A DNA stretch of 64,000 bases from Impatiens glandulifera (taxonomy: Eukaryota > Streptophyta > Magnoliopsida > Ericales > Balsaminaceae). Location of the stretch: NCBI RefSeq assembly GCF_907164915.1, contig NC_061862.1:4778358-4842357 (forward strand), read 5' to 3'. A program made the position numbers and the translations under genes. Of the stretch, positions 1 through 64,000 are shown in pieces (position 1 is the first letter of the stretch; every line of letters begins with the position of its first letter). The notes beneath the pieces were generated by a model. That model saw nothing but the letters and a program-made list of their open reading frames with translations. It had not been told where the DNA came from and searched no databases.

Positions 1-713
1 CATGTAAATCTAGAGTAATCATCAATAACTACCATGGTGTAAAGCATACCACCTAGGCTAATGACCTGAATCGGTCCAAATAAGTCCATGTGAAGGAGAT
101 CTAAGCACCGACTAGATTGAATGTTTCCTTTACTCTTAAAGGTTGACTTAGTCTGTTTACCCATTTGACATGCTGAACAAACCTTATCCTTATTAAACAC
201 TATGTCAGGAATACCTTCAACTAGCTTTTTACCGCGAATGTAGTTTAAGGTTTTCATGTTTAGATGATTTAGTCTCTTATGCCATAACCAAGTTTGATCA
301 GTCTTAGCTATCATGCATACAGGATATTCTACCTTAGTTTTCCAGTCTACCTTGTAGATATTTCCTAGCCTATTTCCGGTTAGTAGTATGGTACCTTGAG
401 AGTTCTTAACTAAGCATGCATGTTTAAGAAATTCTACCGTGTATCCAGCATCACACATTTGACTAATGCTTAACAAGTTAAAACGTAGGTTTTCTACTAA
501 TAGCACATTATCAATTGTTAGATTACCATGGACAATCTTACCCTTGCCCACAGTTCTACCTTTTGAGTTGTCACCGAAAGTGATTAGTGCATCGGTTTTT
601 ATTCTGATGTCGGTTTGCAGGTTGTTGTTCCTGGTCATATGCCTGGAGCAACCACTATACAAGTACCATTCAGAGTTTCCTAGCCGCTTCTTTATGTCCT
701 GCAAAATGTACAT
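1..713 (-). pseudogene. pol: A1 pol, N-terminal part (protease to start of integrase), partial
   Basis: The frame from an ATG at 713-711 ([16 protein letters not shown]) stays open to the window edge, about 237 codons. It covers the aspartic protease, the HHCC zinc-binding domain ([10 protein letters not shown] then CSACQMGK) and the first integrase aspartate region (HMDLFGPIQ). The protease active-site triad reads YSG instead of DSG (TAT for the Asp codon, near 650), so this protease should be dead. The ATG follows the gag stop by about 25 bases and is in another frame than gag. The rest of integrase, RT and RNase H are beyond the left edge. Confidence 0.8.
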
Positions 714-738
714 ATTTACAACTATTTGGTACCCACAT

Positions 739-2547
739 TCACTTGGGTCCACATGCGATTAGTCCCTTGGGCATCCAAACTTTGACAAATCGGACGACTT
801 TCTTTGCTAAGGTCTTAACCGTCCTTTTGGCACTCGGTTTTGGATACTTCGGTTCTCCTGCGAAAGCCTTAAACGAGGGTGATTTGTAATTTGTCCTACG
901 CGGTCGATGATTGGCTCCCCTATTCTTGAGCAGGTCGGCTTTTCTTTTCTCAGGGTCAAGCCATTTCTCAGAGGCAGTTGGACCTACATAGGTTAGTTTT
1001 TCTTCCGTATAGTATACGGTCAATTCCTCTTCAGCGGTTAAGGAGCTTCTAACAAATCTTATGATGGGAAGCTCGTTCTTTGAGAACCTTACTCTTTCTA
1101 CGAGTTTATGGTTTTTGGATCTATCGTCTATGTATCCTAAACCGAACATGCAAGTAGGGTGTCTCTTATAACTACACATCTTATTCACCATATCACTAAA
1201 TCTTTTATATGCGGCCATCTTATACTGGAGTCGGGCATTTTCCTCCTCGGTTAATTCTCGAACTAGTTCACTAGACGATTCGATCTTGAGTAATGGTTCC
1301 GGTGCTAACTCGGTTTCTAAGGTAGGAATTTTGTCAAATTTCGTGACCTTTGGTTCGGTTAGGACAGGTTTTTCCGGTTCGGTCTATATGGGTACTATGG
1401 GGTCGGTTCTAAATTTGAGTTGCTTAGGTAATAAGGCTAACAGGTTCTTATACTCTTCTACCATACCATTAAATGCATTATATAACTCATCTTTAGTAAA
1501 TTCTTCAAAGGGAGAGTCAAATACATGTTCCTCATTTGCCATGAGGCATGTGAGTTCATCATCACTGTCACTGTGAGCCCATAGACTTCCTCCATCATCG
1601 GTTATCAGTGCTTTTTGAACTTCACTTCCTTCACCGGTTTGTTGATAGTTATTTCGGTTATTTTGGTAATCCGGTTTCCGGTCATCCCTCCTCGGTTTTC
1701 TGCATTCCCACTTAAAATGTCCCAAACAGTTACAGTTATAACACCTTACATTGGATTTATCACCATAGTTGTAGTTTGTTGGTTGGCTTCTTTTCATAAA
1801 CCTCCCAAACTTCTGTGTAAGCATTGCCATGGCATCCTCGGTGAACTGTTCGGCGGTTCTGATCGGTGCAGGGGCAGGTGCAAGTGCAGCCGGTTCTGTG
1901 GACGTGATCAGTGCTCTAGTTGAGGTTGAGGCTGAGACTTCTTCTTCAGTCCTAGATCTCATTTCCAACTCATATGCCTTAAGATCTTCGAATACATCGT
2001 GTAGCTTCATCTTACTTAGGTTGTTTGATTCCCTCATCACCATTGTCTTTATATCCCACGCACTTGGAAGAGATCTTAAAGCTTTCATGATGACCTCCTT
2101 GTTGTCATACCTCTTGCCAAGAGTTGCTAGCTCATCTAACACACCAGTGAACCGGTCACTGTATTCTCTCATTGTTTCTCCCGGTTTCATCTTGATGCTT
2201 TCAAACTTCTGAGTAGCTACCATTACCTTGTTTTCCTTGGTTCTTTCATTTCCCTCATAGATCTGAATAACCGTATCCCATGTTTCCTTTGCGGTTTTGC
2301 AGTCTCTGATCTTGCAGTATGTGTTTCTGTCCACACTGTTGGAGATTCGGTTTCTAGCATGGTTGTCCAGGTTATTTCTTCTCCCATCTTCAGCTGTCCA
2401 TTCCTTTCTATCCTTATCAATGATAATCGGTCCTTCGGCCAGAATGGACTCCATCTCATCATCCAAGGTGATTAGGTGCAGGTGCATGCGTGTCTTCCAG
2501 TTGGCAAAGTCATCACCTTCTAGCATTGGGGACCTATCGAACGACAT
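739..2547 (-). pseudogene. gag: A1 gag polyprotein, one premature stop
   Basis: The Gag reading frame is about 602 codons from ATG 2547 (MSFDRSPMLEGDDF) to a stop at 739. It has the copia Gag (UBN2-like) region in the first 200 residues and a CCHC knuckle (CYNCNCLGHFKWEC) near residue 275. A long acidic and basic tail ends in GLIACGPK. An in-frame TAG at 1384-1386 breaks the frame after residue 387; the same frame continues beyond it, and A2 and D read through at this place. The family is a particle-forming structural protein. The tail beyond the knuckle is long for copia, which fits the Sirevirus group. Confidence 0.85.
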
Positions 2548-2570
2548 GCTTGAGTATTGAAACTAACTGC

Positions 2571-2582
2571 TCTGATACCAAT
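2571..2582 (-). other. A1 primer binding site (tRNA-iMet)
   Basis: On the minus strand, ATTGGTATCAGA immediately follows the LTR end CTAACA. TGGTATCAGAGC is the standard plant initiator-Met tRNA primer site. Confidence 0.9.
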
Positions 2583-3825
2583 TGTTAGGATCTAGGTCGC
2601 CGCTGGAGGACCGGGGTTGGGCCGGTTAGCGCGTCTCACTCAAAGGGTGGTGATTAATCCGGTTAAAGATTAACATCGGGGTTTCAATACTACACAAACT
2701 GTCACAAACCCTTGAACTAGGTTCAAGCGCGGAAAAGGTTTGTTTCAGTTTGAAGCGGCACACTCACGAGATAGGCAGAACCGGTTCTGGATGATATAGG
2801 TTTGAAAATTAATGGGTCGGTTTTTGTACCTTGGTGATTCGGTTTAGATAGTGTAGGTCGGTTAGAATAGAACGGTTAGAGTGTAAAACCAGCAGAAAGT
2901 AAATAACAAGACAGGTTTTTATGGATGTTCGGAGATAAAACTCCTACGTCACCCCTTCCTCTCGAAACCGCGAGAAGGATATTCACTAAGGAATACAAAT
3001 ACAATCCGATCAAGACTTATTTCCTGCTCGATAACCCACTTACAATTTACACCGAAATTGTAAAATACACACTTCAACTTTAGCACTTAGGCTTTTTTTA
3101 GAGAGAGAACACAATCTTATCACTTGTAAATTAATTGCTCGCTGTGTCACTTGTGTCCCGCATTTACTCTTCTTCAGCTGCTCCTTTTATAGGTGAAATA
3201 TGTCAACGGTCATATTTCACTTCCTTGAATCTGATTGGCTGAGCAGAGGTTCAGTGATTCAGACCCTGCGGTCATCTGTTCAGACCTGGCGGTCAACTCT
3301 GCAGACTTTGCAGTCTGTTCTTCCGGTGTGTAAGACAAACCTGCTAGGTAACTGTTGGTTAGACAATTGTCTGTACTTGGAAGATTGCCTCTGATTTATC
3401 CTGAAAGTGGAAAGATCCTGTAGGACTATCTTCTACAGCCTGCATACTTTCCTCAGACTTGTATGAATATGGAAATGTTCAGTCTGTTCCTTTGGTATCA
3501 TTCTCAACAGATACCCAAAGTGACTTCTTGTGCTGGTCGGTCATTTGACTTTTCACAGGATGGCTTCTGGTGTAATTGGTTTAACCGGACATCTTTCGGT
3601 TATTCCTTTGCCTTCTAGCTGATCGGCTGTCTGGTGTTTCTGGTTTTTAGTTCTAGCCGATCCTTTCTTTGTGCGGTCATGTTCCGAATGTTCTTGGTCG
3701 GTTTACTATCTTGACCGGTTAATCTTCTTAACCGGTTCATTTGTTTGACCGGTCCGGTTCCTTTGTTCCTGCATGGAAGGTTTATTTATGTTAAGTTCTG
3801 TGAACCGGTCTAATTTTATCTAACA
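2583..3825 (-). repeat. A1 5' LTR (1243 bp)
   Basis: It is bounded by TGTTAG and CTAACA ends. On the minus strand it has U3 with GACCGC(C)AGGTCTGAAC-type short repeats, a TATA box TATAAAAGG (plus 3183-3191), and the conserved leader block around GGGGTGACGTAGGAG (about 2920-2957). It is alignable with the LTRs of A2, B and D. No second LTR is in the window to date it. Confidence 0.9.
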
Positions 3826-4429
3826 TTATAATATATATTACCACATTATTTGCATTGTAGATTTTATTTATGATTTTTTATTTTATAATTTATTTTATAA
3901 TAATTATTATAATATAATTTATTAAGAATTTGCTTAATAATGACTTATTCATTTTTTTTAACAAAAATTGTATTAACATTTATGTTGGTAAAAATATTTC
4001 TTAAAAATATTTAAAATTATTATTACAACATGATTTTAATAATTTATCAATTAATGTTTTTTATATTTTATTAATTTAATTAGCCATATATTCTACAACA
4101 TTTTTGCAATAATTTCATATATCTTAATAATAAATATAGTAATTTTAAATGAACATATTTTACAATACATAACAATTATATATTTTAAATATTCACACTT
4201 AATTTACAAACTTATCTTGCAAGACCATTTGCAATTAATAGGTATTTTTTAAATAATTTATATATTTAATTTACTTGATATATATTTTGTCATATATATA
4301 AAATTTATATCTTATATTTTAACAATAATTTTAGCCATTTAATAACATGATTTGCAATAACTTTACAATGTATATTTAAGTTTTTTTTTCAATTAGTTTA
4401 TTAATAGTATTTGTTTAGTAATAACAAAT
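3826..4429 (+). repeat. AT-rich leader of gypsy fragment G1
   Basis: This is very AT-rich and non-coding. The same sequence precedes the RT fragment in G3 (36990-37519) and, inverted, in G4 (about 41640-42200). In each case it joins the RT codons at the same point, after TTTAG near 4448. It may be an intron (Ogre-type elements carry one before RT) or a fixed internal deletion joint. The left end is cut by A1. Confidence 0.6.
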
Positions 4430-6712
4430 ATGTATTTTTTAAAATTTAGATTAATGGAGGGTTTCTCGGGATATAATCAGGTCCTGATGGCGCCTGAAAA
4501 CAAGGAAAAAACTACTCTCATCACAGAGGTCGGTACCTTTTGCAATCGAGTGATGTCTTTTGAACTGAAGAACAATGGAGCTACGTATCAGAAAGCAACC
4601 ACAAGTCGCAACTATTCTCCACAACTTGATCCACAAGGAAGTCAAGGTCTACGTTGATGATATCATCGTCAAATCTAAGAATCGAGTTGAACATATCGCG
4701 AACTTGGAGAAATTCCTTCAGAGGATTCGGAAATACCATCTCCGTTTAAATCCAATGAAGTGCACCTTCGGTGTCACTACTAGTAAGATGATGGGATTTA
4801 TGATTACTCAAATAGGAATAGAAGTCGACTCTAGCAAGAATGCGGCCATCACAGCCATGCCAACACCCCGAAATGAGCGAAGGTTCGTGAATTTTTGGAC
4901 AAAATCCAATAAATTAGTCGCTACATTAGTAAGCTCACATGCACTTGCGATCCTCTCTTCAAGCTTTGAAGAAGGATCAAAAGTTGTTTGGAGTGATACT
5001 TATTAACATATCTTCGAGAAGGTGAAGGCGTATTTGTAATCCCTTCCTATCCTTATGTCTATGAGGTTAGGAGTTCCTTTGATTCTTCACCTCACTATCA
5101 CCGACTCATCCATGGGGAGAATGCTAGTCCAGGAGAATGAAATCAAATAAGTGGTGGTAATCTACTACATCAAATCAAATAAGTGGTGGTAATCTACTAC
5201 ATCAGTAAAAGGATCATTGATTATTAGTTAAATTACTATTCCGTGGAGAAGGTCTGTTGGGCACTAGCTTGGGTAACAAAGAGGTTATACCATTATATGC
5301 AAGCTCACTCAATCAAGCTAGTGTCAAGACTTGATCTCATTCGTTTCTTGTTTCAAAGAATCATTCTTTTGGCGTGTCTGACCAAATGGATGATGAGGAT
5401 TTCAGAATATGATATCTCATATACCGTTCAGAAATTAGTCAAGGGTAGTGTGTTAGCTGATTTCCTAGATGATCAGCCAATTACTGTTGAAGATGACGAC
5501 GAAGAGATGATTTTCCCAGATGACGAGATTATGACCATTCAATTTGAAGCATAGAGGCTGATGTTCGATGGTGCGTCCGGCAAGCATGGCTACGATATTA
5601 GTATTCTTTTGATTGATCCTTCTAGCACGTATAACCCTACTTCTGTTAAATTGGGTTATAGTGTCACCAACAACGAAGCTGAGTATGAAACCTGCATTAT
5701 TTGAATTAAGTTAGATGAGGAGAAAGGAGTTTGTAGATTGGAATTTATCAGGAACTCAAACCTCGTAATCTCACAAGCTAGTGGAGATTGGCAAGTTAAA
5801 GTCGATAATCAACCTTATCACTCGTTCCTTATGCGATTGATAGCCAAGTTTGAGAGTGTCACTTTCATTCATGCTCCAAGGAGTCAAAATCGATTTGCTG
5901 ATGCCCTTACTGCACTTGCGGCAATGACTAAAAAACCAGATGGAATCAAGATCAAGCCACTCAAGATACTACAAAGATACAATTGAATTTATGTGAAGCT
6001 AGTATAATGCTGATGTTTCAAGTAAACCTTGTTTTGAGCCCATCCAAACTTATATTGAAAAGGGAGCGTTGTGCCCTTTGTCAGTTTTCCACTAGTTATG
6101 TGGTTGTGGAAAGTTCTCTCTATCGAAGATTTTTCGATGGACAAAATATGCTTGGGAAGAAGTGCATGTTGGGAATTGCGGTTCTCATATGAATGACATG
6201 TCCATTGCTAAAAAATCATTTGGCTATGATAATTTTATCAAAATTTAGAACAAGATTGTATTGCGTTTATCAAGAAATGTCATCAATGAAAGATTTATGC
6301 CAATCTGAAACACACTTTTGCCTCTTTTCTCTATAACATGACCTCTCCATGGCCATTCTCCACATGGGGAATCAATATCATCGGAAAAATTCACCCCTAC
6401 GCTTTCAATAGTCATGAGTTCATTCTAGTTGCTATCAATTATTTCACCAAGTGGGTTGATGCTTCTTCGTTCAAAGTCCTCAAATCCTCTCATATGGCAA
6501 AGTTTATTCGCATCAATATAATCAGTCGATATGGGGTTCTCCATTTGATGATTTATGATAACAGACTTCATTTTTAAGGCAAGGTGATCAGACTCTTGAA
6601 AGAGTTCAAGATTAAGCATCACAAGTCGTCAACATACCAACCGCAAACTAATGAAGCGGTCGAGGCTTCTAACAAGAATGTGCTCTCAATCTTGAAGAAA
6701 ACCACACAAACA
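4430..6712 (+). pseudogene. pol: G1: Ty3/gypsy pol remnant, Tat/Ogre-like (RT, RNase H, archaeal-type RNase H, integrase)
   Basis: Broken frames give, in order: RT start (EGFSGYNQVLMAPENKEKTT), RT catalytic YVDD at about 4650 with LRLNPMKCTFGV, and an RNase H region with VEKVCWALAW (about 5245). GSVLADFLDDQP follows (about 5445), then an archaeal-type RNase H (MFDGASG about 5561, NNEAEYE, QNRFADALTALAAM). After that come a CxxC zinc remnant (about 6090) and an integrase core (WGINIIG, FTKWVDA, STYQPQTNEAVEASNK). The first integrase Asp is Asn here. Stops and frameshifts separate the pieces. A second RNase H domain is typical of the Tat lineage. The element is cut at 6713 by copia element C. 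Confidence 0.8.
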
Positions 6713-7207
6713 TGTTGGGCCTTTGGGTCCAGCCCAATTAGGAATTTAATAAAACAAGCAAAATCTAAGAATGCTGCTCATTCTATCACTTCTAGAGAGA
6801 GAAGCCATTCTGTAAAGAAGAGAAGAAACAGAGGAGAAGAAATAGAGGAAGAAGAAGATAAGGAGGTAGTAGATCTCTTACATTTTCACATTCAGGTTCC
6901 AATTTCTTGTTGTCTTATATCTAGACTAGCTTGAGTCTAAATGAAATTGGTTTTCTCTGTTTGTATGCCTCAACTTTGGGTTTAAAGTTGAGAAGAACAT
7001 TTGTATCTGTTTCTTGCTTATAGTGAAATTTGCTGGTTGGCCCCGTGGTTTTTTACCCTCCAGGTTGAGAGGGTTTTCCACGTAAATCTGGTGTTGTTTT
7101 GTTCTGTGTTTGATCTTCTGTTTTAGACTTGGATAACCTGTGCATTTACCCATCTCACATTGCTAGATTACAGTATAAAAGTAATCTTCATTTCAAAATT
7201 CCCAACA
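6713..7207 (+). repeat. Copia element C, 5' LTR (495 bp)
   Basis: It starts TGTTGGGCC, ends CCCAACA, and is followed by a PBS, AGTGGTATCAGAG, at 7208-7220. It inserted into the integrase of G1. A matching 3' LTR is absent, so no target duplication can be confirmed (the five bases before it are AAACA). Confidence 0.85.
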
Positions 7208-7220
7208 AGTGGTATCAGAG
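7208..7220 (+). other. Element C primer binding site
   Basis: TGGTATCAGAG directly follows the LTR end, complementary to the 3' end of initiator Met-tRNA. Confidence 0.85.
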
Positions 7221-7259
7221 TTGTTAGGTTTATTTTGAAGAGTACTTTTGTAGGTTGAG

Positions 7260-7940
7260 ATGGAAGGCAATAGCACAATGATCAGGTTGACAAATAATAA
7301 CTGGCAGATTTGGAAATCCAAGATGGAGGATATCCTTTACTGTAAAGACTTGTATGAGCCGGTTGAAGGAGATAGTGCGAAGTCAAAAGATATGTCTGAC
7401 AGTGATTGGATAAAATTGAACTGGAAAGCAGTCGGCACAATTAGACAGTGGCTTGATGATAGCGTGTACCACCATGTAGCAAGTGAGAAGAGTGCACATG
7501 AGTTGTGGAAGAAGTTGGAGTCATTGTATGAGCAGAAAACAGCAGGTAACAAAGCGTTTCTGATTCGAAAGTTAGTAAATCTGAAATTCAGAGAAGGTGC
7601 TGGTATTGCTGAGAATTTAAATGAGTTCTAGAGCTTGATTAATCAATTGTCAGTGATAGAGATGACCTTAGAAGATGAGTTGCAAGCTTTATTGCTCTTG
7701 GGATCATTGCCCGACAGTTGGGAGACATTGGTTGTGACAGTCAATAATGCAGCTCCGAATGGTGTTCTTACTATGAGTATAGTTACTAGAAGCTTGTTTA
7801 ATGAGGAGACAAGAAAGAAGTCAACTAATACAAATAGTGCACAGGCCCTTGTCATAGAGAACAGGGGAAAATCTGAATACCGACAACAATCAAGAGGCCA
7901 TAGCAAGTCCAGAGGCATATCAAAATCTAAGGGACACCGG
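7260..7940 (+). pseudogene. gag: Element C gag (UBN2-type), truncated
   Basis: ATG at 7260 opens a typical non-Sirevirus copia Gag (LTNNNWQIWKSKMEDILYCKDLYEPV; WLDDSVYHHV; LWKKLESLYEQK; LLLGSLPDSWETLVVTV). There is one in-frame TAG at 7629-7631. The SKSRGISKSKG basic region that normally precedes the zinc knuckle is reached, and the sequence then switches at about 7930-7940 to the opposite-strand aORF3 of element B. No pol or 3' LTR of C remains, so a deletion or recombination joined C to B. Confidence 0.85.
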
Positions 7941-9884
7941 ACTGAGACTGATTCCCTTCAATAGTATTCAGCCTTTGATCTGTTGTTATTAGGGGGAGAT
8001 TTACCAAACCGACCTGTTGGTTGGTATGAGCAATATCGGTCTCCAACTTCTTAGTTACGGCCTCTAATGTCTTAGTTTTGTCAGTTGTTTCGCCGAACAG
8101 AAGATCGGTAAGACCGTATTTTTCCTCAACGGACGTAATCCGTTTAACCGTGGCTTCCAGTTGTTTATCGGTAGATTCAATTAACTCGATAGATTTTGGT
8201 GCGGTTTCGTTTATTTTCTTTTTCCACGGCAGGATGGATTCATTGACAAATTCCTCGATAATGTCCTTGACTCTACCCTCTGTTACAGCCGGCACCGATG
8301 CATTGTCGGTTTGCGGAGATCCTAGCCGATCAGTGGACGGTGTACCCATTTCGATTTTGGTGCTGTTGATTATGGGATCCGGTGGAGGGGAGGTATGCTC
8401 GGCCTCGTTCGGATTCGGACCTCCATCATCCTCAAGATGAGATCTGGAGAAAAGTGACGCCTCTTTGTGAGCGGGTTCCGATTCTAACCGTGCCAGCTCA
8501 TCGGTTAGTTCTTGTTCTTTAACCGTTAGCATGTCCAGCACTAAGCCTCGAACGTGGAATCCTCCATCCCAGGGACATATTTTTCACAAAGATGAAGGAT
8601 ATGGTCAGAAAGCTCTATCAACCGTGCATGCGGTTCGACCATCCTTCCTCTTCGAAGAGCGGTCACCACGTCCTTGGCTCTTGTAAGTTTGAGCACCGCC
8701 GCTTCCATGTCAATCATCTTCTCATACCTTCGGTCATCGGGATGCTCCGGTAACATGTTAGTAAAGAGGGTTTCGTGCCGAATCAGAGCCCATTGAAAAT
8801 AGACGTCGCTTGCAGCGTGAGCCTGAACGTGGAGTTGATCCAATATTTTGGAGACGAGATCCTTTCCCAGTTGCCGAATGTGTTCATCCGAGGATTCATT
8901 TCTTTCCGGTTGCCTGCCCGAACCGGTATCAATATCATCATTTCTGGCCGATTGTTCTTCGACCACCTTCTCTTTCCCTTTGCCAGACCGATCCACCTCA
9001 GTGTTGTGTGAGAGAGTCCGGCTAGAGCTTGAAGCCGAGTTTTCTGGATTAAGTGTGTCGGTCTGAATACTAGCCGACCTGGTCGGTTGCGAGGCTGCCT
9101 TGCTTCCGGACTATTCACCTGCCGGAGCCTTCTTCTTCTTAGGATTAGATTTCCCTTTGCAGGCGGAGACCTTTGTCTTGCCCGGTTTATCCTCCGGTTT
9201 CAAAAAGTGATGGGATTTTATGATTTTGCTGGGGGAGATGAAAATTCCTGGGCCGATTTCAGCGTTGAAATGGCGCATCAGTTTGCCGAGTGGAACGGCG
9301 TAACCCCACGACCGTTTGGATGATGGATCCACCATCTCACGTAGGTTAGAGAAGATTAACTTGGCCCAATTGATTTTAGTGTCGTTGACTAAACCGACAA
9401 TCATATCGATCTTCAATCATGTGAGGCTATCATAGTTTCCTCTCCGTCCTTTAACTGACTTTGATAGAATCTCGCAGAGCGGTGTAAATTCCGGTTTGAG
9501 GGAGTTTTTCTTACCGGATACTGCTATCGGTACATCGGTATCCGAAACATCCCGGCAAACCGCTTGTAATGTATCCTCGTCCGTAGGCACCGAGAAGTCG
9601 CTCCCCTCCGCTGGTAAGTGGAGAACCTCAGCAACCGACTCCATTGTGAGTTTGAACAGTTTTCCGCCGATTATTGCGGTTATGGTTCCTTCGCTGTGTA
9701 CGGCGGTTTGAAAGAATTCATTGACCGCTTCTTGATACAGAATGAACGGTCCATTCAAGAAGTGTTCAAGACTGGACTCAGAGATTTGAGTTAACACTCG
9801 TTTAGCTTCCGCCGATCCATTTGCTCGAATTTCTTCGAAATCGACTTGGAAGATGTGGGTAAAAAGCACAAATTCGCGACCCAT
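7927..9884 (-). pseudogene. B aORF3: N-terminal domain plus start of coiled-coil region
   Basis: ATG at 9884 (MGREFVLF). The N-terminal domain matches D aORF3 (QVDFEEI, NEFFQTA, LHLPAEG, NWAKLIF, GPGIF). A lysine-rich stretch (KSNPKKKKAPAGE), an acidic region and a helical region (YFQWALIRHETLFTNMLP) follow. Breaks are a TGA after about residue 155 (near 9417), a TAG near 9110 and a frameshift near 8541. The last roughly 200 residues seen in D are absent because the sequence runs into element C. Function is unknown. Confidence 0.8.
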
Positions 9885-10168
9885 TGTGAGTTTGAGAGAC
9901 AGAGAGATTGAGAGTTTGAAAGCTTGAGAGATTCGAGAGCTAGAGAGAGAAAGCAGTTTCGCGGAAGAATGAAATAAAATGGCTAAGGAACGTATTTATA
10001 GTCGCGGGATGGAATTCCAACCGCCGCGGACCGTCACATCAGGATTAGGCGGGAGATTTCCCTCCAAAATATCATTGGGCGGCAAGCGATGGGCGGGAAA
10101 CTTTGAGCGACAAGATTAAGCGGGAATGCGGTTATTTTTGTAACCATTGATTAAGAGAGCGGTGTTTT
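9885..10168 (-). promoter_or_regulatory. B aORF3 upstream region: TATA box and E2F-like site
   Basis: On the minus strand there is TATAAATA (plus 9993-10000), about 110 bases before the ATG. An E2F-type TTTCCCGCC lies at plus 10092-10100, and GGAGGGAAATCTCCCGCC near 10047-10065. The same elements lie upstream of aORF3 in A2 and D. The region ends at 10168, where A2 inserted; GTTTT (10164-10168) is its target duplication. Confidence 0.65.
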
Positions 10169-11476
10169 TGTTAGATAAAATTAGACCGGCTCACAGAACT
10201 TAACATAAATAAACCTTTCATACAGGAACAAGGAACCGAACCGACTAAGAAGATTAACCGGTCAAGACAGTAAACTGACCAGGAACATTCGGAACATGAC
10301 CGCACAAAGAAAGGATCGGCCAAAGCCAAAAACCGGAAACACCAGACAGTCGATCAAAGGAATAACCAGAAGATGTCCGGTTAAACCAATTACACCGGAA
10401 GGCATCCGGTGAAAAGTCAAATGACCGACCAGCACAAGAAGCTACTTTGGGTATCTATTGAGAATGATACCAAAGGAACAGACTGAACATGTCCATATTA
10501 TTACAAGTCTGAGGAAAGTCTGCAGGCTGCAGAAGACAGTCCTACAGGATCTTTCCACTCTCAGGATAAACCAGAGGCAATCTTCCAAGTACAGACAACT
10601 GTCTAACCAATAGTTACGACAATGAGTAAAAGACAAACCTAGCAGGTTTGTCTTACACACCGGAAGAACAGACTGCAAAGTCTGCAAAGTTGACCGCCAG
10701 GTCTAAACAGTTGACCGCCAGGTCTGAACAGATGACCGCCAGGTCTGAAAAGATAACCGCAGGGTCTGAATCACTGAACATCTGCTCAGCCAATCAGATT
10801 CAAGGAAGTGAAATATGACCGTTAGTATATTTCACCTATAAAAGGAGCAGATGAAGAAGAGTAAATGTGGGACAACATACGGGACACAAGTGACACAGCG
10901 AGCTATTAACTTACAAGTAATAAGAGTGTGTTCTCTCTCTAGAAAGCATAAGTGCTAAAGTTGAAGAGTGTATTTTACAATTTCGGTGTAAATTGTAAGG
11001 GTGTTATCGAGCAGGAAATAAGTCTCGATCGGATTGTATTTGTATTCCTTAGTGAATATCCTTCTCGCGGTTTCTAGAGGAAGGGGTGACGTAGGAGCTT
11101 TATCTCCGAACATCCATAAAAACCGGTCTTGCTATTTCTTTTCTGTCAGCTCTACTTTCTAACCGACCTATACTAACTTATCTGCACCGTTCTAACCTAC
11201 TTGACTCTATCCAAACCGAACCATCAGGTTACAAAAACCAACCCATTAATTTTCAAATCTATATCATCCAAAACCGGTTCCGCCTATCACACAAGTGTGC
11301 TGCTTCAACTTGAAACAAACCTCTTCTGTGCTTGAACCTAGTTTAAGGGTTTGTGATAGTTTGTGTAGTATTGAAACCCCGGTGTTAATCTCTAACAGGA
11401 TTAATCACCACCCTTTGAGTGAAACCCGCTAAACTGGTCCAACCCCGGTCCTCCAGCGACCACCTAGATCCTAACA
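10169..11476 (+). repeat. A2 5' LTR (1308 bp)
   Basis: Ends are TGTTAG and CTAACA. U3 holds four about 21-base repeats of (T/A)TGACCGCCAGGTCTGAACA at 10690-10772. The TATA box TATAAAAGG is at 10837-10845. The conserved leader block GGGGTGACGTAGGAG and following, with a GGAG/CTCC mini-stem, is at 11083-11121. Confidence 0.95.
10690..10845 (+). promoter_or_regulatory. A2 LTR core promoter with upstream tandem repeats
   Basis: Four tandem copies of a roughly 21-base unit with core GACCGCCAGGTCTGAA end about 65 bases before TATAAAAGG at 10837-10845. The array is kept in the 3' LTR (about 23947-24030). A1 has fewer units and D has diverged ones. Position and repetition resemble U3 enhancer repeats; the bound factor is unknown. 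Confidence 0.6.
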
Positions 11477-11490
11477 ATTGGTATCAGAGC
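11477..11490 (+). other. A2 primer binding site (tRNA-iMet)
   Basis: ATTGGTATCAGAGC lies directly after LTR end CTAACA. Confidence 0.92.
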
Positions 11491-11515
11491 GGTTAGTTTC
11501 AATACTCAAGCAAGC

Positions 11516-13335
11516 ATGTCGTTCGATAGACCTCCAATGCTAGAAGGTAATGATTTTTTCAACTGGAAGGCACGCATGCACCTACACTTAATCACCTTGG
11601 ATGATGAGATGGAGTCCATTCTGGTCGAAGGACCGATTATAATTGATAAGGACAGAAAGGAATGGACAGCTGAAGATAAGAGAAGAAATAACCTAGACAA
11701 CCATGCTAGAAACCGGATCTCTAACAGTGTGGATAGAAACACATACTACGAGATCAGAGACTGCAAAACCGCAAAGGAAACATGGGATACGGTTATTCAG
11801 ATCTTTGAGGGAAATGAAAGAACCAAGGAAAACAAGGTAATGGTAGCTACTTAGAAGTTTGAAAGCATTAAAATGAAACCGGGAGAAATAATGAGAGAAT
11901 ATAGTGACCGGTTCACTGGTGTGTTAGATGAGCTAGCAACTCTTGGCAAGAGGTATGACAACAAGGAGGTCATCATGAAAGCTCTAAGATCTCTTCCAAG
12001 TGCATGGGACATAAAGACAATGGTGATGATGGAATCAAACTGCCTAGGTAAGATGAAGCTACACGATATATTCGAAGATCTTAAGGCGTATGAGTTCGAA
12101 ATGAGATCTAGGACTGAAGAAGAAGTCTCTGCCTCAACCTCAAACAGAGCACTGATCACATCCACAGAACCGGCTGCACCTGCACTTGCACCAGCACCTG
12201 CACCGATCAGAACCGCCGAACAGTTCACAGAGGATGCCATGGAATGCTTGCACAGAAGTTTGGGAGGTTCATGAAGAGAAGTCAACCAACAAACTACAAC
12301 TATGGTGATAAATCCAATGTAAGGTGTTAGAACTACAACTGTTTGGGACATTTCAAGTGGGAATGCAGAAAACCGAGGAGGGATGACCGGAAACCGGACT
12401 ACCAAAATAACCGAAATAACTATCAAGAAACCGGTGAAGGAAGTGAGGTTCAGAAAGCACTGATAGCCGATGATGAAGGAAGCTTATGGGCTCACAGTGA
12501 CAGTGATGATGAACTCACATGCCTCATGGCAAATGAGGAACAAGTATTTGACTCTCCTTGTGAAGAATTTACTAAAGATGAGTTATACAGTGCATTAAAT
12601 GATATGGTAGAAGAGTATAAGAACCTACTAGCCATGTTACCTAAGCAACTCAACTTTAGAACCGACCCTATAGTACCCATTCCGACAGAACCAGAAGTAC
12701 CCGTTATAACCGAACCAGAGGTCATAGAACCTGATGAAATCCCTAGCATAGAAACCGAGTTAGAACCTGAACCACCACTTAAGACCGAACAGTCTAGTGA
12801 ACCAGCTAGAGAACTGACCGAAGAAGAAAATGCTCGACTCCAGTATAAGATTGCCGCATATAAGAGATCTAGTGACATGGTAAAGAAAATGTGTAGTCAT
12901 TACAGACATCCTTTTTGCATGTTCGGCTTAGGATATACAAAGGATAGATCTAAAGACCAAAAGCCCGTAGAGAAAGTAAAGTTTACAAGGAGTAACCTTC
13001 CTCTTATAAGATTCATTAGAAGCTCCTTGACCGCTGAAGAAGAATTGACCGCATATTATACGGAAGAAAAACTAAACTACAATTATGTTGGTCCAACCGA
13101 CTCTGAGAAGTGGCTAGACCCTGAGAAAAGAAAAGACGACCTGCTCAAAAATAGGAGAACCAATCCTCAACCGCATAGGACAAACCACAAAACACCCTCA
13201 TTTAAGACTTTCGTAGAAAAACCGAGATACCCAAAACCGAGTGCCAAAAGAACGGCTAAAACCTTAGCAAAGAAGGCTGTCCGGTTTGTCAAGGTTTGGA
13301 TACCCAAGGGACTAATCGCATGTGGACCCAAGTGA
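11516..13335 (+). pseudogene. gag: A2 gag
   Basis: ATG at 11516 (MSFDRPPMLEGNDF). It matches A1 and D Gag along its length and ends GLIACGPK at 13335. Breaks: TAG at about 11851 where A1 has CAG, a frameshift near 12245, and a TAG inside the zinc knuckle (after the first Cys, about 12328). The long tail after the knuckle (12343-13335) is open. The product would be the capsid/nucleocapsid precursor; this copy cannot make it. Confidence 0.88.
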
Positions 13336-13360
13336 ATGTGGGTACCAAGTAGTTGTAAAT

Positions 13361-16197
13361 ATGTACATTTTACAGGATTTAAAGAAGTGGCTAGGAAACT
13401 CTGAATGGTACTTGGATAGCCGTTGCTCCAGGCATATGACCGGGAACAACAACCTGCTAACCGACATCAGAATAGAAACCGGTGCTCTAATTACCTTCGG
13501 TGACAACTCAAAAGGTAGAACTATGGGCAAGGGTAAGATTGTCCATGGTAACTTGACAATTGATAATGTGCTCTTAGTAGAAAACCTACGTTTTAACTTG
13601 CTAAGCATTAGTCAAATGTGTGATGCTGGATACACGGTAGAATTTCTTAAACATGCATGCTTAGTTAAGAACTCTCAAGGTACCATACTACTAACCGGAA
13701 ATAGGCTAGGAAATATTTACAAGATAGACTGGAAAACTAAGGTAGAATATCTTGTATGCATGATAGCTAAGACCGATCAAACCTGGTTATGGCATAAGAG
13801 ACTAAACCATCTAAACATGAAAACATTAAACTACATTCGCGGTAAAAAGCTAGTTGAAGGTATTTCTGACATAGTATTTAACAAGGATAAGGTTTGTTCA
13901 GCATGTCAAATGGGTAAACAAACTAAGTCAACCTTTAAGAGTAAAGGAAACATTCAATCTAGCCGATGCTTAGATCTCTTACACATGGATTTATTTGGAC
14001 CGATTCAGGTCATTAGCCTAGGAGGTATGTTGTACACCATGGTAGTTATTGATGATTACTCTAGATTTACATGAGTAATATTCTTACCATCCAAACGTGA
14101 AACCGCAGAAAATTTGATCACATTACTTAAACGTTTACAAAATGAAAAATCAACTCGCATTAATAGCATTAGAAGTGATAGAGGTACCGAATTTACCAAT
14201 AGTACTTTAACCGCATTTCTTGATGAATCCGGTATTAGACACGAGTTGTCTAGTGCTAGGACTCCTCAACAAAATGGCCTGGCCGAGAGAAGAAACCGGA
14301 CTCTCAAGGAAGCCGCACGGTCCATGATAGCCGATTCGGGCATTGCTCAGAAATTCTGGGCTGAGACTATCAACACTGCATGCTATACACAAAACCGGTC
14401 TCTAATTAACAAATTTCACAACAAAACACCGTATGAGGTTTACTTTAATAGAGTTTCCAACCTTAAATACCTTAAGATTTTCGGTTGTAAATGCTACATT
14501 CATATAAATGGAAAAACCTATTTATCTACTTTTGATGCGAAAATCGATACTGGGATCATGCTAGGTTACTCAGCAGTGAGTAAAGCATATAGAGTGTATA
14601 ACAATAGAACTTTAACCATGGAGGAATCACTTCACGTGGTTTTCGTTGAATCAGTTGAAAGTAATACTACATCATGCTTTGATCTGCACAACAGATTGGA
14701 AAATACCAATATCCATTCTGATGGTGAGGATGAAGCTCCGGTTTTCAGGCGGTTTGTCCATGACTAAATGGGTAATAATGAAGACGATGGGTATTTAGAA
14801 ATAAACTCAATGAAGACGGTTTGGTCACAAGGAACAAAGCCAGATTAATGGCACAAGGTTACAAACAGGAAGAAGGCATTGATTTTGAAGAATCATTTGC
14901 CCCTGTAGCTAGGATTGAAGCTATTAGGATTTTTCTAGCCTTTGCTGCTTTCAAAAACTTTAAAGTTTTTCAAATGGATGTCAAAAGTGCATTTTTGAAT
15001 GGTGACCTACGTGAAGAGGTGTATGTTGAACAACCACCCGGTTTCAAAAGTACTGAATTCCCAAACCATGTATACCGGTTAAATAAAGCTTTATACGGTC
15101 TAAAGCAAGCACCTAGAGCCTGGTATGACACACTAACCGCATTTTTGTTAGAACATGACTTCACCATCGGTTCGGTGGATAAAACACTTTTCAAGTTTGA
15201 GAAAAAGGGGCATATCTTACTTGTTCAAATCTATGTAGATGATATCATTTTCGGTTCAACCGACCCTAAGTTATGTGACAAATTTTCAACCCTGATGACT
15301 AACAAGTTTGAAATGAGTATAATGGGAGAATTAAGTTTCTTCCTAGGTCTTCAGGTTAAACAACTCGAAGAAGGAACGTTCATTAGCCAACCTAAGTACA
15401 CCAAGGAGCTTCTAAAGAAGTTTGGGATGGACACATGCTCCTCAGCGGCTACTCCAATGAGCTCATCGGTTAAACTGGACAAGGATGATGAGGGTCAATC
15501 GGTAGACCAGATAGCTTACCGGGGCATCATCGGTTCTCTCCTATACCTGACAGCAAGTAGACCGGATATTCTATTTGCAGTCGGTGTGTGTGGAAGGTTT
15601 CAAGCTAATCCAAAAAAATCCCACTACACAGCCGCAAAGAGAATATTAAAATACCTAAAGGGAACTCCTGACGTCGGTCTGTGGTATCCAAAGGATTCAT
15701 CCTTTAATCTAACGAGCTATTCAGATGCAGACTACGCAGGTTGCAAGATTGATAGAAAAAGCACCAGCGGAACATGTCAATTCCTAGGTGACCGGCTTGT
15801 TTCATGGCATAGCAAGAAACAAACATCGGTGGCCACATCCACCGCAGAAGCTGAATACCTGGCGGCCGGAAGCTGTTGCTCACAACTCCTTTGGATCCAA
15901 CAACAACTGATGGACTTCGGTGTCATAGCCGAAGAGTCTCCGATCTTTTATGATAACACAAGTGCCATAGCAATCACCTACAATCCGGTTCTACACTCTA
16001 GAACCAAGCACATTGACATAAAGCACCATTTCATTCGGGAACATGTCATGCTGAAGCATATCCGGCTGGAATACGTACCGACAGATCAACAAGTAGCCGA
16101 TATCTTCACCAAGCCTCTACAGGAAGCTAAGTTCTCTCAATTTAGACTTACTCTCGGTTTAACCGATATTAGTCAGATACTTCCTAAGGATGCTTAA
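13361..16197 (+). pseudogene. pol: A2 pol (protease, integrase, RT, RNase H) with deletion
   Basis: The frame starts at ATG 13361 (MYILQDLKKW), after the gag stop. The protease triad reads DSR instead of DSG. The HHCC domain is at about 13790-13915. Integrase has HMDLFG (about 13984), a TGA for TGG near 14072, SDRGTEF (about 14177) and LAERRNR. Near 14770-14810 about 130 residues are missing relative to D, including the start of RT (the [11 protein letters not shown] region). RT then runs with [15 protein letters not shown] (about 15231) and RNase H ([22 protein letters not shown]), ending ILPKDA at 16197. Sirevirus lineage is indicated by the RT/RNase H wording. Confidence 0.88.
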
Positions 16198-16707
16198 AGG
16201 AATTCGGTTCGGACAGAGAAAACCGGTAGTTCCTCCTAAACTGTTGGATTTCAAATCTTCAAGGTATCTATGGAAGAACTGACTGGTCTATCAGACAGAG
16301 TAAACCGACCGGTTATTTAGTGTTTGCACCAAATAACCGCATCGGGATGAACAACTGATGACTGACCGGTTCGGAAATAGGTTATCTTAGATTATTTGAA
16401 CTTCAAACAAAAGTGGAATATTTATCTATGTTTAAGCTTATCTGTTCTTAAACATTTCCTTTTCAAAGTAAACTGGTCACACCTAAAAAGACGTGAAGAT
16501 TCGATATCTTTCATGGTCCAGGTCTATGACCAACACCCTTAGGCTGTAGACATGCTTATTTTATGCAAAGCCTTTTCCCCTCTGGATAATAGACATTATC
16601 ACCTGTGATACCTGGATAATAGGGTTCTCTCTCCACTAGTATATAAGATGAACAAACCTTAATCAAAACAATCACAAGTCATAACTCATTCCATCACTAA
16701 GACAAAA
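16198..16707 (+). promoter_or_regulatory. A2 pol-aORF1 spacer: hairpin, conserved block, TATA box
   Basis: It holds an inverted repeat (GGTTATTT with AAATAACC, 16311-16338) and a roughly 70-base block (16482-16552) conserved in B and D with cores CCTAAAAAGACGTGAAGAT and TATGACCAACACC. TATATAAG at 16640-16647 lies about 68 bases before the aORF1 ATG. This looks like an internal promoter for aORF1. Confidence 0.6.
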
Positions 16708-17469
16708 ATGTCTCAGTTTCCAAATATCTTCCAAGTAGACTTCAAATCTGCGAAGAGCACTGAACACTACGATGTGTTCAAAATGATCAAATCTCTTGAA
16801 GACACAGGTCTTTAATACTTCCTGGATGACAAGCATGTCATCTATCTAGAATTTGTTCTAGAGTTCCTGTACAACGCAAGGGTCTTCAAAGGCACACCGC
16901 ACTTTGACACCCATATCCAGTCAAAGGTGGGCGGTATAGTATTCGACTTTATGGAGAATGACTTTGGGAGGTGCTTTGGCTTGCCAAAGCAAGGTTTAAC
17001 AGATCTTAACGTTCCGGCCGACTTAAAGACCGAGATCTCTCTAACCTTTGCCCGGTCTAACCAACCGGTCGATGACCATGGCACAAAGTCATTATTGAGG
17101 GCTGAATATCAGCTCCTCAATGACGTGATAGGTCGAAGCATCTTAGGAAGAGATGTGACGAATACCTACTGTACCGCTTCTTTTAACATGATGGCTGCCA
17201 TAACCACCGGGACACCGGTTAACTGGTCAAGAGTACTGTTCGACGTTCTAATCTGGATGATTAGCGTTCGAATAGTCGGCCTCGTTCCCCAGTTGAGCTG
17301 TCTGCTTCTTGAGCTTGGCGTACCGACCTGTCCAGGCGAAGGTCTGAATCAAGCTTAAGTGCTAACTAAGGAAGTAACCGACTCCTTCTATGATCGGTTC
17401 GAGAAGGATTGGAAGAGGAGGAACCGTCGCAACAACCCCAACGGTGCGGTCACATCCAACGGTTATTAA
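16708..17469 (+). pseudogene. A2 aORF1 (accessory gene 1)
   Basis: ATG at 16708 (MSQFPNIFQVDF), 253 codons to TAA at 17467. Two in-frame TAA codons (16813 and 17356) replace the Gln codons of D and B. Conserved features are the early VDF, RCFGLPKQG, LRAEYQLLNDVIGRSIL and NWSRVLFDVL, then a charged C-terminus. There is no signal peptide or clear membrane span. Resemblance in layout to the plant transposon protein domains found in other plant elements is possible but unproven. Role unknown. Confidence 0.8.
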
Positions 17470-17937
17470 GTCACTCCTTTCTACACCCGGTCATTTTGCT
17501 GCACGCACCGGGTGTATCTTTGTTCAACATCTTTATGATCATTCGGTTTTATCTATGTTATTTGCGGTTTTAGTCTAAGTCATCCTCGGTGTGTATCGGT
17601 TACTCTTCAATGGGTTATTAATGAAAAGTAATATTTAATTAATGCAGTAACCCCCAACCACCTGAGTAATCAATACCCAACTAACTTGGTTACTTTTCAA
17701 CCAAATCCCACCTCGAGCTCCGCGATTAATTAAAAGTAACTCTTTCCCAATGCGTTTTGGAAACATAAATATTCTCTTCCTTAATGAGACAACACTGATA
17801 TTCAATGCTAATATTTTTCCTCCAAAACCGATCCTATATAAAGGGCTATCCTCTAATCAACTCAACACATCCTAAACACAAAAACTCTCTTGAAATCTCT
17901 TGAGCTCTCCCTCTCTCTTTTCGCAAAAGCTCTAACC
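17470..17937 (+). promoter_or_regulatory. A2 aORF2 upstream region with TATA box
   Basis: No gene lies here. TTTTTCCTCCAAAA (17814-17827) is followed by TATATAAAG (17835-17843), about 95 bases before the aORF2 ATG. The same pair occurs before aORF2 in B and D. Confidence 0.65.
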
Positions 17938-18638
17938 ATGCCAAGCCGAACCTTAGGAAATTTCTTGAGCATCGACTTCGACTCATGTATGGAACATTGG
18001 GACGGAGAAACAAAAGAGGTCATGTTTGAAGCTCTCACTAACATCGGCCTTCAAACATTTCTCGAAGAATTCGGTCCCATTCTGATTGAGGATGTTAAGA
18101 CCTTCTTTCGAAGCGCTTGCATCAGGGCAACTATATCGTCTCTACGGTGAGAGACCACACTTTCTAGCTTGATGAAGCCGAATTTGCCTCCATGTTCAAC
18201 TTGCCCACAGAAGGGTTTTCTAACTTCCCAACCCTGGTGGGAAGTGCCGCAGCCGACCACGCACTGTTCTTCTCTGGAACCGATGTTCCAGTGGAAAAAG
18301 ATGGGTTAAAAACCCGCCTTGCTCATCACATTCAACTCCTTCTAGAGATTGTGACTCGCTCCATTATCTGTCAGTCCCCAAACCAGCGCTACTCTAAGAA
18401 CACATACAACATAATGACCCATATTGTTAGCAACACGGCCATCAATTGGTCAACGGTCATTTTTCAGAACCTGAAGAACATGGTGCTAACCAAGAAAGGT
18501 CTCGGTTATGCTCCTCACATCAGCCGGCTTATTCTCAAATACCGCCCTGAATTTGGACCGGGCACACCGGTATCCTCTTCAAACATTCTTGACATGGATG
18601 GGATGGAAGATAGGTTCTCTAAGGTCGTTATTACATAA
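17938..18638 (+). pseudogene. A2 aORF2 (accessory gene 2)
   Basis: ATG at 17938 (MPSRTLGNFLSIDFDS), ending VVIT at 18638, about 233 codons. A frameshift near 18120-18150 plus a stop in HTF*LDEAEF break it. Conserved with D: MFNLPTEGFSNFP, LLLEIVTRSII, INWSTVIFQNL, FGPGTP. The same landmarks sit at the same spacing in aORF1 and in the N-terminus of aORF3, so the three genes appear paralogous. Function unknown. Confidence 0.8.
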
Positions 18639-19311
18639 GTTAGCCTTATTTCTTATGTATTTCCATTTTCCAACCGATTCTTTTATCGGTTTCTATCTTG
18701 TATTTTTTGTTCTTTCAATGAAATTCTATTTCAAGTCTAAAATAACCGGGGTCAACAAAATAATCAGAATCTAAGTAACCGGTTAACATTGCAAAGTAAC
18801 CGCGCTCATATCCGGTATCAAAGAAAACCGCTTAAACTCAAAAGATTGCAAAAATTATGTTTATTCAATAACCGGTTAAATTTCGATAACCAAACTCTCC
18901 GGTTAAAAGAAAAACACCGCAGCATCATCAAAGTCGAAATCGAAAACTTTGGAGGGAAATTTCCCGCCCAAAGAGCTTCCGTTCAAAATTACCGCTCATT
19001 TGGCGCCTGTAGTTTGCCGCCTTTTTGGCTTCCCGCCCCTTGATTCGCACCTCTAAAATTACCGCCATCTGATTCCAGCCGTTTCGATTACCGCCTTTTG
19101 GCTTCCCGCCCACGGTTTGCCGCCGTTTCGGCTTGGAGGGAAAACTCCCGCCAAAAGTTGATGGGACGGTCGGGTTTCCGAACCGCACCTATAAAAAGGG
19201 CTCTTGGACATTTCATTTCATTCTTGCGCGAAACAGCTTTCTCTCTCTAAGCTCTCAAATTCTCTTAGCGGTCATTTACTCTTGTTCTTCAAAACCTCTC
19301 AATCATCTAAG
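18639..19311 (+). promoter_or_regulatory. A2 aORF3 upstream region: E2F-like sites and TATA box
   Basis: TTTCCCGCC lies at 18960-18968, with further TTCCCGCC copies at 19030-19037 and 19103-19110 and several ACCGCC/GCCGCC words. TATAAAAA at 19190-19197 is about 115 bases before the ATG. TTTCCCGCC fits the E2F consensus TTTSSCGC. Equivalent sites precede aORF3 in B and D. Confidence 0.6.
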
Positions 19312-22300
19312 ATGGGTCGAGGCTCGGCTTTGTTCAAACACATGACTCAGGTGGATTTCGAGGAAATCCGACAAAAGGGCACGCCTGCAGCAAAGGAAGT
19401 CATTAAACGGGTAACCGAAGCCGGACTTGAGTATTTTCTCGGCGGTCCATTTATTCTATACAGAGAAGCGGTTGAAGAATTCTTCAACACCGCAACTCTA
19501 TCTGGCGACAAGATCACCGCGACTGTTAGCGGTACTGAATTCGAGATAACCGAAGAATCGGTTGCGGAGAGCCTACGCCTTCCAACAGACGGCCAAGATG
19601 CCTTGTTGGATCTAGAACCAACAACGTTCGAGGCAGCCTGCCAGATTCTCTCAGCAACCAAGGAACTGGTGAAAGTATCCGGTAAGAAAGCGACACTGCG
19701 ACCGGAGTACATACCGCTTTGTGACATCTTCACAAAGTCGGTTCAGGCAAGAGGTGAAAATGACAACAGCCTCACCAAGGCCAAGATCGAGATGCTAGTC
19801 GGTTTGATACAAGGTACGAAGGTCAACTGGGCGAAAGAAATATTCCACAACTTGAAAGACATGGTGAATCCGGACTCCGCATGGTCATGGGGATACGCCA
19901 TCCCTCTTGGAAAAATCCTGCTCCATCATCACATCAACACCGGTCCTGGTGTCATTATCCCATCGAGTAGGTTAATAAGATCCAAACATTTCCCGGAGAG
20001 GAAGCAGTCGGCCCCCGGTTCCACAGGTGGCCAAAAGAAGAAATCTGCCGCCAAAAAACCGGCCCCAGCACAAGAAAAATCCGGAAGCAAGGACAAGGAG
20101 AAGATAGTATTCTCGGATGAGGAAGAATCGGCTTCCATGTCTGACCGTGATAGAAAAATTAAGTAGATTAATTTTGGAACCGGCCAGACAAACTAAACAG
20201 AAGTTAAATTTCATGTGCAGGTACTTAACAAACCGGAACCGGAAATCTTGCATCAATAAACGGTTGCTACTACTTCAAAGAAACCAGCCTCAAGTGATCA
20301 AGTCAAAAGATCACAGGAACCGGCTTCACTATCTCAAGCAACCGGTTAACGAAGAACAAAAGATTACACTCCAACCGGATCATAATGCACAAGACACAGA
20401 AATCGGAAAGTACAGATCAAAAGTCAGAAGATTCAAATCTCAAGAGTGACGTACCATGACGGAAGAAACGTGTCTTGAAAGAATAAAAGAAGATCGGATC
20501 CGATCAGAAGCATGCGAGGAAAGCAATGATGCTTTGCTGATCCGATGCTGACAACCGGAGGCGGATGTTAAACACGTGTATCAATCTGAAAACCGCCTAT
20601 GTCATCATATGCTCAGAGTCACCTGCATGAATGACAGGTGTTGAGGAAGTTGAAGCGTGCAAGCAACCTTTCTGCAAACAGGCGTGATGACGATCAACCA
20701 ATCCAGAAGAGAGAGAAGAAAGTAACCGTTGGCTACTTTCAGCTATAAAAGGAAGACGGATCGTCTTCATTCAACGCAGTTCGGTACTTGTAGTTGTGAG
20801 CATCATAAATTCAAAAAGTCATAAAGCATTAAATTCTAGAGAGATAAAGTCCTGTATTCTAAAGCCGGTGTGCCTAAAACCGGAAGTTCTTTGTGTGTGT
20901 TTGTATTGAGTAGTTGTATTACATCAAAGGGTGAGTTTGGTGTAACCGGCGAGTAGCGAAGTTGGGCTCGACCGGAAGTGTAATTGTAACTCTAAAGAGT
21001 TAGTGGAGATCATTCTCATAACCTGAGAAGAAGGGGTGACGTAGGAGGGTTTACTCCGAACATCCATAAACAAATTTCCTTGTCTCGTGTTCTTTCATTC
21101 GCTTTCATTTCCCTCTTTCTAAACGTAAACCGCAAACTAATCATTCTTCTAAAACCGGTCACTCACCTCCATTAAACCGACTCCTTCTTAAACATCATCT
21201 AAAGTCGCAAACGTTGCTTCAACCTGAAACAGACATTTCCGCCCTTGAACCCGGTTCAAGAGTTTGTGACAGGTTGTGCAGTGCTGAGAACGGTTTTAGT
21301 CTCTAACCGGACTATCACCAAGTTGTGTGTTGTGTAAGAGGCCACCCTTACCTTGAAATCGGAAAACACCCCGGTCCTCCAAGGGCGTCCCCGATCCTAA
21401 CAGACCGAACCGAGTCACAGAAAACTGGGGAAAATCCTTCCGATAGAGAAGGACCAAATGAGGAAGAAGACTCGGGTGCAAGTCCTGATAACACCGGTGC
21501 GGCAAGTCCTGAGCACGCCGAGGCCGGTGGAGACAGTAGTGAGGAGGAGGAGGCTAACCCTGAAGACGACCAGAAGAAGGCCAATATTATAGCACGCTAG
21601 ATCTTGGAGGACATTGAACTACAAGTTCAAGCGGTTGGCGCATTATACCGGGAATGGCACGAGTACCGATTCAACAAACTTTTCAAAAACATATTACCGG
21701 GCTTAACCGACGAACAATGTTTCAGAAGGCTGAAGGAGATAGAGGAAACAATCATGAGCCTCACAAATGCCGAAACTCTTAACGAAGCCTTGGACCGATG
21801 CGCCAACGTGAGGCCGCAAGCTCGGCTACAAAAGATAACGTCATGAATCGTAAGCTTAAGGAAATGTACGTCGAGGGAACACCGGAGGCTAACTTACAGT
21901 TCTTGGTGTTAGAAAGGCTTGAGATAGCGAAAGGAGAATTCGCTGAAGAAATAGAGCGGCTTGAGGCGGTAGTCAAACAGCGAGAAAAACCGCACTCTCC
22001 AGCCCCTGCGACCAATGACGATCAGAATCATGGTGCAACGCCTCCTCTGGAGGATTAGGTGACAAATGAAGCCGACGAAAGGATAGAGGCTCCTTTCACC
22101 GAGCAACCTAGGGTTTCCGAACCGGACATTACAGAAGAAAGGGTTAAGTCCCTTATTCAAGTGTTTTCAGACTCAACGGTTCACCCATTGGAGGAGAAAA
22201 TCAAGAAAACCGTGAGCCTGGCACTCCGGTTCGCCAACAAGACGAGGAATGATCTCGTAAAGGCAGATGACCGGATCACAGCCATCGAAGCTGACTATCG

Positions 22301-23105
22301 GGACGAAGCGGTTTTGCGCAACAATCAACTTCAACAAACCAAGGCCTTGGAAGAAAAGACCTCAAAGATAGCAGATGACTTGGATCGGCTTGAAAGGGAA
22401 ACCGATCAAGGATTCACAGAGGTAGATGAGGACCTAGGATGGAGGGTCACAGATCTGGAAGACAAAAATGCGAGCCTTGAAAACCGCAACGACAGACTTG
22501 AAGCCGATCTCAAGGCGCTCACCGCACAAGTAGATGAATTACTCAAGGCCAAGTTGAATGCGGATCTAGTGGTTGTGGAGGCAAACGCCCGAGCGGCTAA
22601 GGAAGTCCAGGATGCGCTGAACGAAGAAGCGCGAAGAGAAAAGGAGCCTCCGCGACTATCTGAAGAAGAAATAGCCGAGCGGGAACGAATCACAGCGGCT
22701 AAGTATCCGGACCTTGCAAAGTCCATAGCGGTTCAAGCGGCCAAAGAGGCAGAGCGGTTCAATGCACAAAAACAAGGGCTCGAAGAATTTGCAACCGCTC
22801 ACAAGAAGAAGAAAAAGGCAGCATCCTCCTCTTCGGCTCCGGTGAAACGAAAGAGGAAGGTTTCGGCAAGAAAATTGTTGGAGAGGATCACCGAAACAAA
22901 TGTCAATACTCCACCGCAATCCGAAGATGAAGATGAAGAGCATCTGGTGGAGCGTTTTACGAGACAGCGAGTCTCCGAAACGATTCCAGTCAGCACGGTT
23001 GGTCAACCGCAAGCTGGAGGCTCATCCTCAAGACCGGAGCAACCGGTTAAGAGAAAACGGACCAAGGATATGATGACCAGCTTCAACTTCTCCGACTCAG
23101 AATAG
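19312..23105 (+). pseudogene. A2 aORF3 (accessory gene 3), interrupted by a solo LTR
   Basis: ATG at 19312 (MGRGSALFKHMTQVDFEEI). The N-terminal domain has EEFFNTA, LRLPTDG and NWAKEIF. Lysine-rich and acidic segments follow to 20142, then the solo LTR, whose removal with one target duplication (1260 bases) keeps the frame. Next are an acidic segment, a helical region (LYREWHEYRFNKLFKN), a long coiled coil (about 22150-22800) and basic clusters (KKKKK, KRKRK, KRKRTK), ending FNFSDSE at 23105. Breaks: TAG at 21598, a frameshift near 21845, and TAG at 22056. D keeps the same architecture intact. A nuclear location is inferred from the basic clusters. Confidence 0.82.
20148..21402 (+). repeat. 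Solo LTR of a related copia family (1255 bp)
   Basis: It starts TGATAG, ends CTAACA, and is flanked by GACCG at 20143-20147 and 21403-21407. It contains a TATA box TATAAAAGG (20744-20752) and the family leader block (GGGGTGACGTAGGAG about 21033). Its body is diverged from the A2 LTRs, so it comes from a related family. No internal sequence is left, as after LTR-LTR recombination. Confidence 0.9.
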
Positions 23106-23238
23106 GGGCTCACTTTCCTTAAACTATGTTTATTTATGTGTCTATTTTCGGTTATTTCTCTATATATATAAAGCTATTTTTGAAACCGGCCTATACTTGC
23201 ATCTTTACATAGTTTTGATAATTTTAAATAAAATAATC

Positions 23239-23425
23239 AAAAGCGAGAAATTGATAAGATAAAAGATAATAAACCTACCAAATTTTTTCTCAAAATTTTT
23301 ACAAAATTTTCGAAAAATTCTCCCAAGTCAGTTTCAAAAATCCGGTCAAAACAAAGAACCGGCCTACGTTTGTAAACTTACATAGTTTTGATAATTTTAA
23401 ATAAAATAATCAAAAAGGGAGAAAT
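23239..23425 (+). promoter_or_regulatory. A2 polypurine tract and upstream PPT-like copy
   Basis: AAAAAGGGAGAAAT at 23412-23425 abuts the 3' LTR and is the PPT. A degenerate copy, AAAAGCGAGAAAT, at 23239-23251 is followed by TGATAAGATAAAA, resembling the LTR start, 174 bases upstream. The flanking ATAGTTTTGATAATTTTAAAT is repeated too. D has the same arrangement. Confidence 0.75.
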
Positions 23426-24733
23426 TGTTAGATAAAATTAGACCGGCTCACATAACTTAACATAAATAAACCTTCCATGCAAGAACAAGGAACCGAACTG
23501 GCTAAGAAGATTAACCGGTCAAGACAGTAAACCGACCAGGAACATTCGGAACATGACCGCACAAAGAAAGGATCGGCCAAAGCCAAAAACCGGAAACACC
23601 AGACAACCGATCAAAGGAGTAACCGGAAGATGTCCGGTTAAACCAATTACACCGGAAGGCATCCGGTGAAAAGTCAAATGACCGACCAGCACAAGAAGCT
23701 ACTTTGGGTATCTGTTGAGAATGATACCAAAGGAACAGACTGAACATGTCCATATTCATACAAGTCTGAGGAAAGTCTGCAGGCTGCAGAAGACAGTCCT
23801 ACAGGATCTTTCCACTCTCAGGATAAATCAGAGGCAATCTTCCAAGTACAGACAACTGTCTAACCAACAGTTATCACATTGACTAAAAGAAAAACCTAGT
23901 TGGTATGTCTTACACACCGGAAGAACAGACTGCAAAGTCTGCAGAGTTGACCGCCAGGTCTGAACAGTTGACCGCCAGGTCTGAACAGATGACCGCCAGG
24001 TCTGAAAAGATGACCGCAGGGTCTGAATCACTGAACCTCTGCTCAGCCAATCAGATTCAAGGAAGTGAAATATGACCGTTAGCATATTTCACCTATAAAA
24101 GGAGCAGATGAAGAAGAGTAAATGTGGGACAACATACGGGACACAAGTGACACAGCGAGTTATTAACTTACAAGTAATAAGAGTGTGTTCTCTCTCTAGA
24201 AAGCATAAGTGCTAAAGTTGAAGAGTGTATTTTACAATTTCGGTGTAAATTGTAAGGGTGTTATCGAGTAGGAAATAAGTCTCGATCGGATTGTATTTGT
24301 ATTCCTTAGTGAATATCCTTCTCGCGGTTTTGAGAGGAAGGGGTGACGTAGGAGCTTTATCTCCGAACATCCATAAAAACCTGTCTTGTTATTTCTTTTC
24401 TGCCGGCTCTACTTTCTAACCGACCTATACTAACTTACCTGCACCGTTCTAACCTACTTGACTCTATCCAAACCGAACCATCAGGTTACAAAAACCGACC
24501 CATCAATTTTCAAACCTATATCATCCAAAACCGGTTCCGCCTATCACACAAGTGTGCTGCTTCAACCTGAAACAAACCTCTTCCGCGCTTGAACCTAGTT
24601 CAAGGGTTAGTGACAGTTTGTGTAGTATTGAAACTCCGGTATTAATCTCTAACAGGATTAATCACCACCCTTTGAGTGAAACCCGCTAAACCGGTCCAAC
24701 CCCGGTCCTCCAGCGACCACCTAGATCCTAACA
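23426..24733 (+). repeat. A2 3' LTR (1308 bp)
   Basis: It is the same length as the 5' LTR, TGTTAG to CTAACA, followed by the target duplication GTTTT at 24734-24738. The four U3 repeats are at about 23947-24030. Confidence 0.95.
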
Positions 24734-24866
24734 GTTTTAGTGTAACCGTTTTATTTATGAGGCGGTTATTTAACCGGTGATGAAGCGGTTAGCGATTTTA
24801 ACCGGTTGAACATTTAAACCGATATTTTAACTTTGTGAGCTTGAGCCGATTTTCGAACATAATAAT

Positions 24867-25646
24867 TTAACTGACCGTATGATTGAAAGACATAATTGAT
24901 ACCGATACAGAGATCGGTTTGAGATACGCAAAAAGGAAATGAAAATTACATAACAGACATTTTAGTGAGTTTTTCAATCGCCATTTCCTCGTTGAGGACA
25001 TTCGAGGGTTCATTGGGGTACCCGGTCCAAGATTTGGATGGTGTGTACGAAGAAGTCGACTTATATGGGGAGCATAGTCGAAACCTTTCTTTGTCTCGAC
25101 CATGGTCTTCAAATTATTGAAGATGACCGATGACCAGTTGATGGGGGTGTCGCTGACGATGTAGGTCATCATGTCGAAGACCTTCTTAGAGTAGTTCTGG
25201 TTCGGAGATTGATAGATGATCAATCGATTGACAATCTCGTGAAGGAGTTGGATGTGACGGGCGAGGCGGGTTTTCAGACCGTAGTTCTCCATCGATACTT
25301 CGGTTCCGGAGAACATTTCGGCATAGTCAACTACTGCACTCCCCACCTAAGATGGGAAATCGGAGAACCCTTCAGTGGGCAGATTAAACATCCGGGAGAA
25401 TCCACTTTCATGAAGAACAAAAATGTGGTTTTTCACGACGGAAGTAATGGCATCGCCGAACATGGCTGCATTGTTGAAGAATTCCATCACTTCTGGAATG
25501 AACATGGGTCCAGATTCTTCGAGAAAATCACGAAGGCTGGTATCGTTGAGGGATTCAAAGAGGATTTCCCTCACTTCAACATCCTCCACGTTGAGGACGG
25601 AGTCGAAATCAATGCATAGATAATTCCTTAGGATACGGTTAGACAT
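24867..25646 (-). pseudogene. B aORF2
   Basis: ATG at 25646 (MSNRILRNYLCIDFDS). Conserved blocks are EFFNNAA, MFNLPTEGFSDFP, LLHEIVNRLII, INWSSVIFNNL and LGPGTP. A TAG at about 25347 interrupts the frame after FPS, and a frameshift follows GPGTP, so the true end is in another frame near 24950. The gene lies between aORF1 of B and the inserted element A2. Confidence 0.8.
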
Positions 25647-26062
25647 TCTTTCAAATCTTGCTAAGAGAGAGAGCTTAAGAAATTATAAGTTGTTTGGAGG
25701 TATGTGGAATGATAGAGGGAGGTTCCTTATATATATTTGAAATTGGAGGGAAAATAGGATCATTTAATACTAATATTCTGTTTTGTCTTATTAATGTTGG
25801 GAATATTTTTGTTTCCAAAACTCCTTGGGAAGGAGTTATTTTTGACTGGTTGCGGAGCTCGAGGTGGGGAATCTAGTTGGGAAGTAACTAGGTTTGTGTA
25901 GTTTCCCATGTAGTTGGAATTCAAAAGTTACTTTTCATTAATGAAAGTGGAGTTACAACAAACCGAAGGAAACACATAGATTAACCGAAAAGATCATAAT
26001 GGAGTAGGATGACAATACAACCAGTACATACAACAAAATGATCGGTTGTAAGAAGGAGTGAC
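25647..26062 (-). promoter_or_regulatory. B aORF2 upstream region with TATA box
   Basis: On the minus strand TTTTCCCTCCAATTT (near 25742-25756) precedes TATATATAAG (plus 25726-25735), about 80 bases before the ATG. The rest of the spacer is non-coding. Confidence 0.6.
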
Positions 26063-26860
26063 TTAATTTCCGGAGGAGTTGAGATGTCGGTTCTTCTTCT
26101 TCCAGGCCTTCTCGAACCGCTCATAGAAGGAGTCGGCGATTTCCCTGGTCACAACTTGGGACTGGTTCAGCCCCTCGCCCGGACATAGCGGAACTCCGAG
26201 TTCCATGAGTAGGGAGCTGATCTGGGGAATGAAACCGGTATGACGAGTGGTGATCATCCAGATTAGGATGTCGAACAACACCCTGGACCAGTTGACCGGG
26301 GTATCGGTTGTGATAGCGGTCATCATGTTGAAGACGGTGGTGCAGTAGGTGTTCTTGACATCCTTTCCCAGAATGGCTCGACCGATGATGTCATTGAGAA
26401 TCTGGTATTCAGCCCTCAATGATGACCGAGCTCCGTGGTCATTGACCGGATGGTTCGATCGAGAGAAGTTCAGAGATATTTCGGATTTTAGTTCGGACGG
26501 AACATTCAGATCGGTGAGACCTTGCTTTGGAAGGTCGAAACATCTAGCAAAGTCACACTCAGAAAAATCAAACACGGTTCCTCCAACCCTAGATTGAATG
26601 AGGGTATCAAAGTATGGAGTACCGCGGAAAACCCTTGTGTTGTGGAAGAATTCCTGAACGGTTTCAGGGAAGATGACATGTTTGTCATCTAAGAAGGGTT
26701 TTAGACTGATGTTTTCAAGAGACTTGATCATTTTAAAAGTCTCATAATGCTCTGTCCATTGAGTGGAATCAAAATCAACTTGGAGAATGTTTTGGAACTG
26801 AGATATTTTTGTCTTAGTGAGATGATTTTTGATCTTTGTGGATATTTGGTTGATATTCAT
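26063..26860 (-). pseudogene. B aORF1, open frame with lost original start
   Basis: The frame is open for 265 codons from 26860. At the position of the A2 start (plus 26804-26806) the codon is ATA instead of ATG, in an otherwise matching context (GACAAAAAT(A/G)TCTCAGTT). The upstream ATG at 26860 is only about 6 bases from the TATA box, so it is unlikely to be used. Blocks: QEFFHNTRVFRGTPYF, RCFDLPKQGLTDLN, LRAEYQILNDIIGRAIL, NWSRVLFDILIWM, and a basic C-terminus. The body is intact, so the gene may have decayed only recently or may start downstream. Confidence 0.75.
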
Positions 26861-27186
26861 CTAACTTATATATTAGTTGAAGGATGATAGTATTATCCAG
26901 TAGGTAGTAGTTAATGTAGTCAATTGACCATAGGATAAAAGGATTTGCATGAATTAAGTATGTCTACAACCTAAGGTGTGAGTCATAGGCCTTGACGGTG
27001 AGAGATATCATATCTTAACGTCTTTTAAGGTATGACTATTTTGCTTAGAAAAAGTATCTTTTCAAAACAGATACATCTAAACACAGACAGTTGTTCTGCT
27101 TTTGTTAGGAGACCAAATAATCCAAAATATATTATATTCAAACCGGTCGGTTTTCAGTCATTGGTCCCGATGCGGTTAATTAGTGA
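26861..27186 (-). promoter_or_regulatory. B aORF1 upstream region
   Basis: TAATATATAA on the minus strand (plus 26866-26875) lies about 60 bases from the homologous start. The block conserved with A2 and D is at about 26960-27032. At about 27187 the sequence jumps straight into gag: pol and the gag tail are deleted. Confidence 0.6.
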
Positions 27187-27942
27187 TTTCTTTAGTAAAT
27201 TCACAGGGAGAGTCAAATACGTGTTCCTCGTCTTTAGTAAATTCTTCACAGGGAGAGTCAAATACCTATTCCTCATTTGCCATGAGACATGTGAGTTCAT
27301 TATCACTATCACTGTGAGCCCATAAAGTTCCTCCATCATCGGCTATCAGTTCTTTTTGAATTTCTTTTCCTTCACCGGTTTGTTGGTAGTTATTTCGGTG
27401 GTTTTGATCATCCGGTTTCCGGTCATCCCGTCTTGGTTTTCTGCATTCCCACCTGAAATATCCCAAACAATTGCAATTATAGCATCTAACATTAGATTTA
27501 TCACCGTAGTTATTGTTTGTCGGTTGGCTTCTCTTCATGAATCTGCAAAACTTCTGTGCAAGCATTGCAATAACATCCTCGGTGAACTGTTCAGCGGTTC
27601 TGATCGGTGCTGGAGCAACCGGTTCCATGGATGTGAATAAGGCCTTTGTAGAGGTTGAAGCTGAGACTTCATCTTCAATCCTAGATCTCATTTCAAACTC
27701 ATATGCTTATAGAAGGTATTCCTGTCCAAATCGTTGATGATGTGGTTTCTAGCATGGTTGTCCAGATTATTTCTTCTCCTATCTTCTTTTATCCATTCCT
27801 CCCTATCTTTATCAATATTTATCGGTCCTTCAGTCAAGATGAACTGCATCTCGTCATCCATGGTGATTAAGTGCAGGTGCATGCGTGCCTTCCAGTTGAC
27901 GAAATCATCACCTTCTAGCATTGAAGGCTTATCGAGAGTCAT
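27187..27942 (-). pseudogene. gag: B gag remnants
   Basis: The N-terminus (MTLDKPSMLEGDDFVNWKAR) starts at 27942. About 115 residues are missing at 27690-27705, then SRIEDEVSASTS to the zinc knuckle CYNCNCLGYFRWEC (about 27475) and on to LTCLMANEE. The His of the CCHC knuckle is Tyr here. A roughly 40-base piece near 27193-27275 is tandemly duplicated beside the pol deletion. Confidence 0.85.
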
Positions 27943-27969
27943 GCTTTCTTGAGTATTGAAACTAACTGC

Positions 27970-27981
27970 TCTGATACCAAT
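27970..27981 (-). other. B primer binding site (tRNA-iMet)
   Basis: ATTGGTATCAGA on the minus strand, next to the LTR end. Confidence 0.9.
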
Positions 27982-29273
27982 TGTTAGGATTTAGGTCGCG
28001 GATGGCGGACTGGGGTCTGGCAGGTTTGCACTCAAAGGTTGGCGTTTAATCCGGTTAAAGATTAACATCGAGTTTCAATACTACACAGGCTGTCACAAAC
28101 CCTTGAACCGAGTTCAAGTGCGGAAGTGGTTTGTTTCAGACTGAAGTAACACGCACACGGGATGAGTAGGACCAGATTTGAATAAAGTCGGTTTGGAGAT
28201 TAGGAGGTCGGTTTGAGGCTTAGTAAATTGATAAAAGTGATGTAAATCGGTTAGGGTGGTATGGGTTAGTTAGTATGGATCGGTTAGAATGTAAATCCGG
28301 CAGAAAGTAAAGAGCAAGACAGGTTTTTATGGATGTTCGGAGATAAAACTCCTACGTTACCCCTTCTTCTCGAAACCGCGAGAAGGATATTCACTAAGGA
28401 ATACATACGCACAATCCGATCGAGACTTATTTGCTGCTCGATAACACTCGTACAATTCTCACCGAAATTGTAATCTCACTTCAAATGCACACTTAAGTTC
28501 TTTTAATTTAGAGAGATAAAGACCACTTATAACATGGGTTGGTGTAGCTCTTAAATGTTTTCTCTTGTAACTTGTAACTGCATTTACTCCTCTTCAGCTC
28601 CTTCTTTTATAGGTGAAATGTGCCAACGGTCACATTTCTTTTCCTTGAATCTGATTGGTTAAGAAGAGGTTCAGTGATTTAGACCTGGCGGTTTAGGCTT
28701 CTAGTGCGTAGGTCAAACCGGCTAGGTTTGTCTTTTACTTAATGTAGCATTATCGGTTGGACAGTTGTCGGCACCTGGAATGTTGTGCCTCTGACTTATC
28801 CCAGAATGGAAAGATCTTCTTCAGGCGGTTTTCTGCATCCTGTAGAGTATCCTCAGACTTGTATGGATAGGGAAATGTTACAGTCTGTCTCTTTGGTATC
28901 ATCTTCCGCAGATACTCAAAGTGTTTGTTTGCACCGATTTGTAGATTGTACTTAGTTTGTTGTTCTTGGCTTCTTTCTCTAAGTAGCTTCTTCATTAGTT
29001 TTCTGGATTGATGTATTTCGGTTTAGAATGTCTACCGGTTGTTTGAGTTAACCGGATGACTTTAGGTTTTTCATAGCTTCAGGTTTGTTCGGTTTTGGTT
29101 ACATCTTTTGCCTTATCTTCTAACCTGTCTTGTTTTCCTGATTGGTTAGATTCTTGGCCAGTTGGGTTGCTTGATCGGTTGGATTACTTGACCGATCCTG
29201 ATTATTTAACCGTTCCTGCACAGGAAGTTTGTTTTTGTTAAGTTCTATTTAACCGGTCTAATTTTATCTAACA
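27982..29273 (-). repeat. B 5' LTR (1292 bp)
   Basis: TGTTAG/CTAACA ends; TATA on the minus strand at plus 28604-28611; leader block near 28330-28366. It is diverged from the A2 and D LTRs. The flanking bases are GAAGT, and the partner duplication is lost. Confidence 0.88.
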
Positions 29274-30350
29274 GAAGTGACTAGACAAAACAAAACGAAG
29301 TAGTGTCATTGACATAACAAATGTCGCAAGTCTATGTCAAAAGATGAATAAGTCCATTTATTTAGTTATACATTCCTTGAACTATTTTTTATCTATATTC
29401 GCTTAGATAGACACTTCGAGCATAAACTGAAATATTCTGGAACTACAAAGATAGTTATTAAATCATTATCACCGCATAAAAGTATTGCTCCAAAGTATGT
29501 TTAATTGGTTACAATTCTCTTTTGATTTTGCGCTATTAATTTCACTATTATTAGTGAGCAATGATAGAATAATTCCATCATATTTATAGACCATTCTTTA
29601 TTTTCTCGAAAATGGTGATCATCCTACCGGAACTGTTCACCCAGAAATACCCTAAACGGTGCCACAATATGTACTTGAAAAATTTGAGTTCCTACTCGAC
29701 TCTAGCAAGATTGCGGCCATCAAAGCCATGCCAGCACCCTGAAATGAGCGGGAGGTTCGGGAATTTTTGGACAAAATTCAATATATTAGTCGCTACATTA
29801 GTAAGCTCACTTCCAATTGTGATTCTCTCTTCAAGCTTTTGAAGAAGGGTCAAAAGTTGTCTGGAGTGATACTCATTAACATGTCCTCGAGAAGGTGAAG
29901 GCGTATTTGCAATCCCTTCCTATCCTCATGTCTCTGAGGCCAAGAGTTCTTTGATTCTTCACTTCACTATCACTGAGTCATCCATAGAGAGCATTCTAGC
30001 CCAGGAGAATAAAATCAAAGAAGATGTGCCAATCTACTACATCATAAAAAGGATGATCGATTATGAGTTAAATGACTCTTCTGAGACGCATGGCGAGGGA
30101 GTTCAACAAGAAGGTCAAGCCTAGACATCTTGTTGTCGGAGATCTTGTTTTCAAGAAGACCTGAAAGTTGTAGGATCCTAGAGGGAAGTTCCAACAGCCA
30201 TGGGAGGGACCTTTTGTCATCAAACATATCTTTTCAAGAGGAGTTGTGCGTTTCACTTATCTCGATGGCGATGAATGCTCATCCCCTTTTAATCTTGATA
30301 CGCTCAAGAAATATTATGTTTGAAATGGAGAAAATGTCGTGTGTTTGATT
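29274..30350 (+). pseudogene. G2: Ty3/gypsy pol remnant (RT piece plus integrase C-terminus)
   Basis: From about 29690 it encodes, with shifts, the RT piece DSSKIAAIKAMPAP, EFLDKIQYISRYISKL and KKGQKLSGVI. It then jumps to an integrase C-terminal region at about 30070-30330 (RMAREFNKKVKPRHLVVGDLVF, DPRGKF, WEGPFVIKHIFSRGVVRFTYLDG, NLDTLKKYYV). RNase H and the integrase core are missing. The first 350 bases are non-coding; part near 29500-29570 resembles 42520-42600 inverted. It is the same lineage as G1. Confidence 0.7.
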
Positions 30351-30607
30351 TATTTTTATTTTCTTTCTAAAAAAATTCTTCATTTCACGTTATGCCATGA
30401 TTGTCAAAGATTTTCTCGAACAGAGTGAACACTTAAATCCCTTGTTTTTAGAAACTTGACCTTTGCAATCACGTTGAAATGTTTTTTTTAAATGCATTTG
30501 CAAAAATGCCCATAATATGAAAACTAGGGATCCAAAAACAATGCCATAGAATACGTGCTTAAATATAAATAAAAAAAACAATGTTGTACTCATGATATGT
30601 ATTTTCT
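30351..30607 (+). other. Non-coding stretch after G2
   Basis: AT-rich, probably the 3' part of the gypsy remnant. I see no gene or clear signal before the palindrome begins. Confidence 0.4.
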
Positions 30608-32465
30608 GAAATAATACATATATTTCCCACCATGAATAAATTCATTCAAATAATCAACCAAATACTTTATTTTTATAATATTTTAAACATTTAACCCAAA
30701 TGACATAAGTTAAGAAGGTTTGAAAGACAACCTCATAATCACCTCCGGAAATAGGGTCTTCCCCATTCGGATCTTCATTCTCGAAACCCCATGTTGCAAA
30801 ATCTTCAATTCCAGTATCATCCAACTCAGCATTATCATTAATGTTGTAAGTTTCATGAAATTCTTCATTTACACTATCAACTGAAGTAAACATAATGGGT
30901 GACCTTTGACTACTTTCATCAAATAGATTCACTATGTGCTTGAGTGAGGGAGAAATCTCCTCCGACATGCCTATGGAATTCACCATCCTGTCAATGCAAT
31001 CTATATGGATCATAACAAGAAAAATTTCACAAAGAGATGTAAGAGTAAAGGATAAAAACACATTGTAATTGTTAGCATACCAATATCCAATCAAGTTTGT
31101 CCTTTATACTAAAAAACTTATATTTATTTTATATTTCATTTCAGGTCCTATAAAATGAGAATAGATCCCTAGGTTATAAACAAGAAATGAATAGTGTGGA
31201 AATCTATATTCTCCTCCCTACAAATTTCCCTTTTATATTTCCCATTGAAACAAAGTCATAATCACCATGAAATCAAAACCAACATACCTTTGGCAAAAGA
31301 AAGATCAATACTATCAAATTTCTTCACATTGAGGGACTCAAATGACTATTAAAGTGTTGATGAAGGCGATACCTGTAAATGCATTCACCCTTAGTTTTGA
31401 AATCATCATTTTGTGAAACAATTATTATTACTGAATACTAACCTTCTAGTCTGACTCTTTCTTAGAATTATTGGAGAATAAGATTAGGAGAAGTTATTTT
31501 AGAAAACCTACACCCACATGGGTAAATGATTGTATCGTTAAATAATGTGGGCATTTTAAAACTATTCGTTCAAAATATAATCCTTCTGTTAAACAATCTA
31601 CCTTGATACCCTGATAACATTATATGACAAAACATAATCTACTAATGGTGCTACAACAACTGTCCATCTGATCCAACAGACACAAGTTATATTTATCCAT
31701 TGGTTAAAAACTAACTTTTTTAACAATACTATGTAACCCCAGTTATGTTATAGGCCTTTCCATTGATATAATATAAGCATAATGGAAAAACATAATCTAC
31801 TAATAGTGCGACAACAACTGTCCATCTGATCCAACAGACACAAGTTATATTTATCCATTGGTTAAAAACTAACTTTTTTAACAATACTATGTAACCCCAG
31901 TTATGTTATAGGCCTTTCCATTGATATAATATAAGCACCAGTGATAGAATAGTTTCCAAACATTCCATTCACTTTGGTGACTAGTACTCGTTTTCTGTAC
32001 CCTGTATAAAACTGATTTTATAAATTTATACATATCAAACAAAAAAAATACTCAATAAAGACAAGAAAGTACATTGACAAGTGATAGAAAATTAAAGGAA
32101 TCCAATTAGGAACAACCAAAGAATCCTTGATCGGGCATAACGATTGGGGAATTCATAACACCCTTCCTAATAAAACCTATATTAAATGTCACCATAAACA
32201 AGTAAAATTACAAGGAATTCATCCACCTCTTCCTTTCTTGTGATTGTGATGATTCTCAATACCACTGTACCAGCAAATACCAAATTCATATATATCCAAA
32301 TTCGTCAAACATGTGCATACAACAAAGAATAAATCATTTCTTGTAGAGACGAACAATGTTAAGAGATCCTCGAAAAAGATATGTATTCTTAGACGCTAAT
32401 CTAATACCAGGACTATTGTTTGTTGTCTGATTATAAACAACCTCTGTCTCAGTTTAATTGAAAGA
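30608..32465 (-). repeat. Left arm of long palindrome
   Basis: This 1.86-kb arm is the inverted counterpart of 32873-34865, with mostly single-base differences. It contains a roughly 155-base tandem pair (31628-31780 and 31784-31936) and CAP-H-like exons at 30732-31000 and 31288-31372. Outside these exons (31373-32465) I see no coding signal. Confidence 0.9.
30732..31372 (-). pseudogene. Condensin CAP-H-like gene fragment, left-arm copy (two exons)
   Basis: On the minus strand, an 85-base exon (31372-31288) encodes VSPSSTL then, after two stops, SFESLNVKKFDSIDLSFAK, with a TTTACAG acceptor and an AAAG/GTATGT donor. The next exon (31000-30732) continues in phase as DCIDRMVNSIGMSEEISPSL and on to FATWGFENEDPNGEDPI. 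Plant condensin complex subunit 2 (CAP-H, kleisin) has STLEPSFEALNVKKFD and DEISPSLKxIVxxFDE in this order. The family clamps condensin SMC heads during chromosome compaction. This copy is a dead fragment; the rest of the gene is absent. Confidence 0.72.
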
Positions 32466-32872
32466 TGAATATATAAGCGCACTCACATGTATATAATTTA
32501 TAAGCGCACTCACATGTATATAATTTACAACCTCAGTCTAATACGAAAAAAATATGTATTCTTAGACGCTAATCTAATACCAACTTACAAGCGCACTCAC
32601 ATGTATATAATTTGTATAAAATCCAGATGATTAGCTCGCAACCTTTAATTTCCCAAGTCATAATATGTTTTCCCTTGATTTTTTTGTTTGTGTAATAATA
32701 TTCGTGCCTGCATAAAAGTGTGATGATGAAAGTGGTCACATAATTCTGATTTAGCTACATGAATACAACTTGAACTAATTTGAATCCCAACAAATTAGGG
32801 CTGAAGCAATGTCCATTATCGTGTGTTTGGATTCTGCATTTGCCTTATAAATCATACAAAATAGTATATCTG
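32466..32872. repeat. Palindrome spacer with short tandem repeats
   Basis: This 407-base spacer holds three copies of AGCGCACTCACATGTATATA (about 32475-32610). It also holds an extra copy of a piece of the left arm (TATGTATTCTTAGACGCTAA). No gene is seen. Confidence 0.75.
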
Positions 32873-34865
32873 TCTTTCAATTAAACTGAGACAGAGGTTG
32901 TTTATAATCAGACAGCAAACAAAAGAAGTATGGTATTAGATTAGCGTCTAAGAATACATATTTTTTTCGAGGATCTCCTAACATTGTTCGTCTCTACAAG
33001 AAATGATTTATTTTTTGTTGTATGCACATGTTTGACGAATTTGGATATATATGAATTTGGTATTTGCTGGTATAGTGGTATTGAGAATCATCTCAAGAAA
33101 GGAAGAGGTGGATGAATTCCTTGTAATTTTACCTGTTTATGGTGACATTTAATATAGGTTTTATTAGGAAGGGTGTTATGAATTCCCCAATCGTTATGCC
33201 CGATCAAGGCTTCTTTGGTTGTTCCTAATTGGATTCCTTTAATTTTCTATCACATGTCAATGTACTTTCTTGTCTTTATTGAGTATTTTTTTGTTTGATA
33301 TGTATAAACTTATAAAATCAGTTTTATACAGGGTACAGAAAATGAGTATTAGTCACTAAAGTGAATGGAATGTTTGGAAACTATTCTACCACTGGTGCTT
33401 ATATTATATCAATGGAAAGGCCTATAACATAACTGGGGTTACATAGTATTGTTAAAAAAGTTAGTTTTTAACCAATGGATAAATATAACTTGTGTCTATT
33501 GGATCAGATGGACAGTTGTTGTCGCACCATTAGTAGATTATGTTTTGTCATTATGCTTATATTTTATTAATGGAAATTCCTATAACATAACTGGGTTACA
33601 TAGTATTGTTAAAAAAGTTAGTTTTTAACCAATGGATAAATATAACTTGTGTCTGTTGGATTAGATGGACAGTTGTTGTCGCACCATTAGTAGATTATGT
33701 TTTTCCATATAATGTTATCAGGGTTTATATCAAGGTAGATTGTTTAACAGAAGGATTATATTTTGAACGAATAGTTTTAAAATGTAACTTGTGTCTGTTG
33801 GATTAGATGGACAGTTGTTGTCGCACCATTAGTAGATTATGTTTTTCCATATAATGTTATCAGGGTTTATATCAAGGTAGATTGTTTAACAGAAGGATTA
33901 TATTTTGAACGAATAGTTTTAAAATGCCCACATTAGTTAACGATACAATCATTTATCCATGTGGCTGTAGGTTTTCTCCAATAACTTCTCCTAATCTTAT
34001 TCTCCAATAATTCTAAGAAAGAGTCAGACTAGAAGGTTAGTATTCAGTAATAATAATTGTTTTATAAAATGATGATTTCAAAACTAAGGGTGAATGCATT
34101 TGCAGGTATCGCCTTCATCAACACTTGAATTGTCATTTGAGTCCCTCAATGTAAAGAAATTTGATAGTATTGATCATTCTTTCGCCAAAGGTATGTTGGT
34201 TTTGATTTCATGGTGATTATGACTTTGTTTCAATAAGAAACATAAAAGGGAACTTTGTAGGGAGGAGAGTATCCACACTATTCATTTCTTTCCTATAACC
34301 TAGAGATCTATTCTCATTTTATAGGACCTGAAATGAAATATAAAATAAATATAAGTTGTTTAGTATAAAGGACAAACTTGACTGGATATTGGTATGCTAA
34401 CAATTACAGTGTGTTGTTATCCTTTACTCCTACATCTCTTTGTGAAAATTTTCTTGTTATGATCCATATAGATTGCATTGACAGGATGGTGAATTCCATA
34501 GGCATGTCGGAGGAGATTTCTCCCTCACTCAAGCACATAGTGAATCTATTTGATGTAAGTAGTCAAAGGTCACCCATTATGTTTACTTCAGTTGATAGTG
34601 TAAATGAAGAATTTCATGAAACTTACAACATTAATGATAATGCTGAGTTGGATGATACTGGAATTGAAGATTTTGCAACATGGGGTTTTGAGAATGAAGA
34701 TTCGAATGGGGAAGACCCTATTTCCGGAGGTGATTATAAGGATGTCTTTCAAACCTTCTTAACTTATGTCATTTGGGTTAAATGTTTAAAATATTATAAA
34801 AATAAAGTATTTGGTTGATTATTTGAATGAATTAATTCATGGTGGGAAATATTTGTATTATTTCC
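32873..34865 (+). repeat. Right arm of long palindrome
   Basis: This is the inverted match of the left arm, but about 135 bases longer because tandem units around 33395-33930 (with CTGTTGGAT(T/C)AGATGGACAG) are more numerous. No coding signal is seen at 32873-34105; the CAP-H-like exons follow. Confidence 0.9.
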
Positions 34866-35109
34866 AAATAACCTTTCATCAAACATGGCCCAGAATTATG
34901 TAATATCCTTTTGTCCTAGCATTGAAAAAGAGTAAAGGATGATTCTTTACAACAGTTCTGGTTGAATTTTGCAGGAGAATGAATCATCTATTTTTCAACC
35001 CTTATTTGGAAAATAGAATAGAGAATGTGAGGAATATTTGTTTCTGAGTTTGAGACTTAATTTAAAACACAATGTCCGGGCGGGTCCTGATCATAGGAAG
35101 TATCAGAAG
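34106..35109 (+). pseudogene. Condensin CAP-H-like gene fragment, right copy (three exons)
   Basis: Exon a, 34106-34190 (VSPSSTLELSFESLNVKKFD), has a TTTGCAG acceptor and an AAAG/GTATGT donor. Exon b, 34472-34740, joins in phase (SFAK/DCIDRMV). Exon c, 34975-35109, after a TTTTGCAG acceptor reads ENESSIFQP, then with a shift SLRLNLKHNVRAGPDHRKYQK/gtaggt. Plant CAP-H has SLGFTSKQNAWAGPDHWKYRK at this place. Exon c lies beyond the palindrome, so the right copy holds more of the gene than the left. Exon c carries stops and shifts, so it is a pseudogene. Confidence 0.75.
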
Positions 35110-36204
35110 GTAGGTAGGCCTTAGAAGCTTATGGAAGGAATATTACAATTACCGTTCTCAACTTCGCTCCTAAGATAAATTCTAAGGCATCCTCCCCGTG
35201 TTGTTTTTTCTCTGCTCAGTACATGATAAAAGATGTTCACTTCTTCAACCACATCAATGTTTGATGTCCTAAAATTTTCACAAGATTTCGTAAAGCCAGA
35301 TTCTATCCAATTCACCGACCCAAACTCTAAAACAGTTTTAGAGTTCATGTAACTGATTGCAATTTTAAAAGGTGAGACTGAATTCACTTGACGAATCAGA
35401 CAGTACAGTCGTGGCATACCATCTTCTTCGTCGTAAATTGCCCATATCTGCTTTTCCTTGAAGCATTCTTCAGACCTTTCATTGTCAAAGTTGTGAAAAT
35501 CAGAGTCAGGAACTGTCATGTCGCATTAATATCCTCCTCCTCACCACTGATTGAAGCTCCACTGTGCCAGAAATTGTGGCAGTACTAGGCTAGTTAGAAA
35601 CCACCACCTCTCCTTCTCCTCCTTCTCCTCCTTCTTCTCCTTCTCGGTTCGTTCACTGAGGTCAGACAATATATTCCATGCTTCCGATAGAAGCTTAAAT
35701 GCCCTATCTGCCCCAACAGTTTTGTTGCAATAAGAGTTAAGTACACAACACATCTCCTTATACTGTTTGATGAGCCTAGCCTTAACGGCAGATAGTTGAA
35801 GACCAAAAATTGCATAGAAATCAATTTCCCCTTTGAATTTTGTCTTAGATGCAACATACACATCAAATGTAGTTTTCATTTCTTTTATAGCCTCCAAGCT
35901 TGGACAAAGAATTTGAGCTCTCAAAGCATAACTACTTGCGCCATTGTAGTCTTTCTCAACAAATCTTTTCTCAGCCTCCTCCCTTTCTGTCCTGCGAACC
36001 TCCTTACCGCCATAGAAGCCTCCTCCCTTTCTGCCCTGCAAACCTCCTCCTCTACTGCCATTGTAGCCTCTTCCTCTATCGCCCTGGTAGCCACCTCTTC
36101 CTTAATTTCCTTAATTTCTGTAGGAGTCTCTCTTCCGCCATAGGTGCCACCTCTACCTCCCTAGCAACCTCCTCTTCCTCCATAGGTGCCACCTCTACCT
36201 CCAA
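35110..36204 (-). pseudogene. DJ1: J-domain/DUF3444 pseudogene, 5' part
   Basis: On the minus strand, a Glu/Ala-rich leader (36204 to about 36040) leads into the J-like domain (REEAEKRFVEKDYNGASSYALRAQ, FYAIFGL, AFKLLSEAWNILSDLSERT; 36041 to about 35650). A purine tract (EKEKKEEKEEKE) follows, then the first half of DUF3444 (VPDSDFHNFDNERSEECF, KQIWAIYDEEDGMPRLYCLI, SVNWIESGF; 35519-35121). The HPD motif reads NSY. The zinc ribbon and linker seen in DJ4 are deleted. The family comprises plant nuclear or cytosolic DnaJ co-chaperone relatives. Confidence 0.82.
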
Positions 36205-36985
36205 GTGATTTCAGTCTCACCGTTTAAAGTTGCAATCAGTTATATGAACTCCAAAACTGATGCGGAGTTCGGATCAGTGAATTGGATAGAATCTGGCTTT
36301 ACGAAATCTTGTGGAAATTTTAGGACAACAAACATTGATGTGGTTGAAGAAGTGGACATCTTTTGTCATGTATTGTGCAGAGAAAAAATAAAACGGGGAG
36401 GATGCCTTAGAATATATCCTAGGGGCGGAGATATATGGGCCATATATAAGAACTGGTCATCGGAATGGAACAGAGAGACCCCCTCTGAAGTTAGGCATCA
36501 ATATGAGATGGTGGAAGTTATGATGGATTATGATGAAGAAGATGGAGTGCATGAGTCCACAGGTGAAAGTAGATGGTTACAGGACTGTGTATGGGAGGAA
36601 CCTAGATAGGGTTCCATTTGTTGGGTTTTGAAGAAGGAAATGTTGAGATTCTCACATCGTGTTCCTTGTTGGCGAATTAGAGGTGGAGAAAGGACTGATG
36701 ATCTGCCAGAATGCTGTTGGGATCTGGATCCTTCAACAGCAGCAAGAACAAGAAGAAGCTGAAGCTGGGAAACATAAAGTGATATCTTAACTTACATTCC
36801 ATCCCCCAATTGAAAAGATTATGAACTGTTTATTGTTTCTTATGATTGTTTGTTCCTGACTGTGTACTTGATTGATTACAAATGGATGGCCAAAACTATT
36901 ATAGGTTGTTTCATTGTTGTTGATGATGTTTTTGATTTTGACATGTGAGAATTATTCTACATGTCAAATTAAAGTTGAACAGTGG
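36205..36985 (+). pseudogene. DJ1b: DUF3444 C-terminal fragment, opposite strand
   Basis: It starts abruptly at about 36200 with TGATTTCAGTCTCACC and reads SVSPFKVAISYMNSKT, FGSVNWIESGFTKSCGNF, GGCLRIYPRGGDIWAIYKNW, YEMVEVMMDYDEEDG. A frameshift near 36550 is followed by LRFSHRVPCWRIRGGE. 3' flanking sequence matches that of DJ4 up to GTTGAACAGTGGGTTAATT at about 36985, where G3 begins. DJ1 and DJ1b look like a DJ3/DJ4-type head-to-head pair with its centre deleted. Confidence 0.82.
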
Positions 36986-38515
36986 GTTAATTTTTTGTTT
37001 AATATTAATTAATTTATTTTTTCTAACAAAAATTGTATTAACATTTATGTTGGTAAAAATATTTCTTAAAAATATTTAAAATTATTATTTCAACATGATT
37101 TCATTAATTTATAAATTAATTTTTCTTTTTATATTTTACTGATTTAATTAACCATATATTCTACAACATTTTTACAATAGTTTCATATATCTTAATAATA
37201 AATATAGTAATTTCAAATGAACATATTTTATAATACATAACAATTATATATTTTAAATATTCACAATTAATTTACAAACTTATCTTGCAAGACCATTTGC
37301 AATTAATAGGTATTTTTTTAAATAATTTATACATTTAATTTACTTGCTATATATTTTGTCATATATATATAATTTATATCTTAAATTTTAACAATAATTT
37401 TAGCCATTTAATAACATGATTTGCAATAACTTTACAATGTATATTTAAGTTTTTTTTTTCAATTAGTTTATTAATAGTATTTGTTAGTAATAGAAAATAT
37501 GTATTTTTTAAATTTAGATTAATGGATGGTTTCTCGGGATATAATCAGGTCCTGATGGCGCCTGAAAACAAGGAGAAAACTAATTTCATCATAGAGGTTG
37601 GTGTCTTTTGCAATCAAGTGATGCCCTTTGGACTGAAGAACAATGGAGCTACGTATCAGAAAGCAACCATAATTCACAACTATTCTCCACGACATAATCC
37701 ACAAGAAAGTCAAGGTCTATATTGATGATATCATTGTCAAATCCAAGAATCGAGCTAAACATATCACGAACTTGGAGAAATTCCTTTAGAGGATTTGGAA
37801 ATACCATCTCTGTTTAAATCAAATGAAGTGCACCTTCGGTGTCACTACTGGTAAGATGATAATATTTCTGATTACTCAAAGAGGAATAGAAGTCGACTCT
37901 AGCAAAATTGCGGCCTTCACAGCCATGACATCACCCCAAAATGAGCGAGAGGTTCGAAGATTTTTGGACAAAATTCAATATATTAGTCGCTACATTAGTA
38001 ATCTCACTTACACTTGCGATCATCTCTTAAAGCATCTTAAGAAGGGTCAAAAGTTGTTTGGAGTGATACTCATTAACATGTCCTCGAGAAAGTGAAGGCG
38101 TATTTGTAATCCCTTCCTATCCTCATGTCTTTAAGGCCAGGAATTTCTTTGATTCTTCACTTCACTATCACTAAGTCATCCATGGGGAGCATTCTAGTCT
38201 AGGAGAATGAAATCAAAGAAGACGTGGCAATCTACTACATCAGCAAAATGATGACCGATTATGAGTTAAATGACTCTTCTGTGGAGAAGGTCTATTGGGC
38301 ACTAGCCTAGGTAATGAAGAGGTTGCGCCATTCATCAGCAAAATGATGACCACCGATTATGAGTTAAATTACTCTTTTGTGGAGAAGGTTTGTTGGGCAC
38401 TAGCCTGGGTAGAGAAGAGGTTGCACCATTATATACAAGCTCACCCAATCAAGCTAGTGTCAAGCCTTGATCTCATTCGTTTCTTGTTTCAAAGAATCCC
38501 AACACTATATTAGAA
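36986..38515 (+). pseudogene. G3: Ty3/gypsy RT/RNase H remnant with AT-rich leader
   Basis: The AT-rich leader at 36990-37519 is the same as at 3826-4429. RT pieces follow: MDGFSGYNQVLMAPENKEKT (37522), YIDDIIVKSKN (about 37720), MKCTFGVTTGKM (37823), GIEVDSSKIAAFTAM. An RNase H piece (VEKVYWALA, VEKVCWALAW) occurs twice because about 95 bases are tandemly duplicated (38243-38332 and 38334-38430). It ends at RFLFQRIP, about 38507. It is an inverted copy of G4. Confidence 0.78.
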
Positions 38516-40273
38516 AGCTGAAGATCAAATGAGATCTCATTTGAAAACTAAAGAAATATACTTCAATTATAAAATATAAATTCATTCATATTTTCATTTT
38601 CTATCTATCCAGTCAAATTTAATTTGACATGTAAAATAATTCTCACATGCCAAAATTAAAAACACCAGCAACAATAAAGAAACAACAGTTTTTAGACAAA
38701 GAAACAACCAACCTATAAAAGTTTTGGCCATCCATCTATAAATCTCTCAAGTACACAATAAGGAACAATCATAAGAAAAAAAAAAACAGTTTATAATCTA
38801 CTATTGGGGGGTGGGGTGTAAGTTATGATATCACTTTTTTCCAGCTTCAGCTTTCTTCTTCTTCTTCGTAGATCGCCCATATCTGCTTCTCCTTAAAACA
38901 TTGCTCAGACCTATCATTGTCAAAATTGTGAAAATCAGAGTTAGGAATCGTCTTGTGCACTGATGCCCTCCTCCTCACCACTGATTGAAGCCCAACTGTG
39001 CTGAAATTGTGAAAATCAGAGTTAGGAATCGTCTTGTGTACTAGGTTTGTTAGACACCACCACCTCTCCTCCTGATGATTCTGCTGCTGCTGCTTTCTGA
39101 GGTAAATTTGCTAGGTTTTCTTCAGTGCAGGTACTTCAGCGTCAGCTTTCCTTATCTCTGGCAACTTCTTTCTTAATTCAGACAATGCCCTATTAATTAA
39201 TAACTTTTCTGAGTCAAAAATTGACACTGATGGTCCCATATCTGATAGATTATTTGAAGGCGTTTCTACGCCTGTGTCATCCAGACTCTTTCTCCTTGAG
39301 GGCTTGCCCAGTTTGGAAGGCTCGTGAAGAGATCTCGTGCTTTTATTTCCATTCCCTAAAGGGTGTGCCTCGGGAGGGATGGTTATATTTGTATCAACAA
39401 CCTCCACTGAAGATTCAGAATACGATTTCTGCTTAGATTTAGATACAACGACTCCATTTGTGCATGGTTGGGATATTTGTAATAGTCCCAAGTTGATCTG
39501 CATAACCGTTTTCAGGAGCAGGAAAATGTTGACAATCACGAAAAGGATACGAGCCATCTGGAGGTCCTATCCCTTCGTTAATTGCCATGAAAACACCACG
39601 ACAATTCTTGCAGGATAGTTTTTTGTTCACGTACTTCAGGAGATAGGAGATACTCATACTGAACGTTACAAGCGGTGCATTTTGTCCAAAAGGAATCACC
39701 CCTTTCATAGATAAAAAAGAATTGTCATCAACAAAGCAAATATTTAGAATAATTTCATTAAAATAAAGAAATTATTTAGAATAAGGCCTTGTATGTTTAT
39801 GGGTTATTTGGTTAACCAATTGACATGGTCACTCGGGGTACCCTAGGCCGACCTTATTTGGGAGTATCGGTAAGAAAATATATGATAAATGAAAGACAAC
39901 AAAAAAAAGATAGACCAAAATAGGGTAAAATCCTTTGACCTTGTATCACAAAAGGTCTCATTGTGATTAACCAAACAAAGAATTATAATAAGACTTAGAA
40001 TAATTGTCATTATCAAAACAAAGATTTGCTTGGCAAAACTGAGAATGCAAATGCACATACCTAGTATTTCTCCTGATTATCGTATGAGGTTCGATCACTT
40101 AGGTTGGACAATGTATTCCATGCTTACGAGAGAATAAATGCCCCATCTGCCCCCAACAGTTTTGTTGCAATAAGGGTTGATCAGACGATACATCTCCATA
40201 ACCTTTCTGATGAGCCTAGCCATACCGGAAGATGGTTTTAGACCAAAAATTGCATAGAAATCAGTTTCCCTTT
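38516..40273 (-). pseudogene. DJ2: J-domain/DUF3444 pseudogene with zinc ribbon
   Basis: Minus strand. The J-like piece (40273 to about 40085, FYAIFGLKP, MEMYRLINPYCNKTVGG) comes first, then a non-coding part, perhaps an intron (about 40080-39720). The zinc ribbon region (LLKYVNKKLSCKNCRGVFMAIN, 39708-39560), the linker (SKSKQKSYSESSVEVVDTN to ALSELRKKLPEIRKAD, to 39111) and the first DUF3444 residues follow. Most of DUF3444 is deleted (joint near 38868), and the 3' flank runs to about 38520. A roughly 75-base tandem duplication lies at 38927-39045. Confidence 0.8.
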
Positions 40274-40340
40274 TTGGTATAAAACCAATCTGCGGCTAGG
40301 CTTGTCAGAAAGTTTACGGAGATGTATCGTCTGCTTCTTT
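40274..40340 (+). pseudogene. Short inverted J-domain piece beside DJ2
   Basis: This 67-base plus-strand fragment (GGCTAGGCTTGTCAGAAAGT, then CGGAGATGTATCGTCTGCTT) repeats, in inverse, the J-domain piece just to its left (40185-40262). It forms a tight local inverted repeat. Confidence 0.7.
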
Positions 40341-40980
40341 GTGTTCAATGCTTGACTTAGTAATTTCCTTTAATCACCAACTCCCCTCTTATAATAATAT
40401 TGAATCCCTGTTTTCACTTCATCTAACAATGTGGGACAACACACTTTTTTGTCATTATTGAGGCTAATGGTTTTTCTTCTTCTTTTATTTAAAGAATAGG
40501 ATAATTCAATAATATTTTCAAGAATTTGATACTTTTAAGTATATTGTTTTATCAAATGTTAATAACAAACTATTAAAATGATTTATTAGTATAGCTCCAA
40601 TAAAAAGAGTTTTATTTTAAACATTTGATTTTCACTAAGAACTATTTAAATTGGATTGAAGTTATTACTATGAGAGTGGTTATAACTCGTACTTTCAAAC
40701 AAGGTATATGACTCGTATTTGATATTTAATAAACTTATGTTATAGTCATTATGACGAATGTTACTTATATTAATAGAGGCATCGACACCTTCAAGGGAGG
40801 GTCTATGTACAGCCCCGAGTAACTCAAAATAGTTTGCATGCGAATGTCAATAACGACGGGGAGAAATACCACCGCTATTGAGTTATTCGGTTGATGGAGG
40901 GACCTAACGACCGTAAACTGTGTATATTTTTTTTCATATTATTATCATTCTAGCCAGGTAGGTTTTATGGAAATAACTTA
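40341..40980. other. Unassigned spacer
   Basis: AT-rich sequence with no gene, repeat or signal that I recognise. Confidence 0.4.
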
Positions 40981-42200
40981 GTGATAGTGAAGTGAAGAAT
41001 TAAAGAAACTCCTGGCCTCAAAGACATGAGGATAAAAAGGGATTGCAAATATGCCTTCACCTTCTCGAGGACATGTTAATGAGTATCACTCCAGACAACT
41101 TTTGACCCTTCTTAAGATGCTTGAAGAGATGATCGCAAGTGTAAGTGAGTTTACTAATGTAGCGACTAATATTTTGAATTTTATCCAAAAATCTTCGAAC
41201 CTCTCGCTCATTTCGGGGTGATGTCATGGCTGTGAAGGCCGCAATCTTGCTAAAGTTGACTTCTATTCCTTTTTGAGTAATCAGAAATATTATCATCTTA
41301 CTAGTAGTGACACCGAAGGTGCACTTCATTTGATTTAAACAGAGATGGTATTTCCAAATCCTGTAAAGGAATTTCTCCATGTTCGTGATATGTTCAGCTC
41401 GATTATTTGATTTGACGATGATATCATGAACGTAGACCTTGACTTTCTTGTGGATTATGTCGTGGAGAATAGTTGTGACTTATGGTTGCTTTCTGATACG
41501 TAGCTCCATTATTCTTCAGTCCAAAGGGCATCACTCGATTTCAAAAGATACCGACCTCTGTGATGAAAGTAGTTTTCTCCTTGTTTTCAGGCGCCATCAG
41601 GACCTGATTATGTCCCGAGAAATCATCCATTAATCTAAATTTAAAAAATACATATTTTCTATTACTTACCAAATACTATTAATAAACTAATTGAAAAAAA
41701 AACTTAAATATACATTGTAAAGTTATTTCAAATCATGTTATTTTATATATAAATTTAAGATATAATTTTATATATATGAAAAAATATATAGCAAGTAAAT
41801 TAAATGTATAAATTATTTTTAAAAAATACCTATTAATTGCAAGTGGTCTTGCAAGATAAATTTGTAAATTAATTGTGAATATTTAAAATATATAATTGTT
41901 ATGTATTATAAAATATGTACATTTGAAATTACTATATTTATTATTAAGATATATGAAACTATTGTAAAAATGTTATAGAATATATGGCTAATTAAATCAG
42001 TAAAATATAAAAAGAAAATTTAATTTATAAATTAATGAAATTATGTTGAAATAATAATTTTAAATATTTTTAAAAAATATTTTTATCAACATAAATGTTA
42101 ATACAATTTTTGTTAGAAAAAATAAATTAATTAATATTAAACAAGTCATTAATAAATAAGTCATTATTAAGCAAACTAACATTTATTCTGTGCATTTGCA
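40981..42200 (-). pseudogene. G4: inverted Ty3/gypsy RT remnant with AT-rich leader
   Basis: On the minus strand, the AT-rich leader (42200 to about 41640) joins an RT fragment (MDDFSGHNQVLMAPENKEKT, GLKNNGATYQKAT, MKCTFGVTTSKM, GIEVNFSKIAAFTAM, VRRFLDKIQNISRYISKLT). It ends at about 40981. It is the mirror image of G3, with DJ2 between them. Confidence 0.78.
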
Positions 42201-43500
42201 CGAGTAATAATATAATAAACCCGTGAAAAAGTTATTACGGTAAAAATGTGATAGCATTTTTCATTTTATTTTTAACCGTTTTAAATTTAAGGGCGGGTTA
42301 ACCCACAATTCGACTCAAGTATCCATTTACTCTCACATTGCAGAACGATCTCTAAAACAATTGATACAGTTTGATTCTTCAACTCATTTAGTTTCACCTC
42401 TAGAGTCCAATTCTTACCCATACTACGAGTGAAAGAAAAAATGTAAAGACTATCATTAAAATACCCCAAACGAGACTTACAATATCCATATGAATTATGT
42501 CCCTTATCTCTATAAATATGATGAAACTCTTCCATTATTGCTCACTAATAATATTTAAATCTGTAGCGCAGTGTCAAAAGAGAATTATGACCAATTAAAA
42601 ACTATTGATGAACTACCGCGTTCATCAAATTTGGTGTTGAATTTAAAATATAAAGTTTTATTAGCCTATTTGATTAAAAAATTGTACTTGTTTTGTTAGG
42701 TTGCAAGTTCGAACCATAACTATAGAATTTTTAATTTTATTTTTAACCGTTTCAAGTTTTTTGGACGGGTCAACCCACAATCCGACCCAAATATCAATTT
42801 ACTCTTACATTAATATCCAAATTAACCACAGCTCTCGACCTGGCAATCCGGACACTTTAAAAATTAAGCATCATTATATATATATATTTATATATTAGTT
42901 AGTTAAAATTTGAACTTTTATTGTTAAAATCTCTCGCGTTCATCAAATTTGGTGTTAAATTTTAAATATAAAGTATTGTTAGCTTAGTTGGTTAAAATGT
43001 TGTATTTGTTTTGTTAGGTTACAAGTTCGAAACATACAAATAACATTTTTAATTCTATTTTTAACCATTTTAAGTTTATGGGCGGGTCAACCGACAATCC
43101 GACCTAAGTATCCATTTAATCTCAAATAATCATCCAAATTAACCATAGCTCTCGACCCAGCAATCTAGACACTTTAAAAATTAAGCATCATTATATATAT
43201 AGATTAGTTAGTTAAAAATTTGAACTTTTATTGTTAAAATGTCTCGTGTTCATCAAATCTGGTGTTGAATCTTACATATAAAGTGTTGTTAGCCTAGTTG
43301 GTTAAAAGTTTGTACTTATTTGGTTAGGTTGCAAGTTCAAAACATACAAATAACATTTTTAATTTTATTTTAACCATTTTAAGTTTATGTGCGAGTCCAC
43401 CCACAATCCGACTCAAGTATCCATTTACTCTCAAATAAATATTCAAATTAACCACAGTTCTTGACTCGACAATCCGGACACTTTAAAAATTAAGCATATT
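42201..43500. repeat. Tandem repeat, about 310-bp unit
   Basis: The landmark (A/T)TTTTAACC(A/G)TTT then GGGCGGGTCAACCCACAATC recurs at about 42262, 42730, 43048 and 43357. The last two intervals are 318 and 309 bases. The first unit is longer because of about 150 extra bases that resemble gypsy sequence near 29500, inverted. The array splits the AT-rich G4 leader, which resumes at about 43500. Confidence 0.75.
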
Positions 43501-44110
43501 TATAATGATTATTATAAAATAAATTATAAAATACAATATCATAAATAAAATCTGCAATACAAATAATGTTTAATATGTATTATAATATTAATAATATTTT
43601 TCAATAATATATATTGAAAGTTGAAACAAAATACTTCTATTTATAAATATATCTATAAAAGAGTGACAACATAAATTATAAAATTTGCAACTTAAGAATA
43701 AAATATTTTATTTGTGTAATACTATGTTAGTTCATAAACACTTATTTTAATACTTTTTAAAGTTGAAAAGAGCATTTTTTTAAATCTTATTTTTTTTAGT
43801 GTAATCTTGTACTAAGACAACCACAATTGAGAGATCTAATATTTGACTTAGAGTTGCCCATCATATTGTGATGTAATAATATTCCGTTATTATCGGTCAC
43901 CGAAAAATTGGTCGACATTAAACACATATTTTTTTAGTATGTTTTAAACACTGAGTGTGTATCTATTTTCTAAAATCACCATCTACTCAAATTTCTTTAT
44001 CCCAAAAATTATTAATAAATTATAATTTAAATATTTTATTTATTTATTTTATAACAAAATAAGACAATCAATCCAGCAAGAAGAAAGTCAGATCCTGGAC
44101 CGGGTATGGT
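43501..44110 (-). repeat. Rest of G4 AT-rich leader and AT-rich spacer
   Basis: The first 90 bases match 3830-3910 in inverse (for example TTTGCATTGTAG versus CTGCAATACAAA). The remainder is AT-rich without recognisable features. Confidence 0.5.
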
Positions 44111-45700
44111 TATTGATAATTCAAGAGCAGCTTAATTTCAAACTTTGATCTCAAAACAACAAATAATCAACAGTTTTCAAATAAAGAAACAACCAACCTA
44201 TAATAGTTTTGGTTATCCATCTGTAAATCTCTCAAGTACACTCAGGAACAATCATAAGAAAAAACAAACAGTTTACTTCTTATTCTTCTTGCTGCTTTTG
44301 AAGAATAAGGCCATCTTGGGTTGCAGCTGGGTCAAGATCCCAACATCATTCTGGCAGATCATCAGTCTTCTCTGCACCTCTAATTCGCCAACAAGGAACA
44401 CAATGTGAGAATCACAACATTTCCTTCTTCAAAACCCTACAAATGGAACCCTTATCTCCGCTCCTAGGATAAATTCTAAGGCATCCTCCCTGTGTTGTTT
44501 TTTCTCTGCTCAGTACATGAGAAAAGATGTTCACTTCTTCAACCACATCAATGTTTGATGTCCTAAAATTTCCACAAGATTTCGTGAAGCCAGATTCTAT
44601 GCAATTCACCGACCCAAACTCCGAAACAGTTTTAGAGTTCATGTAATTGATTGCAATTTTAAAAGGTGAGACTGAAATCACTTGACGAATCAGACAGTAC
44701 AGACGTGGCATACCATCTTCTTCGTCGTAGATTGCCCATATCTGCTTTGCCTTGAAGCATTTCTCAGACCTTTCATTGTCAAAGTTGTGAAAATCAGAGT
44801 CAGGAACCGTCATGTCGCATTGATGTCCTCCTCCTCACCACTGATTGAAGCTTCATTGTGCCAGAAATTGTGGCAGTGCTAGGCTGGTTAGAAACCACCA
44901 CCTCTCCTTCTCCTCCTTCTCGGTTCGTTCACTGAGATCAGACAATATATTCCATGCTTCCGATAGAGGCTTAAATGCCCCCATCTGTCCCAACAGTTTT
45001 GTTGCAATAAGGGTTAAATAGACAACACATCTTCGTATACTGTTTGATGAGCCTAGCCTTAACAGTAAATAGTTTTAGACCAAAAATTGCGAATTCAGTT
45101 TCCCCTTTGAATGTTGTCTCAGATGCAACATAGACATCAAATGTAGCTTTCATTTCTTTTATACCCTCCAAACTTTGACAAAGTATTTGAGCTCTCAAAT
45201 CATAGCTACTTGTGCCATTGTAGTCTTTCTCAACAAATCTTTTCTCAACCTCCTCCCTTTCTGTCCTGCGAACCTCCTTTACCGCCATAGGAGCCTCCTC
45301 CCTTTCTGCCCTGCAAACCTCCTCCTCTACTTCCATTGTAGCCTTTTCCTCTATCACCCTGGTACCACCTCTTCCTTAATTTCTTTAATTTCTGTAGGAG
45401 ACTCCTCTTCTGCCATAGGTGCTACCTCTACCTCCCTAGCAGCCTCCTCTTCCGCCATAGGAGCCACCTCTACCTCCCTAGCAGCCTCCTCTACAACCAT
45501 AGGAGCCTCCTCCTTTTCCTCCCTAGCAGCCTCCTCTTCCGCCATAGGTGCCACCTCTACCTCCCTAGCAGCCTCCTCTTCCGCCATAAAAGCCTCCTCT
45601 ACAGCCATAGGAGCCTCCTCCTTTTCCGCCCTAGTCTAGCCGCCTCCCCTTCTGTCATGTGAACCTCCTTCTCTTTCGCCCTGGGAGCCACCTCTTCGTT
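44111..45700 (-). pseudogene. DJ3: J-domain/DUF3444 pseudogene with expanded Glu/Ala repeat
   Basis: On the minus strand, a Glu/Ala-rich leader (about 45650-45360) has roughly six units like APMAEEEAAREVEV. A J-like domain (REEVEKRFVEKDYNGTSSYDL, FAIFGLKLF, LFNPYCNKTVGTDGG) follows, then the same purine-tract deletion joint as DJ1. The first half of DUF3444 (VPDSDFHNFDNERSEKCF to REKTTQGGCLRIYPRSGD; 44813-44450) comes next, then a shortened tail to about 44160. HPD reads NPY. The frame is broken near 45360 and 44980. It is close to DJ1. Confidence 0.82.
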
Positions 45701-46064
45701 AATTTCCATAGATCAAACAAGAACCACAAAATTGTAAATCCAATACTCAGATTAGCATCCACAAAATTGTAAATCCAATACTCAGATTAAAACTTTTGAA
45801 ATAAAATGAAACATCCGAATTGCACACTGTGGCCACAGCAGATACGCAAAACTAAGCTAATAAACCTACAGTAGTTCGATGAAAACTAATTAGATATATA
45901 AGTATCACGTCTTCCTATATTAAAGTTATATGAATTTCAATCTAAATCAAATCAATGGCCTATCTGTAGCTGAAGCTCGAAATTGGTTCATGAATTGCAT
46001 TTTGACATGAATTGAGAAACAAATGAAGGAAAAAAGAAGCTGACACTCACTCCGGTGTAGGAAA
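45701..46064. other. Spacer between head-to-head DJ3 and DJ4
   Basis: This 360-base stretch lies between divergent copies. ACAAAATTGTAAATCCAATA with flanks is tandemly repeated twice (about 45722-45788). It would hold the promoter side of both genes, but I see no definite TATA box or start codon. Confidence 0.5.
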
Positions 46065-48430
46065 ATTGTGTCGGTTCGCAGGACAGAAAGGGAGGAGGCT
46101 GAGAAAAGATTTGTTGAGAAAGACTACAATGGTGCAAGTAGCTATGCTTTGAGAGCTCAAATTCTTTGTCCAAGCTTGGAGGGTATAAAAGAAATGAAAG
46201 CTACATTTGATGTCTATGCTGCATCAGAGAGAAAATTCAAAGGGGAAACTGATTTCTATGCAATTTTTGGTCTAAAACCATATGTCGTTATGGCTAGGCT
46301 CATCAGACAGTTTACGGAGATTTATCGTCTGCTTAACCCTTATTGCAACAAAACTGTTGGGGGAGATGGGGGCATTTAACCTTCTCTCGGAAGCATGGAA
46401 TATATTGTCCGACCTAAGTGAACGAACCTTGTACGATATCTGGAGAAATACAAGGTCAAAGGGTTTTGCCCCTATTTTGGTCTATCTTGTTTTTGTTGTC
46501 TTTCATTTATCATATATTTTCTTACGATACTCCCAAACAAGGTCGGCCTAGGGTACCCCGAGTGGCCCTGTCAATTGGTTATCCAAATAACCCATAAACA
46601 TACAAGGCCTTATTCTAAATCATTTCTTTCTTTTAATGAAATTATTCTAAATATTTGCTTTGTTGATGACAATTCTTTTTATCTATGAAAGGGGTGATTC
46701 CTTTTGGACAAAATGCACTACTTGTAACGTTCGGTATAAGTATCTCCTGAAGTACGTGAAAAAAAAAAACTATCCTGCAAGAATTGTCGTGGTGTTTTCA
46801 TGGCAATTAACGAAGGGATAGGACCTCCAGATGGCTCGTATCCTTTTCTTGATTGTCAACATTTTTCTGCTCCTGAAAACTGCTATGCAAATCAACTTGG
46901 GACTATTACAAATATCCCAATCACAAATGGAGTCGCTGTATCTAAATCTAAGCGGAAATCGTATTCTGGATCTTCAGTGGAGGTTGTTGATACAAATATA
47001 ACCATCCCTCTCGAGGCACACCCTATAGGAAATGGCAATAAAAACACGAGATCTCTTCACGAGCCTTCCAAACTGGGCAAGCCCTCAAGGAGAAAGAGTC
47101 TTGATGACACATGCGTAGAAACGTCTTAAATAATCTATCAGATATGGGACCATCAATGTCAATTTTTGACTCAAAAAAGTTATTAATTAATAGGGCATTG
47201 TCTGAATTAAGAAAGAAGTTGCCAGAGATAAGGAAAGCTGATGCTGAAGTAGCTGCACTGAAGAAAAACCTAGCAAATTTACCTCAGAAAGAAGCAGCAG
47301 CAGCAGGAAAATCAGTAGGAGAGGTGGTGGTGTCTAACAAGCCTAGTACTGCCGCAATTTCTGGCACAGTTGGACTTCAATCAGTGGTGAGGAGGAGGGC
47401 ATCAATGCGCATGAAGGTTCCTATCTCTGATTTTCACAATTTTGACAATGATAGGGCTGAGCAATTCTTCAAGGCGAAGCAGATATGGGCGCTCTATGAT
47501 GAAAAAGATGCTATGCCACGTCTGTACTGTCTGATTTCAGTCTCACCGTTTAAAACTGCAATTAGTTACATGAACTCCAAAACTGACGCGGTGTTCGGGT
47601 CAGTGAATTGGATAAAATCTGACTTTACGAAATATTGTGGAAAATTTAGAACATCTTTTCTCATGTATTGAGCAGAGAAAAAATAAAACGGGGAGGATGC
47701 CTTAGAATTTATCCTAGGGGCGGGGATATATGGGCCATATACAAGAACTGGTCATCGGAATGGAACAGGGAGACCCCCTTTGAAGTTAGGCATCAATATG
47801 AGATGGTGGAAGTTATGATGGATTATGATGAAGAAGATGGGGTTTGCATGAGTCCACTGGTGAAAGTAGATGGTTACAGGACTGTGTATGGGAGGAACCC
47901 AGATAAGGGTTCCATTAGTTGGGTTTTGAAGAAGAAAATGTTGAGATTCTCACATCGTGTTACTTGTTGGCGAATTAGAGGTGGAGAAAGGACTGATGAT
48001 CTGCCAGAATGCTGTTTGGATCTGGACCTTGCCGCCACCCAAGATGGCCTTATCCTTCAACAGCAGCAAGAACAAGAAGAAGCTGAAGCTGGGAAACATA
48101 AAGTGATATCTTAACTTACATTCCATCCCCCAGTTGAAAAGATTATGAACTGTTTGTTGTTTCTTATGATTGTTTGTTCCTGACAGTGTACTTGAGTGAT
48201 TACAGATGGATGGCCAAAACTATTATAGGTTGTTTCATTGTTGTTGATGATGTTTTTGATTTTGACATGTGAGAATTATTCTACATGTCAAATTAAAGTT
48301 GAACAGTGGGTTAATTTCCTTTTCCCTGTGGTTGACTTGATTTGGGATAGAAAATACAAATATGAATGAATTTATATTTTATAATTGATGTATGTTTGTC
48401 TTTATCTTTCAATGAGATTTGATCTTCACT
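46065..48430 (+). pseudogene. DJ4: most complete J-domain/zinc ribbon/DUF3444 pseudogene
   Basis: In order: J-like domain (REEAEKRFVEKDYNGASSYALRAQ, DFYAIFGLKP; 46074-46440), a spacer or intron (46440-46690), and a zinc ribbon (WTKCTTCNVRYKYLLKYV, then CKNCRGVFMAIN). A linker follows (to 47330), then DUF3444 (VPISDFHNFDNDRAEQFF, GGCLRIYPRGGDIWAIYKNW, LRFSHRVTCWRIRGGE; to 48114). Breaks: a shift near 46375, a shift in an A10 run near 46770, a 1-base shift near 47125, and a 31-base deletion near 47650. HPD reads NPY. The first exon bases are missing. Homology continues to about 48430 as 3' flank shared with DJ1b and DJ2. Confidence 0.85.
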
Positions 48431-48954
48431 TACAACTAATATATAGTCTTGTTTGTTGTTTCTCCGCTCCAGCTAAATGAAATTTCTTGGCAGTAAAACT
48501 AATAAATAAGAGAAATCCTCTTTCTGAGGTGTGAATGTCTTTATTCTTGAATTTCTTGATTCAAACCATATTAATTGTGTTCTCTTATATAGAGCACATT
48601 ATATATAGCTTTGTTTTAATAATCATATTCAAGAGAATACTTTAAGTGTGTAAAGAGATATAATTGTGTATGTAACAACTAAACTATAAATTAACGGTTA
48701 ATATTGAAAATCAAATCTTTTTTTTTATTTTGGATAGATTAATGTTTTTTTATGAACTTTTATAATTAATCATAGATTCATAATGTTTAACATAATATTA
48801 TAAAACAAATAATTAGGATAATAAAAATATATAAAAAGTAGCATATTCAAAAGAAGCTAATGCATTTTTCTAATCAAAATTTATATTTTGTAATAAAATA
48901 AAATAAAATAAACAAATGATTAAAAAAATAAATCGAAATAAAACATAAATCTCT
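48431..48954. other. Unassigned AT-rich spacer
   Basis: No gene or repeat is recognised; there are simple A-rich runs near 48890-48950. Confidence 0.4.
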
Positions 48955-49372
48955 CCTCAAGGAGGGAATTTGAGGAGATGACCCTCAATAATGTCTTAAA
49001 TGCGGAAAGTGCAGAGTTAAAAAAAAGCGCTAGTGACCCCTTTTACTGTTTTTAGACGAAAATGCCCCCGTTGCGTCACGCAACCTCAGTTATTTTATTT
49101 TTTATTTTTCAAAAAAATTTAATTATGAATTTTTTTGAACGAAAATACCCCAGTTGCGTCACGCAATCGCGAGACGAAAAAAAATAGAAAAAAAATAAAA
49201 AAAAATTCGGTTGCGTCACGCAACTGGAGTTGCGTTACGCAAGGGTATAATTGTCATTAAAAAAAGAGGGTCAACAACGCTATTTAAATTATGCACTCAC
49301 ACTATCCGCTATTCACCCTATTAGTGAGGTCATTTCCTCAAATTTCATTTCCCCTCACGGAAGGATAATCTA
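48955..49372. mobile_element. MITE-like element with long imperfect terminal inverted repeats
   Basis: The left end (GGAGGGAATTTGAGGAGATG) and the reverse complement of the right end (GAAATTTGAGGAAATGACC) match. Homology continues inward to GCGCTAGTGACCCCTTTT versus GCGTTGTTGACCCTCTTTT, about 100 bases in all with gaps. It is about 415 bases long and non-coding. Inside are four palindromes TTGCGTnACGCAA at 49071, 49154, 49211 and 49230. I could not fix a target duplication. Confidence 0.65.
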
Positions 49373-50100
49373 TTGTGATAGTTTAAAATGAGTACATATA
49401 ATGATTGATTGAACATTCTAAATTAATTTGTAAGTTTTTTAAAATTTCACTTTGTTAATGAGAAAAAAGTTAAAAAAATGTTATTAATACCCTACTCTTT
49501 TTAACAATAATTTTTTAAGATTTTCACTGCTAGTGATTCATCTGGCCTTATTTGGTTTCTCTCAAAAGTATTCGATTAATGGGAAAAAATTAGAGCACAT
49601 TGTCCCGAACTATTTCCAGTTCTTATATTAGCACATTAGCCTTTGGTACTCTAATGTCTTTTTATCGACATTTTTCGAAACGTTCAGACTCGATAATTTA
49701 CGCCCTAGAACTCACTTTTCTCTCGAATCTCGAATGAGATAAGAACCAAAATAGTGAGTGCGACTATAATTAAATTTTAATTTGTCAATGTTTTGCTAAG
49801 TCTTGTGGCCTACATTTATATTGAATCTCGTAAAACGAGACGAGGAAATGACTCTCTCGAATTTGCCTAAGTGTGTGATGATAAAGCACAAATAGGACTT
49901 AAACAAAATTATACTAGCTTTGACTCTTTTAAAGTTGTTACTTAATTTACTCATCGAGAAATTAGGTAGGAAAAAAATTTTTTTTTTAGTCAAACACGAC
50001 TTAGAAATTTCGATTTGGTCCGGTGTTTAGTTACACATGAGAAAAGTCATCAATATTATGTCTCAAGTTCCCACCGAAATGAATGATCTCTACTACAAAC
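49373..50100. other. Unassigned spacer left of element D
   Basis: No convincing gene or repeat. The last five bases before the D LTR are CAAAC, a candidate target duplication. Confidence 0.4.
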
Positions 50101-51427
50101 TGTTAGGATCTAGGTCGCCGCTGGTGGACCGGGGGTTGGACCGGTTAGCGGTTCTCACTCGTAGGGTGGTGATTAATCCTGTTAGAGATTAACACCGGGG
50201 TTTCAATACTACACAACCTGTCACAAACCCTTGAACTAGGTTCAAGCGCGGAAGAGGTTTGCTTTCAAGTTGAAGCGGTACACGTGTATGATAGGCGGAG
50301 TCGGTTTCGGATGATGGAGATTTGAAGGATGGTGGGTCGGCTTCGGCAATCTGGATGCTTGGTGTGGTTAATGTAGATTCGGTTCTGAATGATGTTGTTA
50401 GATTAGTCGGTTATGTAAGGAAGCCAACAGAAAGTAAATGACACAACAGATTTTATGGATGTTCGGAGATAAAACTCCTACGTCACCCCTTCCTCTCGAA
50501 ACCGCGAGAAGGATATTCACTAAGGAATACAAATACAATCCGATCGAGACTTATTTTCTGCTCGATAACACCCGTACAATTTACACCGAAATTGTAACAC
50601 ACACTCAGAATTTAGCACTTAGGCTTTCTTAGAATGCCACACTGTTATCACTTGTAGTAAATGCACTTAATGTTTTTCTCACTTTGTAACTCTGGTAACT
50701 GCTCAAAATTCCCGCATTTACTCTTCTGCAACTGCCTCCTTTTATAGGTGAAATATGCCAACGGTCATATTTCAAAGCCTTGAATCTGATTGGCTGGTCA
50801 GCGGTGCAGTGATTCAGTGTCTCAGACCTGCGGTCTTCTCCTCAGACCTGACAGTCAATCTCAGACCTGGCATCCTGTTTCAGACCTGCCGGTCTGTTAA
50901 AGCAAACCTGCCGGGTTTGTCTTTTACTCAATGTAGGCACTGTCTGCTTGGACAGTTGTCTGTACTTTGAAGATTTCCTTTCTGGCTTATCCCGAAGTAG
51001 AAGGATCCGGTAGTACTGTTTCCTGCAGCTTGCAGGCTTTCCTCAGACTTGCATGGATATTGAAGTATTCAGTCTGTTCCTTTGGTATCATTCTCAACAG
51101 ATACCCAAAGTGTCTTCTTGTGCAGGTCGGCCTCTTGACTTGGCCTAGGTTGACCATTTGACTTGGCCGAATATCTTTTGATGGTGAAGTGACCGGGCTT
51201 CCTCCGGTCTTGTGGATTGATCGGCTATTTGATGGATCTGGCTTTTAGGCTTTGGCCGATCCTTCCTCTGTTCGGTCATGTACCGAATACTCTTGATCGG
51301 TTTGGTAGCTTGACCGGTTCGGTTTCTTCAGTTGGTTTTCTTTTGTTCATCCGGTCCGGTTCCTTGTTCCTGCGTAGGAAGTTTGTTTAAGTTAGGTTTA
51401 TTTGAACCGGTATGAATTTATCTAACA
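50101..51427 (-). repeat. D 3' LTR (1327 bp)
   Basis: TGTTAG/CTAACA ends. TATAAAAGG on the minus strand is at plus 50738-50746. The leader block is near 50456-50490. Diverged CAGACCTG-type repeats in U3 are at about 50817-50900. Confidence 0.93.
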
Positions 51428-51621
51428 ATTTCTCCCTTTTTGATCATTTTATTTAAAATTATCAAAATTATGTAAGAGTGCAACCGTAGGCCGGTTGTTT
51501 TGTTTGGCCGATTTTTGAAAAAGACTTAGAGAATTTTTCGAAAAATTTTAAGGGAGGGGTTTAAAAGAATCTCTGCTTTTGGAAGAATCTCTATAATTTA
51601 TCTAACAATTTCTCCCTTTTT
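51428..51621 (-). promoter_or_regulatory. D polypurine tract and exact upstream copy
   Basis: AAAAAGGGAGAAAT on the minus strand abuts the LTR (51428-51441). The same tract, next to the LTR-end-like TCTAACA, recurs exactly 180 bases away (51608-51621), with flanking ATTTTATTTAAAATTATC also duplicated. A2 has the same layout. Confidence 0.8.
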
Positions 51622-51763
51622 GATTATTTTATTTAAAATTATCAAAATTATGTAAGAATGCAAAATAAGGCCGGTATTCAAAAATAACTTTATATATATT
51701 TATAGCGAACCGAAAAAGACAAAGCCTAAAAACTTAAGACGAATAAGAAAGGAAGGAGAGTCC

Positions 51764-54592
51764 CTATTCTGAGTCCGTGAATTCGTAGGCGCTCTTCTTT
51801 CTCTTTGGTGGTGGTGGCGGTTGCGGCTGGGAAGATTGTGGCCTTTTTGATCGAGACCGCAACTGTTCTACGACTTCTTCCTCGATTAGGTCTTCTTGCT
51901 GTGGGGGGCCTGTTTCAGCTGGTTTAGAGATCGTGTTGAGCGTCTCGAGGATTCGAACTTTCTTACTAGCCGGCCTCTTTCTTTTCTTTGATGCCGAAGC
52001 TGAGGCTGCCGGTGCTGAAACGGAAGTTGCTGGCGCTGAAGCGGAAGCGGCTGCCTTCTTCTTTTTCTCATTTTCCTTTGCAAAGCCCGTCAGCCTTTGT
52101 TGCTCCGTTTCTAATCGTTCGGCATCCGCCGCAACCTGTCTTGCCAATTTCTCAGCATATCCTGGATACATGATCTCAGCCCTTCGTATTCTCTCGGCCT
52201 CTATTTCGTCTTCGGTCAGCTGAGTCGCCCGTGGCGCCTCTTTGTCTCTGCTAACCTCGGCGTCCAGCCTTTCCTGGACTCTCTTAGCAACCAGAGCATC
52301 GGCCTCTATAGCAGCGGCATCCGCGGCTTCCTTAGCTTTCAGGATCTCGGCCATTTGTGCAGTGAGTGCCTTTACCTCGGCCTCGAGATCTTCGTTCTTC
52401 TTTTCCAGTGCCGAGACTCGTTCAATTGTTGGGTCGACCCGTTCGAAATCCTTCTTTAATTCCGAAGTGAGACCCTCCAGAGCTAAAATATGCTGAGCAC
52501 AGTTTGCTCGCTCACCGGCCTCTTCCCATAGTCCGGTGGTAAGTTGCTCCAGGCGCGTTTGATGATGATCCACAACTTTCTTTGTCACATCGACGAACTG
52601 CATGGCCGAATCGAAAGCGGTCTCACATCTATCCTTGAGCGGTTGAAGCTTGGAGACGTTGTGTTCAGTTATTCGGTCATCAATCTTCTCTGATATTGAT
52701 GCTTCAAATTGCCGGAGTCGGTCCTCAATCCGCTTTGAAACAACCACTTCAAATTTTTGAAATAGGTCATCAATCCATTCCTTAGGAGGAACGAAGACGG
52801 TGGCTGCCGGTGGAGGAGTGGGAGCGGACTGCTCGGTCTGATTAGGGTCGGCTCTCTCAACATCGGAGTCCAGTATTTCAACAACCTCAGTAGGTGCTTC
52901 TGATGTGACCGCATCCTCTAAGTTCAGTGCCGCATTTTCCAGGATTGGTACCTCGACATCCTCTAAAGTTTGTGCCTCAACGGTTCCCGGAGTCGGTACC
53001 TCGATTGTTCCCGGAGTTGATATATCAACAGTTCTTGGAGTCGGTACCTCATCATCTTCTGGCATCGGAGTCTCGATGTCCCTCGGTGTCGCGGTGTCTT
53101 CTCTCGAAGTGGATGCCCAGTCCATTTGAAAATCTTCGACGACCGGAGGGGTATACACCGGAACTTGTTTCTGAACGCAGATTGCTTCTAACCGCGCTAT
53201 CTCTTGGTGTAACTCCAATTTGCCTTTTTCGAGCTTTTCTACTACTAGCGGTGCTACGGTAGACACCGATCCCTCTTCGGCATATTCTTCCTTAATCTTT
53301 CTGATACGCTTTCTTATCTGTCGAAGCTGACTTCTCGGTATCAGCAGGCCAGTTCGGCATTGTACCTCATGAATGGTATTGGATTTTGTGAGGCTTAAGA
53401 TATGGTCCTCCACTTCCTCCAATCTGTTGATGCATTTTACCGAATCGAAATCCTGTAGGATATCTTTATATTTAGAGTTGAACCGGTAATCGTGCCATTC
53501 CAAGTACAAACTGATAACGTCCACGTTTCTTTTGATAATGCCCTGAAAGATATTCTGGGCTAGTCTTTCGGCTTCGGCCTCATCGGCTTCTTCCCTGCTG
53601 AGGCCTTCTTGATCGGCTCCCTCATGATTCCCTTCCCCATCCTCGGTGGTCTGAGGGTTGAAACTTTGTTCGGCATCGGTCGGAGTCCGAGCCGAGAGAT
53701 CGTCCTCCTGATCCGTTCTATACTCGGTTCCTTCTGTTTCGGCTTCCTCATCAGCCCACTCCTCATCCTCTGTTTGTTGAGGAGGTTCTTCGAAAACTAC
53801 CTTTTCCTTCCTCTTTCCTCCGGTGTTTTCTTTCGCCGGGGTCTTTTTCTTTGCGGCTTTCTTCTTTTGGCCATCTGTGGAGCTTGAAGCCGACGGCTTT
53901 CGAGGGAGAAATTGCTTTGATCGAATGATGCTGCTTTTTCGTATTCCAACACCGGGACCGACTTTGATCTTCAGATGTAAGAAGATTTTGCCGAGTTGAA
54001 CTGCATATCCCCAAGATCTGTCCGAGCCCGGTCTCACCATTGCCATAAGATTGCTGAACACCGCCCTTGCCCAGTTAGTCTCTGTTCCATCCATCAGACG
54101 AAAAATCATCTTTATTTTGTCCCTGGTTAGATTACTGAAGTTTCCTCCCCTTGCCAGGATCGCCCTGGCAAAGACGTCACATGCCGGAATGAGCTCCGGT
54201 CTCAGCATTTGTTTCTTGCCGGATGTAGTAAGCGGTTCGTTGGTTGCCGATAGAAGTTGGCAGGCTGTTCTATATGTATCCTCGTCCATTTCTGCCATAG
54301 CATCCATGCCGGTAGTTGGGAGACGCAAACTCTCGGCCACTACTGCCTCGGTAATCTCTATTTGAGAACCGCACACCGTTGCGAGGATCCTGTCGTAGGA
54401 GATGGTTGCGGTTTTGAAGAACTCTTCTACCGCTTCCTTGTATATTATGTGAGGACCGTTAAGTAGATGTTCCAAACCGGTCTCAATCAGCCGGTTAGCT
54501 ACTTCTTTTGCCTCGGTCGTTCCATATTGCCGAATCTCCTCAAAATCTACTTGAGAATATAATTTGAACAATGCCGCATCACGACGAACCAT
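51764..54592 (-). CDS. D aORF3: 942-aa accessory protein with coiled coil and basic clusters
   Basis: ATG at 54592 (MVRRDAALFKLYSQVDFEEI). Residues 1-235 form the shared domain: EEFFKTA (56-62), LRLPTTG (89-95), NWARAVF (173-179), GPGVG (212-216). Then a Lys-rich stretch (243-265), an acidic linker (265-345), a helical region (about 350-480, LYLEWHDYRFNSKYKD) and Pro-Thr repeats such as EVPTPGTVE (about 500-570). A long coiled coil (about 640-840), Ala/Ser-rich KKRKRPASKK and a C-terminal KRKKSAYEFTDSE complete it. There is no membrane span. It has its own TATA box and E2F-like site. Nuclear location is inferred; molecular function is unknown. It is not similar to pol or gag. Confidence 0.85.
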   Translation of the reverse strand: MVRRDAALFKLYSQVDFEEIRQYGTTEAKEVANRLIETGLEHLLNGPHIIYKEAVEEFFKTATISYDRILATVCGSQIEITEAVVAESLRLPTTGMDAMAEMDEDTYRTACQLLSATNEPLTTSGKKQMLRPELIPACDVFARAILARGGNFSNLTRDKIKMIFRLMDGTETNWARAVFSNLMAMVRPGSDRSWGYAVQLGKIFLHLKIKVGPGVGIRKSSIIRSKQFLPRKPSASSSTDGQKKKAAKKKTPAKENTGGKRKEKVVFEEPPQQTEDEEWADEEAETEGTEYRTDQEDDLSARTPTDAEQSFNPQTTEDGEGNHEGADQEGLSREEADEAEAERLAQNIFQGIIKRNVDVISLYLEWHDYRFNSKYKDILQDFDSVKCINRLEEVEDHILSLTKSNTIHEVQCRTGLLIPRSQLRQIRKRIRKIKEEYAEEGSVSTVAPLVVEKLEKGKLELHQEIARLEAICVQKQVPVYTPPVVEDFQMDWASTSREDTATPRDIETPMPEDDEVPTPRTVDISTPGTIEVPTPGTVEAQTLEDVEVPILENAALNLEDAVTSEAPTEVVEILDSDVERADPNQTEQSAPTPPPAATVFVPPKEWIDDLFQKFEVVVSKRIEDRLRQFEASISEKIDDRITEHNVSKLQPLKDRCETAFDSAMQFVDVTKKVVDHHQTRLEQLTTGLWEEAGERANCAQHILALEGLTSELKKDFERVDPTIERVSALEKKNEDLEAEVKALTAQMAEILKAKEAADAAAIEADALVAKRVQERLDAEVSRDKEAPRATQLTEDEIEAERIRRAEIMYPGYAEKLARQVAADAERLETEQQRLTGFAKENEKKKKAAASASAPATSVSAPAASASASKKRKRPASKKVRILETLNTISKPAETGPPQQEDLIEEEVVEQLRSRSKRPQSSQPQPPPPPKRKKSAYEFTDSE

Positions 54593-55091
54593 GTTTTGAG
54601 GATTCTGAAAATGAAAGAAATCGGCTTCGAAGGATTTTAGAAGTGTAGAGAGAGAAAGTGAATTTGTGAGAATGAAGAAGAATATGACGAAGGCCCCCTT
54701 TTATAGGCGCGGTTTGGAAGCCAAACCGTCCCATCACGAATGGGCGGGAAATTTCCCTCCAAAATGAAATGTGTCAGTCTGAGCGGTTTCGTACGAAACG
54801 GTGGGCGGTTTTGTTAGGCGGGAGATTTCCCTCCAAAATTTTGGCTATGTCATCGGTGACGCAATCTTTTCCTTGATACCGAATGACGGATCGGTTTCTA
54901 ATAGTGTTTCGGATATTTTGATTGCTCGGTGTTTAGCAGTTTTAAACATTTTATGAAACCGGATACGAACGATATGATGCCGGTTATGTTAGATAAATGC
55001 AAGAAGTAAAGAGAGGCGATCAAGACTGAAACAGTATTTTATTATAATTGAAACCGATAGGATCGAAAGGAAGACATTTAAGTAAATATGT
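54593..55091 (-). promoter_or_regulatory. D aORF3 upstream region: TATA box and E2F-like sites
   Basis: On the minus strand: TATAAAAGG (plus 54697-54705), about 105 bases before the ATG; TTTCCCGCC (plus 54743-54751); and GGAGGGAAATCTCCCGCC (54817-54834). The remainder, up to the end of aORF2, is non-coding. Confidence 0.65.
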
Positions 55092-55799
55092 TTAACCAGT
55101 AAACACGAATTTGGAGTACTTTTCCACCACGGCATCTTTATCGAGAATGTTTGAGGGGGATGCCGGTGTGCCCGGTCCAAAATCTGGCCGGTACTTGAGG
55201 ATGAACTTGCTGATGTGTGGTGCGAAGCCGAGACCTTTCTTGGTCCGCACCATTTTCCTCAAAGTTTGAAAAAGGACCGCTGCCCAATTGATGGGCGTGT
55301 GGTTGTAGATGTGGGTCATCATATTATAGGTATTCTTTGAGAACCGCTGATTTACAGATTGGCACAGAATGGACCGAGTGACAATCTCAAGAAGTAGTTG
55401 AGTGCTTTTACCGAGGCGGGTTTTTAACCCATAGGTTTCCACCGTCTCGAAGGTTCCTAAGCAGCGGTACACATAGTAGTACTCATCAGTGCCCACCAAG
55501 GCCGGAAAGTCAGAGAACCCTTCTTTGGGCAGATTGAAAAGGGCAGCAAATTCGGCTTCATCGAGCCGGAAGGTGTGGTTCCTTACAGTTGTGACAATGC
55601 GATCTCCCCAGTTGACCGCATTTCTGAAGAATTCCTTTACATCCTCAGTTAGTATGGGGCCGGATTCGGCAAGGAAGGCTTGAAGACCGGTAACAATGAG
55701 ACTTTCAAACATGTGTTTCTTTAGGTGATCGTAGTCCCATTCGGCCAAGCATGAGCCGAAGTCAACACTTAGAAAATTTCCCAAAGTTCGGCTTGGCAT
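55092..55799 (-). CDS. D aORF2: 235-aa accessory protein
   Basis: ATG at 55799 (MPSRTLGNFLSVDFGS). Landmarks: KEFFRNA (55-61), FNLPKEGFSDFP (88-99), LLLEIVTRSIL (135-145), NWAAVLF (171-177), GFAPHI (191-196), GPGTP (208-212). These sit at the same spacing as in aORF1 and the aORF3 N-terminus. It is a soluble-looking protein with no signal peptide. The frame is intact here, while A2 and B copies are broken. Its family may relate to the plant transposon protein domain; I cannot confirm this without a profile search. Confidence 0.83.
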   Translation of the reverse strand: MPSRTLGNFLSVDFGSCLAEWDYDHLKKHMFESLIVTGLQAFLAESGPILTEDVKEFFRNAVNWGDRIVTTVRNHTFRLDEAEFAALFNLPKEGFSDFPALVGTDEYYYVYRCLGTFETVETYGLKTRLGKSTQLLLEIVTRSILCQSVNQRFSKNTYNMMTHIYNHTPINWAAVLFQTLRKMVRTKKGLGFAPHISKFILKYRPDFGPGTPASPSNILDKDAVVEKYSKFVFTG

Positions 55800-56287
55800 G
55801 ATGATGATGTAGAGAGAGAGAGAGATTCAAGAGGGTGCAAGTGATCGTGAATGTGAGAAAGTGAAGAGAGAATGGCTCCTTATATAGAATTGTTTTTGGA
55901 GGGAAAATCAGAGCATTGATTGTTATTTTTGTTTTATTAAGGAAGAGAATCTTTTCATTTCCAAAGTGCATTGGGAAGAGGCGGTTTGCAGATCTCGAGG
56001 TAAGTATTCGTTGGAAACCAACCAGATTAGTTAGAGATTAAATGTGCGGGTGGTTGGGAGTTATCTCATTAAATAAGATTATCTCATTAAGTGCATTTAT
56101 CACATAAACAACATTGATTAGATGGAGACCGAAAGTGATAGAGATAAAGCCGAAATATGTCATACAGAAATGAAAAACAGAAATAAAACCGAAGTGGACA
56201 TGGATGAAGCCGATATGGTCAGATCTGAGTTGAATAATAATACATCCGGTACATGAAGCAAAATGACCGGATGCAAGAAGGAGTGAT
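55800..56287 (-). promoter_or_regulatory. D aORF2 upstream region with TATA box
   Basis: TATATAAGG on the minus strand (plus 55878-55886), about 80 bases before the ATG, is preceded by TTTTCCCTCCAAAA (plus 55894-55907). A GA-rich leader (AGAGAGAGAGA) lies at about 55810-55825. The rest is non-coding. Confidence 0.65.
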
Positions 56288-57001
56288 CTAATGGTTCCTC
56301 CTCTCTTCAACCCGATCGTAGAACGAGTCGATGATTTCCTTGGTGAACACTTGGCTGCGGTCCAAACCTTCGCCTGGACAGGTTGGGACCCCGAGCTCCT
56401 CAAACAGCCGGCTGATCTGGGGAATGAACGCCACCGACCTGGTGCCGATTATCCAGATCAGGACATCGAACAGCACCCTGGACCAGTTGACCGGCGTCCT
56501 CGTTATGATGGCTGCCATCATATTGAACGTTACCGTGCAATATGTGTGGGTTACATCTTTCCCGAGGATGCTCCTCCCTATTATGTCATTTAGGAGCTGG
56601 TATTCAGCCCTCAAGGGATATTTGGAGCCATGATCATCGACTGGCTCATCTGATCGAGAGAGAGAGAGAGAGACCTCAGCCTTGGTGTCGGCTGGAGGAT
56701 TAAGGTCCGTGAGCCCTTGTTTGGGCAGATTGAAGCACCGAGCAAAGTCTTGCTCGGTGAAGTCAAAGATAGCACCCCTAACTTTTGATTGGATGTGGGT
56801 GTTGAAGTAAGGTGTCCCCCGGTACACCCTGGCATTGTTGAAAAACTCAATGACGGACTGAGGATAGATGAGTTGATTATCATCTAGGAAGTACTGGAGA
56901 CCGGTATCCTCCAGTTGTTTGATCATTCGGTATAGATCATAGTGTTCTGTACTGGAGCATGATTCGAAGTTCACTTGTAGGATGTTTGTGAAGGTAGACA
57001 T
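56288..57001 (-). CDS. D aORF1: 237-aa accessory protein
   Basis: ATG at 57001 (MSTFTNILQVNFESCSSTEH). Landmarks: IEFFNNARVY (51-60), ARCFNLPKQGLTDLN (87-101), LRAEYQLLNDIIGRSIL (130-146), NWSRVLFDVLIW (172-183), CPGEGL (208-213), and a charged end. The hydrophobic stretch at 176-196 is too interrupted to call a membrane span. This gene comes first after pol, the place of the env-like ORF of some Sireviruses, but it shows no envelope hallmark. Function unknown. Confidence 0.83.
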   Translation of the reverse strand: MSTFTNILQVNFESCSSTEHYDLYRMIKQLEDTGLQYFLDDNQLIYPQSVIEFFNNARVYRGTPYFNTHIQSKVRGAIFDFTEQDFARCFNLPKQGLTDLNPPADTKAEVSLSLSRSDEPVDDHGSKYPLRAEYQLLNDIIGRSILGKDVTHTYCTVTFNMMAAIITRTPVNWSRVLFDVLIWIIGTRSVAFIPQISRLFEELGVPTCPGEGLDRSQVFTKEIIDSFYDRVEERRNH

Positions 57002-57556
57002 TGTCAGGATGCCTTAGAGAGAGATGATGTTCTTGTGAGTTTCTTTGCTTTAGGGAGGGAAAGAGTGTATTGAGTTGTGAGTGATTAAGTGAAATAATGC
57101 TTCCTTTAAATACTGTTTTTGGGGCTAACCTATTGTCCAGACATTAAATGGAATGACCTGTATTAACTGCAGGATAAAAGGTTATTCACCAAAATGGGTA
57201 TGTGTGCAGTCTAGGTGTCGGTCATAGGCCTGATCCGTGAAAGATATCAAAAGATCTTCACGTCTTTTTAGGCACGACCAGGTTTATTCTAAAAGGTAAT
57301 GATGCAGAACAGAGACCTTTAACCTTTGATAATTATTCCTCTTTTGTTTGAATGTCAAATATTCTGGGATAATCTTCTTCCGAACCGGTCAGCTTTCAGT
57401 TGTTCATCCCGATGCGGTTACGTGGTGTTTCCACCAGATAGCCGGTCGGTTTACTCTATCTGATAAACTGGGCGGTTCTTCCACAGATACCCCGAAGATT
57501 CAAAGTTCAACATCTTAGGAAGAGTTACCGGTTTGTCTGTCTGAACCGACTTTCCT
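57002..57556 (-). promoter_or_regulatory. D pol-aORF1 spacer: hairpin, conserved block, TATA-like box
   Basis: On the minus strand, TATTTAAAG (plus 57105-57113) lies about 105 bases before the ATG. The conserved block with AAAAAGACGTGAAGAT and AGGCCTATGACC is at 57200-57272. A hairpin with GGTG/CACC stem and GAAA loop is at 57416-57443, at the same place as the A2 hairpin. Confidence 0.6.
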
Positions 57557-60500
57557 TTAAGTATCCTTTGGAAGGATTTGACTAATATCGGTTAATCCGA
57601 GAGTAAGTCTAAATTGAGAGAACTTAGCTTCCTGTAGAGGCTTTGTGAAGATATCGGCTACTTGTTGATCGGTGGGTACGTATTCCAGCCGGATATGCTT
57701 CAGTGTGACATGCTCTCGAATGAAATGATGTCTTATGTCGATGTGCTTGGTTCTGGAATGGAGAACCGGGTTGTATGTAATCGCAATGGCACTTGTGTTG
57801 TCACAGAAAATTGGGGACTCTTCGGCTGTAATACCGAAGTCCTTCAGCTGCTGTTGGATCCAGAGAAGTTGAGAACAGCAACTTCCGGCCGCCAAGTATT
57901 CAGCTTCTGCGGTTGATGTAGCCACGGATGTCTGCTTCTTGCTATGCCACGATACCAGTCGGTCACCAAGGAACTGACATGTTCCGCTGGTGCTCTTTCT
58001 GTCAATCTTGCAGCCTGCATAGTCTGCGTCTGAATAGCTCGTTAGATTCAATGATGAGTCCTTTGGGTACCACAGACCGACATCAGGTGTGCCCTTTAGA
58101 TACTTCAGGATCCTCTTTGCGGCTGTGTAATGGGATTGCTTTGGATTTGCTTGAAATCTCCCACATACACCAACTGCAAACAGGATGTCCGGTCTGCTTG
58201 CTGTCAGATATAGCAGGGAACCGATCATGCCCCGGTATGCAATCTGATCTACTGATTGCCCTTCATCATCTCTGTCCAATTTAATGGATGAACTCATTGG
58301 AGTGGCCGCTGAGGAGCAGGTGTCCATACCGAATTTCTTTAGAAGCTCCTTGGTATATTTCGGTTGACTAATGAATGTTCCTTCCTTGAGTTGCTTAACC
58401 TGAAGACCTAGGAAGAAACTTAATTCTCCCATCATACTCATTTCAAATTTGTCAGTCATCATTTTTGAAAATTTGTCACAAAGCTTGGGATCGGTGGAAC
58501 CAAAAATAATATCATCTACATAGATTTGAACAAGTAGGATATGTTCCTTCTTTTCAAATTTGAACAAGGTCTTATCCACTGAACCGATGGTAAAATCATG
58601 CTCTAATAGGAATGCGGTCAGTGTATCATACCAGGCTCTTGGTGCTTGCTTTAGACCGTATAAAGCTTTGTTTAGCCGGTATACATGGTTTGGAAGTGCA
58701 GCATTTTTGAAGCCGGGTGGCTGTTCAACATACACTTCCTCTCGTATATCACCGTTCAAAAATGCACTTTTAACATCCATTTGAAAAACTTTGAAGTTTT
58801 TGAAAGCAGCAAATGCAAGAAAGATCCTAATGGCTTCAATCCTGGCTACAGGAGCAAAAGACTCTTCAAAGTCAATGCCTTCTTCCTGTTTGTAGCCTTG
58901 AGCCACTAATCTGGCTTTGTTCCTCGTGACCAGACCGTCCTCATTGAGTTTGTTTCTGAATACCCATCTTGTTCCTATGACCGATTTATCTTTCGGTCTG
59001 GGAACTAAGTACCAGACTTTACTACTCTCGAACTGGTTTAGCTCTTCCTGCATTCCCAAGATCCAATCCGGATCTGACAATGCTTCATCTATTCTTTTCG
59101 GTTCAATCTGGGATATAAAAGCAGAGTTAAAATATCCTTCCAGAAGTTGACTCCTAGTTCGAACAGGTTCTGAAGGGTCACCTATAATTTGCTCAGGAGG
59201 ATGTTTACTGTTTCTTCTGAGATTCAGTTCAAGGGTGTCTACCAAGTTACCGTTTAATTGATCAAGGCTAGACATGTCGGTAGGCTGACCAAGATTGTCA
59301 GACCGACCGGCTTCCTCGGGTTGGACCGAAGTGTCAGCTTCCTGCTGTGAAACAGCTTGATCCGGCTGGGTATCAATATTACCCATTAGGTCATGGACAA
59401 ATCCCCTGAAGACCGGGGTCTCATCTTCGCTATCAGAATGAATATCGTTGTTTTCCAGTCTGTTATGAAGATCAAAGCATGAAGCAGTGTTGCTTTCAAC
59501 CGATTCATCGAAAACAACGTGAATTGTTTCCTCCATGGTTGCAGTTCTATTGTTATATACTCTATATGCTTTGCTTACTGAAGAGTATCCCAGCATAATG
59601 CCGGTATCGGTCTTTGCATCAAAAGCAGTAAGTTGGGTTTTACCATTATTATGAATATAACATTTACAGCCGAAAATCCTGAGGTATTTGAGTTTAGGAA
59701 CTCTGTTAAAATAAACCTCATATGGTGTTTTGTTGTGAAATCTGTTAATCAAAGACCGATTTTGTGTGTGGCATGCAGTGTTGATAGCTTCAGCCCAATA
59801 TTTCTGAGCAATGCCGGAGTCGGCTATCATGGACCGTGCGGCTTCCTTGAGAGTCCGGTTTCTTCTCTCGGCCAGGCCATTTTGTTGAGGAGTCCTGGCA
59901 CTAGACAACTCGTGTCTAATGCCGGATTCATCAAGATATGCAGTTAACGTGCTATTAGTAAATTCGGTACCTCTATCACTTCTTACGCAATTAATGCGAG
60001 TTGATTTTTCATTTTGCAAACGCTTAAGAAGATTAATCAGGTTTGATACAGTTTCACGTTTAGATGGTAAGAATATTACCCATGTATATCTAGAGTAATC
60101 ATCAATAACTACCATGGTGTAAAGCATACCGCCTAGACTAATGACCTGAATTGGTCCAAATAAATCCATGTGAAGAAGATCTAGGCATCGGCTAGATTGG
60201 AGATTTCCTTTGCTCTTAAATGATGACCTAGTTTGTTTACCCATCTGGCATGCTGAACAAACCTTATCCTGGTTAAATACTATATCTGGGATGCCTTCAA
60301 CTAATTTCTTACCACGAATGTAGTTTAAGGTTTTCATGTTTAGATGGTTTAATCTTTTGTGCCATAGCCAGGTTTGATCAGTTTTAGCTATCATGCATAT
60401 AGGATGTTCTACTCTAGTTTTCCAGTCTACCTTGTAGATGTTACCTATCCTATTTCCGGTTAGTAGTACTATTCCTTGAGAGTTCTTAACTAAGCATGCA

Positions 60501-60784
60501 TGTTTAAGGAATTCTACTGTGTATCCGGCATCACACATTTGGCTAATGCTAAGTAGATTAAAACGTAGGTTTTCAACTAGAAGTACATTATCAATAGTTA
60601 GGTTACCATGGACAATCTTACCCTTGCCCACGGTTTTACCTTTAGAGTTGTCACCGAAAGTGATTGGAGCACCGGTTACTGATCTAATGTCGGTTAGCAG
60701 ATTGCTATTTCCGGTCATGTGCCTGGAGCAACCACTGTCCAAGAACCATTCAGAGTTTCCTAGCCGTTTCTTTGGATCCTGCAA
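57557..60784 (-). CDS. pol: D pol: protease, integrase, reverse transcriptase, RNase H
   Basis: 1075 codons are open. Protease DSG is at 16-18. HHCC is at H142, H147, C176, C179. Integrase has D207, D270 and E306 (D,D-35-E). RT has D670 ([11 protein letters not shown]) and YVDD 755-758. RNase H has D919, E960, D995, and the end is ILPKDT. All key residues are present. The lineage is Sirevirus/SIRE by RT and RNase H wording. No ATG precedes the protease: the first one is codon 23, and the place of the A1/A2 start reads ATG TAA. The listed 5' end is therefore the limit of the open frame (TTG), not a proven start. It might be reached by splicing to TTTTTGCAG just upstream. Confidence 0.92.
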
Positions 60785-60818
60785 AAATTACATATTTACA
60801 ACTATTTGGTACCCACAT

Positions 60819-62663
60819 TTACTTGGGTCCACATGCGATTAGTCCCTTAGGTACCCAAACCTTGATAAGTCGAACAGTCTTCTTTGCTAAAGTTTCAACT
60901 GTTCTCACACTTGGTCTGGTGTATTTCGGTTTCCCTACAGATGACCTAAATGACGATGGTCTTTGGTTTGATGATCTATAGTTTGATCTACGTGGTTCAG
61001 GGAAATCTTTCTTATATTTGAGGATTTCTGCTTTTCTTTTCTCAAGGTCGAGCCATGAATCGGTTGGACCAACATAATCGTACTTTGTCTTTTCTTCCCT
61101 ATAATACGCGGTCTCCTCTTCTTCAGCTGTACAGGTGCTCTTAAGAAATTTTATAAAGGGAAGGTTTCCTTTTGTAAGCTTTGCTTTCCATATGGATTTT
61201 CGGTCTTTAGATCTGGTCTCTGTGTACCCTAGGCCATTCTTACAACGTGGATGCCTGTATTCTTTATTCAGGTTCTTTACTATATCGCTAGATCTCCTAT
61301 AGGCGGCCATCGTATACTGAAATCTGGCATTCTCTTTTTCGGTTAGTTCTCTAGTTGACTCACTAGGTTGTTCAATCTTAAGTTCTAATTCGGTTTCTAG
61401 GGTATGAGTATCATCAGGTTGTATGGCTTCCGGTTCGGCTATGATAGGTACCTCTGGTTCTTCTGGGATAGGTACGATGGGATCGGTTTTGATGTTGAGG
61501 TGCTTAGGTAACATGGTCAATAGGTTCTTATATTCTTCTACCATGTCATTCAATGCTTCATATAACTCATCTTTAGTAAATTCATCACAAGGAGAGTCAA
61601 ATACCTGTTCCTCATTTGCCATGAGACATGTGAGGTCATCGTCACTGTCACTGTGAGCCCATAGACTTCCTCCATCGTCGGCTATCAATGCTTTCGGTAC
61701 TTCACTTCCTTCACCGGTTTGTTGATAGTTATTTCGGTTATTTTGGTAGTCTGGTTTCTGTGTATCTCTCCTTGGTTTCCTGCATTCCCACTTAAAGTGT
61801 CCCATACAGTTACAGTTATAGCATCTTACATTGGATTTGTCACCATAGTAGTTGTTTGTCGGTTGGCTCCTTTTCATGAACCTCCCAAACTTTTGTGCAA
61901 GCATTGCCATGGCGTCCTCAGTAAACTGTTCGGCGGTTCTAATCGGTGCAGGTGCAGGAATCGGTACCGGTGCAGATGTAGATATAGGCGCAGGAACAGG
62001 TGCGGCCGGTTCCGTAGATGTGAACAGAGCTCTGGTTGACGTTGAGGCCGAGACTTCCTCTTCAGTTCTGGAATTCATCTCGAACTCGTACGCCTTAAGA
62101 TCTTCGAATACATCGTATAATTTCATCTTACGTAGGCTCTTTGATTCTCTCATGACCATCGTCTTTATATCCCAGGCACTTGGAAGAGACCTCAAAACCT
62201 TCATGATGACCTCTTTGTTGTCGTACCTTTTGCCCAGATTTGTTAACTCATCTAATACACCAGTGAACCGGTCACTGTATTCCTTCATAGTTTCCCCTGG
62301 TTTCATTTTGATGCTTTCAAACCTCTGTGTGGCCACCATTATTTTGTTCTCCTTTGTTCTTTCATTTCCCTCAAAGATCTGGATGACCGTGTTCCAAGTC
62401 TCCTTCGCGGTTGTGCAATCTCTGATCTTGCAGTATGTATTTCTGTCCACGCTGTTGGAGATCCGGTTTCTTGCATGGTTGTCCAGATTGTTCCTTCTCC
62501 TATCATCAGCTGTCCATTCTTTTCTGTCTTTATCAATGACTATCGGTCCTTCGGTTAGAACGAATTCCATTTCATCATCCAAGGTGACTAGATGCAGGTG
62601 CATGCGTGCCTTCCAGTTGGCAAAGTCATCACCTTCTAGCATTGGAGGCCTATCTTGATACAT
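60819..62663 (-). CDS. gag: D gag polyprotein (614 aa)
   Basis: ATG at 62663 (MYQDRPPMLEGDDFANWKAR). A copia Gag region is at about 20-200, a Pro/Ala-rich hinge at about 218-240, and the CCHC knuckle CYNCNCMGHFKWEC at 281-294. An acidic segment (LWAHSDSDDDLTCLMANEE) and a basic tail end in GLIACGPK. The frame is intact and is closed by TAA 34 bases before the open pol frame, which lies in another frame. The product is the particle protein and RNA-binding nucleocapsid precursor. Confidence 0.93.
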   Translation of the reverse strand: MYQDRPPMLEGDDFANWKARMHLHLVTLDDEMEFVLTEGPIVIDKDRKEWTADDRRRNNLDNHARNRISNSVDRNTYCKIRDCTTAKETWNTVIQIFEGNERTKENKIMVATQRFESIKMKPGETMKEYSDRFTGVLDELTNLGKRYDNKEVIMKVLRSLPSAWDIKTMVMRESKSLRKMKLYDVFEDLKAYEFEMNSRTEEEVSASTSTRALFTSTEPAAPVPAPISTSAPVPIPAPAPIRTAEQFTEDAMAMLAQKFGRFMKRSQPTNNYYGDKSNVRCYNCNCMGHFKWECRKPRRDTQKPDYQNNRNNYQQTGEGSEVPKALIADDGGSLWAHSDSDDDLTCLMANEEQVFDSPCDEFTKDELYEALNDMVEEYKNLLTMLPKHLNIKTDPIVPIPEEPEVPIIAEPEAIQPDDTHTLETELELKIEQPSESTRELTEKENARFQYTMAAYRRSSDIVKNLNKEYRHPRCKNGLGYTETRSKDRKSIWKAKLTKGNLPFIKFLKSTCTAEEEETAYYREEKTKYDYVGPTDSWLDLEKRKAEILKYKKDFPEPRRSNYRSSNQRPSSFRSSVGKPKYTRPSVRTVETLAKKTVRLIKVWVPKGLIACGPK

Positions 62664-62690
62664 GTTTGCTTGAGTATTGAAACTAACTGC

Positions 62691-62702
62691 TCTGATACCA
62701 AT
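62691..62702 (-). other. D primer binding site (tRNA-iMet)
   Basis: ATTGGTATCAGA on the minus strand, directly next to the 5' LTR. Confidence 0.92.
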
Positions 62703-63246
62703 TGTTAGGATCTAGGTCGCCGCTGGTGGACCGGGGGTTGGACCGGTTAGCGGTTCTCACTCGTAGGGTGGTGATTAATCCTGTTAGAGATTAACACCGG
62801 GGTTTCAATACTACACAACCTGTCACAAACCCTTGAACTAGGTTCAAGCGCGGAAGAGGTTTGCTTTCAAGTTGAAGCGGTACACGTGTATGATAGGCGG
62901 AGTCGGTTTCGGATGATGGAGATTTGAAGGATGGTGGGTCGGCTTCGGCAATCTGGATGCTTGGTGTGGTTAATGTAGATTCGGTTCTGAATGATGTTGT
63001 TAGATTAGTCGGTTATGTAAGGAAGCCAACAGAAAGTAAATGACACAACAGATTTTATGGATGTTCGGAGATAAAACTCCTACGTCACCCCTTCCTCTCG
63101 AAACCGCGAGAAGGATATTCACTAAGGAATACAAATACAATCCGATCGAGACTTATTTTCTGCTCGATAACACCCGTACAATTTACACCGAAATTGTAAC
63201 ACACACTCAGAATTTAGCACTTAGGCTTTCTTAGAATGCCACACTG
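62703..63246 (-). repeat. D 5' LTR, partial (544 of 1327 bp)
   Basis: It is identical to 50101-50644 of the 3' LTR. It stops at ACACTG and is followed by unrelated AT-rich DNA. The missing part includes all of U3 and the TATA box. Either it was deleted, or another insertion begins at 63247 and the rest lies past the window. Confidence 0.92.
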
Positions 63247-64000
63247 AAAATATGATTTTTATACTTTTATTTTATTTGATAATTTATTCAAATCATATCC
63301 ACATGTCTAAGGCTCTAGCTTATTTCCTAAACTAGATTTAATTATTGTACTCATATATTCTTAAGGCATGCGTCTGGGTTCGTCATTTTGCGATATAAAA
63401 AAATACTGAATTTTAGAGAAATTCAAACGCACTTGTGAGTTGTGAATAAGAAAGGGTAGGAACCTGGAAAGATTGCAAAAATATGAGTTAGCTTTTCAAA
63501 GAATTCATATTTTAATTTATAAAAATGAAGGATTTTATTTTTTTGAAATTTTTAATGTTAGTTGAAGCTTTAATAGCTCTCTCGCTTTTAAACTTTCCCA
63601 CCCCTGAAATAAAACTCTATGATGCTTTTTTTAAATGATTCATGCAATAATATTATGAATGGATAGTCGTTTACACATAACGACAAAAACATTAAATTTA
63701 TAAAAAAAAATCACACAAATATTACAAAATTAACATGTGTGGAGATCTTCCAAAACGGAAATGAGCTCTCCAACTGAATCTATCGGCTTCCCACATCGAA
63801 CATCATATAATATTAGAATGATAGCATTGTGTTGGATCCGCAACGGTCATTTAAGATTGTTGAAAGATCTACGATTTCTCTCAAACCAAATTATCCACCA
63901 TTGTGGATCACACTTCTCTAACTAAATGATTGAGTCTTCGTGAGAACAGGTGCATGAGAAGATAAGGTCCCTAGTCATGCACAAAACAATTAGGGAGTAT
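63247..64000. other. Unassigned right-edge sequence
   Basis: AT-rich with no recognisable gene, repeat or LTR remainder. It may be host flank or part of another insertion. Confidence 0.4.

What the first reader, a model, noticed from the sequence alone, without database searches (positions are those of the whole stretch)
10169..62702. A multigenic Ty1/copia lineage: Sirevirus-type elements with three accessory genes after pol
A2 (16708-23105), B (26860-24867 plus 9884-7927) and D (57001-51764) each have the same three extra sense-strand genes in the same order, between pol and PPT. In D all three are open (237, 235 and 942 aa). Some Sireviruses are known to carry a single env-like ORF there; three genes without envelope hallmarks I do not recognise as described. 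Conservation across copies of different age argues that the set was functional during amplification.
Basis: partly seen in the sequence, partly recalled or inferred. Interest (0 to 1): 0.93.

Follow-up and report, generated by a model that had tools for sequence, protein, structure and literature searches.

The report
Retrotransposon with three swappable accessory genes
A plant jumping gene carries three sister accessory genes, each behind its own promoter-like TATA box; copies have exchanged versions of these genes, and the modelled protein fold resembles a known transposon anti-silencing protein.

The parts
50101..64000 (-). Element D (Sirevirus type); its 5' LTR runs off the window
   Evidence: LTR copies 50088-50644 and 62690-63246 are 99.3% identical over the 557 nt aligned, 13 nt of which lie beyond the LTR end; LTR ends TGTTAG...CTAACA
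50101..51427 (-). D 3' LTR (1327 nt), with TATA box CTATAAAAGG near its middle
62703..64000 (-). D 5' LTR (partial; matched to 63246, the rest inferred)
   Evidence: LTR/PBS junction read
62689..62702 (-). D PBS junction ATTGG-TATCAGAGC, the published Sirevirus junction
   Evidence: definition in PMC2829016
60819..62663 (-). D gag, 614 aa, with one CCHC knuckle (by eye)
   Evidence: PF14223 E 9e-25
57557..60784 (-). D pol, 1075 aa (integrase, RT; RNase H by position), in another frame than gag
   Evidence: PF07727 E 1.6e-77 and PF00665 E 3e-14
57105..57112 (-). TATA box of aORF1 (TATTTAAA, 111 nt before ATG)
   Evidence: 44 of 44 upstream regions have a TATA at 60-150 nt
56288..57001 (-). aORF1, 237 aa
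   Evidence: pN/pS 0.10 in pol-picked copies
55879..55886 (-). TATA box of aORF2 (TATATAAG, 87 nt before ATG)
   Evidence: 60 of 62
55092..55799 (-). aORF2, 235 aa; modelled fold matches VANC21
   Evidence: pN/pS 0.19
54698..54705 (-). TATA box of aORF3 (TATAAAAG, 113 nt before ATG)
   Evidence: 66 of 68
51764..54592 (-). aORF3, 942 aa: N-terminal domain of the same family (53903-54592) and a long charged tail with a basic run near the C-terminus (by eye)
   Evidence: pN/pS of the first 300 codons 0.21
51415..51495 (-). terminal PPT repeat of D, running into the 3' LTR start
51595..51675 (-). second PPT repeat of D (93% to the first)
10169..24733 (+). Element A; LTRs 10169-11476 and 23426-24733 (96.1% identical); TSD GTTTT
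11516..13332 (+). A gag (broken, two pieces)
13370..16194 (+). A pol (broken, with a gap in its middle)
16708..17406 (+). A aORF1 (two stops), 70% to D
17938..18635 (+). A aORF2 (broken), 61-65% to D
19318..23102 (+). A aORF3 (three matching pieces); N domain 58% to D
27969..28924 (-). B LTR piece
27227..27942 (-). B gag pieces; no pol match found in B
26108..26806 (-). B aORF1 (open, 66% to D)
25005..25646 (-). B aORF2 (broken, 49% to D)
8574..9878 (-). B aORF3 (broken; N domain 9201-9878, 47% to D), cut from the rest of B by insertion of A; ORFs go on to 7927 without a match
3..3825 (-). Element E: LTR 2570-3825, gag 742-2547 (one stop), start of pol 3-704; the rest lies outside the window

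Best explanation
Shown: this is an abundant Sirevirus-type (Ty1/copia) element with an array of three paralogous genes between pol and the 3' LTR (in D, starts 1.2 kb apart). Each gene has a conserved TATA box and a promoter-like upstream region. aORF1, aORF2 and the N domain of aORF3 are under purifying selection. Single genes, with the leader from about the TATA box on, are replaced by deeply diverged alleles on an otherwise near-identical backbone. Shown by model only, for aORF2: the domain folds like the DNA-bound part of VANC21, the sequence-specific anti-silencing protein of the VANDAL21 DNA transposon. Inferred: the proteins are expressed from their own promoters rather than from the LTR transcript, enter the nucleus, bind DNA (most likely noncoding parts of related elements) and counter silencing or otherwise regulate the element. 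Alleles spread among copies by template switching when two element RNAs share a particle, and diversity is kept by conflict with host silencing. aORF3, with its long charged tail, would be the effector-bearing member.
Confidence: 0.42

Rival explanations
1. Env-like or movement-type proteins, as proposed for the single 3' ORF of other Sireviruses: membrane or transport proteins helping particles move between cells.
For: Same place and sense as the ENV-like gene of Sireviruses (PMC3414828, PMC2829016 passages); 74% of SIRE elements have a 3' sense ORF (PMC6317226 passages); aORF1 has one borderline hydrophobic stretch (1.75).
Against: No clear membrane segment in the other two (highest 19-residue hydropathy 1.18 and 1.12), and the aORF1 stretch falls in the conserved domain, where the paralogues are less hydrophobic. 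The modelled fold of aORF2 matches a DNA-binding protein. The basic run in aORF3 (by eye) suggests the nucleus.
Confidence: 0.12
2. Accessory proteins of the particle or of integration (nuclear import, targeting, assembly) that bind DNA or RNA but do not act on silencing.
For: Purifying selection and regular presence next to pol fit a core function of the cycle; the function of Sirevirus 3' genes is not proven (PMC3414828, PMC2829016 passages).
Against: The proteins evolve far faster than pol (A against D: dN 0.025 in the 3' part of pol; 0.19, 0.21 and 0.32 in aORF1, aORF2C and aORF3N) and exchange old allele classes singly, which fits conflict better than a core part. Own promoters would make expression independent of gag-pol.
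Confidence: 0.3
3. The diversity is driven by escape of the nucleic acid from small RNAs: swapping diverged cassettes breaks homology to siRNAs, and the proteins' exact activity matters less.
For: Synonymous divergence between classes is near saturation (dS 1.5-2.4); the VANC authors propose escape from RdDM as the driver of diversification (PMC10398659 passages).
Against: The rest of the 5 kb compared stays mostly 91-100% alike between L070 and L071, so most of it would remain a target; purifying selection on the proteins shows that the activity matters.
Confidence: 0.18
4. Passive hitch-hiking host sequence without function.
For: Retrotransposons do capture host genes (PMC7264820, parts 1 and 2 of 3 read).
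Against: pN/pS 0.07-0.21 at dS 0.02-0.5; 10 of 10 and at least 94 of 100 pol-defined places carry the genes or aORF2; three gene lines older than the subfamilies.
Confidence: 0.03

Closest known systems
Sirevirus / SIRE lineage with a 3' env-like ORF (eORF-3'F)
   Same: PBS junction ATTGG-TATCAGAGC, multiple PPT, mid-LTR TATA, gag with CCHC (by eye), sense coding region between pol and 3' LTR (PMC2829016 and PMC6317226, passages).
   Different: Three paralogous genes instead of one; each with a conserved TATA box; PF20167 domain; no clear membrane segment. aORF1 and aORF2 (237 and 235 aa) fall below the 250-codon floor of the REXdb survey.
VANC proteins of Arabidopsis VANDAL (Mu-like) DNA transposons
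   Same: Transposon-encoded accessory protein; modelled fold of aORF2 matches VANC21 bound to DNA; fast divergence of the protein; tandem repeats in noncoding DNA (LTR arrays, a lead only).
   Different: Copia retrotransposon, not a Mu-like DNA transposon; no DUF1985 match; three genes, single-exon by their open frames; no activity tested.
Athila 3' aORF with partial Transposase_32 (PF20167) match in sunflower (PMC11728184, passages)
   Same: Same Pfam family, same position and sense.
   Different: Ty3/gypsy element, one such gene; there described as related to ATHILA ORF-1. PF03078 gave no match in this genome, but the controls were silent too.
ONSEN intra-family recombination (PMC5668417, abstract)
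   Same: Recombination between members of an LTR retrotransposon family, likened there to recombinant retroviruses.
   Different: Here single accessory genes of very old divergence are exchanged on a near-constant backbone; how ONSEN break points lie was not read.

Membership tests
Sirevirus (SIRE lineage) | 5' LTR/PBS junction CA-ATTGG-TATCAGAGC | tested here: met
   Exact in D and A; definition PMC2829016
Sirevirus (SIRE lineage) | Multiple PPT copies upstream of the 3' LTR | tested here: met
   Two 81-nt copies with AAAAAGGGAGAAATTGTTAG in D, 93% alike; related repeats in A by eye
Sirevirus (SIRE lineage) | TATA box about the middle of the LTR | tested here: met
   CTATAAAAGG at about 680 of 1327 in D
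Sirevirus (SIRE lineage) | Palindromic CGG-CCG repeated-motif boxes before the LTR TATA | tested here: inconclusive
   CCGG is enriched in the LTR but also in pol; a non-palindromic CAGGTCTGA array lies there
Sirevirus (SIRE lineage) | RT/RNase H groups with SIRE elements in a tree | not tested
   No named reference elements were at hand; RVT_2 at E 1.6e-77 only shows Ty1/copia
Pfam PF20167 (Transposase_32) | Match to the family profile | tested here: met
   18 of 18 aligned members match, best E 6e-14. The D proteins themselves score below the curated cut-off (23-30 against 45 bits); 30 relatives held, 33-48% identical to D, score above it
VANC | VANC fold | tested here: met
VANC | DUF1985 (and DUF287) domain by sequence | tested here: not met
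   Neither is among matches at E up to 10 for 18 members or up to 1 for the D proteins; HMMER filters drop weak matches
VANC | Encoded by a VANDAL / Mu-like DNA transposon | tested here: not met
   Encoded by a copia element with gag, pol and LTRs
VANC | Sequence-specific binding to own noncoding DNA and methylation loss | not testable with these tools
   Needs DAP-seq or EMSA and methylomes
Retroviral-type envelope | Transmembrane segment | tested here: inconclusive
   Best hydropathy 1.75 in aORF1, 1.18 and 1.12 in the others; no dedicated TM predictor was at hand

The most novel reading that the evidence does not exclude
A copia LTR retrotransposon has built a multi-gene anti-silencing system: three self-promoted, VANC-fold DNA-binding proteins, dealt out as interchangeable alleles among its many copies by particle-level recombination. 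Anti-silencing proteins of one fold would then serve unrelated transposon classes (Mu-like DNA transposons, Ty1/copia and, through PF20167, Athila), making much of the unexplained 'env-like/aORF' content of plant retrotransposons one functional family.
Probability: 0.33. Interest if true: 0.93.

Novelty: new variant of a known kind. Interest (0 to 1): 0.82.

Why it matters
The 3' genes of Sireviruses are called env-like, but their function is unproven, and an internal promoter was proposed without one being conclusively identified (PMC2829016 and PMC3414828, passages). Here the genes have conserved TATA boxes at a narrow range of distances, a shared domain, a structural relative with a known activity, and a population of copies in which natural gene swaps separate the effect of each gene. 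If the VANC-like reading holds, anti-silencing proteins are a weapon of plant retrotransposons too and not a peculiarity of VANDAL elements.

Tried and rejected
Rejected: 'three unrelated genes'. 'Hitch-hiking sequence'. 'Fast evolution alone explains the diverged alleles': synonymous divergence of 1.5-2.4 inside one gene beside 0.02-0.17 on both sides needs exchange. CCGG boxes as a spacer signal: enriched in coding parts too. The CAGGTCTGA array as a proven target: its 7-mers do not exceed the highest counts of shuffled LTRs, so it stays a lead.

Led nowhere: the search of 5.8 billion proteins found no relative of aORF2 (161 candidates, none at E 0.001 or better), perhaps because plant proteins are scarce there. 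PF03078 (ATHILA) gave nothing in the genome, with silent controls. Sequence profiles against the PDB found no convincing relative and not VANC21. The first aORF2 model, from 5 sequences, was poor (pLDDT 48). PF10536 (PMD) and PF09331 (DUF1985) occur in the genome, but those places were not read, so no profile comparison with the aORFs was made. The host could not be named.

Limits: the genome search scores only the best 150 candidates, so no copy number is given. The ten pol-picked stretches were chosen by me among the 150 places, leaning to places without a listed aORF2. Pairs in the dN/dS pools are not independent, and copies picked by protein similarity are biased to low dN in that protein (0.008 for pol; 0.07 for aORF2 in the aORF2-picked set). 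aORF3 was measured over its first 300 codons only; gag was not compared. One broken aORF2 (L074) was dropped from the dN/dS sets. Class counts are not frequencies, since 30 of the 40 copies were picked by aORF2 and one of them, L009, is D. In one search I gave 100 of 150 pol places, all 150 class I places and 49 of 150 class II places. In one search the tree used 28 of 137 domains, of 202 places; the rest were near-copies, short or held a stop. The tree is rooted at the midpoint for drawing only; A's aORF1 and aORF2 and B's aORF2 and aORF3 are not in it and were assigned by best match. Upstream regions were those with 250 nt held and a match from the first five residues; many are near-identical copies, and the diverged rows carry the weight. 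The 5' half of the element was not read in other copies.
Full report
WHAT IS THERE. Element D lies on the minus strand, with 3' LTR 50101-51427 and 5' LTR from 62703 to beyond the window; the 557 nt aligned between them are 99.3% identical. It has gag (614 aa) and pol (1075 aa, another frame), then three ORFs of 237, 235 and 942 aa. Element A (10169-24733, plus strand) has LTRs 96.1% identical and a GTTTT target duplication. It sits inside element B, which keeps gag pieces and the three accessory genes but has no pol match. A fourth element, E, lies at 3-3825 and runs off the window.

ONE DOMAIN, THREE TIMES. The three D proteins align with one another at 35%, 30% and 26% identity (E 5e-34, 4e-19, 1e-19). 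aORF3 has the domain at its N-terminus and a 712-aa tail without a significant Pfam match (best E 0.09). Each D protein alone is a weak match to PF20167, 'putative plant transposon protein' (E 5e-5, 8e-7, 9e-5; below cut-off). With relatives from the genome the membership is firm: 18 of 18 aligned members match, best E 6e-14. Of the 30 best PF20167 places of the genome, all over the cut-off and all held, 29 carry an aORF3-like and one an aORF1-like domain at the hit. Gene starts in D are 1202 and 1207 nt apart. In a tree of 28 domains, aORF1, aORF2 and aORF3N are each one side of a branch (support 100/99, 100/98, 100/99). Each group holds D together with more distant relatives (aORF1: D and B; aORF2: D and the PF20167-rich subfamily; aORF3: D, A and that subfamily). 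A's and B's other genes, too broken for the tree, match their counterparts best. The three lines are thus older than these subfamilies, if the root lies between them; the root was not inferred.

PRESENT NEXT TO POL. Ten stretches picked by pol all carry aORF1, aORF2 and aORF3 in order (10 of 10). By coordinates, of the 100 best pol places 70 have a class I and 21 a class II aORF2 1712-1809 nt after pol. Nine have none in the lists used; three of these nine were read and do have it. The other six were not settled; one of them has an aORF2 hit 3.3 kb on. All of these are close kin of D by pol.

SELECTION. In 11 pol-picked copies (D included; 10 for aORF2), pooled pN/pS over pairs with dS 0.02-0.5 is 0.10 for aORF1 (16 pairs), 0.19 for aORF2 (22) and 0.21 for the first 300 codons of aORF3 (29). 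For the end of pol it is 0.008 (49), a value lowered by picking on pol protein. In 30 copies picked by aORF2, aORF1 gives 0.12, aORF3N 0.17 and aORF2 itself, biased by the picking, 0.07. Between A and D, dN is 0.025 in the 3' part of pol (dS 0.83) but 0.19, 0.21 and 0.32 in aORF1, the aORF2 C part and aORF3N. The accessory proteins change fast but under constraint.

TATA BOXES. Before each start there is a TATA box, then a C+T-rich leader (median 54, 60 and 67% C+T). A TATA lies 60-150 nt before the start in 44 of 44 aORF1, 60 of 62 aORF2 and 66 of 68 aORF3 upstream regions; first-order shuffles give 3.4, 4.5 and 1.8. It is kept in copies with only 44-48% protein identity, where much of the surrounding sequence has changed (by eye). 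Earlier authors expected an internal promoter for the Sirevirus ENV-like gene but could not conclusively identify one (PMC2829016, passages). An accessory gene with its own promoter, in antisense, is known from the maize element Grande (as told in PMC7264820, parts 1 and 2 of 3).

GENE EXCHANGE. L070 and L071 have 24 or 25 of 25 identical bases in each window from 1000 to the TATA box of aORF1. Identity then falls to 11 of 25 in the next window, stays at about 40-90% per window across aORF1, and recovers about 60 nt after its end. Further on they are mostly 91-100% alike, with one 125-nt stretch at 78%. Their dS values are 0.09 (pol), 2.44 (aORF1), 0.02 (aORF2) and 0.04 (aORF3N). D and L075 show the same at aORF2: 0.10, 0.11, 1.71, 0.17; there the fall starts about 30-50 nt after the TATA box and ends about 330 nt after the gene, and the spacer before it is 68-92% alike. 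So the exchanged piece is leader plus gene. Clustered at 85% identity, 40 copies give three aORF1 classes and two aORF2 classes. All four combinations of the main classes occur (29, 4, 3 and 2 copies); one copy has the third aORF1 class and one an unscored aORF2. The two aORF2 classes (53-59% alike; dS about 1.5) are no closer to each other than to the aORF2 pieces of A (63-69%), and the aORF1 of A is closer to class II (78-79%) than to class I (68-72%). The classes are thus about as old as the subfamilies or older. The likely route is recombination between co-packaged RNAs; intra-family recombination is reported for ONSEN (PMC5668417, abstract). The route is inference here.

SIREVIRUS OR NOT. 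The PBS junction is exact in D and A, two PPT copies precede the D 3' LTR, the LTR has a mid-length TATA, and gag and pol are of the copia kind. The palindromic LTR boxes were inconclusive. A tree against named SIRE elements was not possible.

HOW IT PROBABLY WORKS. The LTR promoter makes the genomic RNA and gag-pol. The three accessory genes are transcribed from their own TATA promoters. Their products bind DNA, probably of related elements, and oppose silencing or tune transcription. aORF3 adds a tail with an acidic, proline-rich stretch (501-600) and a basic one (801-900). Only anatomy, selection, exchange and the fold match are shown; expression, binding and the effect on silencing are inferred.

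NOVELTY. In ten literature searches, of which I saw the listings and the passages cited, I found no description of a copia element with several PF20167 genes, of a conserved TATA box for each 3' gene, of single accessory genes being exchanged, or of a VANC-like fold in a retrotransposon. The REXdb survey counted eORFs from 250 codons up (PMC6317226, passages) and would have passed over aORF1 and aORF2. Most subscription papers and all bioRxiv preprints were outside the library. Papers seen: PMC7264820 in parts 1 and 2 of 3; PMC5668417 and PMC5735166 abstracts (the latter also passages); PMC2829016, PMC3414828, PMC6317226, PMC11728184, PMC12844716, PMC8756742, PMC10398659, PMC13317346 and PMC11963269 in passages; the others as listings.

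Noticed in passing
D LTR 50101-51427, A LTRs 10169-11476 and 23426-24733, E LTR 2570-3825: Tandem CAGGTCTGA-type units shortly upstream of the LTR TATA (position shown for D): 4 in D, 3 and 4 in the two LTRs of A, 2 in E. Copy number differs even between the two LTRs of A; a candidate binding array.
   Followed up: partly
G000:C1 3.87-5.11 Mb, window copy at 26108-26806: Eight B-type aORF1 copies, all on the minus strand and 94-100% identical, lie within 1.25 Mb, which suggests a local segmental duplication array that includes this window.
   Followed up: no
27227-28924 and 8574-26806: B has no pol match but keeps all three accessory genes: a possible accessory-only non-autonomous derivative.
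   Followed up: no
G000:C6:17283108-17283857: A pol copy of this family reported in an open frame of 3603 aa, long enough to suggest a fusion with neighbouring frames; it was not read.
   Followed up: no
54593-55091: The aORF2-aORF3 spacer has CpG observed/expected 1.5 against 0.6-1.2 in the other parts of D, like the CpG islands reported 5' of Sirevirus ENV genes (PMC2829016, abstract).
   Followed up: no
31629-33926 and 42617-43512: 157-158-bp units in tandem and inverted copies, and a 310-bp tandem array.
   Followed up: no
35162-36202, 44456-45477, 46073-47722: Repeated blocks with 21-42-bp CCTCC-rich units, dispersed in both orientations over 13 kb.
   Followed up: no
G000:C1 149.5-151 Mb and C6: Clusters of plant mobile domain (PF10536) matches; a weaker PF10536 hit overlaps a DUF1985 hit on the same strand (C1:21486506 and C1:21486791), hinting that these families are kin.
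   Followed up: no
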